Source: Terramyces sp. JEL0728 (Eukaryota; Chytridiomycota; Chytridiomycetes; Rhizophydiales; Terramycetaceae). Taken from it: a stretch of DNA of 64,000 nt. This document shows, piece by piece, positions 1 to 64,000 of the stretch; positions within the stretch are counted from its first letter, which is position 1, and the number at the start of each line of letters is the position of its first letter. A model generated the notes under the pieces. That model made no database searches and was not told the origin of the DNA. It saw only the letters and a program-made list of their open reading frames with translations. Location of the stretch: contig JADIIU010000039.1 of NCBI GenBank assembly GCA_027603945.1, forward strand, positions 1 through 64,000. The letters are read 5' to 3'. Both the position numbers and the translations under genes were made by a program.

Positions 1-824
1 GAGTCTTGATGGTATCAACTGGGGCATTGAACAACGGGCCGCAGGCACCAGAGATGAAACCGATCATAGCGGTTTGGTAAGCTGGTAACGCTTCCAAGCT
101 TGGTTGGTACTGTGATGCAGCGTTTTTCAAGTATTGGTAAACGGTAAAGTTGGCGGCTTGGTTAGTTCCTTGAATTAGTATTGTTTAACCTTGACGAATG
201 ATTGTCAAAGTAACACCCTTGTACAATGAAGCGATCCCTTCTTCTTTTACCATCACATACGCACAGTGGGCTGCATTTCTGTATTTTGGAACATCAAGAG
301 GATCAGTCATGGAGTGTCTCTGCGCTTGCAAACGGATCTTGATCACATCCATTGGTGTAACAACCATCACTGATTCCGTTGCACCGGCTCCTAGCCCAGC
401 TACACATTAATCTAGCAAAACCTAAAAATATCCCAGCAGAGGAAATATATCCAGTCTTGTCTGTTAATTTCTCCTTGTAATATTCAAATGAAGAAAATCT
501 AATCGCCATCTTTGGAACAATTCCAGTAACTACAGCTCCTAACCCTTTATACAAAGATAAAAATCCTTCCTTTTGCACAATTGAAATACCAGTCCCAATA
601 AAACCAACTCTTTTTGGCTTGGTAAGAAAAAAAAGTACCTTTGCAGCATCTGCAGCTGCACTTCCCACTGTTTTTGTTCTGATTTGCCTCTCACCGCGCA
701 ATTGCAAACGAACCTTGATTGTATCCAGAGGGTGACAAGCTAATGCTTCGCAACAACCGGCGATACCACCAGCGAGCAAGTGAATACCTAGATTCTTTTT
801 TGGTTTTTTTTCAGTTGCAGGCAT
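1..824 (-). CDS. SFC1: Mitochondrial succinate/fumarate-type carrier (C-terminus outside window)
   Basis: Member of the mitochondrial carrier family (SLC25), predicted to exchange dicarboxylates such as succinate and fumarate across the inner membrane. The start codon at 824 opens a short lysine-rich head followed by three carrier signatures: HPLDTIKVRLQ, TPMDVIKIRLQ and, at the window edge, APVDTIKT. Stretches such as YKGLGAVVTGIVPKMAIRFS match yeast Sfc1/Acr1 more closely than citrate or ornithine carriers. Introns are at 618-638 (21 nt), 400-421 (22 nt) and 169-189 (21 nt). The first is a multiple of three without a stop, so it reads through as seven extra codons, but family alignment shows it is an intron. 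The last third of the protein lies beyond base 1. Substrate is inferred from similarity. Confidence 0.88.
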
Positions 825-1009
825 TATTGTAAAAAATAGGACAATGGAGTTGTTGGTGATCATCCACAAGCCACGCGTTACGTTAGTGAATACCACATGC
901 CAGTGGAGTGGTTTAACGTGAAATAATCAAGGGATACGGCTCTCGCTAAATTGGTTTGCCTTGTAATACCACAAAGATGTTTACGCTTTCAGGATGTTTT
1001 ACCAGATAT

Positions 1010-1738
1010 TTATTTTGATAATTCAACATGCCATTTAATGGTACCTGTGACTTTGATTGGAAACCCTTGTTTAATAGATACCCTCCAGCCCAACGACGTG
1101 AAATATCCCTCGTACGCAGCATTCAAATCATCCGCAGTTAAATCCCGCAACCGATTCCAGTATTGACGTTCCACAGATATTTTATTTTTAGGATTCTCTG
1201 CGGGTATAATAACTCTCTGGTTCATCTTTATTGGGAAATCTGGAATCAGCTTCTTGATGGTTGAAATTGCAAACACAGCGTGAGTGAAATTATCGCAATC
1301 GTAGTGCCAGCCATTGAAATCTGCAAAGGCAAGTTGATTATCAGGCACGATTTTGAAACTGCTGATCCCAGTTTCAAAAATTAATCGTCCTTTGCAATCC
1401 AATAATCGATACCATTCAGCAACTCTTTCTTGGTTGTGGAACATGTATCTCCAAGTGCTCCAATCAATAATAATTTCCCTGAATATACTAGAGTTTAAAT
1501 ACCCAAGGGCTTTTAGGTTATTAAAATCCATCCATACATGAGGCCGATCTTCTTTAAAGACACCTCCAAACCTATCCATAGCCAGGTGTGAGTGACTGTC
1601 GGTCCACCACGCCAAGCCATTGCCCCGACCGACTACAATCGAATCAAACTTGCTTTTCCATTGCTCATGGGATGGATGTGACTTGTTGGAATCGAAAGGA
1701 TAAACTTCATGCCCAAACCGACCCAATTCATCCTCCAT
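1010..1738 (-). CDS. Conserved hypothetical protein, possible methyltransferase fold
   Basis: Uninterrupted 242-codon gene that I do not recognise with certainty. The chosen start at 1738 opens MEDELGRFGHEVYPFDSNKS; an upstream in-frame start near 1789 would add 17 residues rich in Cys and Phe and looks less likely. The middle contains a pattern like the second half of class I SAM-dependent methyltransferases: a hydrophobic strand ending in Asp (REIIIDWSTWRYM), then a helix with EWYRLLDCKGRLIFE, which resembles the common RLLKPGGRLIFE strand. A clear glycine-rich SAM motif is not visible. Trp and Tyr are frequent. It lies in tandem between the carrier and eL39 on the same strand. Another enzyme with a Rossmann-like fold is possible. 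Confidence 0.6.
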   Translation of the reverse strand: MEDELGRFGHEVYPFDSNKSHPSHEQWKSKFDSIVVGRGNGLAWWTDSHSHLAMDRFGGVFKEDRPHVWMDFNNLKALGYLNSSIFREIIIDWSTWRYMFHNQERVAEWYRLLDCKGRLIFETGISSFKIVPDNQLAFADFNGWHYDCDNFTHAVFAISTIKKLIPDFPIKMNQRVIIPAENPKNKISVERQYWNRLRDLTADDLNAAYEGYFTSLGWRVSIKQGFPIKVTGTIKWHVELSK

Positions 1739-1858
1739 ATTAAAAAAAAAGATGCAAATTCTACAAGCAGAATGCATCGTTAATAACAAAAATCCTTATA
1801 TCAAACATTTTGTATTAAAATTCTACCCAGAATCCAATACACACATGAATATAATCGT

Positions 1859-2061
1859 TTAAAGGCCGAGCTTGGTTCTTCTCCAGTGACGACGTTTAGC
1901 GTTGTAGCGGATAGTGTTGTCAGTCTTGAATCTGAACCAGTTTGGAAGGGCTCTGTTTTGTCTTTGTTTCTTTCCAAGAATTTTCTTTACCTTGAATGAT
2001 TTGTTTGATGGCTATTGTTAGTCCGTTCTTATTTCTATTTGGTGTATTCAATCCTTACCAT
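1859..2061 (-). CDS. RPL39: Ribosomal protein eL39
   Basis: Small basic protein of the 60S subunit near the exit of the peptide tunnel. The coding sequence is split: the first exon is only the ATG (2059-2061), followed by a 47-nt intron at 2012-2058, then 50 codons. The product is 51 residues, the normal length for the family, and keeps the diagnostic end [20 protein letters not shown]. The intron is more than twice the length of ordinary introns in this window and carries a CTAAC element close to its acceptor. A start-codon-adjacent intron is typical of fungal ribosomal protein genes. Recognition is very secure because the protein is highly conserved. Confidence 0.96.
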
Positions 2062-2364
2062 CGAAAAAAAGTAAAAGAAAAATCGAAAATGCAATTTTTT
2101 TTTCTCCGTGGTCACGTGATTGACATCTTTTAGTTTCTGGACAAGAATTGAGAATAGAGATAGTTTTGTCTTTTAAAGATTTTTATAGTTTGTTTTTAAA
2201 TGAGAGTTATCTGAATCGCAGAGGTGCGCGAGTGGAAAAACATATTACGATACGATTAGAAAATTATCAGATAATAGATATACGACTGGATTATCGTTAG
2301 AGCACTGTTGCTCCTTTTCTCCTTTTTGATTTTTGGGAGAAGCAAAAGTTACACGCCTCAAAGA
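2062..2364. promoter_or_regulatory. Divergent promoter region between eL39 and the TBC gene
   Basis: This 303-bp spacer separates two divergent genes and holds no convincing coding sequence. It contains a perfect 8-bp palindrome TCACGTGA at 2112-2119, an E-box of the kind bound by basic helix-loop-helix factors such as Cbf1 in fungi. AT-rich tracts lie on both sides. The binding role is inference from the motif alone. Confidence 0.35.
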
Positions 2365-3684
2365 ATGACAGAAGAGGAGAGAAAATCAGAGGATTCGACA
2401 GAAACCAGAGCAAGCCAAATGCTCCACCACCAACCTTCGTCTGACGATATACCACCCATCCCTCCACTATCAGCCTTAATAGAAAATATTAATCGCTCAT
2501 TCGACAAGGAATTAAACTTGAATTTAGTTACAAATACAGTAAGACCGACAGATGATTATGGATTTTATTTGGACACAAAAGACTGCACTCCTCATGTAGA
2601 ATTAAGGTACAAGAGCCTAATATAAAGCGTTAAACAAAAAAAGAATCTCACTAGCAAGGAGAATGAATGGATATCGTTATTAAGCAACTGGGACCAATCT
2701 ATAAGAAAGAAAAAGAATAAAGTAGCTGCTATTAATAAAGATAAAGAAAATGTGTCGGCAAGGAGTCCCAGATTCATTACGAGCGCAAGTCTGGCAGAAC
2801 CTTACAGGATCAAGCAAAAAGAAGATTGTGGGGAAATTCAATGTACTGTTGATTAACACAAGGAATTACGGTCGCGGAGTGATAAACCGCCAATATTTGA
2901 TATTATAGAACGGGATATACATCGATGTTTTCCAAGTAAAATATTTTTAATTACAGCCCATGTAATGTTTTCAGACGCAAATGGAGAAGGGTAATTTATT
3001 GATTTATGCAGTCAAAAGAACCTGCGCGATGTGCTTCGAGTGTATGCGTTGTATAACCCTGCCTTGGGGTATTGCCAAGGAATGGGGATGCTTGTCGGGC
3101 TACTACTAATGCGGATGAGTCCGGAAGTAAGTCAAATTAATATCAGGATGCGTTCTGGATGCTGGTTGTTATCTTGGAGAACTACATTCCGGATTATCAT
3201 TCAGAGAATTTGTATCAGTTACGAGTAGATGCAGCAGCATTTGAATTGTGCTTGAAAAAGTTCCAGAGACCTCTTGCAAGGCACATGGTAATTTCCTGTT
3301 GATCTAGCATGAACTAAAGCCGCTAAACTACATGACACAGTGGTTCCTGACTCTGTATACTATGACGCTGCCATGGAGCACAGTTCTTCGATTGTGGGAT
3401 ATGTTTCTTCACGACGGTGCCAAAGCACTATTCAGGGCAGGGATTGGAATCCTCGCCCCTAAAAAATGTACAGCTCATTAACCTCAGCATATATAATCAA
3501 GTACTGCCCCACATCGTCGGATATACTAGAGTATCTCTTTGCATTGCCGAAACAAGTAACGGACGCGGACGAGTTTATTGAAGAATGTTTAAAGATTAAA
3601 CTTGGACATAAAGATTTAGATAAGATGCGCAATCAAGTAAAGATGGCTCATAGCTCACTGGATAGTGGCGTAAACAAACGATAA
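2365..3684 (+). CDS. TBC-domain Rab GTPase-activating protein
   Basis: A 385-residue Rab GAP, expected to switch off a Rab GTPase in membrane traffic. It is spread over nine exons joined by eight introns of 19-21 nt: 2607-2627, 2722-2740, 2843-2862, 2936-2956, 2991-3011, 3127-3146, 3288-3307, 3468-3487. After splicing the TBC motifs appear in order: RQGVPDSLRAQVWQNL, IERDIHRCFP (the arginine finger region), YNPALGYCQGMGMLVG (glutamine finger) and MTQWFLTLYT...VLRLWDMFLHDGAKALFR. Both catalytic fingers, R of IERDIHR and Q of YCQG, are present. The N-terminal 90 residues are polar and probably disordered. The target Rab cannot be told. The stop is directly followed by TAATAAA. Confidence 0.92.
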
Positions 3685-3798
3685 TAATAAAGCATATAAC
3701 TATACGGTGATTTTCGACTATCATTTGTTTTGGGATCGTACTAGCTGTCAGTTCAATTGCAATAAAATATAATTGATGAACTTTAGTTTTTCAACAAA

Positions 3799-6700
3799 AT
3801 GTCCAGAGATCAGCGACCCAGCTGGGAGGTAGACATAATTAGAAATCTGAATGCCAAAGTTAAAGTAATTCAAATATTAATCAAGGACAAGAACAATGCT
3901 CTGTCTGATCTGAGACAGTGGGTAAACGAACCAAGATCGCTGGGAAGACTTTCAGAGTCTGGTTGGGAAAGTCTCCTTACCAGTTATATTACGTTTATTG
4001 AAAAGGAAAGGGAACAGCTTAAACAAAAAGTGAAAGCAAATAATAGACCGGCAATTAATCACATTGCATTAGTAATTGGAATATTCAAAGATATAGTAGT
4101 GTTGGCTTCGCAGGAACTGCCAATTGTATTGAATAGCAAGATATTAAAGTTTATTGTACAAACATTGAATATGAATCAGGATGAGAAACTAATTACAGCA
4201 CCATTTACAAAATGCCTCGTTGCCATGTGTTCACAGCGAGTATTCAGAGAAGTAAGCGTATAATAATTTAGCGATTGGATGTAAAGGAATGGCACTTGAT
4301 TGTGGATTACTGTATGGACTTTTTCCTTAAAGAATCGGAAATACAGCCCACGTTTGACCGAGCAGATCGTAGAACGGAATGGTACAATTAATATTAAGCT
4401 AGTCTCGATTTAGCAACTTGTTTTTCAGCTATAGTAGGAGCAACATTTGCAAACTCGGTCATCACTGAAGCAAACGAATTGTTAACATTCGTCTCTCAGT
4501 ATATTTCACTATATCAAATTGAAAATCTATCCTTTGAACAATTACTAAACACTTCAATCAAAATATTGCTATTCCTGGATATTGATAACCTCGATCTTTC
4601 GTTTGCATTTTTGAAAGCAATATTTCACAGATTGATTGACCTGTACTCTTCAAAGAATGACAATTTACGCCTAGCTATTCTCCGGATATTCAAGATTTAT
4701 ATAGCGATTGGAAATCAACGAGATGTCGAAGAAGAGGGGCCAAATTTCCTAAAGAACTGTCAACGTTTGATAAATCTGATGGCCTCACTGGAAAAACAAC
4801 CGCCGATTATTCCACTTGGACATATTAGTTTGTTGGACGAATCAATTTCAAATCACCATGCTTGTTCTGATAGCACTGTCCTTTCATGGACTTACATTAC
4901 CCTTATGGCAGAATTGTGTTTTTTGGAAATTCGAAATCCAAATGAATTTAACAGTCAAAATACCCCAGATCCAACGGAAAGACCAAGAAAGAAATCCAAG
5001 GTCGACAAAGGAGCTTTCCTCACACGGCTTCTCAACAGCGGAGACGTCAATTGCCAAATATTTGGACTGCAGATACTTGTCGTGCTATTAAAGCTGTATC
5101 CCCAGTCAATGAAAGGGATTTTGAATATGTACTGTAATGAATTGTCTCTACTTTTTAGTAGCCATGATGGCAATGTCCAGCAAAATGCCGCGCTGTGTCT
5201 CTGTATAATTTCAAAGCAGCCCACACTATTTCTGGAAAGCTTTGATTCCCATTCTGTCTTTGATACTTGCTTGAACAGACTCGTTGCATTAGGAGAATGT
5301 TTACGCGCAACGATCCAGTTAATCACATTTTTCATAGAACAGAATCAAATCCCGTCAGAGAAATTGCAAGATCTGGTGGATTTCTTTACCTCTATTGAAT
5401 CATGTGTTTTGAACAACCAAGGATCGAAATGTTTGGCAAAATTGCTCTCCCATCCAAGTGTGCTGGATAGGAATATGTATCAGAAAGTGGTGGATACATT
5501 ATTCAATAGTCTGCAGCCCAGTTCAGCGCACTCTTCTAATGTGCCTTTTCACGAATTTATGATTTCCACGATGAACTACTTGTTTTTCGCAGACGCTGAA
5601 CCACAGCGAGACACGCAGATGATACTAGAAGAAAAAAGATTATTTGACTGGGAATTCCAGAAATTGTATGAAAGATTGTTGTTTGTCTCTGGAACAAATG
5701 GAGACCTGCTCACGCAGTGTTTATACAAGGAAACGGACACTCCTGTAATTGTTCAGCAAGATGGCAAAGAACGGTTAATTGCTCTATTAAAAGAAAAGAT
5801 CGATGGATATATTGGGATATTAGACACAATCTTAAACGATGAACAACGATTTTTATGCTCCTTGACAATTGCACAAACTATTCAGTGTCTCCCTAATGCT
5901 GTGGATATTGCTGAAAGGTCTAGAGGTGAATTTAATCTTCTATCGGCACATCCTATAAACGCAAGCATAGATAGCGGATCTTTTCAACATTTGGATTTAT
6001 TGCAAAGTATTTCCAAAAAGAATACAACGCAAAAATCATTGCTATGGCCATTTAACGAAGATTTGACTCTTCAGGTGCTCCTTCAATTAATCGATATCAA
6101 AGATGATTCTAATCTCTCGCCAACAGACTCTCAGTTTTCTGATTTTATTTCAGATCGAAAAGCAAGTCATAAATTGAATTTATTTGAAATTACAAACTAT
6201 GGGAAAAACATCAATTTTGAAGAGTTATCCAATTTTGACAAGAAAATCAATGTTCTGGTAAGGAGTTTGCGCACCTTGGAAAAATCTACCTTTAAATTTA
6301 CAGAATTTAGAGATATTTTCAAAGAATATTTAACTATTATGATTGAATCAAAGGAGTTTGAAATGAACTGCATCATATTTGGCAAATATTGCAAAGAAAT
6401 GATGGAAATTTTTGAATTTGGTAATTTACCTTTAATAATTAGATTTTTGGTTGGTGATACTTGACAAATTAAAAGAGAAGCTTATGAAACCGCCACTGGA
6501 TGGTAGCTATCTCTACCGACAAGTCTGCATAAAGTTTCTGGCTTTTTCCTTCCAGAAAGTGCGTGATGACTTTGATATTTTATCTCTGAAAAGCAGTTGC
6601 GAAAAGCTGCTCAACTATTTGATTAGTAACTACGAACTCTATCCGACTCCTATAAAACTGGATATTTCAAGACTCCTAATCGCGCTTGCAATGAACCCCA

Positions 6701-9700
6701 GATTGAAGGTGATTGCTAATACATGCAATCCAGTTCCAACGTTCTTGGAAAGTGTTCGGTTTGATGTTTTTGAATACAAATTTCAGCTTGCAGTGGAATT
6801 GTTGCCCATTCTTTTCAAATATGCCAGTAGTTCTCAATGCCGCAAAGTAGTTGACTCTGTCAAGAAATATGTGGTTACTGCGGAAACAAATGATATCCAG
6901 AATATCAGCAACTCGCTAATATATGGATCTATACTTCGAGCTATGGGTTCTGTGGATGAAGATGTTATTGTATCTCTTTTACAGTTAGCCGCTGATCAAC
7001 CATCATTTGACACCATCCCATTCCTATTTGAAAAAATATCAAAAGAGTTTGGATTCCGATCTGTATTGGATTTACTTGAAATCTACCTTGACACAATGCT
7101 GCACAACTGGACGCTGGATATCAACGAATTTCCAATGTATCTGTTCAACTGTGAAACGCTTGACGATTTCACAAAAAGGTATGCTGAACATATTGCACTG
7201 TACTACTTCAAGAACAGCCATTTCGAACAGATTCTAAAGATGGCAGATATAATACCAATTTCCGAGTTATTGAAAAAGGTGTTTGCTAAAATTTACTCTC
7301 ACAGCCTTATCCACAAGGTAATTGCTTCTTAACAAGACAATCAATGGAGAAGAGTTTTTGCGCAAATTAGTTGAATTAGATTCTAAAGTTTTTTTGGATG
7401 TTGTATTGGAGAATATTGTTGCAATCACATTTAATCAGTTGAAGATGGCACATGGGATGGAAGCTTGCGACCCGAAATTGCTGCCTGAGTTACTTCAAAA
7501 TGGTTTGCATTCAATTGGCGTCCAAATTATCAACAAGCCAGGCACTAATAATATTCAACAGATACTAAGCGGGTTGGAATATCTGCATGGAGCCGACTTG
7601 GAGAATCTAAACGGCAAGCTCTCACTATACACGCTTTACCAGCTGGTACATCGGATGAATGTGTATTTAAGCCGGCAATCGTTTGTTGATAAACAACTTT
7701 CAATCATTAAAAACGGATACACAATTTTGGTGTTGATAGCAAAAAAGCTAATCACACATCCTCTGGTTTATCAAACTATTATGCAAAATTTGCTCAAATA
7801 CGTTGGGATTCCAAAATTAACCAACCCCATTTGCCAGTTAGTCAACTACCTGACAAATCTGTGTGTATCACAGGGAGACTATGCATCATTGACTCAACAT
7901 GCTATTTCAAATGTTTCAACCCTTAGCTCTTATTGTTATTTATCGGATGGAAACAAAGATATGATTGTAGATTCAATTGAAAAAATTGTAACGGGCTCAA
8001 CAAATTATCTGGATCCACTTCAAGCTGAATCAACAGTGAATTTACTTTTGGTGGGGTTGGATCCTGAAATGGAATGCTTTAAATCTCTATTTGAAAAATT
8101 CAATGTTAAAATCACTAGCGTTAGTGTTTTGGTAAATTGGGTTACTTTGCTTGATTGTAATTCGTTCGTTTCTAAATCGCCTTTCTTGCGACTATCCAAA
8201 GCATTGGACTTGCAGGAAAATATGGATTTCATCAAAGAATTCAACAAGCACGACTCTTTGATCAGTAATTTGAAATCAATAGTCCAGAGTAATAACCCAA
8301 CCCTTCAAGATATAAAGCCTATCGCTGCCGGAGCATTTGCTAAAATCTTGAACTATTTTAGGACTGATAGCTACCATGAAGATCATTTCGAATATCGAAC
8401 CCCAGACTCTGAATGTTATATAGGATGCAAAGTAGCCCTGGAAAGATTATATGATTATATCTTCAATCCCGACCTGGATACCGTTAAATGCTGCTATTCT
8501 GTATTGTCCAGTATCGGCTCTCTTGCAGAAGCCCAAGATGTGTTTGGAGAGTTGGAAGACAAGATCAAAAGCCATTTGAATCTTTTTCAATCGGAAACCC
8601 CAATTCCGATATCACTGAAAAACGAATACCCCAATATTGACGATCGTTCCATCTGGAAAAGTTCTGGCAAAACTAAAGAGGAATGGGTCATTATATTTAC
8701 CAATTCTTTGCTCAACAGCTTTGATTATCCCGGCTTTTTTTTGTGCCTCAGTCCAATGTTTAAAGTACAGCCGCAATATGCAATTGTTATGCTTCCATAT
8801 CTCGTACACTATATCTTGAACACAGAATTGCAAAAAGCTCCCAAACAATCCAAGTTGATGATTAGAGAGATTTTGTCAAATGATATCAAAGAATTCTTTA
8901 TCGAGGCACAAGAAGATGATATCGTTGCAAAATCAATCTTACTGGATGTCGTTATGGTATGTAACTCCTAACCCTAGTTCCTGTTTAAGACCAAGCCTCC
9001 AATTGCATACCATCAATGGCTAGAGTTGGATTTCCCTAATTTAGCATCAGCATCATTGCATATCGGGAATCACCTAAATGCGATATACTTTATTGAGCAG
9101 TACTATTCGCAAAACTCCAATGCCCACTCCATACCGTCTGCAATTTGGCAGCACCTTCTTGATAGCTATCGGGGGTTGCATGATACTGACGGTTTTCACG
9201 GGACGATTTCTTCTTTGGATTCGAACGGCGTCAACTTTTTGTCTTTGATACAGCAGCAAGAAGCTTACGACCAAGACTGGATGAACCTCTTTTCTTTCCA
9301 GGACGCTTTACACCAGATTCAAAATCCTGGCTTTTATTCCGAAGATCTGATTGAGAGTTTATCAAAGTCTGGACATTATCAAACTGTAAACCAATTGATG
9401 ACGAACAGAAAGCTGAATGACGACCAGCTTGATAGCTTTGGTTGCATGTGGAGACTAGGACAGTGGTCGACAGACATTGCTGGAAAGGATAGTGCAATTG
9501 GACAGAATATTAACAGCGACTTTTATCAGCTATTATATCAATTGGAGCACTCTTCTAACATTCCCAAACTCCATCAAGACATTGACACTGCTCTTGTATC
9601 GTATAGCAATTCGAAAACCAGCTTTCCAGACCTGATCTCGATTTTAGAAATTAAGGAAATTGTCCGGTTCAAAGAGCAAAAGGAAGAAACGAATGTTAAC

Positions 9701-12181
9701 GAATTATTCAACATCTGGACAAACAGGATCAACAACCTACTACTGGACAACAAGTTTGAAGAAATAGAACAAATTCTTTCAATCAGAACAAGAGTAATGG
9801 ATATTTTGTTGCACGGAAAGGAAAAGTTGAAGCCGAACAGTGCTGCTTTCGGATCACTACAGCTGCAGTTTAAAAATCACCTGTATAAAGTTGCCGAGCT
9901 TGCAATAGACAATAAATTCTTGGTATTGGCCAGGAATTCGGAGCTGCAACTTGAGAATATGCAAAGTGTCTCATTAATGGATTCAATTAAAACAAAGATC
10001 TTGTCCATCAAAATTGAATGGGCCCGAGATCACAAAAATGTTGCATTAAAGTTTTTTGACAACCTGCTCAATACTACGATTGATAATAATCAGATCGAAC
10101 CTTCCCTGAAGGGTGAAATGCTACATCTTCACGGTATGTGGTCTAAATCCAGCCGCAAATCTACCCCAAAGACGATTGTCAAGAACTTTTTGCAACCAGC
10201 ACTAAAAAAAATTGAATCTTCAAAGATGGTTGACAGCGGAAAGTATTATTTTGATCTTGCAAACTATTGTGATGAAATCTTCAATACCATGCAAAATGAT
10301 GATACCCACACGCGCTCTGTAAAGTTATTGCAACGTAGAAAGTCTGATCTGGACGAAATGCAGCGTTTAGGTGAAAATGCAAAAAAGAGCAACTATATAA
10401 GGAAATTGACCAAGCAAATCGAAATTGATGAGCATGACATTTCCCAATACGAACTAGAGAAGGACCGCTTTCTGTTGCTCAGTGTTCAGAGCTACATGCG
10501 CAATCTTGCAAAATCGGATCTGAAAAAGGAGCATTCAGTGTTTAGATTATGCTCTCTATGGTTTTCAAACTCTACAAATTTGGAATTGAACTCGTTCATC
10601 GAGGGTAACTTTGCTCAAATTGCGACAAACAAGTTTTTGATCCTAATGCATCAACTGTCAGCAAGATTTGCTGTTAAAAACCTGGCACCTGATTTTTTTG
10701 CCGCAATTAGTAGTTTGATTGAAACAATCGTAATAGACTATCCTTACCAGGCACTCTCGTACATTTTGGCATTGAAGAATGTTGCGTCCGAAAAAAGCAC
10801 ACAATCCACGTCATCAATTTCCAGCGATACAATAGATACTTTCATCTCGAAAATTCGAAAAGAACCCAATATGGAAAGGATTGTTTTCAACATGGAAAAG
10901 CTGTTTAAAGGGTATATTTTGGCAGCCTATCAATTGGTGCCGAAAAACAGTAAGAAATTAACATTGGATAGCACTTCAATTCTTTTAAAAATCAAAGCAG
11001 AAGCCAAGATTCCGGTCATTACTGTTCAGCAAAATACTTTATTGCCAAAGGCATATGATAATATTATTTATATAGACAGATTTGAAAATACATTCAACAT
11101 GCCTGGTGGAATCAATGCTCCAAAAGTGCTAAAGTGCGTTGCTAGTGATGGCAAAATATACCGGCAGCTGGTAAAATCACGAGGTAAGTCAAACTAAGGT
11201 AGATGATTTGAGACAAGACTCTGTGCTTTCGTCAGTGTTTAACGTAGTGAACATGTTGTTGTCAAAACAAATCGAGTCTAGAAAACGAAAGCTCTATATC
11301 CGAACATACAAGATTGTTCCGTTGGCAGCCCAAGCAGGAGTGCTTGAATGGGTTGATGGAACAGTTCCAATTGGCAATCTGCTGATGCAAAACCATCCCA
11401 ATCCAAAGATTGTGGAAGAGTTATCGCGTTTTAGGACAGTTATGAAATCTGAGCACGACAAGAAAGGATCTACAATAGAATCAAAATTAAAAGTGTTCAA
11501 GAAAATTGAAAAGGCATTTCCTCCAATTTTCGGCTCTGTGTTTTTTGAATTATACAGAGATCCAAAGATTTGGTACGAGAATAGGCTCAAATATGTTCAA
11601 AGTGTCGCTGCAAGCTCCATTGTGGGGTACATGCTTGGAATCGGAGATAGACATTGTCAAAATATCTTGTTTGACAAGAACTCGGCGGAAGTTATCCATA
11701 TTGATCTTGGAATTGCATTTGATCAAGGAAAATTGCTGACTACCCCTGAGCTAGTGCCTTTTAGACTTACAAAGAATCTTGTGCACGCGATGGGAATCAC
11801 TGGGGTTGAGGGTGTGTTCAAGAGGGGCTGCGAAGAAACTTTAAAAGTATTACATACCGAAAGCGACTTTATTTTCACGCTGTTGGATGTTTTCAGACAC
11901 GATCCTCTTTATTCTTGGTAATTTAGGCTAACTCTAGGTCGGTATCAGCACATAAACTGAAGAATATCCAAAAGGATGAGCAAGATGACGATGCAGACTA
12001 TCAACGGTACTTTGACAAAGAAAATTCCGGAAATGAAGAAGCTGATATTGCTCTATTTGGTGTCCGCAAGAAGCTATCTTCAAATCTTGGCGTTGAATGT
12101 CAGATTGAAGAGTTGGTGAATAGCGCGACAGATGCGAATAACTTGTGCAGAATGTATCCTGGATGGCAAAGCTGGATATAA
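3799..12181 (+). CDS. TEL1: Tel1/ATM-family PI3K-like DNA damage checkpoint kinase
   Basis: Giant 2746-residue protein kinase that responds to DNA double-strand breaks and guards telomeres. The N-terminus matches the ATM/Tel1 TAN region (LSDLRQWVNEP near residue 40), followed by about 2200 residues of helical repeats and a FAT region. The kinase core has KSRDDLRQDSVL, GDRHCQNILFDKN and VIHIDLGIAFDQGK, then a FATC end finishing MYPGWQSWI. The catalytic Asp and Asn (GDRHCQN) and the metal-binding DLG are intact. Seven introns of 19-22 nt: 4252-4271, 4382-4402, 6421-6442, 7318-7336, 8957-8977, 11184-11202, 11918-11937. Each join restores the frame, and the one at 11184 restores the DDLRQD motif exactly. 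RLTKNLVHAMGITGVEGVFK places it with ATM rather than ATR or TOR. Confidence 0.95.
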
Positions 12182-12307
12182 TATACCTTGTAATTTAGCA
12201 ATTTCTTTGAAATATTAAGATCTGCAATAGCTTTTAGCTGCTTTTGCGCTCAACAATTGATCTGGCACGCATATGCAGTTAATTTATGCATACTTTTTTT
12301 GATAAAA

Positions 12308-13064
12308 ATGACAGAGGTGGTAAAAACTACAATTATCAGGGTAAAGAGAAAAAGAACCGAAGATCCACTAGATACTTTGCTGGTAGCGCAAGAAACTGTC
12401 GATAAAAAGGTACTTGCTTGGTAACCAGCTAAAATCATTGCAAGAAGCCAAAGTTTTTAAATTCGTTGAATCGATTGAAACGGCAGCAGTCCAACAACCG
12501 CATCTGCATAATACCATCACAAAAGCTAGAGAATCAGTGAAGCAACCAGCATCAATGGAAAAAAGAAGAGAGATATTGTCTGCGAAACGATTGAAACAGG
12601 CACAAGAAGCCAGATTCAAAATTATAGAAACCAACCGCAATTTTGAAAATATTAATTTAATTGATGTTACAAGGGATGAAGATTACGGATTGGACGACGT
12701 TACGATGAACTTGATGCCAATGGTGAGAGAATATCTTGCAATCACAGAAACAGAGAAACAGCAAGACTATGTTTACGATTTGTACTATCATGATGTGGCA
12801 GCCCCGGTAGCTACAGTAATCATTCTTAACTAGAGGCTCTAGAAACCAATGCAGGAACGTTAGGAATGAATGAAGAGGGACAGATCCTTGTTGATAATAC
12901 CCCAGATTCAGACTATGACAGCGAGGACTCTAACGGTAATATAAACTAATGCAGCCGAGGATTATTATAAAAACGAATATCCAGATGAAGACAGCGGGGA
13001 TGAGTTTCAATTCAATGAGGAAAGTGATGTAATCAGCAGCGAGGATGATTATGAACATTATTAA
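12308..13064 (+). CDS. IWR1: Iwr1-type RNA polymerase II nuclear import factor
   Basis: A 232-residue homologue of Iwr1 (human SLC7A6OS), an adaptor that helps import assembled RNA polymerase II into the nucleus. Evidence is the N-terminal IIRVKRKRTEDPLDTLLV, the central QDYVYDLYYHD motif, and the acidic end with AEDYYKNEYPDEDSGDEF. Introns: 12410-12428 (19 nt), 12816-12835 (20 nt, ending in GAG) and 12936-12954 (19 nt). The middle intron is assigned by frame continuity; its acceptor is unusual, and a 29-nt version starting at 12807 is also possible. The stop codon is 8 bp from the convergent stop of the MMTAG2 gene. Confidence 0.87.
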
Positions 13065-13072
13065 AGCATTTA

Positions 13073-13842
13073 TTAATATCGTTTTTCGTGGTACTTGCGA
13101 TCTCTTTCTTCCGGAGTGTACTGCCTTGATTTCCTTCCTTCTGGGGAATGTCTTTTCTTTCTTTCAGCAGTTCTTTCTCGTCTTGGAGATCTGCTTCTTC
13201 CTTGTCTTGGAGATCTGCTTCTTCCTTGTCTTGGAGATCTGCTTCTTCCTCGTTTTGGAGATCTGCTTCTTCCTCTTTCATCCCTATAATCTCGTTTCCT
13301 ATATTCGGGACTGTCGTTTCTTTGATCCACATATCTCTCCCTAGACCCTTCTTTCCGTCGCTCTCTGCTTCTTGAGCGGCCTCTGTGTCTTTGCTCCTTG
13401 CTTCTAGACCTATCTCGCTTCTTTCTTTCAGCTTTCCTGTGTTTCTTTGCTCCAACTACAATTTTTTCATCTACAACCTGCTCTGGTAATTCATTCTTTA
13501 CGATTTTAGACATATCCTGCTGATTGATTACAGCGTCTTCGCTCTTTTTCATGCCCAAGGCTTCCATCATTGCTTCTGTTTCCTTTCTTTTGATTTCTGC
13601 AATTTCATCCAATTCCACTTGGCTTTCTCCTGCTACTTTCTGTTCGTTAAACCAATTCAAGTCTATGTTAGTTAGGGTTTACTTTTGTTCTTTTGCCACC
13701 TTCCAACCGCACATTTGACTGTATTGCCAAGGTAAATTTCTCTGTGTTTGTCTTCTTTTATATTATCCCATCTGAATAATCCTAGTCCACCTCTGTTTCC
13801 TTCTCTGATTTTCTCAACGTCTGGCTTTCCTCTTCTTGGCAT
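13073..13842 (-). CDS. MMTAG2: MMTAG2-like SR-rich protein
   Basis: A 249-residue homologue of multiple myeloma tumour-associated protein 2, a conserved eukaryotic protein found with splicing and chromatin proteins. The N-terminal half carries the family signature: GGLGLFRWDNIKEDKHREIY, then YLGNTVKCAVGRWQKNKNLN and EAMMEALGM. The C-terminal half is an Arg/Ser domain with four consecutive 8-residue repeats of the type GRSRSPRQ. The first residues MPRRGKPDVEKIREGNRG resemble other family starts. One intron of 20 nt lies at 13663-13682. The protein is probably nuclear. Its exact role in splicing is not established in the family and is not claimed here. Confidence 0.85.
13181..13276. repeat. Four tandem 24-bp repeats inside the MMTAG2 RS domain
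   Basis: Units begin at 13181, 13205, 13229 and 13253 with a period of 24 bp and few mismatches (each contains GGAGATCTGCTTCTTCC on the plus strand). They encode the Arg-Ser-Pro repeats of the minus-strand gene. The high nucleotide identity suggests recent expansion by slippage. Confidence 0.85.
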
Positions 13843-13883
13843 TCTGAAAAAAGATCAAAAAATTGGGCTTGAAACTAACTTTT

Positions 13884-16800
13884 TTATTGAGGTCGTGGTT
13901 GATACTGACTATTGTTAGGACTCTGGTTCGCCCCTCCCAGCTGACTCAATAAGTTTGCAACTAACGCAGCACCTTGCTGGTCTGTTAGTGGCTGCGGGAC
14001 CTGATAAGCTTGTGGTTGATAGTTCTGGGGTTGTTGATATTGAGGTTGGAATCCTCCTGCATACTAAATTAGCAATAGCTTACCGACTGGGGTGCGTAGC
14101 TTTGATTGGAATTCGGCTTGTTTGAGTATCCAGAATCCCTTTCGTTTCGATCTCTTTTACGATCATATCCCCTGTCACTCCTGCTGTATTCGCTGCGCTG
14201 ATTGCTATAATTTCCTCTTGAAGAATTGCTGTTATTATATCGATAGTCATCGTGGCGAGGTCTGGAGTCATTTCGACTCCTTTCGTAGTTGCCGTTTCTG
14301 CTAGAGCGATAGTCATTGTTCCGGTATTGCTCATCGCGGTTGGATTGGCCCCTTCGGCTGTCTTGATTGCTTCTGCCATATTGGTCATTTCTCCCCCTAT
14401 TACTATCGTTGCGATCATTTCGATAATCGTTGCGATCGTTGGAATATCTATCTCGACGGTCATCATTAGACCTTCCGTCGTATCGTCTATTATCTGATCT
14501 AGAGTTGTCTGGTTTTAATGCAAGACCATTTCTAATAAACCTATTTGCTGCATTTCCAAACCTTCCTCTGCCTCCTCTCCTGCCACGATCGCTTGGATTG
14601 TACCCAGCCTTGATAGCATAATGGTCATCAGGCGTAAGCAGCTGGGCAGGCATCTGTACTCCTTTCAACAGCTTTGCAATAAATTTGTATCCTTTTTGAA
14701 TTGGAGGCATAAAGTAATACGTACTAAATTAATCAAAATTACCTGATCGAACTCTTGTTTTCTAAATCAGGCATGGCAAACTCTGACAGCGGAGAATAAT
14801 AAGTGCATCCAGGGAGACACACTTCCGGATCTTGGCTGACAGACCCTCCCATCCAGTCACTTTTGGATCTATCAAGAGGAACATCAGTTTTATCCCTATT
14901 CGCATAAATAGCACATAAATCTTCATACACTGCATGTGTGCCTCCACAAAACAGATATTCATTGCCAAGGGTATTTCTGCAATGTTCTTCCGGCGTAATC
15001 TGCGAGTACAGTGGCTCTACTGCCTGCAGCAACCTATCTGCATCAATAAAGGGCAATAGCGCTACACCTTGCCATAAATACTTTTTGCCGTTCAAGTCAA
15101 TGGGAAATTCCTTTGGATAAAAGTCGATAATTTCTGATTCAGGATCTGTCATGAGAAAATGGAATGGTTTTGGAATATGGTCTTTACTTGCTGCTGGGAA
15201 TACACCCATCAATTGTTCAATTGGTTTGAAAGGTTGACTCTTTTCAAATTCGATTTTCAAATCTCCAATTGAGGTAAAATCTGAAGCAAAAGGAGAGTAG
15301 TGATAAGGATAATACCATTTCCAAGACTGTACACCTTGGTAATAATACTTTAGTACCCAGCATAATCCTTCTACATATGACTTTACAATTCCATGTTAAA
15401 AAAATCTTACTCTTGTCTAAACTTTTCATCTCCAACATCAACCTGGAACTTGTTTTTATAATATCTGGTTTTCCATCCAGATTCCCATAGTCGGACATCA
15501 TCAGCAGGAGGCTCGGCATCTGAATCCGCTTCCTCTTTCCCAGCGATTGGCGTGCTAGGGGTTGTTTCCCCTTCCACTTCCAAATCAGTTGCAGACTCAA
15601 CAGACCCTTGATCGACTGTTTCTTCTACTTCTTCATCTACCTGGGTTGGTATAGCGACCGATTCTTCCACAATTTCTTCTTCTTCTGACTCGTCTTTTTT
15701 CACAAAATCCCCCATACTTAATCCACCAGATGGATTAGAGTCTGCCTTTTTTGCCAATAGAGCCATTTTAAGCTTTTTCGCTGCGTGCATATTTGATTCG
15801 GCAACACTGGGGTTTTTGTGGGAAAACGGTTTTGGTTTGGTTGGATACCGATTCTGGACAGCTTCAGAGTTCAACTTGTGTCTTTCCTCTTTACTGACTC
15901 CTTTGATGGGCAATGAGTCTAGCTGCTTCATTTGCTCAATCATTGCATTTTTGGATAGCTTTAAAGCAGTACTTTGAGGAGCGCCATATCTCTTCTTCTC
16001 GAATTTTGGTTGCAGCCCTCGCTTTTTATTATCCTGTTTCCTTTCAAACCTTTGGATCCGTCGTTTTTCCTCTCCTTCCCTTCTGGTTCGAAATACCTCA
16101 TCCTCAATTTTCCCTAATTCTTCTAAAACCTCTTGGGCTCTTTCCAAGTAAATGTCACCAGAGTCAGTCAAATAGCCTCCCCAATTTTTGGCTTTTGTCT
16201 TCCATATGTCCACCAAGAGCTCCACTGCACCTTCTCTAATTTCAAGCGATGGCAAATGAGGCAAGAAATCGTTGCCAACAAAGAAACACATAAACACCCA
16301 ATCGTCAATGGCTCTTTCCAAATCCCAGTCAAATGGCGCATCGTGTATGATCATTTCCACATTTAAATATTCTCTTAACACACTAATATGTACAAATACA
16401 AATGGTTTCAAATCGAAATACTTTGATTGATCGTCCCACTGCCCAACTTTTTCTTTTGCTTTTCCTGAAATTAGCTCTAATAACCTTGACATTGGGTAGC
16501 AACGTGATCTGATTGCCCACAAATTGTGCAAGCTCTTTGGTTAGCTTTAGCAAAGACGTCTTCACGCAAGATGTAGAAATACGGCTCATGGGTAGCGAGT
16601 GCCAACATGATCAAATCCGCATCCAATCCATACAATACATGCTTAGTGTTTGCGTTGTACATTCCCTGGTTACGTTGTCTACGAATGAAATCCATGATTT
16701 TGTGCTCTCCTTCTCCAGGCACAGATGCATCCGACAGAATAACTTTGACTGTGGCCCATCCAGGATCATTATTAAGTCTATCCGTGACATAGTATCGCAG

Positions 16801-17386
16801 ACATACAGCCAGTTTATCCATGAATGGCGTTCCTGGAGTAATGCAGTTGGAATCGAAATGGCTCTTTTCATTTTTATCAACAGGATATTTCTGTCCATGA
16901 GTGATTTCCCATTCTTGCCGGACTCTTTCTTCGTCTGCTCTTTTGATTTCTTCCTCCTGTGCGGCTCTAAAACGTCTGGATCGTTGTTGATTCTATGTTA
17001 GGATATTATAACCATTTTAGCTCTAGGAGCTACCCCATCTACATTAATAACAATTACCAATAGCCATATACAAGACTTTTCTTGGTCTAATCATTCCAAA
17101 TATCCTGTCAATATATTTGAAAATCTCAATGTACATTTCCTCTTCGGTATTTGGAGTTGGTTTATCTTCGGGATGGCAACACGGATGAATGATACCATTC
17201 ATGTCCAAGTATAAGTTATCAATTTCTACTCCATTTGGATTTGTAAGGGAAGCGTCTACTGGAATAGTCTCGCCGTCAATCACTTGGGGCAGCTCTTCAA
17301 TTACGTTAGTTACAATTTTTGGATACTTTGAAGAAAGCCATCTATTGGTTAGCCGAATCTAACTTGAAAAGTGTTGGGATTCCCAT
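13884..17386 (-). CDS. RAT1: Rat1/Xrn2 nuclear 5'-3' exoribonuclease
   Basis: A 1120-residue processive 5'-3' exoribonuclease for transcription termination and rRNA and snoRNA processing. The N-terminus reads MGIPTLFKWLSSKYPKIV, followed by DNLYLDMNGIIHPC, VLYMAIDGVAPRAKMNQQRS, GEGEHKIMDFIR and LYGLDADLIMLAL. These supply the acidic active-site residues. A CTICGQSDHVATQC zinc knuckle marks the nuclear Xrn2/Rat1 branch rather than Xrn1. The C-terminus is Asn/Arg/Asp-rich and then Gln-rich. Seven introns: 17342-17363, 17039-17057, 16993-17012, 16465-16484, 15391-15410, 14724-14742, 14064-14083. The one at 15391-15410 is needed to keep frame but ends in GG rather than AG. Confidence 0.95.
15391..15410 (-). 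other. Non-canonical 20-nt intron (GT...GG) in RAT1
   Basis: Frame continuity between the upstream exon ending DEKFRQ and the downstream exon IVKSYVEGLCWVLKYYYQG requires loss of 20 nt here. With a GT donor (GTAAGATTTTTTTAACATGG) the acceptor is GG. Every other feature, including the length and the TAAC element, matches its neighbours. A single G-for-A difference would restore a normal CATAG end, so this may be a rare splice site, a polymorphism or a sequencing error. Confidence 0.7.
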
Positions 17387-17535
17387 TGTTTTTCAAAAAA
17401 AAAATGAAAATTTCAAACCTTAATGATGACTAGGCATTGAGCTTGTTGCCTTTCAAAATTTTCTTCCTCTCCTATTTCAAATTAGAGTTTAGTTTCCCAA
17501 TACATTGCTTTGTGCATAATTTTTTTCCTAAAGTT

Positions 17536-18610
17536 ATGGCATCACCAGTCAACATTCCTCAAGTTCCGCAGGTACAGGGGAGAAGAAAGTATATTACGAT
17601 CAAGACAAAGTACAAGCTACCAGTAAAGCGAATTCATAATGAACAAGATCTTGAAATTTGGAAAACATCCGAAGCGTATTTGAGGATATTGGATTTTGTT
17701 CAGTCATTGAATCACGCTGTAAAGAATGTTAAAATTTCAGATGATTGTCGTGAATCTAAAGTATTTCAGAATTAATAGAGAATATTCAGCTGGTTATTGA
17801 ATTACTTGATTCGGTTGATAAGCTAACAGATGATTTTCCGCCAGAAGAAACCAGGCAGCGATACGGAAATATTTCCTTTAGAAAGTGGTTGGTCCATGTT
17901 CAACAAGTATTCGTTTTTAACCCCGATTGCTACCAGCCTGCTGCATAACTTTCCCATGGGACAGATTGAATTGGAAACCTACTTTAAAGGTAGTTTCGGA
18001 GATGCAACAAGGATCGATTATGGAAGTGGACATGAACTATCGTTTATTGCTTTTCTGTGCTGTCTGGATTTATTGGGCTATCTTGACCAAGAGGTTTACT
18101 GCGCGACTGTATTGCGAGTTTTTACAAGGTACTTGGCACTAGTGCAAAAACTGCAACGGATATATCAACTAGAACCTGCAGGATCGCATGGTGTTTGGGG
18201 ATTAGAGTACAGTCATGTTTAATCGTAGTGATTTTCAATTCCTCCCGTACTTTTGGGGGAGCGCTCAGCTATATGGTAGATGATTTTTAACAAGACCATC
18301 CAAAATTTCGGCCAAAGTCAATCACAGATCGAGAGGTTGTTTCTTACTTTCACAAGGACTATTTGTACTTGAATTGTATTGACAATATCTATCAGGTAGA
18401 TGATATTGACGATAGAGTAAGCGCGGTCCGTTCCATGAGCACTCTCCAGTGCTGTACGACATATCTGGGGTGCAACAATGGTCCAAAGTCAATAGCGGTC
18501 TTTTAAAAATGTACTTGGCTGAAGTGCTCTTCAAGTTTGTTGTAGTACAGCATTTTCCATTTGGAAACTTGCTACCTTTTGACAAGTTTGATGAAATTAC
18601 ACCTCCATAA
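17536..18610 (+). CDS. PTPA: PP2A activator PTPA (peptidyl-prolyl isomerase)
   Basis: A 325-residue phosphatase 2A activator, a prolyl isomerase that helps load metal into the PP2A catalytic subunit. Signatures in order: [71 protein letters not shown] and [20 protein letters not shown]. Introns: 17750-17769 (20 nt), 18207-18228 (22 nt), 18276-18294 (19 nt), 18396-18415 (20 nt). A further frame shift after FRKWL is explained either by a 16-nt intron at 17892-17907 or by a 1-base error near 17905. The start at 17536 gives the usual family length. Confidence 0.93.
17892..17907 (+). other. Possible 16-nt intron or 1-nt frameshift in the PTPA gene
   Basis: The conserved exon ends in frame 1 with FRKWL and the next conserved stretch ([15 protein letters not shown]) is in another frame. 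Removing GTCCATGTTCAACAAG restores the frame with GT-AG ends. The element lacks the usual TAA near the acceptor and is shorter than any other intron here, so a single-base deletion in the sequence is an equal alternative. Confidence 0.45.
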
Positions 18611-18820
18611 TTTGACATTTTAATTTAACCTCAAACTCACATGCCACTGGAAATATAATTTGTCACTCAGTAGTGCTTGCTTGGTCTTCGCGTTTACCTA
18701 CATTGGTAGCGGGTTTCCTGTTATTTAATTTTGGTTTGAGCCGTTGCAGTCGCCGTTTGGGCGTCTCTACGCCACCTTTGATGAATTCTACTGAAGCAAG
18801 AAATCTTTTGCAATTCAAAA
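18611..18820. promoter_or_regulatory. Spacer upstream of the septin gene
   Basis: These 210 bp lie between the PTPA stop and the septin start. Reading frames on both strands are short and show no family resemblance. The region presumably holds the PTPA 3' end and the septin promoter. No clear element was recognised. Confidence 0.3.
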
Positions 18821-19929
18821 ATGTCGCGAACTCCAGAATCTCCAGACCCACAACGCTCACCAGTAATCACTCTTAATATTAGGGGCTACGTAGAAAAAAT
18901 CTGCGCAAGGGATTGTCATTTACAATAATGGTTGCCGGTGCAGCTGGAAGCGGAAAGACTACTTTTGTAAACACACTCTGTGAAAATCCAGTATTACCTC
19001 CAAGACAAATCCCAGATGCCAAGACAGCATCAGAGGAAAAAACAGTTCAAATCACCCCAACGACAATTGGTACTTTATTAGTAATCAATAGAAATGGAAG
19101 AAGATGGAACTAAATTGTCTCTAACAATCATCGACACTCCAGGATTCGGCGATAATATCAACAATGAAGGGAGTTTCTCTGAAATTTTAAAGTATATTGA
19201 GGCACAGTACGATGAAATTTTAGCTCAGGAATCAAGGATCAAAAGAAACCCTAAATTCCAAGGTATTTTCTATTAATGAAGATAATCGTGTACATGTTGT
19301 TCTCTATTTTATTCAACCAACGGGACACGCGCTGAGAGAAATGGACATAGAGTTCATGAGAAGACTCAGTCCAAGAGTGAACCTCGTCCCAGTAATTGCA
19401 AAAGCAGATTCAATGACACCTTCTGAATTGGCACTGTTCAAGCAAAGAATAATGGACGACATCAACTTTTTCAAAATTCCAATCTACGATTTCCCAATCG
19501 ATCCAGAAGAAGATGACGAAGACACCAAAGAAGAAAACGACGCATTAAGAGTAAGTTGAACATAATGCTAGAAATTGCTTCCATTCTCTGTTATTGGGAG
19601 CGAAACTGAAGTTAAGGTCGGTGGCAGAGTCGTAAGATGCCGTCAATATCCGTGGGGTATCGTCGAAGTTGATAATGACAAACATTGCGACTTTTCTAAA
19701 TTAAGATACATTTTGCTCAGCTCGCACTTGCAAGATCTCAAAGAAATCACACACGATATTTTGTACGAACAATTCCGTACCGAAAGACTCTCACAGGAAG
19801 CGAATGGGTAATACTAGTTTTAATTCAAGTGGCGAGTCAGTGTTGTTGCGTGATAACGAAATTAAATCCCAAGAGAGCTTAGTAAAACAAAACTATGCCG
19901 AGCGTCAACAAACAGTCAGGGATAATTAG
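18821..19929 (+). CDS. Septin
   Basis: A 334-residue GTP-binding cytoskeletal protein that polymerises at division sites and membranes. The P-loop is GAAGSGKTT, the switch motif is DTPGFGD, and AKAD gives the base-specificity loop. The septin unique element is seen as [13 protein letters not shown]. The C-terminal coiled coil is short or absent, so it is a short septin; the subgroup cannot be told by eye. Five introns: 18863-18882, 19070-19091, 19263-19281, 19551-19571, 19808-19829, all 19-22 nt. The first follows 14 short polar codons that form a separate N-terminal exon. The stop is 55 bp from the convergent ferroportin stop. Confidence 0.94.
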
Positions 19930-19984
19930 AAAGAACAAGTATCGTTTTATTAAAATCAATAACATCAAAGAATTTTAATATTAA

Positions 19985-21301
19985 TTATTCCTCTATGACT
20001 TCCCCCATCAGCGGTGTCGTTTCTGAGCTTGTGTCTGTTGAGTGCGATCGGAAAGTATAATATGTAAATGTGATTGCAGCGGTAAATACGGCACCTGCAG
20101 ATATATGAGATGGGATCCAAAAATCCACAGGAGAAGACCATACTATGGTAAATACATAGGCGAGCATCTGGAAAAAGTTTTGAAGTGAAATTTCAGTTCC
20201 AGAAACAAACCCCAAGTCGCTTTCAGGGATGTTTTCTTGAAGTAATTGCTGTTGGACTAAATCAAACGTCCAAAGCCCCCACCTTGATAGACATATCCCA
20301 GCAAGAAACATCCAAACGCCAGCTCCACTCCATTCTATAGTATTGGGAAGATAAAACGAAGCCAAAGCCAAAACAATACACACACACTGCATCCATATGG
20401 CTAGAAGCCCTGTGGAATTGATTCCCATCCGTTTCACAAGACTTTCCAGACTAAACGTTGCAGACAGACCAGAAATAACAGAAACACCTCGTGCAACAGA
20501 AATTGAAATCATATCAGAGTTTTTTGAAAGAAGATACCCCACTGAAACGGTATTAATAGTAAATACAGTCATATACAATATAGAAATAGAAAAACAGGTT
20601 GTGATTACGGAAAGTCTCCACAGTTTCCCCAAGGAATGCCATTGAAAAGATGAATTGCCCTCCCTCGCAACTTTGATCGCTAGACACGGATATTTATAGT
20701 ATACCATCCTGATCATTGTCCATTCCAGCGGTATTGACAGGGTAGAAACACCAATTACGAATAGCATTGCAATTTGTATACTAGAGAGCGATGATATAGT
20801 AGAAACCACCACTGGGGCTGCCAGATCGCAAGTCAAATCTACTAGTCGCAACCGGGCATTTAGCTTTGTGAGAGATATATCGTTGGAAGGGTCTTTGGCA
20901 ATGCATGAAGACCAATCGCGCAGTACCGAGATCCTGGATACTAGATTAGCTGTTTGTAGCAATGATCCATTCAGTACCAATCCGTAAAAATAGTAGTCTA
21001 ATTGCGCATTATTCGAATTTACTGATTTGAAAAATAATAGCACTGCGGAAATTGCGATAAATATCTTTTGGAATACTATTGCCAGTGATGCAACCGGCAA
21101 CCTCGGATATTTGTCTACCAAAGTACCTATTGAAGGTGCGAACAACAGGCATGAAAAGCTGCTGGCGAATGAATAAATGGAAATGGGCAGGAGAGTGTCA
21201 GGGAATAGCAAAGAAACAAATAGTGATATCGACCACGCATCTGCTCTTGCATTCCACGAAGTGAAAAAATAGCTTGTAATCAATATCCAGTTGGTCGCCA
21301 T
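19985..21301 (-). CDS. Ferroportin-type iron exporter (SLC40 family)
   Basis: A 438-residue membrane protein of the ferroportin family, which exports ferrous iron from the cytosol or into vacuole-like compartments. It has about 10-12 hydrophobic segments. The N-terminal pattern ITSYFFTSWNARADAWSISL corresponds to the family start (fLS.WgdRmW.Fa), and the following PSIGTLVDKYPRLPVASLAI matches the cytosolic loop between helices two and three. The NARLRLVDLTCDLAAPVVV segment is also characteristic. No intron was needed. The start at 21301 is preferred over an in-frame site near 21367 because the first helix begins nearby. Direction of transport is inferred from the family. Confidence 0.82.
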   Translation of the reverse strand: MATNWILITSYFFTSWNARADAWSISLFVSLLFPDTLLPISIYSFASSFSCLLFAPSIGTLVDKYPRLPVASLAIVFQKIFIAISAVLLFFKSVNSNNAQLDYYFYGLVLNGSLLQTANLVSRISVLRDWSSCIAKDPSNDISLTKLNARLRLVDLTCDLAAPVVVSTISSLSSIQIAMLFVIGVSTLSIPLEWTMIRMVYYKYPCLAIKVAREGNSSFQWHSLGKLWRLSVITTCFSISILYMTVFTINTVSVGYLLSKNSDMISISVARGVSVISGLSATFSLESLVKRMGINSTGLLAIWMQCVCIVLALASFYLPNTIEWSGAGVWMFLAGICLSRWGLWTFDLVQQQLLQENIPESDLGFVSGTEISLQNFFQMLAYVFTIVWSSPVDFWIPSHISAGAVFTAAITFTYYTFRSHSTDTSSETTPLMGEVIEE

Positions 21302-21487
21302 TTTTGTTTTGGGAGATTTTACACTTGGTGATTGACAATAGCCGAAAGGTAGGTGTTTATTCGACAATGAAAGGGCACTAAACCACCAACTACTGGCTCT
21401 CGTGTATGCGAGGAATGGTGGAGTATGTTTCCAAACAGAATTAATTCCATATGGTAATTTCTATTCCGAAATTCACAACAAAATACA

Positions 21488-23314
21488 TCAAAATTTATTC
21501 AACTGGGCTAACCTTGGATGCAGCAATAGATTTTCTGCAGCGGGTCTCATTGCCGGGTTAGGATTTAGCATCGATCTCATGAAATCAATCAGCATTGGCG
21601 AATTCTGACCAAACTGAACGGCTGATAAATCGCCTTCCCTAAACTGGTGCCAGACTGGACCGTTTTCAGGCAAGACAATATTTGCTGCTATTTCTAGAAC
21701 AATCATTCCAAGACTATTTGTTAAAGCCGCTCTACCTGAAAATATCAGCGGGACATCCTATCTCGATATCTGATAGCATTTCTGGCGCCAAGTAGGTTCT
21801 GTCTCCTTCGTGGTCTCCGGTAACTACAGGCACTTTGCATGCTAATCCGAAATCGCCAATCTTTAGTCTTCCGTTGGCTGTAACAAATATATTAGCTGGC
21901 TTGATATCCAAATGCGCTATTCCTAAACTATGTATATGTGCAAGGCCTTTCGTGATATCATATAATATTGTCCAGATGTGATCTTCGGACATTGCGCTCT
22001 CGGCACAGCTTTCTTCCAGATATTTCGATAGACTGCGTTAATTCTTGATATACCTTCCGTTTGCACATAGCTCCATCTGTATATAAATATATCCATATTG
22101 AATCCAAGCATCTTTTAAATTTACACAGTTTGGATGTCCTGATACAGCTAGAAGCATTTTGACTTCTTCCAGTTTTTGTGTTCTATATTAAAAATACCAT
22201 ACGCATCCTTATACCCCAAAAACGGCTGCCTGGTTTTCTTGATTGCATAATGCTCCGCGTTGTCCATACTAATTACATGATATGCATCGGCAAAAGATCC
22301 GTGTCCTAACCGAGCTTCAATTACAAATCTAGTTTCAAAGTAATCTGGAATCGGCGAGGTTCCGTCTTCGTGGGTATATGTCTGTATTGTCGCCAGCAAA
22401 TTCTTCAAGGCGGGTTGAACACCATCTATCGCATCAAAAAATTGATTGTCAATTGGCAATCTATATCTTGATATCAGAGATGAAAATGGTATAAGATGTC
22501 CTGAACGCTTCTTGTCTTTCAGCATACTAGCAAAAAATATTTTTGATGAAAGTCCAGGTGAATCTTGTTCTTTATTGTTCTTCTTTTCTTGGAATACAAA
22601 CTGATCCGTTTTTTTGACGATAGGACTTGTCTGATTGTAAAATAGTGATTTGGAAGAAAACAGCTGCGAGGGCGATTCGGGGATTAAATCTGGGGACATT
22701 TCCAGCAATCCTGTTTTGAATTTACTGACCGGGGTATCTAGTGTTGTTGTATTAAGCTCTGATGATTTTAATTGCGGGCTATCATCGTTCGAAAGATGCA
22801 GCCTCTTGTTTGATTTCAAGGGCGACTCTGCCAGCGGACTCCTTTGAAGTTTGTTTGATTTAAACGATGACTGTTTAAATGGAGTGACCCCAAATGGAGA
22901 ATTGTGAGAGTTGCAAGGTGAATAAAAGGAAAACGTTTGTGGTGTTTTAGTCATTGGCGTAAATGGCATCTTTGGCGGTTTCGCAGATAGAAGAGATGGC
23001 TTCAAAGTGCTATCAGTCTGCGCACCATCCAGATATTGCTTTTGTTTAATCGGCGTTATCGGTGTATTGTGCAAGTGTGGTTTCGGTTTATTTTTCTTTG
23101 ATATCACTCCGGTTGAATGGAAGGCTGTTGCTAGTGGTTTTACCAACCTCTGATTCGGAGTTTCCATATGCATATTCATGCTCTTTGACCTCTGTCTCGG
23201 TTTATGCTGGAGTTTTGGGACAACGAATGTGTCTTGAGATTGCGTGGATAATTTAGATAACGTATCTGTCAATGGTTCAACTCCATCAATGAAATCCGGT
23301 TCTTGCGACTGCAT
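21488..23314 (-). CDS. WEE1: Wee1/Swe1-like cell-cycle kinase (5' end unresolved)
   Basis: Inhibitory kinase expected to phosphorylate Cdk1 on its ATP-loop tyrosine before mitosis. A long Ser/Pro-rich N-terminal region with many SP and TP sites is followed by a kinase domain: glycine loop LGHGSFADAY, lysine HYAIKKT, ELCANGSLSKYLEE, catalytic HLDIKPANIF, KIGDFGLA and GDRTYLAPEML. The HLDIKPANIF form is typical of Wee1/Myt1. Introns: 22183-22202 (20 nt), 22033-22053 (21 nt), 21714-21735 (22 nt). The first in-frame ATG is at 23314, giving 587 residues, but the frame stays open with plausible coding sequence to about 23446 without an ATG. A small first exon upstream, close to or overlapping the Alg7 3' end, is likely. 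Confidence 0.88.
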
Positions 23315-23474
23315 TTCTAGATTTTCAAAAAAATTGCGGCGTTTTGCAATGTTTACATATTTGTTGGGTTCATTAAATAATCTGGAATCTTCCGGCAAGT
23401 TCGGGCATCGATCAGGGCGAGAATGCTTCGGGATGTTTAAAATGCTTTATTTCTATTTTTTGTCCACAGGACAT

Positions 23475-24776
23475 TCAATTATACACGATATGCACCAAAC
23501 CAAATCTAACGAAAAACGCAAAACAACTCGACAAAATTTGCACATAAATTATGTGCTTACATAGAATATCTTCTCTCATCGGGCCAAATTTCACGAGTAT
23601 CACGTTGATCAACGTGAGATTGTTGCAATCGAGCCATTCCCCACTCGAACTCCTTGTAATCCTTACCAATCCTAATATTTCCAGGAGTTTTATCATTAAT
23701 CGTCCTAGTTTGTCTTTGAAGGAAGCGGTGGGTTTGAATTCAAACCGTGAATATTCTACAATGTTCTTTTCTGCAATCAATCTAAAGTTATTACAAGGCT
23801 ACTTTGGCATTCTGTGTCTGGGACAGTCTACAAACTTGAATAGTTGCGGGCAGGAGAGCAGAAAGTTGAATATTTGAGGGATCATAAATAGTAGAACCGT
23901 TTTGGACAAGTTGCTCATTATCCCAATAACAGCGAAAACCATTCCGGTAAAGTAACAAAATGTATCGCCTCCAAATGCAGTTGCAGGATACCAATTATGA
24001 TACAGATACCCAGAAGCCGCTCCGATGTAGGGGATTAAGAAATATAAACTGCTAAGCATATCTTCAGCACGAGACGGGTTCAGCATCCCTTGCAAAAGGC
24101 TGTTTACCTACATAAAAATATTCTTACAGCCAAGGACACGGCAATAACCACCCCTTGTCCCCCTTCAACGCCGTTGATTCCCGCGATTATGTTGATGGAA
24201 TGAGTGCAAAAAACCGACAATGCTGACATGAAGAAATAATAGAACCACCCAAGACGGATTAATTTGGTTTGCACTATTGAACGCAGCGGGATTGGAACCA
24301 CTACATCAGTTCCGCCATGCGTAACATAGTACACCATCAGCAGCGGAACTGAAGCAATAAATGGAAACCAAATCTTCACTCTCCATTTAATATTCAACAC
24401 ATCATCAGCAAATCCTAGCAACAGCATTGCTAGCAGAGATAGTAACCCTCCCAGAAATTGAGCAAACTTGTGATGTGGAAAAGGTGGTTGAATTTCCGGA
24501 TTGTATCCTCCAGAATGAATCCAGTCAATGAACGGCACAGGTATAAATAGAAACATGCAACAAAAATAAACACATCCGACAATCATCCCCATGCTCTCCG
24601 CGCTTTGATTAACAAATCTAATACGTTACAGGTTTCGACTCTTTCAATAAATCCTTTCCCGATACTCCGTATTTAATAAACTCTTTTGCGGCTAGTGGGA
24701 TTACAGTCTTTGTGATGTAATACGCTGCGATTGCGAGGATGCAGGTTACATATAGGGTTGGTTCTTCAAATGGCAT
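23475..24776 (-). CDS. ALG7: UDP-GlcNAc:dolichyl-phosphate GlcNAc-1-P transferase
   Basis: A 412-residue multi-pass ER membrane enzyme that starts the dolichol-linked oligosaccharide for N-glycosylation. Family motifs are ESMGMIVGCVY, the Mg-binding LGFADDVLNIKWRVK, NIIAGINGVEGGQ, AFGGDTFCYFTGMVFAV and, near the C-terminus, CNNLTLINVILVKFGPMRED. Introns: 24618-24639 (22 nt), 24108-24127 (20 nt), 23782-23802 (21 nt). The first intron was placed by the conserved spacing between the KDLLK and ESMG motifs; a 27-nt alternative breaks the frame. The start at 24776 is close to the next gene on the other strand, so the two share a very short control region. Confidence 0.94.
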
Positions 24777-24911
24777 GGTTGAAAAAAATGCAAGTTGCAA
24801 CGTGGCAAGTTGGTGAAGATAGCAATTACCTCATATATCGGAGATTCTTGCAGTCGCTATACATTGGTATTTGATTGGTATCCGTCCAATGTCCGACTTT
24901 TTCAACACCAA

Positions 24912-26055
24912 ATGGAAATCCAGTCAGTCGAAAAGTATTTTGAATTTCCCAAGGAGGTTCTGCAGAATCTTGTAAAGAGTGAATATGAATTATCTAATTT
25001 TCAAAAATCAATCAAATGCGGAAATACTATCGATGTTGGGTTGGAATTGATGCAGGAGCTGGACTGGCAATTCAGAATAATTCGACCGTTGATCGCAGAT
25101 TTGAAAGGTATCGCACTAATAGATCCAGACTTTCCCTCCGTTACCAAACCAGAGTCAGCACCTGCAATTTCTGTTTTAAGTAAGTATTCTTTTACAAGTG
25201 GATATATATGATACCTTGGAGAAAAGGAGGATATTCTTGTTTGAAACAATGGAAGCTGCATTTGAGTCACTGGAAAATCTAGTGGAAACATTCAAGCAGA
25301 ATGCAGAGATTAATTACACAAATGCAAAGGAAATAGAGATGGAATGTGCATCGATATTGTCCAAGAAGAAGCAATTGATGTAAACCCATCTAATTATAGT
25401 GGAGATATACAGATGGAAATGTGCAGACGGATCAAAAATGTGAACAACATCGAAAATGTCGAGTGGGAAACGACTGTAGAACAGCTGTTTAAAGAAAGAT
25501 CGCTGAGCATGTCAGATTTATTGGAAGAAAAGATAGTTGACGAGTCAATGATTTTGGGAAATCCCCAAGATTTCAAACATTGCGCGACGAAAGCTGTTTT
25601 GTCAGATGATATGGAAACAGCAGAGAATATTCCCGAGCGGATTCAAATACAATCTTCTCTGAATAATGAAGAATATGTCCCAGATGACACTGATCGAGAA
25701 GTCAAAAAGGTAAAGCTGTCAATCAACAGCCCGTTGGATATAAACGCTGAAGACAAGGAAAACTTTTCCGAATCAATCCAATTTAGATCGCAAAAATCAG
25801 AAGGAATGTTTTCCTCGGCTTCTCCCAAAGGTAATCCAGTTTAATTTAGGGAGATTAAGTGTGCTTAAACTGTCTCAAGAGCATCCGCTGGACGATATGT
25901 CAACTGACGACGAGTTGGTGCTCTCACTTTCAAAGTCTAGTGCCACAATTTCCCAGGTAACTTATGCTGACAATTGATTGCTGACACTTCAATAGACGAA
26001 TCCTCAAAATCAAACAGTTTGCAATAAATTTGCCATTGTAAATCTACCAGAATGA
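24912..26055 (+). CDS. Coiled-coil protein of unknown function (start uncertain)
   Basis: Acidic protein I cannot assign. From the ATG at 24912 it has 348 residues. Exons are joined by introns at 25180-25198 (19 nt), 25380-25399 (20 nt), 25832-25850 (19 nt) and 25957-25995 (39 nt). The last is unusually long and less certain. Residues roughly 90-170 (YDTLEKRRIFLFETMEAAFE onward) form a likely coiled coil; the C-terminal half is Ser/Glu-rich and probably disordered. The frame is open upstream to the ATG-proximal region near 24788, which lies only 11 bp from the divergent Alg7 start, so extra 5' exons or a short intron are possible. The stop is 11 bp from the convergent PRP16 stop. Confidence 0.65.
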
Positions 26056-26066
26056 ACACATATAAT

Positions 26067-29000
26067 TTATAATCCCATTGTTCCGCGCGGAGTACTTGGT
26101 GGTTTATGTCTTGGAGTTAAACCTCCCGTCTTGGCTCTTGGAGTTAAGCCTCCAGCAGTTCTGGCCGTGTTTGGCCGCATGGATCTAATACCGGGGGTGG
26201 CAATACGACTTCGAGGGATAATTTGCTGAGTAGCAGCGCGTATGCTTTCTTCCTTGCGTCTTTTTTCAGCGATTTGCAATCTTTCTTCCATCTCCATTGA
26301 CTGTTGTTTGTCTTGCAATCTCCTATCCCTTTGTGTAAATGATGAATCTTTCACTTTGAAGAACATCGGCCCTAATTCTGCCAACCACAGTCCGTCCACA
26401 GAGGTAACACATTGCATGTATTCCTTGGAGGTCAAAAGCAATTCGTGATAAACAATGTAATCTGGAGTGAAACCTCTACCGTAAAGAGCACTGGTAGGAT
26501 GCAGGTGACATGCCATACCAGAACGCATATTGATATACTCTCCAATACCCTTGAGTTTTGCAGAAGAATGGAAATATGCCGAGCAAATACATTTTCTAAA
26601 TCAATACCAAATTACCTAATGATGTCCCAGTCACTGCCACTTGTAGTAAGTTCCATTTTTTGCATTTTCATAATGTCCAATAGTTGACCACGAACTTCCC
26701 TTGCCTTTTTTAGCGCTTTTGCGTGTACAAAGTTATCGACACTCCAATCATCTCGATAGCTAAAGTTAGTTATAAATTACTCGTTGGCTTTCCATTGATT
26801 ATATACATTCAGCAATGTCAAATGATCACTTTCACTGACAAAGAACCTTTCTCGGCAAGCATCACTTTCTTCTGCGCGTTCTTTAGGTCTGTAAAACACT
26901 GTCGGGACAGAAAGCATAGATACAATCGTTAATACTTCAATAGTGCATCCAAAGTCTTCAGCCGTGATCAACATTTTTGCCAAGGAGGGGTCAAGCGGGA
27001 ATTGTGCCATTTTCTGTCCAGTTGGTGTCAGTTCACCCATATCATCAAGCCCACCCAAGACCCACAACTGATACATTGAGTTCAAGATTGTATCCTGTGG
27101 CGGAGGATCCATAAATTCAAATTCCAGCAAGTTCTTGACTCCTAGTGTTTTCAATAGCAAAACAATGTTTGTCAGGTTGATTCTTTGAATTTCAGGGATG
27201 TTGTTGGCAAACATTTCGTTTCTAAACGCTGCTTCAGTGAATAGTCTGAAACAAGTACCTGGCCCGGTTCTTCCTGCACGGCCAGCTCTCTGGTTCGAAT
27301 TTGCTTGTGAGATTGGGGTAATTTGGAGGGAATCCATACCAATTTTAGGGTTGTAAACCTTCAATTTACTGAATCCGGAATCCACTACGTATATAATACC
27401 GTCCACAGTCAATGAAGTTTCTGCAATATTGGTTGAAACAATGACTTTTCTGGCATTGTTTGCTCCTCTCCCAAAAATCTTTGCCTGCAGATCGGCAGGT
27501 AGTTGTGAGTACATTGGCAGCACGTCTAACGGAGCCACATCATCTAGCTGCGCCAAACGATCTTTGAGTACATTGCAAGTGACTTCAATGTCTTCCTGAC
27601 CAGTCATGAATACAAGAATATCACCAGCAGGTTGCGAAATATGAATACTTAACACTTGTTTAACTGCATGATCGACATAATCTTCACAAGGGTTCTTACT
27701 AAACATAATTTCCACAGGGAAGGTTCTGCCAGGTATGGTAAATACTGGAACATTTCCAAAGAATCGAGAAAACTATTGTTAACAAGAGATTACCTTTTCT
27801 GAATTCATTGTTGCTGAAGTAACGATGAGCTTCATATCTCTTCTACGGTTCATGACTCTTTTCAAAAGCCCCATAAGAACATCAGTATTCAATGCACGTT
27901 CGTGCGCCTCGTCCATAATGATACAGCTATATTGGTCGAGGTCTGATGAAGTGAGAGATTCACGCAGCAAGACACCATCAGTCATATATTTGATGATAGT
28001 ATTGGACGAAGTGCAATCTTCGAAACGGATTGAATAGCCGACTCTATCTCCCAAATCACAGCCCATTTCTTCGCTAACACGCTTTGCAACCGACATAGCA
28101 GCCACTCTTCTTGGCTGAGTGCATCCAATCAGACCGCCTTTTCCGTAACCATCTTCTTCCAAGAATTGCGTTAACTGGGTTGTCTTTCCAGACCCAGTTT
28201 CCCCCACTACAACGACAATTCTATTATCTCTAATAACACGTAGCAATTCTTCTCGCACAGCAAATGCAGGCAGAAATTGACGCTGTTCCTTTAGAGTTTT
28301 GGTCATCGCAAACTCGGAAATGGACTCATTTTTTGCAAGCAGATGCGTAGAGAACTTTGAGTCATCTTTTGCTTCCTCATCAGTCATCACTAAATCAGCA
28401 GCCAATTACCTTTTTCTTGCTGTTCTTCTTTCTGGACGCCCATTATATTGCCAATGGAAGTGCCGGCAAGTTGAAACTTTTTCTGGTTTGCTTTCTCTCT
28501 TTCCCTTAGCTCGCGGTTTTCTCTAATAATCCTGCTTCCTTTCCTAGCAAACAGAGCCAAATCACCAGAAGGGTCTTTGACAACTTGAACGGCTTCTAAT
28601 TGTGTGGTATAAATAATCTTTCCGTCTAAAAAGGGAGGACGTAAATCTCTAATCAACAATTGCACACGATTCTACGATTAACAGTTAATTACTTCATCTT
28701 CGTCATCATGATCTGGATCCCTCTCAGAGTTGAGGACGATACCACTCTGCAGCATTCTATTTTTTTCCCACAAGTCGTTATCCTTTTGGTATTGCGCTTG
28801 CCTGGCAGTAATACGTTTCTGAATTAAATAAAAGTTACTGTCTGTTTTTGTTTGAACTCTTCTTCTTTCTTTTTGTAGTATCCATCTGCGTCATCAAACG
28901 CTTCATGTTGATTCTCGGTTGCTCCATTTTCTTCCAAGTTATACCATTCCCGATCCAATTTTAGTTGTTCAGAATTCCAGATATCTGTATTCATTCCTTC

Positions 29001-29450
29001 AGGCGGGAGCTTATCATCCTGGTAGTAGCTATATCTTGGTGTTTCTGTTTCCCAGTTAGACGGCGACAAAGGAGCCCCCTTTCTGCTTTGGTTGGTCCAA
29101 GATCCTGTGCCGCTTTTCCCAGTAAACTGTCTTTCAGAGGGCCTTCTTCCTGTGTGTTGTCGGCTATCTGGTCTACTAGGATTTCTAGGTGTCAATCCAC
29201 CAGAGCCAAGTCTTCCTGGAGTTTGATCCCACTCGCTCTTTTTCCTGTATTCGTCTATAGTTAGCCGCATAGTACTCTTGTCTCCGGTTTTCAGTCGCTT
29301 GTGTCTGTCCAGTCCCAATATACTCTTCCCAGGCACTTTAAAGTCTGGTGCTTCAGATTTTTTGCGGACCATTAATCCACCTTTCATTGGCGTAGATCCT
29401 TGCAGCTTTTCCACTTCACCCTTTTGGAACTCTGTGTTATTTCTTGACAT
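26067..29450 (-). CDS. PRP16: Prp16/DHX38 spliceosomal DEAH-box ATPase
   Basis: A 1086-residue helicase that remodels the spliceosome before the second step and proofreads branch-site choice. The N-terminal region has [20 protein letters not shown] and [10 protein letters not shown], as in Prp16/DHX38. The helicase core has [42 protein letters not shown] and QRAGRAGR. The C-terminus has [20 protein letters not shown] followed by TP-rich repeats. Introns: 28819-28838, 28672-28692, 28390-28409, 27774-27794, 26760-26780, 26596-26615, all 20-21 nt. Its start codon lies 13 bp from the divergent start of MTG2. The conserved ends distinguish it from Prp2, Prp22 and Prp43. Confidence 0.96.
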
Positions 29451-29463
29451 TCCGAATTTGAAA

Positions 29464-30763
29464 ATGATCAAAAAAAATTACACCAGTTTATATTTATTGA
29501 GCAGAACATTTTCCAACAAATTGCCCGATGTAGTGAAAAAATCTGATTTGCAATACAGAGTGTTGGGGAAGGGAACTTCATTTGATGATTTTCAAAGAGT
29601 AATTTTCAAAGGAGGCAAAGGAGGTGATGGATTCATATCCTTTTTCAAGACACCTTCAGGAGAACCAACCGGACCGCCCAGCGGAGGTGTTTGAAAATCT
29701 TACAATTAGGAAATGGAGGGAATGGAGGGAATGCAAGGATTGTTGCTTCAAAACATTACACTTCCTTATCACATATTAATGCGACATATAGAGTGCCTGA
29801 TGGAAAGAATGGCAGGTCAAAACATATGCATGGCGAAAATGGAGATGTAGTTGAAATCAAAGTCCCTGTTGGCACAGTAATAAGGCAGGTAGAACCTTGG
29901 AAAATAATCCCGTCCAAGCCAGAAATTGATATCCACGAGGACGCTAGATTGAATTTGTTGGAAAAGCACTATATTTTTAGGAATAACTATTTGCCGCAGG
30001 AAGACAGAATCAGATTTCTGAAAGAACACATTCCTAGAAAAAGAAGGAAGCAGCCATTGCTGGAATTTGATCTCAAAAAGGACGGAGATTCATGTATAGT
30101 ATTTGAAGGGGTAAGCGGGTGTTGATTTAGGGCCGTGGCGGACTAGGAAATCCTCATTACCAAACCGCAAGCATTTTATCTCCTGGCTTTGCCGGTAGAG
30201 GTGAACCAATACAAGATAGATACTATGAATTTGAACTGAAAACTTTGGCGGATGCTGGATTAGTTGGATTGCCTAATGCAGGCAAATCTACGCTCTTGAA
30301 AGCAGTCTCAAATGCTCATCCACAAATAGCTCCTTATCCATTTACAACACTGAATCCATATGTGGGCACTGTTGATTTCGAAGATTTTTGGACCATGACT
30401 TTGGCAGATATGCCTGGTATCATCAAAGGTGCACACCAAAACCACGGTTTGGGTCTTCGTTTCTTACGGCACGTTGAAAGAAACAAGATATTTGTTTATG
30501 TGGTCGATTTAGCTGGCGCTGAACCTTGGCACGACTTGGAGACGCTTCAATCGGAATTGGAATTGTACAAAAAAGGTCTTACTAACCGGCCAAGCATTAT
30601 TGCCGCAAATAAGGCCGATATATCTGAAAGCGCGAAGAGAAACTTGGAGATATTAAAGACGAGAACACAGCTCCCGATTGTCCCGATCTCTGCAAAATAC
30701 TCGAAAAATATTCTTCAATTAACAGGATTAATGCGCGACCTGGTTGAATCCGTCAAAGAATAA
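29464..30763 (+). CDS. MTG2: Mitochondrial Obg-family GTPase
   Basis: A 418-residue GTPase for assembly of the large mitochondrial ribosomal subunit. The first 20 residues (MIKKNYTSLYLLSRTFSNKL) look like a mitochondrial presequence. The glycine-rich Obg fold follows: FKGGKGGDGFISFFK, GGNGGNGGNARI, GGRGGLGNPHYQTA. The GTPase domain has GLVGLPNAGKSTLL, DMPGIIKGA and NKAD. An insert of about 50 residues between the glycine-rich sheets (near 29890-30050) is longer than in bacterial Obg. Introns: 29687-29709 (23 nt) and 30111-30130 (20 nt). The stop is followed by TAATAAA. Confidence 0.94.
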
Positions 30764-30873
30764 TAAATCAATGACAATTTCACATTCTACCATTGAGGTA
30801 AATCCACTGACACGGTATACCAATCAAACGATAAATGTCACCCTTCCTCTAGAGTCAAGTTATCATTGAATGA

Positions 30874-31085
30874 TTAATCCAACCGCTTAAGAAGGGTCCT
30901 CAATACAAAGCTTCCGACGGCGATGTATAAAGGGAGCGTTTCTCTTGCATCCTCAGTTACAAAATTCAAAACTATCTCGAACGTTGTATGAAAGAATGCG
31001 TTTCCAGATAGTCCCGCTAGAGTTGCCATGCAAGTCTACAAGGATTACTGAAATAAAGAAAAAATCGAACTGAAGCCACTACCAT
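30874..31085 (-). CDS. Small membrane protein with a 47-nt intron after the start codon
   Basis: A possible 54-residue protein not matched to a known family. The second exon (30874-31035) encodes a continuous frame from ATG 31029 containing LPLYIAVGSFVLRTLL, one likely membrane segment, and ends RLD. An upstream ATG at 31083-31085 followed by a 47-nt GT-AG intron at 31036-31082 joins in frame. The arrangement copies eL39, also ATG plus a 47-nt intron. A short subunit of a mitochondrial membrane complex is one possibility. The gene is divergent from tropomyosin with only 53 bp between start codons. If the intron is not real, the product is 51 residues. Confidence 0.5.
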
Positions 31086-31138
31086 TCCAACGCCACAAAC
31101 GAATAGAAGCGAATCTTTTCCAATCTCTCTAAAACACA

Positions 31139-31751
31139 ATGGATAAAATCAAGGAAGTAAGGCGGTATTAATCGTAGAAATTGGAAAAGCTCAGAATCGA
31201 ATCTGACACCAACTTGGCCCGTGCAGAAAAAGCAGAAGGTGAAGTAAAATCCTTGAAGGAAACCATTTCCAAACAAGAATCTTCAGTCCAAACACTCAAC
31301 AACAAAGTATCCCTTTTAGCTGGAGATTTGGAACGTGCAGAAAAGAGGGCAGATGAGGTAAGAATGAGAAGCTTTACATCTCTTTCCTTGAGCAGCTCTA
31401 ATCCTTAGCACAAACAAAAGAAGGCAGAATCTGATAACAGTGACGCTGTTAAAGAGAACTTGGAGCGTAAAATTCAATTGCTTGAAAAGCAATTGGATGA
31501 TAAGGAAAGAGATCGAAAGGAAGCCACAGAAAAGTATGATACTAACATAGTAGGCAACTACTATGTAATAGAACAACTAATTTTTTAGGACTCGCGAATT
31601 GTCTATAGTCGCTGAAAAGCACGAGCGTAAAGCCAAACAACTTGAAGCTGAAAAGAGTGATTTGGAAAGACAATTGGCAGATAGCGCTGCTAAATATGCA
31701 ACTGTCAAGGCTGAATTGGATCAAACCTTGAAGGATCTTGAAGGATTGTAA
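31139..31751 (+). CDS. TPM1: Fungal-type short tropomyosin
   Basis: Spliced product of exactly 161 residues, the length of fission yeast Cdc8 and budding yeast Tpm2. It starts MDKIKEKLEKLRIESD, as fungal tropomyosins do, and is one uninterrupted heptad coiled coil with no proline, ending KYATVKAELDQTLKDLEGL. It stabilises actin cables. Introns: 31157-31177 (21 nt, after six codons), 31358-31408 (51 nt) and 31534-31588 (55 nt). The two long introns stand out in this window; both have a pyrimidine-rich stretch or TACTAAC-like element. The third contains a possible 17-nt GT-AG intron nested at its 5' end, but using that alone breaks the frame. Confidence 0.95.
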
Positions 31752-31974
31752 ACCTCATCACAAAATAAATCTCATGTGATTTTAATTGATTTCTGGACTG
31801 TTGCCATTCCAACGCACTGTTGATATCCCGCCAAACGTGGCTCTGAGTTGTCAGATACGATTCGGATAACAAAGGCGGTGCGGCCAATCGTAGAGTTATC
31901 AATTCCAGAGAACGTTTATATTGATTTTTTGCTTCATGGTGGGTTTTGACGCGAAAAAGGTTTGACTCGACACG
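31752..31974. promoter_or_regulatory. Spacer between tropomyosin and thioredoxin
   Basis: This 223-bp spacer has no frame with a recognisable product. It must contain the tropomyosin 3' end and the thioredoxin promoter. No distinct motif was found. Confidence 0.3.
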
Positions 31975-32332
31975 ATGGGAGTCATAACGATTAAAAATGT
32001 ATCGGAATATGAAAGTCAGGTTAAAAGCGCTCCCCATGCAATAGTAGATTTCTACGCAGACTGGTGTGGACCCTGCCACACAATTGCCCCACAGTAGAAT
32101 CGCCTAATTGTAGGTTGGACCAATTATCTGCAGAAAATCCACAAATTTCCTTCTATAAAGTAAACGTAGATGTGTCCACAGTTAAGATTATCTAATATAG
32201 GACATTAGCGAATCGAATCAGATAAGGGCAATGCCGACTTTTTATTTTTATGACAGTGGAAAGAAAACACATGAAGTTGTAGGTGCTGATATCAAAAAGC
32301 TTAAACGCTTAATTGAGGAGCTCAAAAAATAA
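31975..32332 (+). CDS. Thioredoxin
   Basis: A 105-residue classical thioredoxin, a small thiol reductant. The active site WCGPC sits in VDFYADWCGPCHTIAPQL, and the cis-proline is in IRAMPTFYFYDSG. No targeting peptide is visible, so it is probably cytosolic. Introns: 32094-32113 (20 nt), just after the active site, and 32181-32200 (20 nt). One usual lysine after the active site (GPCK) is His here. The stop is 28 bp before the DSS1 start on the same strand. Confidence 0.95.
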
Positions 32333-32360
32333 AACTGTTTTTTCGATTCTAATTTTTTTA

Positions 32361-34965
32361 ATGCAGTTCAAGTTTGGGAAATTACAGTTCAGGAGAATAA
32401 ACATTGGCGACCTGGTAGCTCTACAAAAGTAGCGATGAACTAACAAGGAAATCTTCAATTCTAGGTATAGTGATAAAGTCTCCCACCCCGACTAGTGGAA
32501 ATTACCTGGCACTCTCAAGCCATGGACACTTGACTGAACATTCACTGGACAACATTACATTTTCAAATTCAAGATGGGCTTACAGTTTACAAGAGCCAGA
32601 GGGTTACAGAGTCCCTGCTGGACTGACTGAATCTACAAGGGAAATATTAGAGAAACACGGGATTCCTCTTCATGTTACAAAGCATTTACAAGAATTTCAG
32701 CGTTATTCCCTCCAGTACAAGAATGAAATTGAAGCCACTGAAAAAGAAATGTATGGTTGCATTGAAGGGGACGTTGATTTGCATAAAGCTGCACAGTTCA
32801 TGTTTAAAGTGCAGGACCCAACACCAGCAGAGAAATTGGCTGTAAATGAAATTCTAGCGAAAGGCAACTGCTATCATATGAAAATAACTAGAGACAAGAC
32901 AAACCCAGTATTTATCAAGAGAGACGCTGAGCAAGTAAAGTTTATAGAAGAATGCTTGGAAGCGATGCAGTCCAGAGATAATAGAAATACCAACTTGATG
33001 AAATTTCTAAACAAAATTAAACCTGTGATTCTTGGGTTTAGGAAGCAGGAAATCATCACGGTTGACTGGACTCTAGAAGATTTGCAAGCCATTGATTTCA
33101 TCAAAGAGTATCTCAAGATTGGTCCGAATCAATCTGCGGTAGAAATCAAAATCGTGTGTGTTGGTATTGTAAAGAAATTGGCCCTATATTCATTCTATCC
33201 GTCGCAACAAGATGCAATTAAACTGCTAAAGGAAATTGGCGTGTTCACTCCTTATGAAGATTTGTCGCTGTATCAGTATAATCCTAAAGGATTCGTGGAA
33301 CATTTGGAGCATATAACTCTGGTGGGAGATGCTGTATCTGGAGAAGCCAAGAATGAAGCAGATATTTTGATTCAAAGTGGAAAATACAACTATAAAAATA
33401 ATACATCCGAAAAAAGTACAACTGCAGATTTAAAAGCAAAGCCAGACTCGGAATCACAAAAGATAAAGCAATATAAACAAAACATCATTGCCAGTGAATT
33501 CCAGCCAACTTCGTATCCAAAAAATGATCCTGTGGAAAAGATGAGACATGCTGTGACCGAGAGAGTGTACACAATTGATGAACCAACAGCACACGAGCTG
33601 GACGATGGTGTTTCACTGGAGGAAAGTGTGGATGGATTATGGATACACGTGCACATTGCTGATCCAACCGCCTACATGCTACCGGGAAACAAATTAGCAG
33701 ACTTGGCTCAGCTACGCAGCACTAGCATTTATTTACCACATATTCACTTTCCAATGATGCCAGATATTCTTTCCGACAAACTGTTCAACCTGGGTAAATC
33801 TCCTTGTGCCTTGACCTTTAGCGCCAAACTTGATTCCAATGGAGAAATTATTGACTACAAAATTACACCTTCCATTCTTGAAAATGTCAAAATTACACAT
33901 TATTCTAAGGTTGACAAGGCATTAAAGGGTGAGGAGGAAGCCAGTTTTGATTCTCGAGATGTTTCTACGTTGAAAAAGTTGCATGGTCTAACAACGAGAC
34001 ATCGCGGACAAAGAATACGAAATGGTGCTATGATTCCGGACCAAATTGACTTGTCAATCAAGGTAGACAAAGAGCCGCTGAATATATCATTACGTGACTC
34101 CAAAACCAATTTTTCGACCCCAGGACATTTTGACAAGAATACTATAACTGTAAAAACGAAATCGTCTGTTCGATCGCCATCCAATCAACTAGTTTCAGAA
34201 TCGATGATTATTGCTGGGATAGTAGCATCCAAATTCTGTCATGAACGAAGTATAGCAACTGCTTACCGGCATCAACCTAATGTCTTGGACTATTTGAAAG
34301 AAAACGGACACTCTAACTTTGTACCGCAAGTGGAGCAGATTTTGAATAATATCCGCAATTCTGTCGACCCTGCCACTGGCATCATTCCATTGTCAGTTTA
34401 TGAGCCAATTTTAAATTATATGCCGCCAGCGAATATGGTACTAAAACCACTAGGCCACTTCAGTATGGGGATAAGTGGAGCCTCAAACGGATATGTAAAG
34501 TGTACCAGTCCACTTCGCCGGTATCAGGACATGTTGGTACATTGGCAAATCAAATCATCCTTATTAAACGAAAAGCAGCCATTCACTGAACACCAAGTGC
34601 AGGAAATAACGGATAGAATGAACGATATAGCTAATAGAGTCAAATCTCTAAACAAGCGATCGAATAGATACTGGTTACTAGAATTCATCAGAAGAAAATG
34701 CTTTAATTGCGCAGTTGATGATAAAGCTCACAGTGTACAAGGTAGACATTCTATAGAGCCATACGTTAATGATGGAAGTGGTGAATATTTTAAAGGAATA
34801 GTAGTAGGAAGCTTGGGAAATGGAAATGCCATCGTTAACCTCCCGCAGTTTGGAAGCTTCCGTACTAGATGTCTAACTAATGAACCCCTTGCCATTAATT
34901 CTGAAATCAATGTATCAGTTGAAAAAGTAGTGCCAGAAATCGGTTTTTGTTTACTATCTACATAG
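32361..34965 (+). CDS. DSS1: Mitochondrial 3'-5' exoribonuclease Dss1 (RNase II family)
   Basis: An 861-residue RNase II/RNB-domain exonuclease. In fungi Dss1 works with the Suv3 helicase in the mitochondrial degradosome. The N-terminus starts MQFKFGKLQFRRINIGDLVA. The RNB domain begins near residue 390: YTIDEPTAHELDDGVSLEES carries the metal-binding Asp cluster, then WIHVHIADPTAYML and YLPHIHFPMMPDILSDK. KCTSPLRRYQDMLVH supplies the catalytic Arg and Asp near residue 715. A weak S1-like end closes the protein. One intron of 19 nt lies at 32429-32447. The long N-terminal region before the RNB domain fits Dss1/Cyt-4 rather than Rrp44. Confidence 0.9.
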
Positions 34966-35462
34966 AGCATTGCAATTACTCAATAAAATCCTTTCCAGAT
35001 AACTGCTCGTTTGATTTGTTATATGCATAATCCCTTCCACGATCAACAGCACAAGCATCATCCTATGGCTGGAACTTGAATTTGGTTTGACAAGTGGTTG
35101 ATCAACGGGCTTTGAATATTGCTTTGAGGTACACGCATCAGCCAGCAAAGAGACAAGAGAATACTAACAGAATTCCTTATTTTTCGTCATGTTGAATTAT
35201 TTCGCAATCGCCACACTGCCCAATTTGTGTTTGCTTCAGACCTATTTGGCCGAGGTCACAAAGCCGATTCTCGTTCATCAAGAGCAAACCAGTAGCGGTG
35301 CGAATAGAAAGACAGACTAATACAGTATCTGCGCCGCCACGAGTTTAGCATAATAATCCTTGTATTTGTGGAGGGGTTGAGAATCATCTCCAGCCATCTT
35401 GCTTTGCCACATATCTCCTGACTGCTATAAAAGCCAATGGCGAAAGAAGTTGTAATTTCAAA
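34966..35462. other. 497-bp region with unresolved minus-strand small coding exons
   Basis: No product could be assembled with confidence. On the minus strand an ATG at 35396 opens 26 codons (MAGDDSQPLHKYKDYYAKLV onward), and a possible long intron would extend it by about 16 more. Nearer 34978 a frame ending NEQLSGKDFIE stop is open for about 27 codons with a possible intron before it. A GT-AG segment of 47 nt, the size of the eL39 intron, is present at about 35122-35168. One or two small genes are likely, but the exon pattern is not settled. Confidence 0.35.
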
Positions 35463-35711
35463 ATGGCCTCTCAATCATCTCAACCAGTTAATATCCCAAG
35501 CAAGAAAGCTGCAGCTACGCACGCAGGTTCTTTTACCAGTTCTTCCTTCTCTGGCAAGTCATTCAGTTGCTCATCGAGAGAAGGCGTATCGTATTCACCA
35601 AGAAACTATTCAAAATCACCTGTAAAGCAAACTACACCAATGGTTGCATATCATGAATTAAAAGACGCCGGATTGAAGGCAGATGTCAGAAATTTGGGAA
35701 GATCCCGCTGA
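35463..35711 (+). CDS. Small Ser-rich protein of unknown function
   Basis: An 82-residue open frame with ATG at 35463 and no intron. The first two thirds are low complexity (MASQSSQPVNIPSKKAAATH, then Ser/Phe/Gly-rich), with SP sites (YSPRNYSKSPVK). The last 25 residues (MVAYHELKDAGLKADVRNLG) may form a helix. No family was recognised. Independent support is limited to codon use and the gene-dense setting, so it may be a lineage-specific gene or a chance frame. Confidence 0.5.
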   Translation: MASQSSQPVNIPSKKAAATHAGSFTSSSFSGKSFSCSSREGVSYSPRNYSKSPVKQTTPMVAYHELKDAGLKADVRNLGRSR

Positions 35712-35826
35712 TGATTTTCAAATATCTCGCTTAATAAATCTTGTTCATATGTATAAGTTCTGTTTGAAACTCTGGTTTCATTGAGGGGGTTTCAAACATG
35801 GATGTTTACAAAATATTTCGACAAAA

Positions 35827-36630
35827 ATGAACCTGCTGCCTTACGAATTGGTATTCAATGTGCTCGACAATTTGCCTCTGTATATGTTGAAGAATATCAC
35901 ACTGCAGGTATCTCATACTTGGCGAAAATGCGGATTGGAAATAATAAACAACAGGCTGCAATCATACAAGAGAATTATATCTGACCAACAGAAAGAAGAT
36001 GCGCCTCCGGAACTATTAAATGTGTTTGATGGTGAAAAGAAGAGTAATTCGTTTGCAGCATGGATCCTTGGCAATTTTGAACACCCAGCTGAATCGCAAG
36101 TTTTTACAGGTATCGAAATTGTTATAGATGGATATGATAGTCATAGATGCACCCTAGTGTTTAAACCGACGGGGTAACCCTACTGTAATTGTAGGAACGC
36201 AACATTTGGAATGTTTGTGGACCAGCTGGGATATGTGCCAATTACATCGCCGTATGAATGGAACAGCTTCAACTTTAGAAAGACTGTGTCGCCAGTATTA
36301 CAGCTATGGTTTCATACGTCGAATAGTGAGAAACAGAAGCCAAGCGTTATTCAATCCAATAATGTCAATTCAAAACTACCAGTGGGAGTCAGTAGTTTAG
36401 TGCAGGCTATAGGAACACATAAGATAAATCTAACCGACGAGATTGGCTATCTTGGGTTTATAGAGTATGAAATTACAAGCACTGGATTGGCGGAATCAAA
36501 TATGGAGATTCCAGGAGGTGCAGTGGGTGAATCAATACTACAATTCTATCAGCAAGAGGAATTAAAAGTTATTGGTAGAATTAAAAGTGTACATATTGAC
36601 CCGCAGGCATTATTTGTAAAACCATTATAA
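35827..36630 (+). CDS. F-box-like protein
   Basis: A 260-residue protein beginning with an F-box-like motif, MNLLPYELVFNVLDNLPLYM followed by VSHTWRKCG, which would bind Skp1 in an SCF ubiquitin ligase. The rest is not recognised; it contains beta-rich stretches (FTGIEIVIDGYDSHRCTLVF) that could form a substrate-binding sandwich. One intron of 21 nt lies at 36174-36194. The stop is followed by TAATAAA and lies 62 bp from the convergent cyclase stop. A non-ubiquitin role is possible because only the first 40 residues are diagnostic. Confidence 0.68.
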
Positions 36631-36692
36631 TAAATTCCACTCAAGGATATTCTAGCGATCCAGAGAATAAAATACCTTAATAGAATGAAAAT

Positions 36693-38953
36693 TTATTGAC
36701 TTTGATTTTCTGTTACTTTTTCTGAAATATTAGCTGATGGAGAGGCATTCGTATCTGGAAGGGCAGAAGTTGAATTATTGTCTACAGATGGAAGATTTGG
36801 TTGCACTGAAGCCTCATTTGGAATAGAAGCTACCTCTTTAGGCTCATTTGGAGTTTGCGAAGTAACAGTAGGCAAATCTAAATCACCAGTCTGAGTGGGG
36901 GCAACCACTACAGCAGGAGCAGCAGATGGATCAAGAGGTTTGTCTCTGATCGACAATACCTCGTAAACCAACACTTCCTTTTGCTTTCCTTTAAATTGCC
37001 TGGATCCAACTGCAACAGCTTCTATCCTGTCCTTTACATATTCGTATGTGTATTCCGAAATTAGCACTTGGTTCATTTTCGACATGGAACAGATTCTGGA
37101 TGATGTGTTTACACTATCGCCAATAACGGTATATTCTAATCTCTGGGAACTTCCAATAAACCCAGCAAGTAAATCGCCTAACGTCAAATATAGTTACCGG
37201 TGTTGACACCCACACCAATTGAAATAGGCTCCTTGTTGAAACGTGCACGGTCTTCATTCATATCCTTGATGGCAGCTTTAAACTCGAATGCAGCAGATAC
37301 ACCTCTGAATTCGGCATCCTTGTCGTCTTCCAATGTGCCAAACACAGCCATTAAAGCATCGCCAATGTATTTGTCGACTACACCGTTGTATTTGAATACA
37401 ATACGGACAAGCTATGTTAATTATCACCTACTCTTTCAAAATAATCATTAAGTAAATGCACAACCTCGACTGGTGTACTCTTTTCGCTCATGTTGGTAAA
37501 TCCACGGATATCTACAAAAATAATTGTTCCAACCAATTGTCTGCCACCCTTGCGAATGATTTCAGATGGGTTTGACATTCTTTGGACTACATGTGGAGCT
37601 AAAAATCTGGACAAATGTTCTTTCACCTTTGCATTTTGCTCGTACTCTGCCATCAATATGGAATTCTCGATGGCAATGGCAGTTTGGTTACTGATGGCGG
37701 TGACAATTGATAAATCCTTTCGGGAGAATGTAGAGATTGAATCATCAGAGTCTAGATGTATAATTCCATGAACCTAAAATTAAACATTAGTTACTTTGTT
37801 GTGCCCAACCAAAGGCAGGCAAATAACACTCCGCATTTGACTGTGCATTACACTTGCTGCAGCCTGTAAAGACTTGTCCTGGGTAGCATCTGTCGTAACC
37901 AAGCATTTTCTCGACTCGTATACCCTTTTCAAGATGGTGGAGCTAAGTACGATTTCCTTGCCTTCTTCGCCAGCAGACCTTAGCTTTACTTGATGCGTAG
38001 CTAGAGTGCCAGTATTTTGGTCGACCAAGAGCACTACACCTCTATCAACAGGTAAAATTTCAAATATTAAATCCAAAGACTTTTCTAAATGTACAGACAA
38101 ATCGTTGGTAAGGGTTACTTTGGATAGCTCGTAAGCCAGACGTAGCTTTTCGTAGTCTTCCCGCAATACATTAGGATCGGTTACTAGATCAACCTTTTTG
38201 AAGTCGACATTTTCTTCTTCGATTTCCGCTTTAATGGCTATTTTCTCATCGTAGGAATTAAGCGAAGGTAAAATGGTAACGAGCTTCAGGTTATCTTCTG
38301 TTCCCTTTGTCGCTTGCTTTGGAATAGCAGATAATGATTCGTAATAAAGTAATTTGATGGACCCTATCATTATAGTATCTCCAGCTCGCAACGGTGTGGG
38401 AACACCTGGGGTAACAAATTGATCGTTCACTCTTACACCGTTGGAGGAATTTCTGTCAACGACCGAAACACTAACATTAATTATAGCCAAACCCTTCTGG
38501 TTTTCTGTATAATATTGCATGAAATTTGGATATTGTTGCATCCGTAAGAATAATGTGATTGTCATCTTTCCGGCCAACGTGTGTTTCTGCTCTGACCAAA
38601 GGATAATTCATATTGCCGCCGTAACTTGTATGGTAAACTAGGTATGGGGCAGTATTTGGATCTGAAAATTCGTTTGGTTCTGGAGGTGCAGCAGCGACTG
38701 TTGACCTGACTACTAATTTTGGGTTTAGATTCTTTTCCGCATTACGATTTGGGGCCATTGTATCAGTCTCATCTTCTAATTCGACATTCTGCTTTTTCTT
38801 ATCTGCTTGCATTTCCTGTCGAGAATTTGACAGCGGTGTGTTGTCTTTACTTTCGATACTTGCCTGTGATTTCTGGCTCCTGAATCTCATTGGGAGATTT
38901 TTCAGAGACTTCATATAAGACATTTTCTTTGTGTGTCCTCCATCAGTACCCAT
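36693..38953 (-). CDS. FHA-GAF-adenylate cyclase, paralogue 1
   Basis: A 725-residue soluble class III nucleotide cyclase with three recognisable domains. An FHA domain near residues 130-220 (THVGRKDDNHIILTDATISK, then DRNSSNGVRVND) would bind phosphothreonine. A GAF domain near 290-440 contains DRGVVLLVDQNTG and MHSQMRSVICLPLVGHNKV. The cyclase core has FVDIRGFTNMSEKS, VDKYIGDALMAVFG and LEYTVIGDSVNTSSRI. Both metal Asp residues, the Lys and Asp of adenine selection and the transition-state Arg are present, so it should make cAMP. The C-terminal 110 residues are Pro/Ser/Thr-rich. Introns: 38471-38492, 37774-37794, 37412-37431, 37178-37197. No membrane segment is seen. Confidence 0.9.
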
Positions 38954-39280
38954 TTTATCGACTGTCAGGAAGGTGTGTAAAAACTCTAATTGAAAACAAA
39001 GGCAGTGACATATCACAAATTTTAGACAATGGATATATCGTGGAAAGTCGACAGCCCTAGCTCATCTCCAGTGCTCTAGCCCTCACTGCATTTGTTTATC
39101 GCACCAAGAGTTCATGGAGAGGTAATATCAGCGGAGAAACTCTGAGCGAAATAATGCGCGACGGCCTAATCGCCGGGCAGCAATATAGCATCCAATCGCA
39201 CTGGTATTAAATAAAGCGAATGGGCAACCACTTTCAAATATTCTTACAGACGCGTTGGTTTTGTCCAGAAGAAATTTCGC
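38954..39280. promoter_or_regulatory. Divergent spacer between cyclase 1 and the WD40 gene
   Basis: This 327-bp stretch may hold the promoter pair and possibly a first exon of the WD40 gene. An ATG at 39028 opens 16 codons on the plus strand and could be joined downstream by introns, but no join gave a convincing protein. Other frames are open for about 45 codons without a start. Confidence 0.3.
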
Positions 39281-41444
39281 ATGGCTGAATTCTTGAGACT
39301 GTTGTGGGACTTGTCAAATATGTCCAAGCATCTACCGATTGGGATTTTGAAGCACCATTTCAACAATTACGACCCAGCCCAGTCCAAAAGTCTAAAGGAC
39401 TCCATTGTACATTTTCATATGAGCGAGCTAGAATCTTCAGATTATCGTTCCGCTTATCATCAATTTTGCGACTGGTTATATGGATGGAGTGTATCTGATG
39501 GAGCAGATGATGAATTTACAAAGCGACCTCCTAGAGATATCAATATGGAACAAGAGCGCGAGACTACAGATGCGGCAAGGCTAATGAATACGTTTGAAAC
39601 TTTAACTTCAGTTAGTATTCGTCATTTGAAGATTTGCTATGCAGAAATAGAAGCTCTAATTCCAAATATCGGGAAAGGCATTAAAACTGGAACGAAAACC
39701 CCCGAAGAATATCTCACAACCGACTTGACTGCAAACACTTCTCATTTAAAAGAAAAACTTTGGGGAAATACCCTTGTCAACTCGATGGATTTGCAACTGG
39801 GGGAATTCAAAGGATTCGAAATGGTGAGTCTCTAATAACATAGGAACCCGAAATCGAAGTAAAAAAAGCTGGAAGCGCTGCAAATAGCAATGCCTCATCA
39901 TCTAGTGACTTGAAAAACAACTCTGATGTTTTGTATGAAAGAACAATTCCAGCAGATAATGCTCCAACAAACGGAAATGTATTGTCCAGGCAAGGAAGTT
40001 TCAAATTCAGTGTCTCCAGACAACCGTCGCTAACAATGACGGCTGAAGCTAAACCTCCACAATTGCATGACGCTGAGAAATCCGCAGACAGGGAAGACAG
40101 TCAAATTGACAAGGAGGAAAATCAAATTGAAATATCACAAAGCGATATTAACATTGTTTATGCCAAGATCGACCAATGTACAGAGTATGCCCTGTTGGCA
40201 ATGTGTGGAATAGCCGCAATCCTTGGATTCGCGGAGCTTTTGGGGGAGAAGGATACCTTCATGAAAGCCAATTTGTGGGCACACGAGATTTCCCAAGAAT
40301 TTGTATCAAATACCCTAAAGTCTGTATGGGATTTACTACATCTTGAAATTCCAAAGTCTGTTACCTTGGCGAAACTGCGAGATCCCATGCAGCTTAAAGT
40401 GCTGTTTCTAGAAATGGCCCAGCTACGGCAGAATAACGGGGTAGTACCTAAACTACCATCAAGAAAAATCTATCAAAAGTTTTCCACGCTTCACGACACA
40501 TTCAAATTAGTTGACATTCATATTTTCCCAAACTTTGCGCAAGTCCATAAAGAAGGTGTACCATTTCTAAATCAGGGGTCAAATGCGCAAACTTTTCCGC
40601 TTTTGATAGTTCACTGTGGTTGACAGGCGGATATGACTGCATTATACGGATTACAGATATTAGACAGCAAAACAAACATATCTGTCTTGCTCAATACGTC
40701 GGCCACAAATCAATTGTTACAGATGTACATTTTACCAGAGAGGATACGCATATTGTGTCATGCTCATTTGACAGAACTGTCAAAGTGTGGAACTCGCAAA
40801 CAGCGACTATAGATAAGAATTTAGTTGGTCATATCGATGCAGTGACGACTTGTGATGTCTCTTCCGACGGAAGATACATTGCTTCTGGCTCATTAGATAA
40901 TTCAATTAGATTTTGGGATTTTAACACCGGGGAATGCATTACTGTGATTAAAAAGCACTCTCGATGGATCAAGAAAGTTAGATTTAGCCCTGACTGCCGT
41001 TATTTAGCATCCGCCGGAATGGACAGACGGGTGTTTATTTGGGACACAAAAATTTTGGTTAATTCTAGATCTCCCTCGCATTCAAGATGCTTTGACTCTT
41101 TCAATGACTATGTCTTGGATATGATACTAATCAAGCCGTCGTATCTTCTCACAACCTCCAGAGATTCTATGCTCCACCTTTTCGATTACATGACTGGACA
41201 GGAGATTTATTCATATAGCTTGCAGCCATCATGGGCATGCACTCTATCGCTCAGTGAGAATGGCGAATATTTTGCAACAGGCTCATTTGACAATAATATC
41301 AACATATTCAGGACAAGAGATTTTGTAAAAGTCCGGGAAATAAGAGCTTTTAACCTTGGGATCATGTGTGTACGGTTCCCTAACGATTTGAGTTACGTTT
41401 TGGTGGGCACTGCTGAGGGATTCATCCAGCAAATCCCTTTATAA
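39281..41444 (+). CDS. WD40-repeat protein with a novel N-terminal region
   Basis: A 707-residue protein. The C-terminal 300 residues form about seven WD40 repeats, for example VGHKSIVTDVHFTREDTHIV with DRTVKVWNS, then SGSLDNSIRFWDF and ASAGMDRRVFIWD. The first repeat is completed only after splicing (VKCANFSAFDSSLWLTGGYD). The N-terminal 400 residues are mostly helical and not recognised. Introns: 39824-39843 (20 nt) and 40556-40575 (20 nt). A TAF5-like architecture was considered but the N-terminus does not match. The ATG at 39281 is the first clear start, though the frame is open about 13 codons upstream. It lies between the two cyclase genes, which are on the opposite strand. Confidence 0.8.
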
Positions 41445-41481
41445 TAAAGCAGTTTAGTAGGATACAAAAATTTATTTTACA

Positions 41482-43417
41482 TCATTTGGAGAGTTCAATT
41501 GCCTCATAAATCATTACTTCCTTGTCTTTTCCTTTAAATTTACTGTAACCTACAGGTTGACAAACAACCCTATCTTTGATGCAGTCAAAAGTAGCCTGAG
41601 AGAGCAATACTTTATCCGCAGAAGCCATCGACTGTATTCTAGATGCCGTATTAACGGTGTCACCAATACAGGTATATTCCAGTCTCTGAGAACTGCCGAT
41701 AAACCCAGCCAGAAGAAGACCTACAATTAACATTTCTGACCTGTGTTGATGCCAACTCCAATCGAAATTGTTTCTTTTCCTGCCCTGCTTCTGTCGTGAT
41801 TCATATCACGTATAGCTTTCACAAATTCCAGTGCTGCCGCTGCAGCTCTATATTCGGCTTCTTTCTGGTCTTCTAGCGTGCCGAAAACCGCCATAAGACA
41901 ATCGCCGATATATTTATCTACAATCCCGTCATATTTGAATACAATTTTAACAAGCTAACGTTATTGCACACTTACCCTTTCAAAAAATTCATTAAGCAGA
42001 TTAACCACCTCCATAGGAGTACTTTTTTCGCTTAGATTTGTGAACCCGCGGATATCTGCAAAAACCACTGTTCCAGTCATTTCGCTTCCACCCTTTCTTA
42101 TAATCTCTGATCTATTCGTCATTTTCTGAACCACATGCGGAGGTAAAAATCTAGATAGCTGGTCGGTGATTTTTGCTTTCGCTTCAACTTCCTTGATCAA
42201 GTTCATATTTTCAATCACGGCAGCAGTTTGATTCCCGATGGTTTTCACCAACGACAAATCTTTGTTTGAATATGCATTGATTCTATCCCGAGAGTCCAAA
42301 TGTAGAATTCCGTATACTTTGTTGTGAGCAATCAGCGGAACACAGATTACCGAACGAATTTGGCCATGCCTTACAGACGCAGCTCTTCCTAAAGTTGGGT
42401 CTTCATATGCGTCAGATGTAACAAGGCATTTTCTGGTGTTAAACACCTTGTATAAAATAGTTGATGACAGTAGGATTTCTCTCTTTTCGTTAGCCAAGCC
42501 ATGTCTCAGCTTGACATATTGGATAGACAGATATCCTGTGCTTGGGTCGACCAGGCAAACTACTCCTCTATCCAAAGGTAGAATCTCGAATATCATATCT
42601 AGCGATTTAGATAGCAATTTGTTGATATCATCAGTTACAGACATTTTGGACAATTCGTAGGCCATTCGAAGCTTTTCGTAGTCACCCCGAAGCGTTTCCA
42701 CATCGTCCACCACTTCAATCCGTTGAAATGCAACATCATCCTCAGCCTCTATTTCGGCCCTGATTTCTGTAGTTTCGTCATATTTACGTTCGGAGGGCAA
42801 GATTGTAACCAAATTCAGATATTTGTTATCCGAATCGGCATTGGATGCGGTATCTTGATGGTCGTCAGCTTGGAAAAGGAGCGAAATCGGCCCAATCATG
42901 ATAACATCGCTGTCCGTCAATTTGTGTAAAATTTTTGGTTCAACCAAACTATCGTTAATTCTTACTCCGTTTGATGAATCGGTATCCTTGATAAAGTAAC
43001 TAGATTAGCGAACGGTTACCCTTCAGCAGTCTTGATAACACTCGCATGTCGCTTACTAATTTTGAAATCTGGCAAATTAATGTCGTTGATATCCTTGCTA
43101 CGCCCAATTGTAGTTTCATTCTTTCTGAGGGTAAACTCCATTTTCCCGCCGTAATTTGTGTGATATATCAATTTCGCCAACATCTGGTCACTTTCAGAGC
43201 CTCTCTGTTGTGTTTGAATGATAAGATTAGGCATTTGATTCGCCAGTTCGTTTGGGGTATCAGAGCGAGAAGTATCTGTAACCACTGAAATAGTTGAATT
43301 GGAGCGCTGAAATAAATTTGAAGGGGTTGTAAGTGTAGCCCGCTCTTCAAACGAAGAGTTGTTTTGTCTCAGCCCAACGTCTCTGCCGGATGAGGATGTT
43401 CGAGGTCTGTATGCCAT
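41482..43417 (-). CDS. FHA-GAF-adenylate cyclase, paralogue 2
   Basis: A 624-residue paralogue of the gene at 36693-38953, with the same order FHA (ETTIGRSKDINDINLPDFKI, DTDSSNGVRIND), GAF (DRGVVCLVDPSTGYLSIQYV) and class III cyclase (FADIRGFTNLSEKS, VDKYIGDCLMAVFG, LEYTCIGDTVNTASRI). The catalytic set for adenylate cyclase is complete. It lacks the long Pro/Ser tail of paralogue 1. Introns at 43000-43019, 41955-41975 and 41721-41740 match three of the four introns of paralogue 1 in position and phase; the fourth (GAF end) is absent and the exon is continuous. The start at 43417 is the first true ATG. Confidence 0.9.
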
Positions 43418-43732
43418 TTGATGCAAAAACGAAACTTTTAACCAGCAGGCAAAAAAGGGCGGCGTGTTGAGCCCAACTAAATGTGAGAGGGGAAATGATT
43501 AAAGTAGCAGTATTTGCCCGCTGGATGGTTGCGAATCAGAATTTGTAATATGATGATACCTAACCGACGTTGAGAATGAATTTCGTAGGAATTATTTCTA
43601 TGGTGCGGGTTTCAGATTTAATCAATCTACTGGTATGTAAAGCAGTATTAATATTAGCGCATCTGTTATGCATCGCATTTTTTCAAATAATCCTGTCATT
43701 GTCTTGCCTGTCAAAACCCAAACTGCCGTAAA
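43418..43732. promoter_or_regulatory. Divergent spacer between cyclase 2 and the kinase gene
   Basis: This 315-bp spacer between divergent genes contains only short frames and AT-rich tracts. It is one of the longest clear control regions in the window. No specific motif was recognised. Confidence 0.3.
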
Positions 43733-45649
<1,917 letters not shown>

Positions 45650-45692
45650 TATTTAATAACCATTTTTTGGCAAATTTTTTACATTTTTTTGC

Positions 45693-47335
45693 ATGTCGGT
45701 TGTCTACTTTGAAGTCCACAATGCAGAGGAAGAAGATGCATTGCTGATTAACTTGAAGTTCCAAGAGCAATTTCCAGATTATATTTGGCACAATGAACCG
45801 TTTCGCTTGAAAGTCAAGAGTACAAGCTGTTTGGAAGGATCAATTGATTACGGGGATGCGATCGAAGATGAATGGATCACAGTTTACTTTTTACGGCAGC
45901 TCTCGATTGAAAATTTAAATTATTGCATAAAAATTTGGGACAGCGATGGGGAATTTTTGTTGATCGAAGCTGCTGATTTTTTACCAAAGGATATCAACCC
46001 GGAAATAATAGATCACCGGGTGTACATTTACCAAGGGCATTTACATTTAATACCTTTGGAATATCAAAACCTTACACTTGAAAAAGCATTAAAAGTGATA
46101 TCTGGGGAACAAAACACTCAAGCCGATGAAAAAATAGAAAAATCAGCGTTCAAAAGAATAGAAAACTACCCATCATTAATCAGCTCAAATTACCACCATG
46201 CAAAGGTGTTTGTACCGCATTTGGCTGCCCATTTGCTTTACCATTGCCCCCAGCTGGTTGCTCCAGCAATTGAAGCATTCTATGCCAGAGATCCAATATC
46301 TATGCGGCCATGCTCGGAAATGAAGGTTTTCCCACCGTCCACAAATATCCCAATGACCGTAAAGTTCACCAAAGTCTTATATTCCAAACTATATTCTACA
46401 CCATTCGTTGCACCAAAACAATTTTCAATGCCTGCAGTTTCTGATAGCAATTACGAAGCATGCTATCTGGGTATGAAACTGGCCTGCGGTTTGGAAATAC
46501 TATACCATTCGAAACTGTCCCAAAAGGTACTCGATTGTTTATTTAGCTTACTGACAGTTCAAATCCAAAGTTCCTTGTCTACATTTCAAAACTGGAAGCG
46601 CTGGGATATTTTAGAGGAGAGATCCAAGGGTCTAATTTGTACAATCAACTTGAAAAAATGGCTCTTAAGGAATTTATTTCGATGGAATCCCAAAACCAGT
46701 ACTTGACTGGAGAAATGCATCTCTTATTGGACTTGGAGCAGACTCCTGTCGAACTGATTCCTAATTTTAAGCAAGATTCCAATAGCTGGATGCAAATCGC
46801 TCCTGAAGAAGTTGACGATCTGCTGCAATCGAAATCTACAGATATGAGCGAGGATGAAATCGTAATATCTTGCTAACGGTAGTCTGATTTAGACGAACAA
46901 GAAGAAAAAGAACTGAATGAATTGAAGTCCATGTTGGGAGGGTTTAATGAATTTATTGACAAAGAAAGTGGGGTGAAAGGTGCTCTGCTACCTGATGAGG
47001 CAAATTCGGATGACTCTGAAGAGTCTGACGGCTCTTTGCAAGCTATAAATTTCAATGCCGACAATTATATTAGTTTGCTTTCCTATCAAGGCGAAAACCA
47101 GTATAGTCAAGACATGGACCTGCTCTACCAAGCAATGGATGACGAGCTGCGCAATACAGATATTGGAAAAGATTTTGAAACAGTTAAAGATCAAGATGGG
47201 AACGATGTAGTGGACGCGAATCTCAATCTCATAAAGAATATGCTGGAATCTTTCACCGCACAAAACGGTTCTGCAGGCCCTACTTCAAATATAATAGGAT
47301 CTTTGGGCCTTAATCTACCTAAACCGGATATTTAA
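45693..47335 (+). CDS. ECD: Ecdysoneless (ECD/SGT1) family protein
   Basis: A 533-residue homologue of Ecdysoneless, which binds the R2TP chaperone and the splicing factor Prp8 and is needed for cell-cycle progress. Family hallmarks at the N-terminus are QFPDYIWHNEPFRLKV, EGSIDYGDAIEDEWITVYFL, DSDGEFLLIEAADFLPKDIN and PEIIDHRVYIYQGHLHLIPL. A middle region reads LGYFRGEIQGSNLYNQLEKM after splicing, and the C-terminus is acidic. Introns: 46527-46546 (20 nt) and 46862-46882 (21 nt). It is preceded by the kinase gene 43 bp upstream and followed by the RSP3 gene, all on the plus strand. Confidence 0.92.
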
Positions 47336-47403
47336 GCCGTGTTTTATGTACAGTAATAAAATTGAAAATAATGACATCACCCGATAGTTTTTAGTTTTTC
47401 AGA

Positions 47404-48491
47404 ATGCTTGCAACGCAAAACAACCCACCAGCACTTCCTGGAAATGACTCTAACAGGGATAAAACATATACATTTGCAGCAGAGCCTAAATCGGTCCAGC
47501 AAAAATCCAATTTTCATGAAGAGGGAAACGCGAAAGTCCAGACGTGATAACATATTAATGATAGTTCTGTCAATATTATGCATGACAGAAGAATTCACAG
47601 AGGAAATACTTATGCGTCTCCTGCTATGCCATTGGTAAGTTTCAGTTCATTTTAGAATGGTGTTGATCCCATTGAGATTCAAAAACAACAGGAACTAAAA
47701 AGAAAGCTCAGGGCAAAACGGAAAGCAGAAGCAAGAAGACGTGTAAGAACTCCAGAAGCTGTGGAAGGGAGAAAGCATATCGACGTACAAACAGATCTGT
47801 ACTTGGAAGAATTAAGTGATAAAGTACCCGAGGCAATTGCAATGACACAGACAGACGCTTTCTTGAATAGAGCACCTTCTCCACTATACATTCCACAAAA
47901 AAGTGGTGTCGATGTCGCAACTCAGATTTACGACGGAGAATTGTTTGATTTTGATTTCGAAGTCAATCCAATCTTGGAGGTGATTGTAGGGAAAACAATC
48001 GAACAAGCATTGATGGAGGTCAATGAAGAACAAGAGCTGGCAGCAATCAGAGCTCATCATGTAAGTACAGATTAACGAAAGCGTCGATTCGAAGAGTTGA
48101 GAAATGCAGAATATGCAGAGGTGCAGAGAATGGAAGATACAGAAAGAAGAAGAACCGAAGAAAAAGAGAGAAGAATAAAGGAACAACTGGCAATTAAGAA
48201 GGAAAAGGAAGATGCTGCCGAAAAAGTCGCTGCAAGAGCGTTTGCAAAGAGTTACCTGCAAACACTTATCCCATCAGTGTTTGATAGTTTGGCAACCAAC
48301 GGATACTTTTATGAAGCAGTTGAAAAAGAATTGGAGATTACTATTTTACCTTGGTTAAATGGCGAAGTGGAAAAGTCACTGAAAAAGTTTGAAATCGCTC
48401 GCAGATTGGCCGATGGTATCCATTTTCTAATTTAGATATTATTTTATCCGCTATTAAGAAATACAAAGGCGGAAACAAAGATGCCGCCTAA
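47404..48491 (+). CDS. RSP3: Axonemal radial spoke protein 3
   Basis: A 334-residue radial spoke stalk protein, the scaffold linking spokes to outer doublets in motile 9+2 flagella. It contains NIMHDRRIHRGNTYA, then GRKHIDVQTDLYLEELSDKV and QTDAFLNRAPSPLYIPQKSG, VDVATQIYDGELFDFDFEV and the amphipathic helices for PKA RII and Dpy-30 docking in NPILEVIVGKTIEQALMEVN. A charged coiled coil follows. The conserved block is nearly the whole family core. Introns: 47544-47564, 47635-47655, 48061-48081 (21 nt each) and 48416-48435 (20 nt). It shows the organism builds a motile flagellum and that cAMP signalling could be anchored there. Confidence 0.96.
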
Positions 48492-48554
48492 TTTGCAAGT
48501 ATAATAAATTAACTGTTTGTTTCAATACAGCGTCGGGTTTATTGAAATAGCAGT

Positions 48555-50129
48555 TTACTTGTTTTTAGTTTGAGCTGCAGGGGTAGGAATAGGCCCTTCT
48601 TTTTTGGATGCGGCAACTTTTGGTTTGTTGGCTGCTGGAGTCTTGCGCTGAGGTTTGGCAGCTGGAGCCTTGGCAGGAGACTTTTGATTGCGCGATGGTT
48701 TGGTTGCAGCTGGACGTTTAGCTGGTGAAGTAGGGTTTAGATTGTCAATTTTACCTGGGTTTTCATCCAAGTTTGCGTCTGGAATTGCAACCTGGTACTG
48801 TTGATATTCAGAAATCAAATCTATCATGTTGCTTTCTGCTTCAGAAAATTCTAATTCATCCATTCCTTCAGCAGTGTACCAGTGCAAGAAAGCCTTTTTT
48901 CTAAACATGGACGAATATTGTTCTATTACCCTTCGGAATAGCTCTTGAATACTTGTCGAGTTTCCAATAAAAGTAGAAGACATATGCAATCCTCTAGGAG
49001 CAATATTACAGACTGTATTAATAAAACTTACTGGATGTTGTTGCACAGTTAGGAATCCATTCGACAAAAAGTTGTTCATTCTTTTGTTGATAATCGAGCA
49101 TACATTGGCCAACTTCTCTTGTTGAAATTCTTCCTCTGAAAATAGCCGCTACGGTCAAATATCTACCGTGTTGAGGATTGCAAGCTGCCATCATGTTTCG
49201 GGCATCAAACATCTGATTTGATAAATCATGGACTGTCAGATTTCTAAATGATTTCGAGTCCATTGACGTCAAAGGAGCAACTCCTACCATGAAGAAATGA
49301 AGACGGGGGAATGGAACCATGTTGACTGCGAGTTTTCGCAGATCCGCATTCAATTGGCCTGGGAATCGAAGACAAGTGGTTACACCGCTCATTACAGCAG
49401 AAACTAGATGATTCAAATCCCCATAGGTTGGACTTTGGACCTTCAGTGTTCTGTGGCAAATATCATACAAGGCTTCGTTGTCAATACAAAATACTTCATC
49501 AGCGTTTTCAACCAACTGGTTAAGAGTGAGTGTGGCATTGTAAGGCTCTACTACTGTATCGGATACCTTTGGAGATGGAACAATAGAGTAGGTACAAAGC
49601 ATTCGGTCAGGATAATCCTCGCGGATCTACATTTAATTTACTTTTACTTTTGAAAGCATTAAGCAGCCTAGTCCTGACCCAGTACCTCCGCCTAGAGAGT
49701 GAGTTAGTTGAAATCCTTGCAGCGAATCACATCTTTCTGCTTCATGGCGGATCCCATCCAAAGCTTGTTCAATTATCTCGGCTCCTTCCGTGTAATAACC
49801 TTTTGCCCAGTTGTTTCCGGTACCTGCATGCCCAGTAACGAAACTGTCGGGGCTAAAAATCCTTCCGATCGCTGAACTTTGCACAGTTTCCATCATTCCT
49901 GGTTCCAGATCAACAAGGACACATCTGAATAAAATCATAAATACCTGGGTAAATATCTTGATCCTCTGATTTCGTTAAAGTAAACCGAAAGTTTTTGCTT
50001 CCTAACATCATCTTCACCGACATAGGTGCCGTTTTGATCCAAACAATGCTCGTCCATTAGCGTTTCCCAAAATTTGGTTCCTATTTGGTTTCCACATTGG
50101 CCTGATTGAATCTGAATTATTTCTCTCAT
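48555..50129 (-). CDS. TUB2: Beta-tubulin with an extended basic C-terminal tail
   Basis: A 504-residue beta-tubulin. It starts [20 protein letters not shown] (the MREI autoregulation motif) and has the GTP loop [49 protein letters not shown] and [20 protein letters not shown]. The core ends at EYQQYQ (about residue 426). Instead of the usual 15-20 acidic residues, a 78-residue tail follows (48558-48791), rich in Lys, Pro and Ala with SPAK motifs; from its residue 21 on it has 15 basic and one acidic residue. Introns: 49925-49944 (20), 49627-49647 (21), 49013-49031 (19). Several core positions differ from consensus ([20 protein letters not shown]), so it may be a specialised isotype. Confidence 0.95.
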
Positions 50130-50267
50130 GGATGAAATGGAGAATTCTGCATATCCACCTGCCGTATTTCCTTGGTATTGAGATTTGTTTACAAATAAAT
50201 ATTTCCACTATCACTTATTTGTCACTCAAAGTCATTTATTTAACCTTGTCATTTTTAACGCGCCGAA

Positions 50268-52199
50268 ATGGAAACGTTACCAGCCATCAACATCTCCAGC
50301 ACAGAAGAAACAGCAAATTTAATAAAAGAATTAGAAATAGAAATCCAGGTGAACCCTCTCTTATTTTAGAGTCTCCGACAGCAACAATCACGGTCTCTGG
50401 AAACAATCACCAGAAAAAATACCTTGCTAGACACACAGCGCATAAAAGTCAAACAATACGAATTCGCAATTCAGGAAACAATGAATTATTTGGCAAAGCC
50501 ATTGAATACGTTCGAAGAGTGGATGAATGGCGACACGACAGAAGATTTCGAGCAATTTAGCGAAGGCCGTCATAGTAAAACCAAGTCAAATCCATATTTG
50601 AATCAAATTCCAGAGAACTCGAGTAATTTTCGGCGAAAGTCTGTTGGGCAAACTCCAACCCGGCCTTCAGCAATTACTTCTCATTCGAAAAGCATTTCCT
50701 CCCCGCCAACTTCAGACAAAAGTAAGAAAGATCAACAAGACTTTACGAAATTGGAAATAAACTGCTTGGAAAGTATGCGGATTGGATTTAATTTTCTAAA
50801 AAATTGTCAAAAACAAAACAACGCGATAGATATGGGAACCTATGTTATACCCGAAAGTGCTATTATAAAAGGTGAAAATGAAGCATTAGCGCTGACCAAT
50901 TTCAAAACGACAGAAGAAGAAGAAGTCGAAGCTGAAAAGAAAGAAATAGAAAAGGTTTCCACAGCGCTTCCTTCAAGTAGGGTATATTCCTACCAAAAAA
51001 TTGACGAAACTTCAGGAGAAGGTGATTTATCTGCAACAGCAGAGGACCTTGAGTTGAAGAGCCCAATGACTTTACACAAGTGTGAAAAGTGTCACAAGTC
51101 TCTGCTAAAAATTGATGCGCTGAATGAAAAGCTGGACTCTGCCCAAAAATTAATACACGAACTGGAAGGAAGATTAAACAAGGAAATCAAGAGTAAAAAG
51201 GCAAGCCAGCAAGCAAAAGAGGTGATGGATAAAGAAATTGAAGAAATCACTGCGGAACTTTTCGCCAGGGCAAATCAAATGGTCATTGATGAATCACGAA
51301 AAGTTGAAGAGCTTTACGCTGCAAATAAAGACCTGACCAAGCAAATGAAAGAAGCTGCTGCGAGGCTGAAAGAACGGGAGCTGGAGCTATTCCAAGCATC
51401 TCAATGTCTGCATGAACTGCAGAGCACCACAATCCACTCTAGTTCCTTTTCCAAGCAAATTTCAGTAAAGAAATCCAGCCAGACTGAAGTTCACAGCCCT
51501 TCAAATAAGACCCCGACAGAGTTTAATCACACCATTATTGCAGGGTTTGACAGATTCCCGACCACTATGGCTGTGGATGGATTCATTTTCCAGGAATTCC
51601 AAGAACTCATCAAAGTAATGGTAGTGTCTGCAAATACTCAGCCTGCCCAAGCGTTCCAAGCCATTCACAGCACGCTGTTTATGAAAAGATGCCAACTTGA
51701 AGATGTAGAGCCTTGCTTGTATTATAACTATCAAGTTAATAGCACATTTAAAGCACACGGCCCTGGATTAACACAATCACTTAAAAAAAGAATACTTGAT
51801 CTATGCATTCGTGGACAGGTACAAACTGCAGTGGCAGAAATATCAGAAACGTCGTCAATTCCGAAAACAAAATGCCTAATGTGCACCGCAATTAGGGAGT
51901 GCGAATATCTTGTAAAATTAGGCGCTGTTGATCTTCCAAAGCCAGAAGTGGTTCATTCATGTAGAGCGTGCAGGGACAGATTAGTCGCGGTTACAGACTT
52001 TTTCACTTTCGTTTCATTTATCGGTGCCAATACGCAAGGCTCTACCATACTGTCTACTTTCAAGCAAGTGCTTTGGCTGCGCAGGAGAATGCAATTGGCA
52101 AAGATTGGCAGCAGCAGCATGTTTGAAACAGAAGTTACGGCAATGCTGGGGCCAGGAGGTGCCGGTGACTGGGAAAAGAATATCGACGTCATTTATTAG
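50268..52199 (+). CDS. SEC2: Rabin8/Sec2-type Rab guanine nucleotide exchange factor
   Basis: A 636-residue homologue of Sec2 (yeast) and Rabin8/RAB3IP (animals), GEFs for Sec4/Rab8 in polarised secretion and, in animals, ciliogenesis. The Sec2 coiled coil lies near residues 255-350 and includes EIEEITAELFARANQMVIDE. A C-terminal domain typical of Rabin8 is present: KCLMCTAIRECEYLVKLG, VVHSCRACRDRLVAVTDFFT FVSFI and LWLRRRMQLAKIGSSS. A Ser-rich linker and a coiled-coil N-terminus precede them. One intron of 21 nt lies at 50349-50369. It is divergent from the beta-tubulin gene (138 bp between starts). Confidence 0.9.
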
Positions 52200-52291
52200 A
52201 TTGGCAGGTTAATAAATAATGAGATAAACATTTGCTGCTTTTTTGTTTTTCCGTCAGCCTCAGCTTGTTTTCCAAAAATCCACGTATTGGC

Positions 52292-53680
52292 ATGGTGCAT
52301 GTTGTCGATGTTGGTAGAGTAAGGAGGAGGAACTCGATTAGTAACAATTTGCCGTTGAATTTCCCCACATCGTCGCTATTGGGCGACGAATTACCAAAAA
52401 ACAAACGGAAATCAAAATTGAAAACGTACTTTGAATATTCAGATGTTAGAGGCAGCGCCATTGCATTCATTTCAGATATACGATGGCCCCGGGTAGTAAT
52501 TGGGATATTGGTGCTTATAATCTGCTACCTGTTATTTGCAAACGAAAGCTCTTCAAGGGTTCATTTCTACACTTCCAAAGATTCTAAATATGATAACTTT
52601 GCTTTCGCAGTAAAGACAGGAAAAGATATTGCTCAAAAAAGGGCTCCAATCCAATTTTTGACCTTCCTTGCGCCAGTCCGGAACGTTCTGATGATTGGAG
52701 AAGCGCCAGGAGTAGCAGTTGGAGATATCCCTATGATTGATGTTGTCACACATTTATATGATGGAGTAGAACTTCCGCCAGAAAAGAAGAGGAAAAAGAA
52801 ACCAAAAACAAAGAAAAAGAAGGTTGATGGACAGGAAATTGTCGTGGAAGAAATAGTTCCCGATGAGGCATCAGAAGGCTGGAAATCTGATGCTCACAAG
52901 AATCTACCTGGGTTTAGACAGCTGTACCAGCATTATCCAAACGCAGACTGGTACATAATGATAGATGATGACACTTATGTTTTCATGGAAAACTTACATT
53001 TCAGACTAGCACATTTCAAACCTGAAAAGCCGTATTATTTTGGGTCTGCAAATGTGTTTACTGGCTGTGATAGCGTAAAAAAGCTTGGCAGCGGTCCATT
53101 TTTTGCACATGGAGGATCTGGCATCGTGCTATCCAAAGCGGCTATCAAAAAGCTTATACCAATTATCGATAGTTGTCTCCCAAAATATCACGGTTGCTGG
53201 GCTGGGGATATCAGGCTTGCCTTGTGCCTTAGAGATGCCGACATCCTTTTGGGAGATCCACTGCAATTCCATAGGGATCCGCCTCATGATAAATTTAATT
53301 ATACAAAGCCATGTGTACGACCAAACACTTTTCATCACCTTCTCCTCCCGCAAATTCAGAAACTGTACGAAATAGAGCTGGCCTCAAGAAAAAAGAACAA
53401 GAATGGACTGGTGACGATGGATAAAGTATTTCAAGCGTTTATCACCGAAGACCTGAAACAGGATGCTGATAGAAAAGGTAAATCTTATGCCAAAAAGGAA
53501 ATGGCAGATATTGAAGACTGCAAGAGATTCTGCAAGGAAGACATTCATTGCGTTTCATTTACGTTAGATGGAGGGTTTTGTTTGAAAAAGAATGAGTCGA
53601 ATCCCCTGATTTACAAGAAGGGAGCAGTCAATGGTGTAATCAAAGAACATTTCGTTTGTGATCAAAAGGTTTTCCGTTAA
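52292..53680 (+). CDS. Type II membrane glycosyltransferase, GT31/Fringe-C1GalT1-like
   Basis: A 462-residue protein with a cytosolic head, one membrane anchor near residues 66-85 (RVVIGILVLIICYLLFA) and a lumenal catalytic domain. The DDD metal motif is in ADWYIMIDDDTYVFMENL; GPFFAHGGSGIVLSKAAIKK and CWAGDIRLALCLRDADI are typical of Fringe and core-1 galactosyltransferases. A Lys-rich loop near residues 165-180 is an insertion. After the catalytic domain comes a Cys-containing module (EDCKRFCKEDIHCVSFTLDG) resembling a PAN/apple fold. No intron. It probably adds galactose or a related sugar in the Golgi; donor and acceptor are not known. Confidence 0.83.
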   Translation: MVHVVDVGRVRRRNSISNNLPLNFPTSSLLGDELPKNKRKSKLKTYFEYSDVRGSAIAFISDIRWPRVVIGILVLIICYLLFANESSSRVHFYTSKDSKYDNFAFAVKTGKDIAQKRAPIQFLTFLAPVRNVLMIGEAPGVAVGDIPMIDVVTHLYDGVELPPEKKRKKKPKTKKKKVDGQEIVVEEIVPDEASEGWKSDAHKNLPGFRQLYQHYPNADWYIMIDDDTYVFMENLHFRLAHFKPEKPYYFGSANVFTGCDSVKKLGSGPFFAHGGSGIVLSKAAIKKLIPIIDSCLPKYHGCWAGDIRLALCLRDADILLGDPLQFHRDPPHDKFNYTKPCVRPNTFHHLLLPQIQKLYEIELASRKKNKNGLVTMDKVFQAFITEDLKQDADRKGKSYAKKEMADIEDCKRFCKEDIHCVSFTLDGGFCLKKNESNPLIYKKGAVNGVIKEHFVCDQKVFR

Positions 53681-53720
53681 AAATAATATAATAGCTAATA
53701 CCAATGCGCATTTATTAAAA

Positions 53721-55172
53721 TCATTCTTCAGGAGGAGGGGGAGCTGGCTGTTGATCTCCAGGCAAGATAGCCCCTGCTACCTTATTCCAGTTTGGAGGTG
53801 GAGCCTGGGCATTCTGGACGTACCCATAAGGACCGCCTGCACCAATACTAGCACTAGCATTCCAACTTGACGGGACAGTTTCAGGTCCAAGGAACGGTGC
53901 GGTAGGAATAGCATATGTATTGGTGCCTCCCAATTCAGCCATAAGATTAGCATATTCATCATCGAGTCTTTGATCACGTTGGTTCGCAGCTTGCAATACA
54001 TTAGGATCGTTCTTATATAAACAATCTACATTAGAAAAACACTACCTCTTGCCAAATGGCCAACACTGTTACAAATTCTACAAACCAAAGTAGCCGTAAA
54101 GTTGGCTGATTCCGTACATTCGAAACGACGGTGGCCAACACCACCACAATTCGTACAAATTTGGTTTTCATCGTCTCTAAGCGTACCGTTAAGCGCTGCC
54201 AGTTCTCTCAATTGATTACGCTTCAGTTCATTGTGCCCTTCGGGAACACTTGTGGCCTATTTTTAATAAACACTTGCCGTTTCAATAATTTTGTTAATCA
54301 TGACAATTGCTGCTTTTACACGATCTTCGGTGTCGCCGCTAACCAACGCATGCAATTCTTCTTCTTCACCTTGCTGGCCACTAGTATCCAATCGAGCTTT
54401 TCCTTCCTTCACAGACCCCTTACCACGAATACTGATTTTGGTACCAGTTTCAGTTTCCATCTTTTTCAGAGTATTACCACGAGGCCCGATGAGTAAACCA
54501 ATAAAGTTGATATCTGGATAGTCTTTAAGTGGAATATAAACCTTTTCAGCCAATTTCGACGGTCTTTTGTAATCCGCAGGAGGTCTAAACCCAATAATGG
54601 TGCGCATCCCTAATTCTACAAGCCCATGTCGCTCATCTTCCAAAATCTTGCGATACCTTAAATCTCTGGTATTGTCTCTTCTTCCATCCGGACCGTACGT
54701 TGGTTCTGGAGATACAGATCTAATAAGTGGAAAATTACCTTTTCTCATTTGGCACATAATCACCCAAACGCAAACGCCGCCCTAATTCTTCAATTCTCAT
54801 GTGAATAATATAGTTGTCAATTTGTTCGTTGGTTAAATCAGATGGCAGTGATGTTGGCAATCCAGGAATATTTACTTTATCATGGACTGATCCCCACCTT
54901 GTTTTACGTCTGGGAGGTCTTCCTTCTCTTTCTTCGTCGGATACAGGAGAGTCGTGATGTTTAACTACTGGCTGTCTTTCCTGTTCTGAATGTCTTTCTC
55001 TTCTTCTGGATGGATGATAATCGTCCCTGGACCTCTTTCTGTCATAGTCTCTTGAAGGGTGTCTGTCCTCTCTTCTACGATATTCACGGTCTCTATCTCT
55101 GTAGTCGTCTCTTCTTATATCCCTAGAAGAATATCTATCGTCTCTCCTGTCCCTATGTCGATCTCTGTCCAT
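53721..55172 (-). CDS. SF1: Splicing factor 1 / branch-point binding protein
   Basis: A 463-residue SF1/BBP (yeast Msl5) that recognises the intron branch point before U2 snRNP. The N-terminus is Arg/Asp-rich, then RKTRWGSVHDKVNIPGLPTS and LTNEQIDNYIIHMRIEELGR lead into the KH-QUA2 domain (PDINFIGLLIGPRGNTLKKM, then LRELAALNGTLRDDE). Two zinc knuckles follow (CTNCGGVGHRRFEC and CRICNSVGHLARDC), and a Pro-rich end. The N-terminal region that binds U2AF65 in other species is hard to identify (RKTRWG is present). Introns: 54720-54738 (19), 54257-54277 (21, GC-AG) and 54026-54045 (20). It matters here because the genome's introns have almost no space between branch point and acceptor. Confidence 0.94.
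54257..54277 (-). other. GC-AG intron of 21 nt in SF1/BBP
   Basis: The frame joins IIET to the conserved SVPEGHN-LKR stretch only if the intron starts with GCAAGT and ends with ATAG. This is the standard rare GC-AG class, with an otherwise perfect donor. A GT donor three bases downstream would need a GG acceptor and is less likely. Confidence 0.8.
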
Positions 55173-55203
55173 TTTTGATTTGCAAGAAAAAATTGATCAC
55201 TGA

Positions 55204-55323
55204 ATGGTTTACTTTCCAATTATTGGAATCCTAATATTTGCAATTTGCTTAATTTATATTAGATATCAAAGACAGAAGCATCTAGAAATGAAACGAAGAC
55301 TCACTGCATTAAGGTACATGTAA
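55204..55323 (+). CDS. Possible 39-residue single-pass membrane peptide
   Basis: An ATG at 55204 opens 39 codons. Residues 2-20 (VYFPIIGILIFAICLIYIR) form a strong membrane segment, followed by a basic helix (YQRQKHLEMKRRLTAL). It resembles small membrane-complex subunits in layout, but no family was recognised. It fits neatly between SF1 (31 bp) and the RRP8 stop (1 bp), which supports a real gene, though its short length keeps confidence low. Confidence 0.4.
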   Translation: MVYFPIIGILIFAICLIYIRYQRQKHLEMKRRLTALRYM

Positions 55324-55324
55324 A

Positions 55325-56175
55325 TCAGCGTTTTTTATACAAGCAAGGTTTTAGCACAGGCATGCTAGTTCCGTCCTTCTTTTCCGTCTTGATAAAGTCT
55401 AATAAAACAAACATTTTGTTCTTTTCATCTTTTTTGCAAAGCTTGAACCCCAAGCATTCGACACCTGCAATGAATTCATTCAAATCTGAAATCCGACTTT
55501 TTACTTCGCATACTTTTAATTCCGCACTACATTAATCACAGATTACTTTTTCTTTAGTATTCTGTGGGCTTCATTCAAAAAATCTGCAAAATTGGTTCCC
55601 ATCAACGATAAACAGAAAATCACAATATCTACAGATGCTTTCTTCAAAGGCACTCTGGCAATATCGCATGCGGTAATGAATTCGTTCCGAGCCACTAAAT
55701 CGAAAGAATGAATCTGAAGCTGTGCGTGCAATTCGCGAGCAATTTTGGCCTCCCCACATCCCATATCTGCAACAACAACATCTTTCTTTTGTCCAAGATA
55801 ATCTATATAAATATCGACAGGGTTAGTAGGCCAATCTACCACTTGTGAAGAAAACCCTTCATGATAAATGTCAAATAATTCTGGCTGTTTTTGGAACAAA
55901 TCGATGGCCGTTTTTGACGTGGTAGTGTACAGAGTTTCATTCAGCCATCTGAATTTCGACCCGGTCAGTTTCTTTTGGTACTTTTCTTGCAGTGATGTGA
56001 GTTTCTTTTCAACTTTTTGAGGTTTCTTTATTTCTTTCAGAGTTGGTTTTTTGGATTCAGTTTTTTGATTTATTGTGGTTACTGGCTTTGAGTTCTTTTT
56101 TTCAGTTTCATTTTTATTCTGTTCTTTGATATCCTTGGATTTACTCAGGACTTTTTTGAGTTTGTTTTTCAACAT
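55325..56175 (-). CDS. RRP8: Rrp8-type 25S/28S rRNA adenine methyltransferase
   Basis: A 276-residue nucleolar methyltransferase that makes m1A in large-subunit rRNA. A Lys-rich head precedes the conserved core: GSKFRWLNETLYTTTSKTAI, VVDWPTNPVDIYIDYLG, VVADMGCGEAKIARELH (SAM motif), HSFDLVARNEFITACDIARV and VIFCLSLMGTNFADFLNEAH, ending VLKPCLYKKR. One intron of 20 nt lies at 55527-55546. The start could instead be the ATG at 56202, adding nine residues. The stop is one base from the convergent small-peptide stop. Confidence 0.94.
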
Positions 56176-56338
56176 TAAAAAAAATATGGGTTCCACACCC
56201 ATCTAATAGAAGGATAAAATTGGATGGGTCTGCAATCACTCGATTGAAATCTGCTAGGATGATTTCCACTCGGAAATTTCTTATTCTCACTGATGGCCGT
56301 TCTAGAATACTCTTTCCTAATTTGAAATTGGGTTTCCA

Positions 56339-57256
56339 ATGAAAAAAAAATATATTGATAGACACCTTGAAATTGCAGTCAACAATAATATCCTGAGTAG
56401 GAAAACAAACAGAGCCAAGCGTAAACCCTTAAATATCGACCAATTCATCCACATTCTCCAACTGGAAAACAAAAATATCGTGGGATTATTTCAGCGTATT
56501 TTGGCATTGGTCAACATTGTACCTTAATTTCTAATTCAGAACCAAAGGAATTTGCTCGAATTGACTCTGTTTTCAGTAAAATACAATGAAATCGTTAGCA
56601 TTAATGACAAATTGGCCGGATTCATTTCGCTATATCCGTACAATGAGGATTCAGAGTTATTGGGATACGCTGGCTTGGTTTCACTGCTGGTGTATCAGAA
56701 AAAGAGTAAATGATTGCTAATGGCAGAACAGTCGCGATATATCACCCAGGCAATCCAATTATTGAAATCTTCAATTTCGCTCTCCGCCAATATGATGTTT
56801 ATGAATATTCTCCAGGATATAATGAAGGAGGATGATTTTGTGGAATATCTATCCAGACTCCCCAGGGATATCAATGTGCTATTAAAAGTTGGGGAAATGA
56901 AAAACGATTACTCAACGCTAATTGAATTCGATCCAGTGTGCGATTTGAAAATATTCTTCAGCCATATCAATCAGTTGGACAAAAGGACAATGATTACGAA
57001 GCTAGCTGATAGGCTGGAATATGAAAATAATGCACGATGCTGGAAATTGCTGATTACCAAAGTGCTGGAAGATTCCTACTACGAAACGGATGAATGCAGA
57101 ATAATATTTGCAGATAGGGACTGGTGGGGCGAATGCTTTTCCGGGATGTATTTCTTTATCTTGTTTGATCTGCTTGGTAAAAAGCCCCGAAATACGATAG
57201 ATGGTGTAGATGATTTGGAGATATGGGAATTGTATAAAAACGAAATATATTATTAG
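56339..57256 (+). CDS. Hypothetical helical protein
   Basis: A 291-residue protein not recognised. It is mostly helical and rich in Leu, Ile and Asn, with possible repeat-like helices (NLLELTLFSVKYNEIVSIND, then YITQAIQLLKSSISLSANMM). Acidic residues increase toward the C-terminus, which ends DLEIWELYKNEIYY. Introns: 56519-56539 and 56706-56726 (21 nt each), both needed to keep the frame. It is divergent from RRP8. A HEAT-like scaffold is one reading, without specific evidence. Confidence 0.7.
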
Positions 57257-57484
57257 ATTATCCACTGATCTTTATCACGTAGCTTGCAGCTAATCGGGAA
57301 TACTAGGTCGAGAATACCAAGATGGCAATCTGTTTTGCATTGTCGTTCCCAGTGGGCTCTTGTCTCCACGCCTTTGTTTTGGCAATGTACAAAAGCCACC
57401 TGACCATTTCAACCTACTGAGGTCCCGTGAAATTTGGGTCAATGTGGCTGCTATATTAATAGACAGTTGTTTAATTTTCCTCCA

Positions 57485-58880
57485 ATGTTATCTCGAAACG
57501 ACGATATCAAATTAGGCGAAGCATCAAAACCATCCAAGCCAATTGCGACCCATTCATCTGCAGATGTGATGGCGATGGAAAATACCTATGGTGCGCACAA
57601 CTACCATCCACTACCTGTCGTCTTCCACTCTGCTCAAGGGATTTATGTTTGGGATCCTGAAGGCCGCAAATACATGGACTTTTTATCTGCTTACTCTGCA
57701 GTCAACCAAGGACATGCTCATCCTAAAATTATTAAAGCTCTGACTGAACAAGCAAGCAGATTAGCCCTCTCATCTAGAGCATTCTACAACGATGTCTTTG
57801 GTCCTTATGCCAAGTATATCACCGAGGTAATTATTGATTTATTCTAGTATTTTGGGATGGATATGGTTTTACCAATGAACACTGGAGCTGAAGCAGTTGA
57901 AACTGCAATGAAATTAGCTAGAAAGTGGGCTTATGTTCACAAACAAGTTCCGGAAAATGAAGCGATAATTTTGTCTTGTACTGGTAATTTCCACGGAAGA
58001 ACTATTGCTATTGTCTCCATGTCCACAGATCCTTCATCTACCGATGGGTTTGGGCCTTTTGTCCCAAACATCGGCTGTATCTGTCCAGCAACAAAGAAAC
58101 CATTGGATTACAATGACTTGGACGCGTTGGAAGCAGCATTAAAAGCCCATCACAAGAAAGTCGCTGCTTTCCTGGTTGAGCCAATCCAGGGTGAAGCCGG
58201 TATCTTTGTTCCAGATGAAGGATATTTGGCAAAAGCATATGCATTGTGCAAAAAATACAATGTTTTGTTTATTGCTGATGAAATTCAGACTGGTTTAGCT
58301 AGAACTGGCAAGCTTTTGGCCATCGACTATGACGGTGTCAAACCTGATATCCTTATCTTGGGTAAAGCACTATCTGGCGGCATTTACCCAGTTTCTGCAG
58401 TCTTGTCCAGCAAAGAAATCATGCTTACCATTAAACCAGGTGAACACGGCTCCACATATGGAGGCAACCCACTAGGATCAGCTGTTGCTGTCGCTGCTCT
58501 TGAGGTAATCAAGGAGGAAAGGCTAAGCGAACGTGCATTTGAGCTTGGTGAAAAATTCAGAACTGCTCTGCGCGACTTGAACTCTCCATTCGTCTCTATC
58601 GGTAACTAATAATTAATAGCTAGTTAGAGGAAGAGGTTTACTGAATGCTATCGTTATTGACGAAACCAAACTTAACGGAAAGAGTGCATGGGATATCTGC
58701 TTGTTGATGAAGCATTACGGTCTCTTGGCCAAGCCAACGCACCAAAACATCATCAGATTAGCACCACCGCTTTGCATCACCGAAGCAGAATTGATGACTG
58801 GTGTTTCCATCATTGAACGCGCATTAACAGATATCGTTGACATGAAGCCATCTGAAATTCCTGGTGCTGAACACCACTAA
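57485..58880 (+). CDS. CAR2: Ornithine aminotransferase
   Basis: A 450-residue PLP enzyme converting ornithine and 2-oxoglutarate to glutamate semialdehyde and glutamate. Signatures include [78 protein letters not shown] and the PLP lysine in [15 protein letters not shown]. No mitochondrial presequence is visible, as in fungal cytosolic enzymes. Introns: 57827-57847 (21 nt) and 58602-58623 (22 nt). The stop is 51 bp from the convergent DNAJ stop. In fungi the enzyme is induced by arginine; no site for this was found. Confidence 0.96.
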
Positions 58881-58931
58881 TTTTTTATTAGCCAACTAAT
58901 ATAAATTATTCATCACAGTTTATTGATTATT

Positions 58932-60113
58932 TTAAACGCTATACCAGCCGTTAATTCTTTGACAGTTTGGCATTTCCATATTCTGCGCTCTTTTTAGAAG
59001 GTCTTGGTCTGTCCTAAACCAACTAGTTGCTTGTCTGATGTAGTACGCCTGAGTTTCTTTTTCCTGCCCACATTTTACTCTAAGGTGATGCAAATACTAA
59101 ATTAACGCAACATTACATCTGATTCTACCCTGTTGTTCAATTCGCGCTGTTTAGCAGATGTTCCAAACCTTCTTCTGTACGATTTTGGATTTACATAGTA
59201 CGGAACATTGTGCGGCTCGGAGTGCTTTTCCATAGAGTAGTCATAAGATCGCTGGAATGAAAATGGATCGTCTTCTGCAGTGAATATTGAAAGTCCTGTC
59301 AGAAGGAACAATATTATTATTGGTAATAATTGTAGTAAGGTATGGATACTGCTTCCTTCAGTGCTGTTATATTGTTGCTGTCTAGTTCTCGTTCTGAATT
59401 GTGGCCCGGCATTGAAAGCTCATTAAATAATAAATACCAAATCCGTTTGTGCCAAAACCGCCTCCGAATGCCCCGCCTCCCATAAACATCCTCAATAGCT
59501 CTTCTGGAGTGACTTCACCTTGGAATCCTGGATGGCCACCAAATCCTTGGAATCCAGAGTGTCCGCCAAATCCGCTGCCTCCGCCTCTATTGCCGCTTGA
59601 CTCGCTATCTATTCCAAATCTGTCATAGCTGCTGCGTTTTTGTTCATCGCCCAACACTGTCCAAGCGTGTCCAATAGCTTTAAATGCATCATCCGTGCCT
59701 ATAATAAAACTCTAAATACCAGGAGCACCGCATTTATCTGGATGAAATTTCAACGCTAATTTTCTATATGCCTTTTTAATATCGTTGTCAGAACAACCTT
59801 TCTCTAGACCTAAAATCCCGTATAAATCGCCCTTTGCCTTGTGGGCTTTAATTTTTTTAATTCCCTCCACTTGCTCTGGTGTAAATGGACGATTGGGTTC
59901 TTCTTTCGGTGTGCTTTCGGCTTTCCTCTGTCTGGTTTGCGGTTTTGATTCGGGAATTGTACTGGAAGAAATAAAAGACAACCATTTTTCAGCTTCGTTT
60001 GATTCGCAAAGACGAATACTTTTTTCTGCGAATTTTACTGCTCCTGCTTTATCGCCAGCCTTCCATTTTTGCTTTGAAATATCCAGCGCTTGTAGAGCCG
60101 CATCCTTGTTCAT
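58932..60113 (-). CDS. DNAJB12/14-like ER membrane J-protein
   Basis: A 373-residue Hsp40 of the ER-anchored DNAJB12/Hlj1 class, which helps degrade misfolded membrane proteins. The N-terminus resembles the family ([20 protein letters not shown]). The J domain is at about residues 100-165: [36 protein letters not shown] (HPD present) and DRFG. A Gly/Phe-rich stretch follows, then a membrane segment ([17 protein letters not shown] type, near 59290-59330), and [12 protein letters not shown] of the DUF1977 domain. Introns: 59699-59719 (21), 59419-59437 (19, ending GAG), 59097-59116 (20). Confidence 0.88.
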
Positions 60114-60592
60114 CGTATAAAGATTTTCCACTGAATAGGATTAGAAAAAAGGAAAAAGCAAGTCAAAAAGTGCCACGTGACACTACAACTAATGGATTGC
60201 ACTGACAGCAGTGCTGGAATCAAACCATACACACTTATTTCATTCCACTGCGATGTTAAACTGATTGCATTGTGTTTGCTACGCCACAGTTGCTAGAATA
60301 TTCCATACGCCTCTAGATAATTTCACAATCACTGCTTCTGCAGTTACTAAGCTCGGTAGAACGACTCTCAACGGGTTGAATCGTCAAAGCAGATATCCTA
60401 CAGAAAATTCGCGCTTTATTTCGAAAATTGGGGGGAAATATCCCTTGAAATGACTGGTATAACTAATTGGTGATAGTAGCTGATTTCCGAATGTCGCTGG
60501 TCGCTCCTCTCTTTGTTTTGGCTACTAAACACGAAAAGCCGTGCAAAGCAGGTGACTCTAAAATAAATTAACACAATTTTTTCCTAAAAAAT
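60114..60592. promoter_or_regulatory. 479-bp divergent spacer, no convincing gene
   Basis: The longest clear non-coding stretch between genes. It holds an E-box CACGTG at 60174-60179. A 62-codon frame at about 60265-60453 has no ATG-context or family support and is probably chance. No tRNA fold was recognised. Confidence 0.35.
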
Positions 60593-61210
60593 ATGGCAAT
60601 CGAACAAGAAGCAGACTGTTTCAATATGGAAGAGTTCCTGAATTTCAATTTTACTGAACCGGTAGCTGAAACTGCACCTCAAGCATCAGTTACAGACGAC
60701 CTGACTCTTTGGGAATCGTATCCTCCTCTTTGGAAGAAAGAAGAAGCTATACCGGCACAAGATCCCATCTCTCAAATCAACTTTGAAGGTGCCTCTTTGA
60801 TCCAAGAAGATTTTGTTGATCCATTTGCAGCAAAGAGTGAACCAACAAAAGTTGAAATAGAATTTCGAGAGCGTTTAATTTCTAGAAGAAACAAACTCGA
60901 TTTACTCGCCAAAAATTTATCAAAGAAAGCACCTATCCAATGGTCATACGAACCCCAAATCGATTGCAAGCAAGGCTCCAGCATGCAAAGAAATTCATGG
61001 ATCGACTTCAATCCTGTACGTGTCCATTCTGTTTACGATATCGAGCTTAATTTGAAATCCTTCCAAGAAAAAGGATCTGCCGATTCTGCAAAGTCATTGG
61101 AAGCCTGTTTATCGCAATCGATCAATTTATACAACTCTGCAGTTGGAGTTAGCAAAGAGGAAATGGAAATGGCTAATTCATTGCTAATATTCTTCGTTTC
61201 TCACCTGTAA
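60593..61210 (+). CDS. Hypothetical acidic protein
   Basis: A 205-residue intronless protein, unrecognised. The first 80 residues are acidic and aromatic (MEEFLNFNF, LTLWESYPPLWKKEE), which looks like an activation-type or interaction region. The rest has charged helices (VEIEFRERLISRRNKLDLLA) and ends in LLIFFVSHL. The start at 60593 follows an A-rich leader. No membrane anchor is certain. Confidence 0.68.
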   Translation: MAIEQEADCFNMEEFLNFNFTEPVAETAPQASVTDDLTLWESYPPLWKKEEAIPAQDPISQINFEGASLIQEDFVDPFAAKSEPTKVEIEFRERLISRRNKLDLLAKNLSKKAPIQWSYEPQIDCKQGSSMQRNSWIDFNPVRVHSVYDIELNLKSFQEKGSADSAKSLEACLSQSINLYNSAVGVSKEEMEMANSLLIFFVSHL

Positions 61211-61465
61211 ACTTTCTCTTCCTGTACATTCTTTCCTAATTAATAAAGGAAATTAAAATCTCATTTACCTTTTTGAAAGTCAATATCTCTTTGAGTATCC
61301 AAGATATGGAGATTTCGGACACTTGGGCATACCAATAACATGAATTCAGGGATATTAAACGTCAGGCTTGCTATTGCGCAGCAGTCGTGCAATCAACAAG
61401 TTCCCTTCTCTCTTTCATGATTTCAGTGCTAGAATTTGACTGGATTCTCATTTTGTCAATCTCCA

Positions 61466-63235
61466 ATGATCACAACATTTGCAAAGAAACGAAAAATAAT
61501 AAAGCAAGACAGGTTTGATTTATTTCTTCAACAAGAAAAACAAGTAACTGCAGAGGAAGGGGAACCTGAAAGATTACTGTCCAAAGATAAAAAGGCTATC
61601 ATTGATGGTTCAAACCCCAAACGACAAGGGAGAACTAAGGCTCCCAGGAAAGACAGCTTGGCAAGGACACAAGAACAAGTCAAAGTAATGCAAACGGTAG
61701 GAGATCCAGTCCTTGAGCCCCAGCAAAATAAGGATAATCAAATCAATGAACTGCTAGATAAACCTCCGCTGGCAGATGTATTTTCAATGCTGATTTCTCA
61801 GTCTCCTACAAAGAAAAAGAGAAAAGCAGAAATGAAGATCAGAGAAGTTTCTCAAAGCTCAATGACCCAGGATTCTCGAAAAGATGTAGAACTTCCACAA
61901 GAAAGAAACTCGTTTCTAAATAGCAGTCAGACCTCAAGCGATGATCAAGCACATTTAGAAAAGATATTTTTGTCTGGTGCTTTCGAATCAAGATATAAAG
62001 CAACAGAAATTCCAGTTATGAAAAGGAGAGGAAACACTTTTCTCACTGGATCAGACGGATTGAATAGTCAGGGCGATGCTTGCCAATCGCAATCTAACGA
62101 AATGGAACGTGACGATCTCGATGAAACCGAGATCGATGAAGGTTTGGAATCCAGCGACGACGATATGCCAAAGATTAAAGCTTATCATCACCTAAAGGAA
62201 TCCGGAAACAACCAAATGATTCTTGACGAAATTGAATACATTTTCAGCGGCATAAATAGCAAAAGTCTAAAAGTAAAGAGGAATTCGCTGTACGAATTGT
62301 ATTCGAAACTTAAAGACGATTTTATGAACTTGTTTACCATCCATGGATATCTGGAAAAGCTCTTTCTATTGCTAAACAAGAATGTCGATTCTGTATTCAT
62401 TTACTAATGCTAGACTGTAAGAATACCATTGGTTTTGATCATTTGCAAGATTAAAGGAGAACTAAAACAGACCGATTTTTGCCAATGGCTCTTTGACTCT
62501 ATTTCTCTCTGCGAGCAGGGTCTTGGTAAGCAACCTCCCAAAAAGAAACTTGTAGATATAGTGCACAACAGATTTGTTGAACAAGTTGAAATTGATTTCA
62601 AAACTTTAGACATTTGTGAAATATTACTAAAACACCTTTCGATACCTACTTTGAAATTCAACGATATCCAACTGGCGGACAAGCAAGTGGGCTACTTCAA
62701 GCTACTTATTTCTTCCAGATCTGCACTAGTGTATCCAATTATAGTCAAGCTATCAAAATCCTGGAAGCATGCCGATACAATTGTTCCGTTTTATGAATCT
62801 CTGGATGATATGGATATCAGCAGCGACGAGTTCATGGATATTGTTTCGATATTGATCAACCTTTACAGCAAAGACAACGCAGAGATGAAGCTGCCTGATC
62901 TAGACACTGCAAAGTTATTCTCCTATTTAGAACAAAATATTTCAAACGACGCTGTGAATCTTCTGACTTGCTTACTTGTCAATATTGAAACTGTAACATC
63001 ACGAAACTATCCTAAAAAGCAACTTGAAATTCTAAAGAAAAATATGGAAAAGGAGTTCCCTACCAATGCCTACACTAGTATCTTGATGGGCTCGATATAC
63101 TTGCAGCAAAGGTTTACCTTTAATTTGGGCCAAGCCATCAGTCATTTGGAAGACTTTCATCATGTGCAAAATGATATCGGAATCAAGAATGATCAAGTGT
63201 TGGACCTAATCAATAAACTTAAAGATATAGCTTGA
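61466..63235 (+). CDS. WAPL: Wapl cohesin-release factor
   Basis: A 582-residue Wings-apart-like protein that opens cohesin rings to release them from DNA. The N-terminus (MITTFAKKRKIIKQDRFDLF) resembles the conserved start of Wapl proteins, followed by about 230 disordered polar residues. The WAPL domain starts near residue 255: DEIEYIFSGINSKSLKVKRN, SLYELYSKLKDDF, HGYLEKLFLLL. Helical repeats follow. One intron of 21 nt lies at 62393-62413. The length is shorter than animal Wapl but close to fungal Rad61/Wpl1. The stop is 9 bp from the convergent stop of the last gene. Confidence 0.82.
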
Positions 63236-63244
63236 ATATATTTA

Positions 63245-64000
63245 TTATTCAGTGGCAGTATAGTTTGAGCTGTTATTTACGCTGTCAGCTTTAATAGTGA
63301 TTTCAACTTCTTTCTTCAAATCATCTAAGCTTAAATCCTATTTACTGTCCAGAGTAAACCCTGGCTTCAGCGATTGAGGTCGGGGTTTGCCAGTTGCATC
63401 TGCAATGACGATTTGGGGGAAGACGCCATCCTTGGTTGGACCTTCATTCTTTAATTTCTCTTTATCATCAATCAATCTTCTTTTTTCCCGCAATTCTGCC
63501 TTTTGCAATTTCTTTCTCCTTCTGAAATATTTCTTCATGAATATTACATGATGTTTTGGGCCATACTTTACTTCTTTGACTTGGTGTTCCAGCGTTTCTG
63601 TGTCGATACCAAAAAATATTTTTACTTTTCCCAAATCGTGGGAAATATCGGAAGGAAGAGTGAAAATATTTGGTGAATAGTTTGCAAATATTGCTTCGGA
63701 TTCTTTCGAGAGTGCAGCACAGAAACCTAGGTTACTGTGCATTGTTCGGTACGCAATGTCTGTGGTTTGGTCAACGTCAAACATGAGATGCATCCACCAC
63801 ACGTTAATTGAACATAACACTGCTAGGACAATTATCAGTACTTGCGTGAGTGTGATCCAAAAGACAGGCACCATGAATATGCCGGCTCCGATGTCTCCGT
63901 AATATTTGCAGTCCACCATCGCCGATTGGTCATATTGCATCAATACATAGTGACCTGAAGCAGCAAGAACGTTGCTAATCCCCTTCCAAGTCATATTTTC
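63245..64000 (-). CDS. Membrane protein, 5' end possibly outside window
   Basis: A protein of at least 240 residues that I do not recognise. It has a hydrophobic segment near its N-terminal side (IFMVPVFWITLTQVLIIVLA), then a basic, charged stretch (KKYFRRRKKLQKAELREKRR), and an acidic tail ending NYTATE. An ATG at 63994 could be the start, but the frame is open to the window edge, so the beginning is unknown. An intron of 21 nt at 63326-63346 removes an in-frame TAG and continues to a stop at 63245. Confidence 0.65.

Follow-up and report, generated by a model that had tools for sequence, protein, structure and literature searches.

Genes and short introns of the window

The window, that is, the whole stretch of 64,000 nucleotides that was analysed, carries intron-bearing genes on both strands (Table 1). 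The final gene model, which includes a length term, placed 100 gaps in it, 93 of them 19–23 nt long. One of these 93 (15335–15356, − strand) proved to be a false intron, as it is conserved coding sequence of XRN2, and a 20-nt XRN2 intron ending in GT..GG (15391–15410, − strand) was added by homology; the short introns of the window therefore number about 93. The original prediction, of about 101 introns with some 96 of 16–23 nt, is thus borne out in scale, and the Tel1 intron it had singled out (11184–11202) is present in the gene models.

Seven longer gaps were also placed by the final model, of which two (both in the tropomyosin-like gene) are plausible and five were judged artefacts of gene merging or misplacement. 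It overlooked a 47-nt intron in the gene for ribosomal protein L39, directly behind the ATG. Longer introns, though a minority, are thus present in the window (that of L39 and those of the tropomyosin-like gene), a departure from tiny-intron genomes understood as having none.

Table 1 Intron-bearing genes of the window (intron lengths in nt in brackets where given)
Gene	Span	Strand	Introns	Basis and remarks
Mitochondrial carrier	1..863	−	169-189	Gene model, two pieces joined by eye; Mito_carr domain in ORF 303-926
Ribosomal protein L39	1859..2061	−	2012-2058 (47)	Ribosomal_L39 domain; coordinates derived manually
TBC-domain gene (named by eye)	2365..3684	+	2607-2627, 2722-2740 (weak), 2843-2862, 2936-2956, 2991-3011, 3127-3146, 3288-3307, 3468-3487	Gene models; fused with next genes by final model
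Tel1/ATM-like kinase	3799..12181	+	3865-3885, 4252-4271, 4382-4402, 6421-6442, 7318-7336, 8957-8977, 11184-11202, 11918-11937	Gene models; PI3_PI4_kinase domain in exon 11175-11921
	12308..13064	+	12410-12428, 12816-12835, 12936-12954	Gene models
	13073..13842	−	13663-13682	Gene models
XRN2/Rat1 exoribonuclease	13884..17386	−	17342-17363 (22), 17039-17057 (19), 16993-17012 (20), 16465-16484 (20), 15391-15410 (20, GT..GG), 14724-14742 (19), 14064-14083 (20)	
PTPA-like gene (by eye)	17536..18610	+	17761-17780, 18207-18228, 18276-18294, 18396-18415	Gene models, two pieces
Septin	18821..19929	+	18863-18882, 19070-19091, 19263-19281, 19551-19571, 19808-19829	
Protein kinase (by eye)	21488..23314	−	22183-22202, 22033-22053, 21736-21754 (weak)	Gene models
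DPAGT1/ALG7	23475..24776	−	24603-24624 (22), 24108-24127 (20), 23782-23802 (21)	
	24912..25977	+	25180-25198, 25380-25399, 25831-25849	Gene model
Prp16/DHX38 splicing helicase	26067..29450	−	28819-28838, 28672-28692, 28390-28409, 27773-27793, 26760-26780, 26596-26615	
Obg-like GTPase (by eye)	29464..30763	+	29687-29709 (23), 30111-30130	Gene model
Tropomyosin-like gene (by eye)	31139..31751	+	31157-31177 (short), 31358-31408 (51; to 31423 in final model), 31534-31588 (55)	Gene models
Thioredoxin	31975..32332	+	32094-32113 (20), 32181-32200 (20)	
	35827..36630	+	36174-36194	Gene model
Cyclase-like gene (by eye)	36693..38953	−	38471-38492, 37774-37794, 37412-37431, 37178-37197	Gene model
WD40-like gene (by eye)	39281..41444	+	39824-39843, 40556-40575	Gene model
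GAF-cyclase gene	41482..43417	−	43000-43019, 41955-41975, 41721-41740	Gene model; GAF and Guanylate_cyc domains in ORF 41961-43004
MARK/SNF1-like kinase	43733..45649	+	44222-44242 (21), 44331-44349 (19), 44599-44618 (20)	Third intron hand-picked first, later found by final model
	45693..47335	+	46527-46546, 46862-46882	Gene model
Radial spoke protein 3	47404..48491	+	47544-47564 (21), 47635-47655 (21), 48061-48081 (21), 48416-48435 (20)	Pfam Radial_spoke_3
Beta-tubulin	48555..50129	−	49925-49944 (20), 49627-49647 (21), 49013-49031 (19)	Start moved out by eye from model's 50057
Sec2p-like gene	50268..52199	+	50349-50369	Gene model and Sec2p domain
SF1/BBP branch-point binding protein	53721..55172	−	54720-54738 (19), 54257-54277 (21, GC..AG), 54026-54045 (20)	Pfam SF1-HH, KH, CCHC
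	55325..56202	−	55527-55546	Gene model
	56339..57256	+	56519-56539, 56706-56726	Gene model
Ornithine aminotransferase	57485..58880	+	57827-57847 (21), 58602-58623 (22)	
DnaJ-like gene (by eye)	58932..60113	−	59699-59719, 59419-59437, 59097-59116	Gene models
	61466..63235	+	62393-62413	Gene model
Cut by window end	63245..64000	−	63325-63345	Gene model

Restoration of conserved proteins

Ten conserved genes, which hold 38 introns between them, were compared with homologues. Removal of 28 introns (all 19–22 nt) restored an alignment that is gapless at the junction, as the original prediction had claimed for the joins; eight junctions were uncovered and two were rich in gaps. Spliced beta-tubulin aligned over 434 residues to PDB 6tis_B without a gap. 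Junctions were gapless in all three introns of DPAGT1/ALG7 (within five residues, versus PDB 6fm9) and of the MARK/SNF1-like kinase (versus MARK2 5kz7), where intron 44331–44349 splits the DFG motif, as well as in the first five of XRN2/Rat1 (versus XRN2 structures; the last two lie outside the alignment) and the middle three of septin (within five residues, versus 5ar1; the outer two are uncovered). Thioredoxin spliced with a 20-nt intron gave 96 gapless residues against 2i9h at 87.3 bits, versus 82.6 bits for a 29-nt alternative. For SF1/BBP, the GC..AG junction was gapless against both the branchpoint-bridging protein 4wan and SF1 7vpx and the zinc-knuckle junction against 7vpx, with the first junction uncovered. 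The last three junctions of Prp16/DHX38 were gapless in 65 of 66, 105 of 108 and 98 of 99 covering homologues (the first three are uncovered), and those of ornithine aminotransferase in 119 of 120 and 117 of 118. The two gap-rich cases are both in radial spoke protein 3, at residues 46 and 70 (gapless in 44 of 116 and 3 of 120 homologues); its other two were gapless in 120 of 120 and 26 of 28.

That sequencing or assembly errors produced frame breaks that were then taken for introns is exceedingly improbable. Isolated slips do seem to occur, such as an apparent 1-nt slip, seen by eye, in the PTPA-like gene near 17884–17896, and the GT..GG intron of XRN2 is possibly another; however, errors would not yield a gapless 434-residue tubulin after intron removal, nor would they produce, on 12 other contigs, a 19–22 nt peak with GT..AG ends and a branch motif.

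Length peak, splice signals and spliceosome components

With a gene finder that used neither a length nor a motif term, the lengths of GT..AG gaps peaked at 19–22 nt, both in the window (29 of 67 gaps) and in a 200-kb comparison sample made of the starts of 12 other contigs (58 of 125). Over the 264 kb, 206 of 266 introns from a model without a length term were 19–22 nt, so that the dominant class is at or below about 22 nt and narrow in range, as in genomes of the Stentor, Mikrocytos or nucleomorph type. A count made without any gene model gave 45 (+ strand) and 32 (− strand) GTA..AG segments of 19–22 nt that carry TAA[CT] towards their end; ten first-order Markov sequences had on average 9.0 on each strand. 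No 19–22 nt peak emerged from a gene finder that used codons only and allowed gaps without restriction, a method too weak for this purpose. Genome-wide, the introns are estimated at several thousand.

Among 256 boundary pairs scanned, GT..AG ranked second by raw gain (339), after the commoner AA..TA (353); 45 of 66 GT..AG gaps were 18–23 nt, and every other pair had at most 24 such gaps. Exceptions to the GT..AG ends are at least one GC..AG (SF1/BBP) and one GT..GG (XRN2) intron.

The population is real, but some listed introns may be coding sequence or lie a few bases off, which we consider a serious possibility, if somewhat below even. The false XRN2 call and weak ones such as 2722–2740 (+) and 21736–21754 (−) point that way, as does the dropping or moving of 7 of 84 earlier introns by the later model with its length term. 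Against extensive overcalling, the 28 homology-supported junctions are sound and the other ten without verdict, and the length peak appears without any length term. Five odd introns of 14, 15, 15, 17 and 29 nt became 20, 21, 21, 20 and 20 nt in the model with that term, all with junctions consistent with solved homologues. In-frame stops occurred in 29 of 31 introns of 21 nt (21.3 expected for random phase) and in 46 of 62 introns of non-3n length (41.7 expected); the excess in the former was set aside, since 3n introns free of stops are hard for a gene finder to see.

The introns share a 5′ site GTA(A)(T/G)T, a branch-like YTRAY and a 3′ site, mostly TAG, 5–6 nt past the branch A. TRAY was found 3–8 nt before the end in 72 of 87 short gaps (window plus 200 kb), the background being 206 of 1,518 GT..AG segments of 19–22 nt in the window, true introns included. 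The branch A was assigned to position 14–15 in 179 of 208 introns, a geometry that is partly built in because the motif search was restricted to 3–9 nt before the 3′ end.

A canonical U2 snRNA with a GUAGUA branch-binding box lies at C70:14443-14635 (140.2 bits), and SF1/BBP and Prp16 are encoded in the genome. The Rfam U1 model gave no match at E 1e-3, nor did it in control genomes. For U6, the Rfam search gave two sub-threshold 27-bit matches in near-identical sequence (L025 looks coding by eye); a U6 sequence pattern, with two mismatches allowed, matched 18 times against 16 in a reversed control, its single 1-mismatch match looking coding by eye, and a U6 stem-loop pattern had no match in the genome.

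Together, site consensus, branch geometry, restored protein junctions and the canonical U2 snRNA argue for spliceosomal introns in a nuclear genome, in agreement with what had been claimed. Retention of the segments in mRNA, with the ribosome skipping them (translational bypassing) or a non-spliceosomal RNA process removing them, is very unlikely, as it is at odds with the spliceosomal 5′, branch and 3′ signals, with longer introns that have the same ends (the 47-nt intron of L39) and with the U2 snRNA, SF1 and Prp16 of the genome.

A rhizophydialean chytrid among tiny-intron genomes

Ornithine aminotransferase is 95% identical (450 aa) to that of Boothiomyces sp. JEL0866, and radial spoke protein 3 is 94% identical over 84% to that of B. 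macroporosus; the next named protein relatives are Globomyces, Kappamyces and Polyrhizophydium. Judged from these relatives, the source belongs to the true fungi, as a swimming-spore chytrid of the Rhizophydiales (Chytridiomycota) close to Boothiomyces; the earlier label 'fungal-like' gives way to fungus. Genera close to the source appear in a chytrid culture collection (PMC7537106). The public B. macroporosus radial spoke protein 3 lacks the first exon of the gene modelled here and carries seven additional residues at the precise site of one predicted intron; the insert would most simply be a tiny intron translated by mistake in that annotation.

Intron populations of about 21 nt or less are on record from heterotrich ciliates, from mikrocytid parasites and from a relict algal nucleus (PMC10245619). 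At about 20 nt, the introns of the source come near the lower end of lengths known from any organism. Stentor coeruleus, a heterotrich with introns of 15–16 nt, resembles the source in its free-living nuclear genome, very narrow lengths, GU..AG ends, AU-richness, canonical U2 branch-binding box and a branch A followed by a short tail (5 nt in Stentor; PMC9505925), but it is a ciliate with the branch A at 10–11 rather than 14–15 and introns shorter than 19–22 nt. Mikrocytos mackini has 224 uniform introns of 16–17 nt with conserved ends (PMC10245619); unlike the source, with its estimated several thousand introns and retained flagellar gene, it lives inside cells as a reduced parasite, and its spliceosome is reduced too. 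The chlorarachniophyte (Bigelowiella) nucleomorph, with over 800 introns of 18–21 nt (quoted in PMC10245619 and PMC2222250), has a near-identical length range but is a relict endosymbiont nucleus rather than a main nuclear genome. Introns of Paramecium, in a nuclear genome too, are longer and broader in length (average 24.8 nt, range 20–35; quoted in PMC2222250), and the host is a ciliate. The original prediction considered uniform short introns unusual in an opisthokont, a claim that must yield to a precedent in Dicyema (mean 26.2 ± 1.9 nt, n=16; PMC2222250), although those introns are longer, few genes were sampled and the host is an animal parasite.

A literature search, mainly of titles and abstract openings of open-access journal papers, met no report of a chytrid or other fungus with introns near 20 nt. 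The available parts of two intron surveys (PMC8476143, PMC11649378) name no fungal introns this short, and those of two Batrachochytrium papers (PMC5364385, PMC3569864) and a Rhizophydium paper (PMC13391722) give no intron lengths.

The segments are almost certainly ordinary U2-type spliceosomal introns, which in this rhizophydialean relative of Boothiomyces appear, from sequence, to have shrunk to 19–22 nt throughout the nuclear genome. A standard spliceosome would read each as one short unit (intron definition), with a lariat loop of 14–15 nt and a tail of 5–6 nt. There would be just enough room for the U1/U6 duplex (intron positions 1–6) beside the U2 duplex, which ends at the branch A, and this fit is proposed to set both the lower length limit and the narrow range. 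More tentatively, and with the balance leaning slightly against it, thousands of introns in the source and related chytrids may sit at the geometric floor of the standard U2-type spliceosome (14–15 nt from 5′ site to branch A, duplexes abutting without overlap), a trait that B. macroporosus at least would share and that public annotation would conceal by translating some tiny introns or losing entire exons to them.

Gene prediction may mis-annotate genomes with tiny introns. Batrachochytrium, Globomyces and Kappamyces would form a comparison set for when and how the introns shrank, and a fungal genome with thousands of tiny introns would allow the smallest intron that a spliceosome can handle to be studied in a fungus.

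Excess and anatomy of 19-22 nt GT..AG segments

The window comprises bases 1-64000 of contig C39. In a scan of it that was free of gene models, GTA..AG segments of 19-22 nt with TAA[CT] near the 3′ end numbered 45 on the + strand and 32 on the − strand, whereas ten control sequences from a first-order Markov model averaged 9.0 per strand. Codon and dicodon scores were trained on long ORFs from the window and from twenty stretches of 10 kb on 12 further contigs of the same assembly, 264 kb in all, and a dynamic-programming gene finder without length or motif terms was permitted to skip GT..AG segments of 10-150 nt. In the window, 29 of the 67 gaps were of 19-22 nt, as were 58 of the 125 in the other stretches. 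Among these 87 gaps, 72 carried T[AG]A[CT] at a distance of 3-8 nt from the 3′ end, versus 206 of the 1518 GT..AG segments of 19-22 nt in the window (a background in which true introns are counted too); the motif was present in 25 of the 85 gaps that were longer and in 7 of the 20 that were shorter. When each of the 256 dinucleotide pairs was permitted in turn as gap ends, the commoner AA..TA ranked first by raw gain (353) and GT..AG second (339); 45 of the 66 GT..AG gaps were of 18-23 nt, and every other pair yielded at most 24 such gaps. Thus GT..AG is singled out by length concentration, not by raw gain rank alone.

A further run over the 264 kb used site weights taken from the short gaps of the term-free run and likewise omitted any term for length; of its 266 introns, 206 are of 19-22 nt (52, 90, 47 and 17 introns of 19, 20, 21 and 22 nt, respectively). 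The 5′ site of the 210 introns of 17-24 nt reads GT, A (0.90), A (0.65), T (0.50) or G (0.23) and T (0.57), and their G+C content is 0.29, versus 0.397 in the whole window. The branch A, sought by motif only at 3-9 nt before the intron end, was assignable in 208 introns; it is located at position 14 in 81 and position 15 in 98, with a tail of 5 nt in 97 and 6 nt in 82.

Junctions, intron numbers and longer introns

Ten spliced genes with 38 introns were aligned to homologues from other genomes, with a junction taken as gapless if there were no gaps within five residues of it. In total, 28 of the 38 junctions were gapless and every intron among them is of 19-22 nt. Beta-tubulin aligned to a PDB chain over 434 residues with no gaps over three introns; gapless junctions were also found in XRN2 (five), DPAGT1, septin and a MARK/SNF1-like kinase (three each, one kinase intron interrupting the DFG motif), and thioredoxin and SF1 (two each). 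For thioredoxin, the choice of a 20-nt intron scored 87.3 bits versus 82.6 for a 29-nt alternative. The three gapless junctions of Prp16 were so in 65/66, 105/108 and 98/99 homologues, the two of ornithine aminotransferase in 119/120 and 117/118, and two of radial spoke protein 3 (RSPH3) in 120/120 and 26/28; around the other two RSPH3 junctions the alignments are rich in gaps, and these junctions were gapless in 44/116 and 3/120. Eight junctions were outside the alignments (three in Prp16, two each in septin and XRN2, one in SF1). The splice positions of the third kinase intron, thioredoxin, SF1 and the fifth XRN2 intron were hand-picked with the motif in mind; the final model, which includes the length term and uses no homology, agrees on them except for the XRN2 one.

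Features of the window discussed in the text
Feature	Gene	Position	Strand	Remark
GC..AG intron	SF1	54257..54277	−	21 nt; among the 28 gapless junctions
GT..GG intron	XRN2	15391..15410	−	among the 28 gapless junctions
Rejected model intron	XRN2	15335..15356	−	coding sequence by homology
Longer intron, accepted	Ribosomal protein L39	1859-2061 (gene)	−	47 nt
Longer introns, plausible	Tropomyosin-like	31139-31751 (gene)	+	51 or 66 nt; 55 nt
Fourth intron	RSPH3	48416-48435	+	
Apparent 1-nt frame slip	PTPA-like (named by eye)	17884-17896	+	read from the sequence
Gene	Cyclase-like	36693-38953	−	judged by eye
Gene	Cyclase-like	41482-43417	−	GAF and cyclase domains by Pfam

The final model lost or shifted 7 of the 84 introns of the earlier gene model. 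Five of its seven gaps longer than 23 nt were judged artefacts (neighbouring genes merged, or misplacement), and the remaining two, both in the tropomyosin-like gene, were accepted as plausible; the first ends at 31423 in this model (66 nt) and at 31408 without the length term (51 nt). A clear 47-nt intron follows the ATG of L39. Both carriers of longer introns are probably highly expressed genes. In the window, short introns therefore number about 93 and longer ones probably three, close to the predicted 101 or so, some 96 of them of 16-23 nt.

In the twenty other stretches, 212 of the 246 introns in the length-term model are of 19-22 nt. Scaling from 58 (no length term) to 212 (length term) per 200 kb suggests roughly 4,000 to 16,000 such introns in the whole assembly (15.0 Mb in 231 contigs), an estimate that is rough because the sampled stretches sit at contig starts.

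The frame slip in the PTPA-like gene does not reflect an intron; an error in the assembly may account for it. The two neighbouring cyclase-like genes have a similar layout and are possibly a duplication.

Relatives and known tiny introns

The placement near Boothiomyces (Terramycetaceae, Rhizophydiales, Chytridiomycota) rests on two spliced proteins: ornithine aminotransferase, whose top named relative is Boothiomyces sp. JEL0866 (95% identity over 100%) followed by Globomyces pollinis-pini (83%), and RSPH3, which matches Boothiomyces macroporosus (94% over 84%), then Globomyces and Kappamyces (75%). Among Prp16 exon matches, rank 1 is at 86%, and the chytrid Homolaphlyctis (rank 3) and the mucoralean Spinellus (rank 4) have equal identity (79%). 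P0001, a Prp16 relative encoded on a 12.3 kb contig (84% over residues 519-979, gap-free), is uninterrupted across three of the Prp16 intron sites of Terramyces; intron positions may turn over, or else the P0001 gene may have been predicted as spliced.

The deposited B. macroporosus RSPH3 (P0241) starts at a Met six residues past the first-intron site of Terramyces, and therefore exon 1 is absent. It harbours seven added residues, GKLSLTI, precisely at the fourth Terramyces intron, which are absent from the Globomyces and Kappamyces proteins. Together with the next residue, they have 41,472 possible codings, among which 3,456 give an exactly placed GT start and AG end, 1,152 of these with YTAAC as well. 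The simplest reading of this protein would be that the annotation translated an intron of 21 nt lacking stop codons, giving GKLSLTI.

Passages of PMC10245619 describe uniform tiny introns of 15-16 nt in heterotrich ciliates, of 16-17 nt in mikrocytids and of 18-21 nt in the chlorarachniophyte nucleomorph, and part of PMC2222250 describes short ones in Dicyema. An open-access literature search found no report of such tiny introns in a chytrid. Beside these known cases, the one in Terramyces is fungal and apparently genome-wide.

Proposed recognition of the short introns

Judged from sequence, these introns carry the signals of the major spliceosome. The SF1/BBP and Prp16 genes are both within the window, and a canonical U2 snRNA with GUAGUA is encoded in the genome; U2 was the sole Rfam match at gathering score in the 264 kb. 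U1 and U6 snRNAs were not recovered in genome searches, the one for U1 being silent on control genomes as well. An ARAGORN scan of the window yielded no tRNAs. SF1 is the branch-point binding protein, and its own gene carries a GC..AG intron of 21 nt.

Since the branch sequence and the AG are only a few bases apart, a polypyrimidine tract could not fit downstream of the branch point, and therefore the 5′ site, branch sequence and nearby AG are probably read as one unit. On the usual spliceosome mechanism, bases 1-6 of the intron would be paired first by U1 and afterwards by U6, with U2 pairing to some seven bases that end at the branch A; the two duplexes would just fit within 14-15 nt. In Stentor, for which part of PMC9505925 places the branch A at about position 10, the two duplexes would overlap, whereas the 14-15 nt of Terramyces would be just enough. 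If so, introns with fewer than 14 nt from the 5′ site to the branch A would splice poorly in Terramyces.
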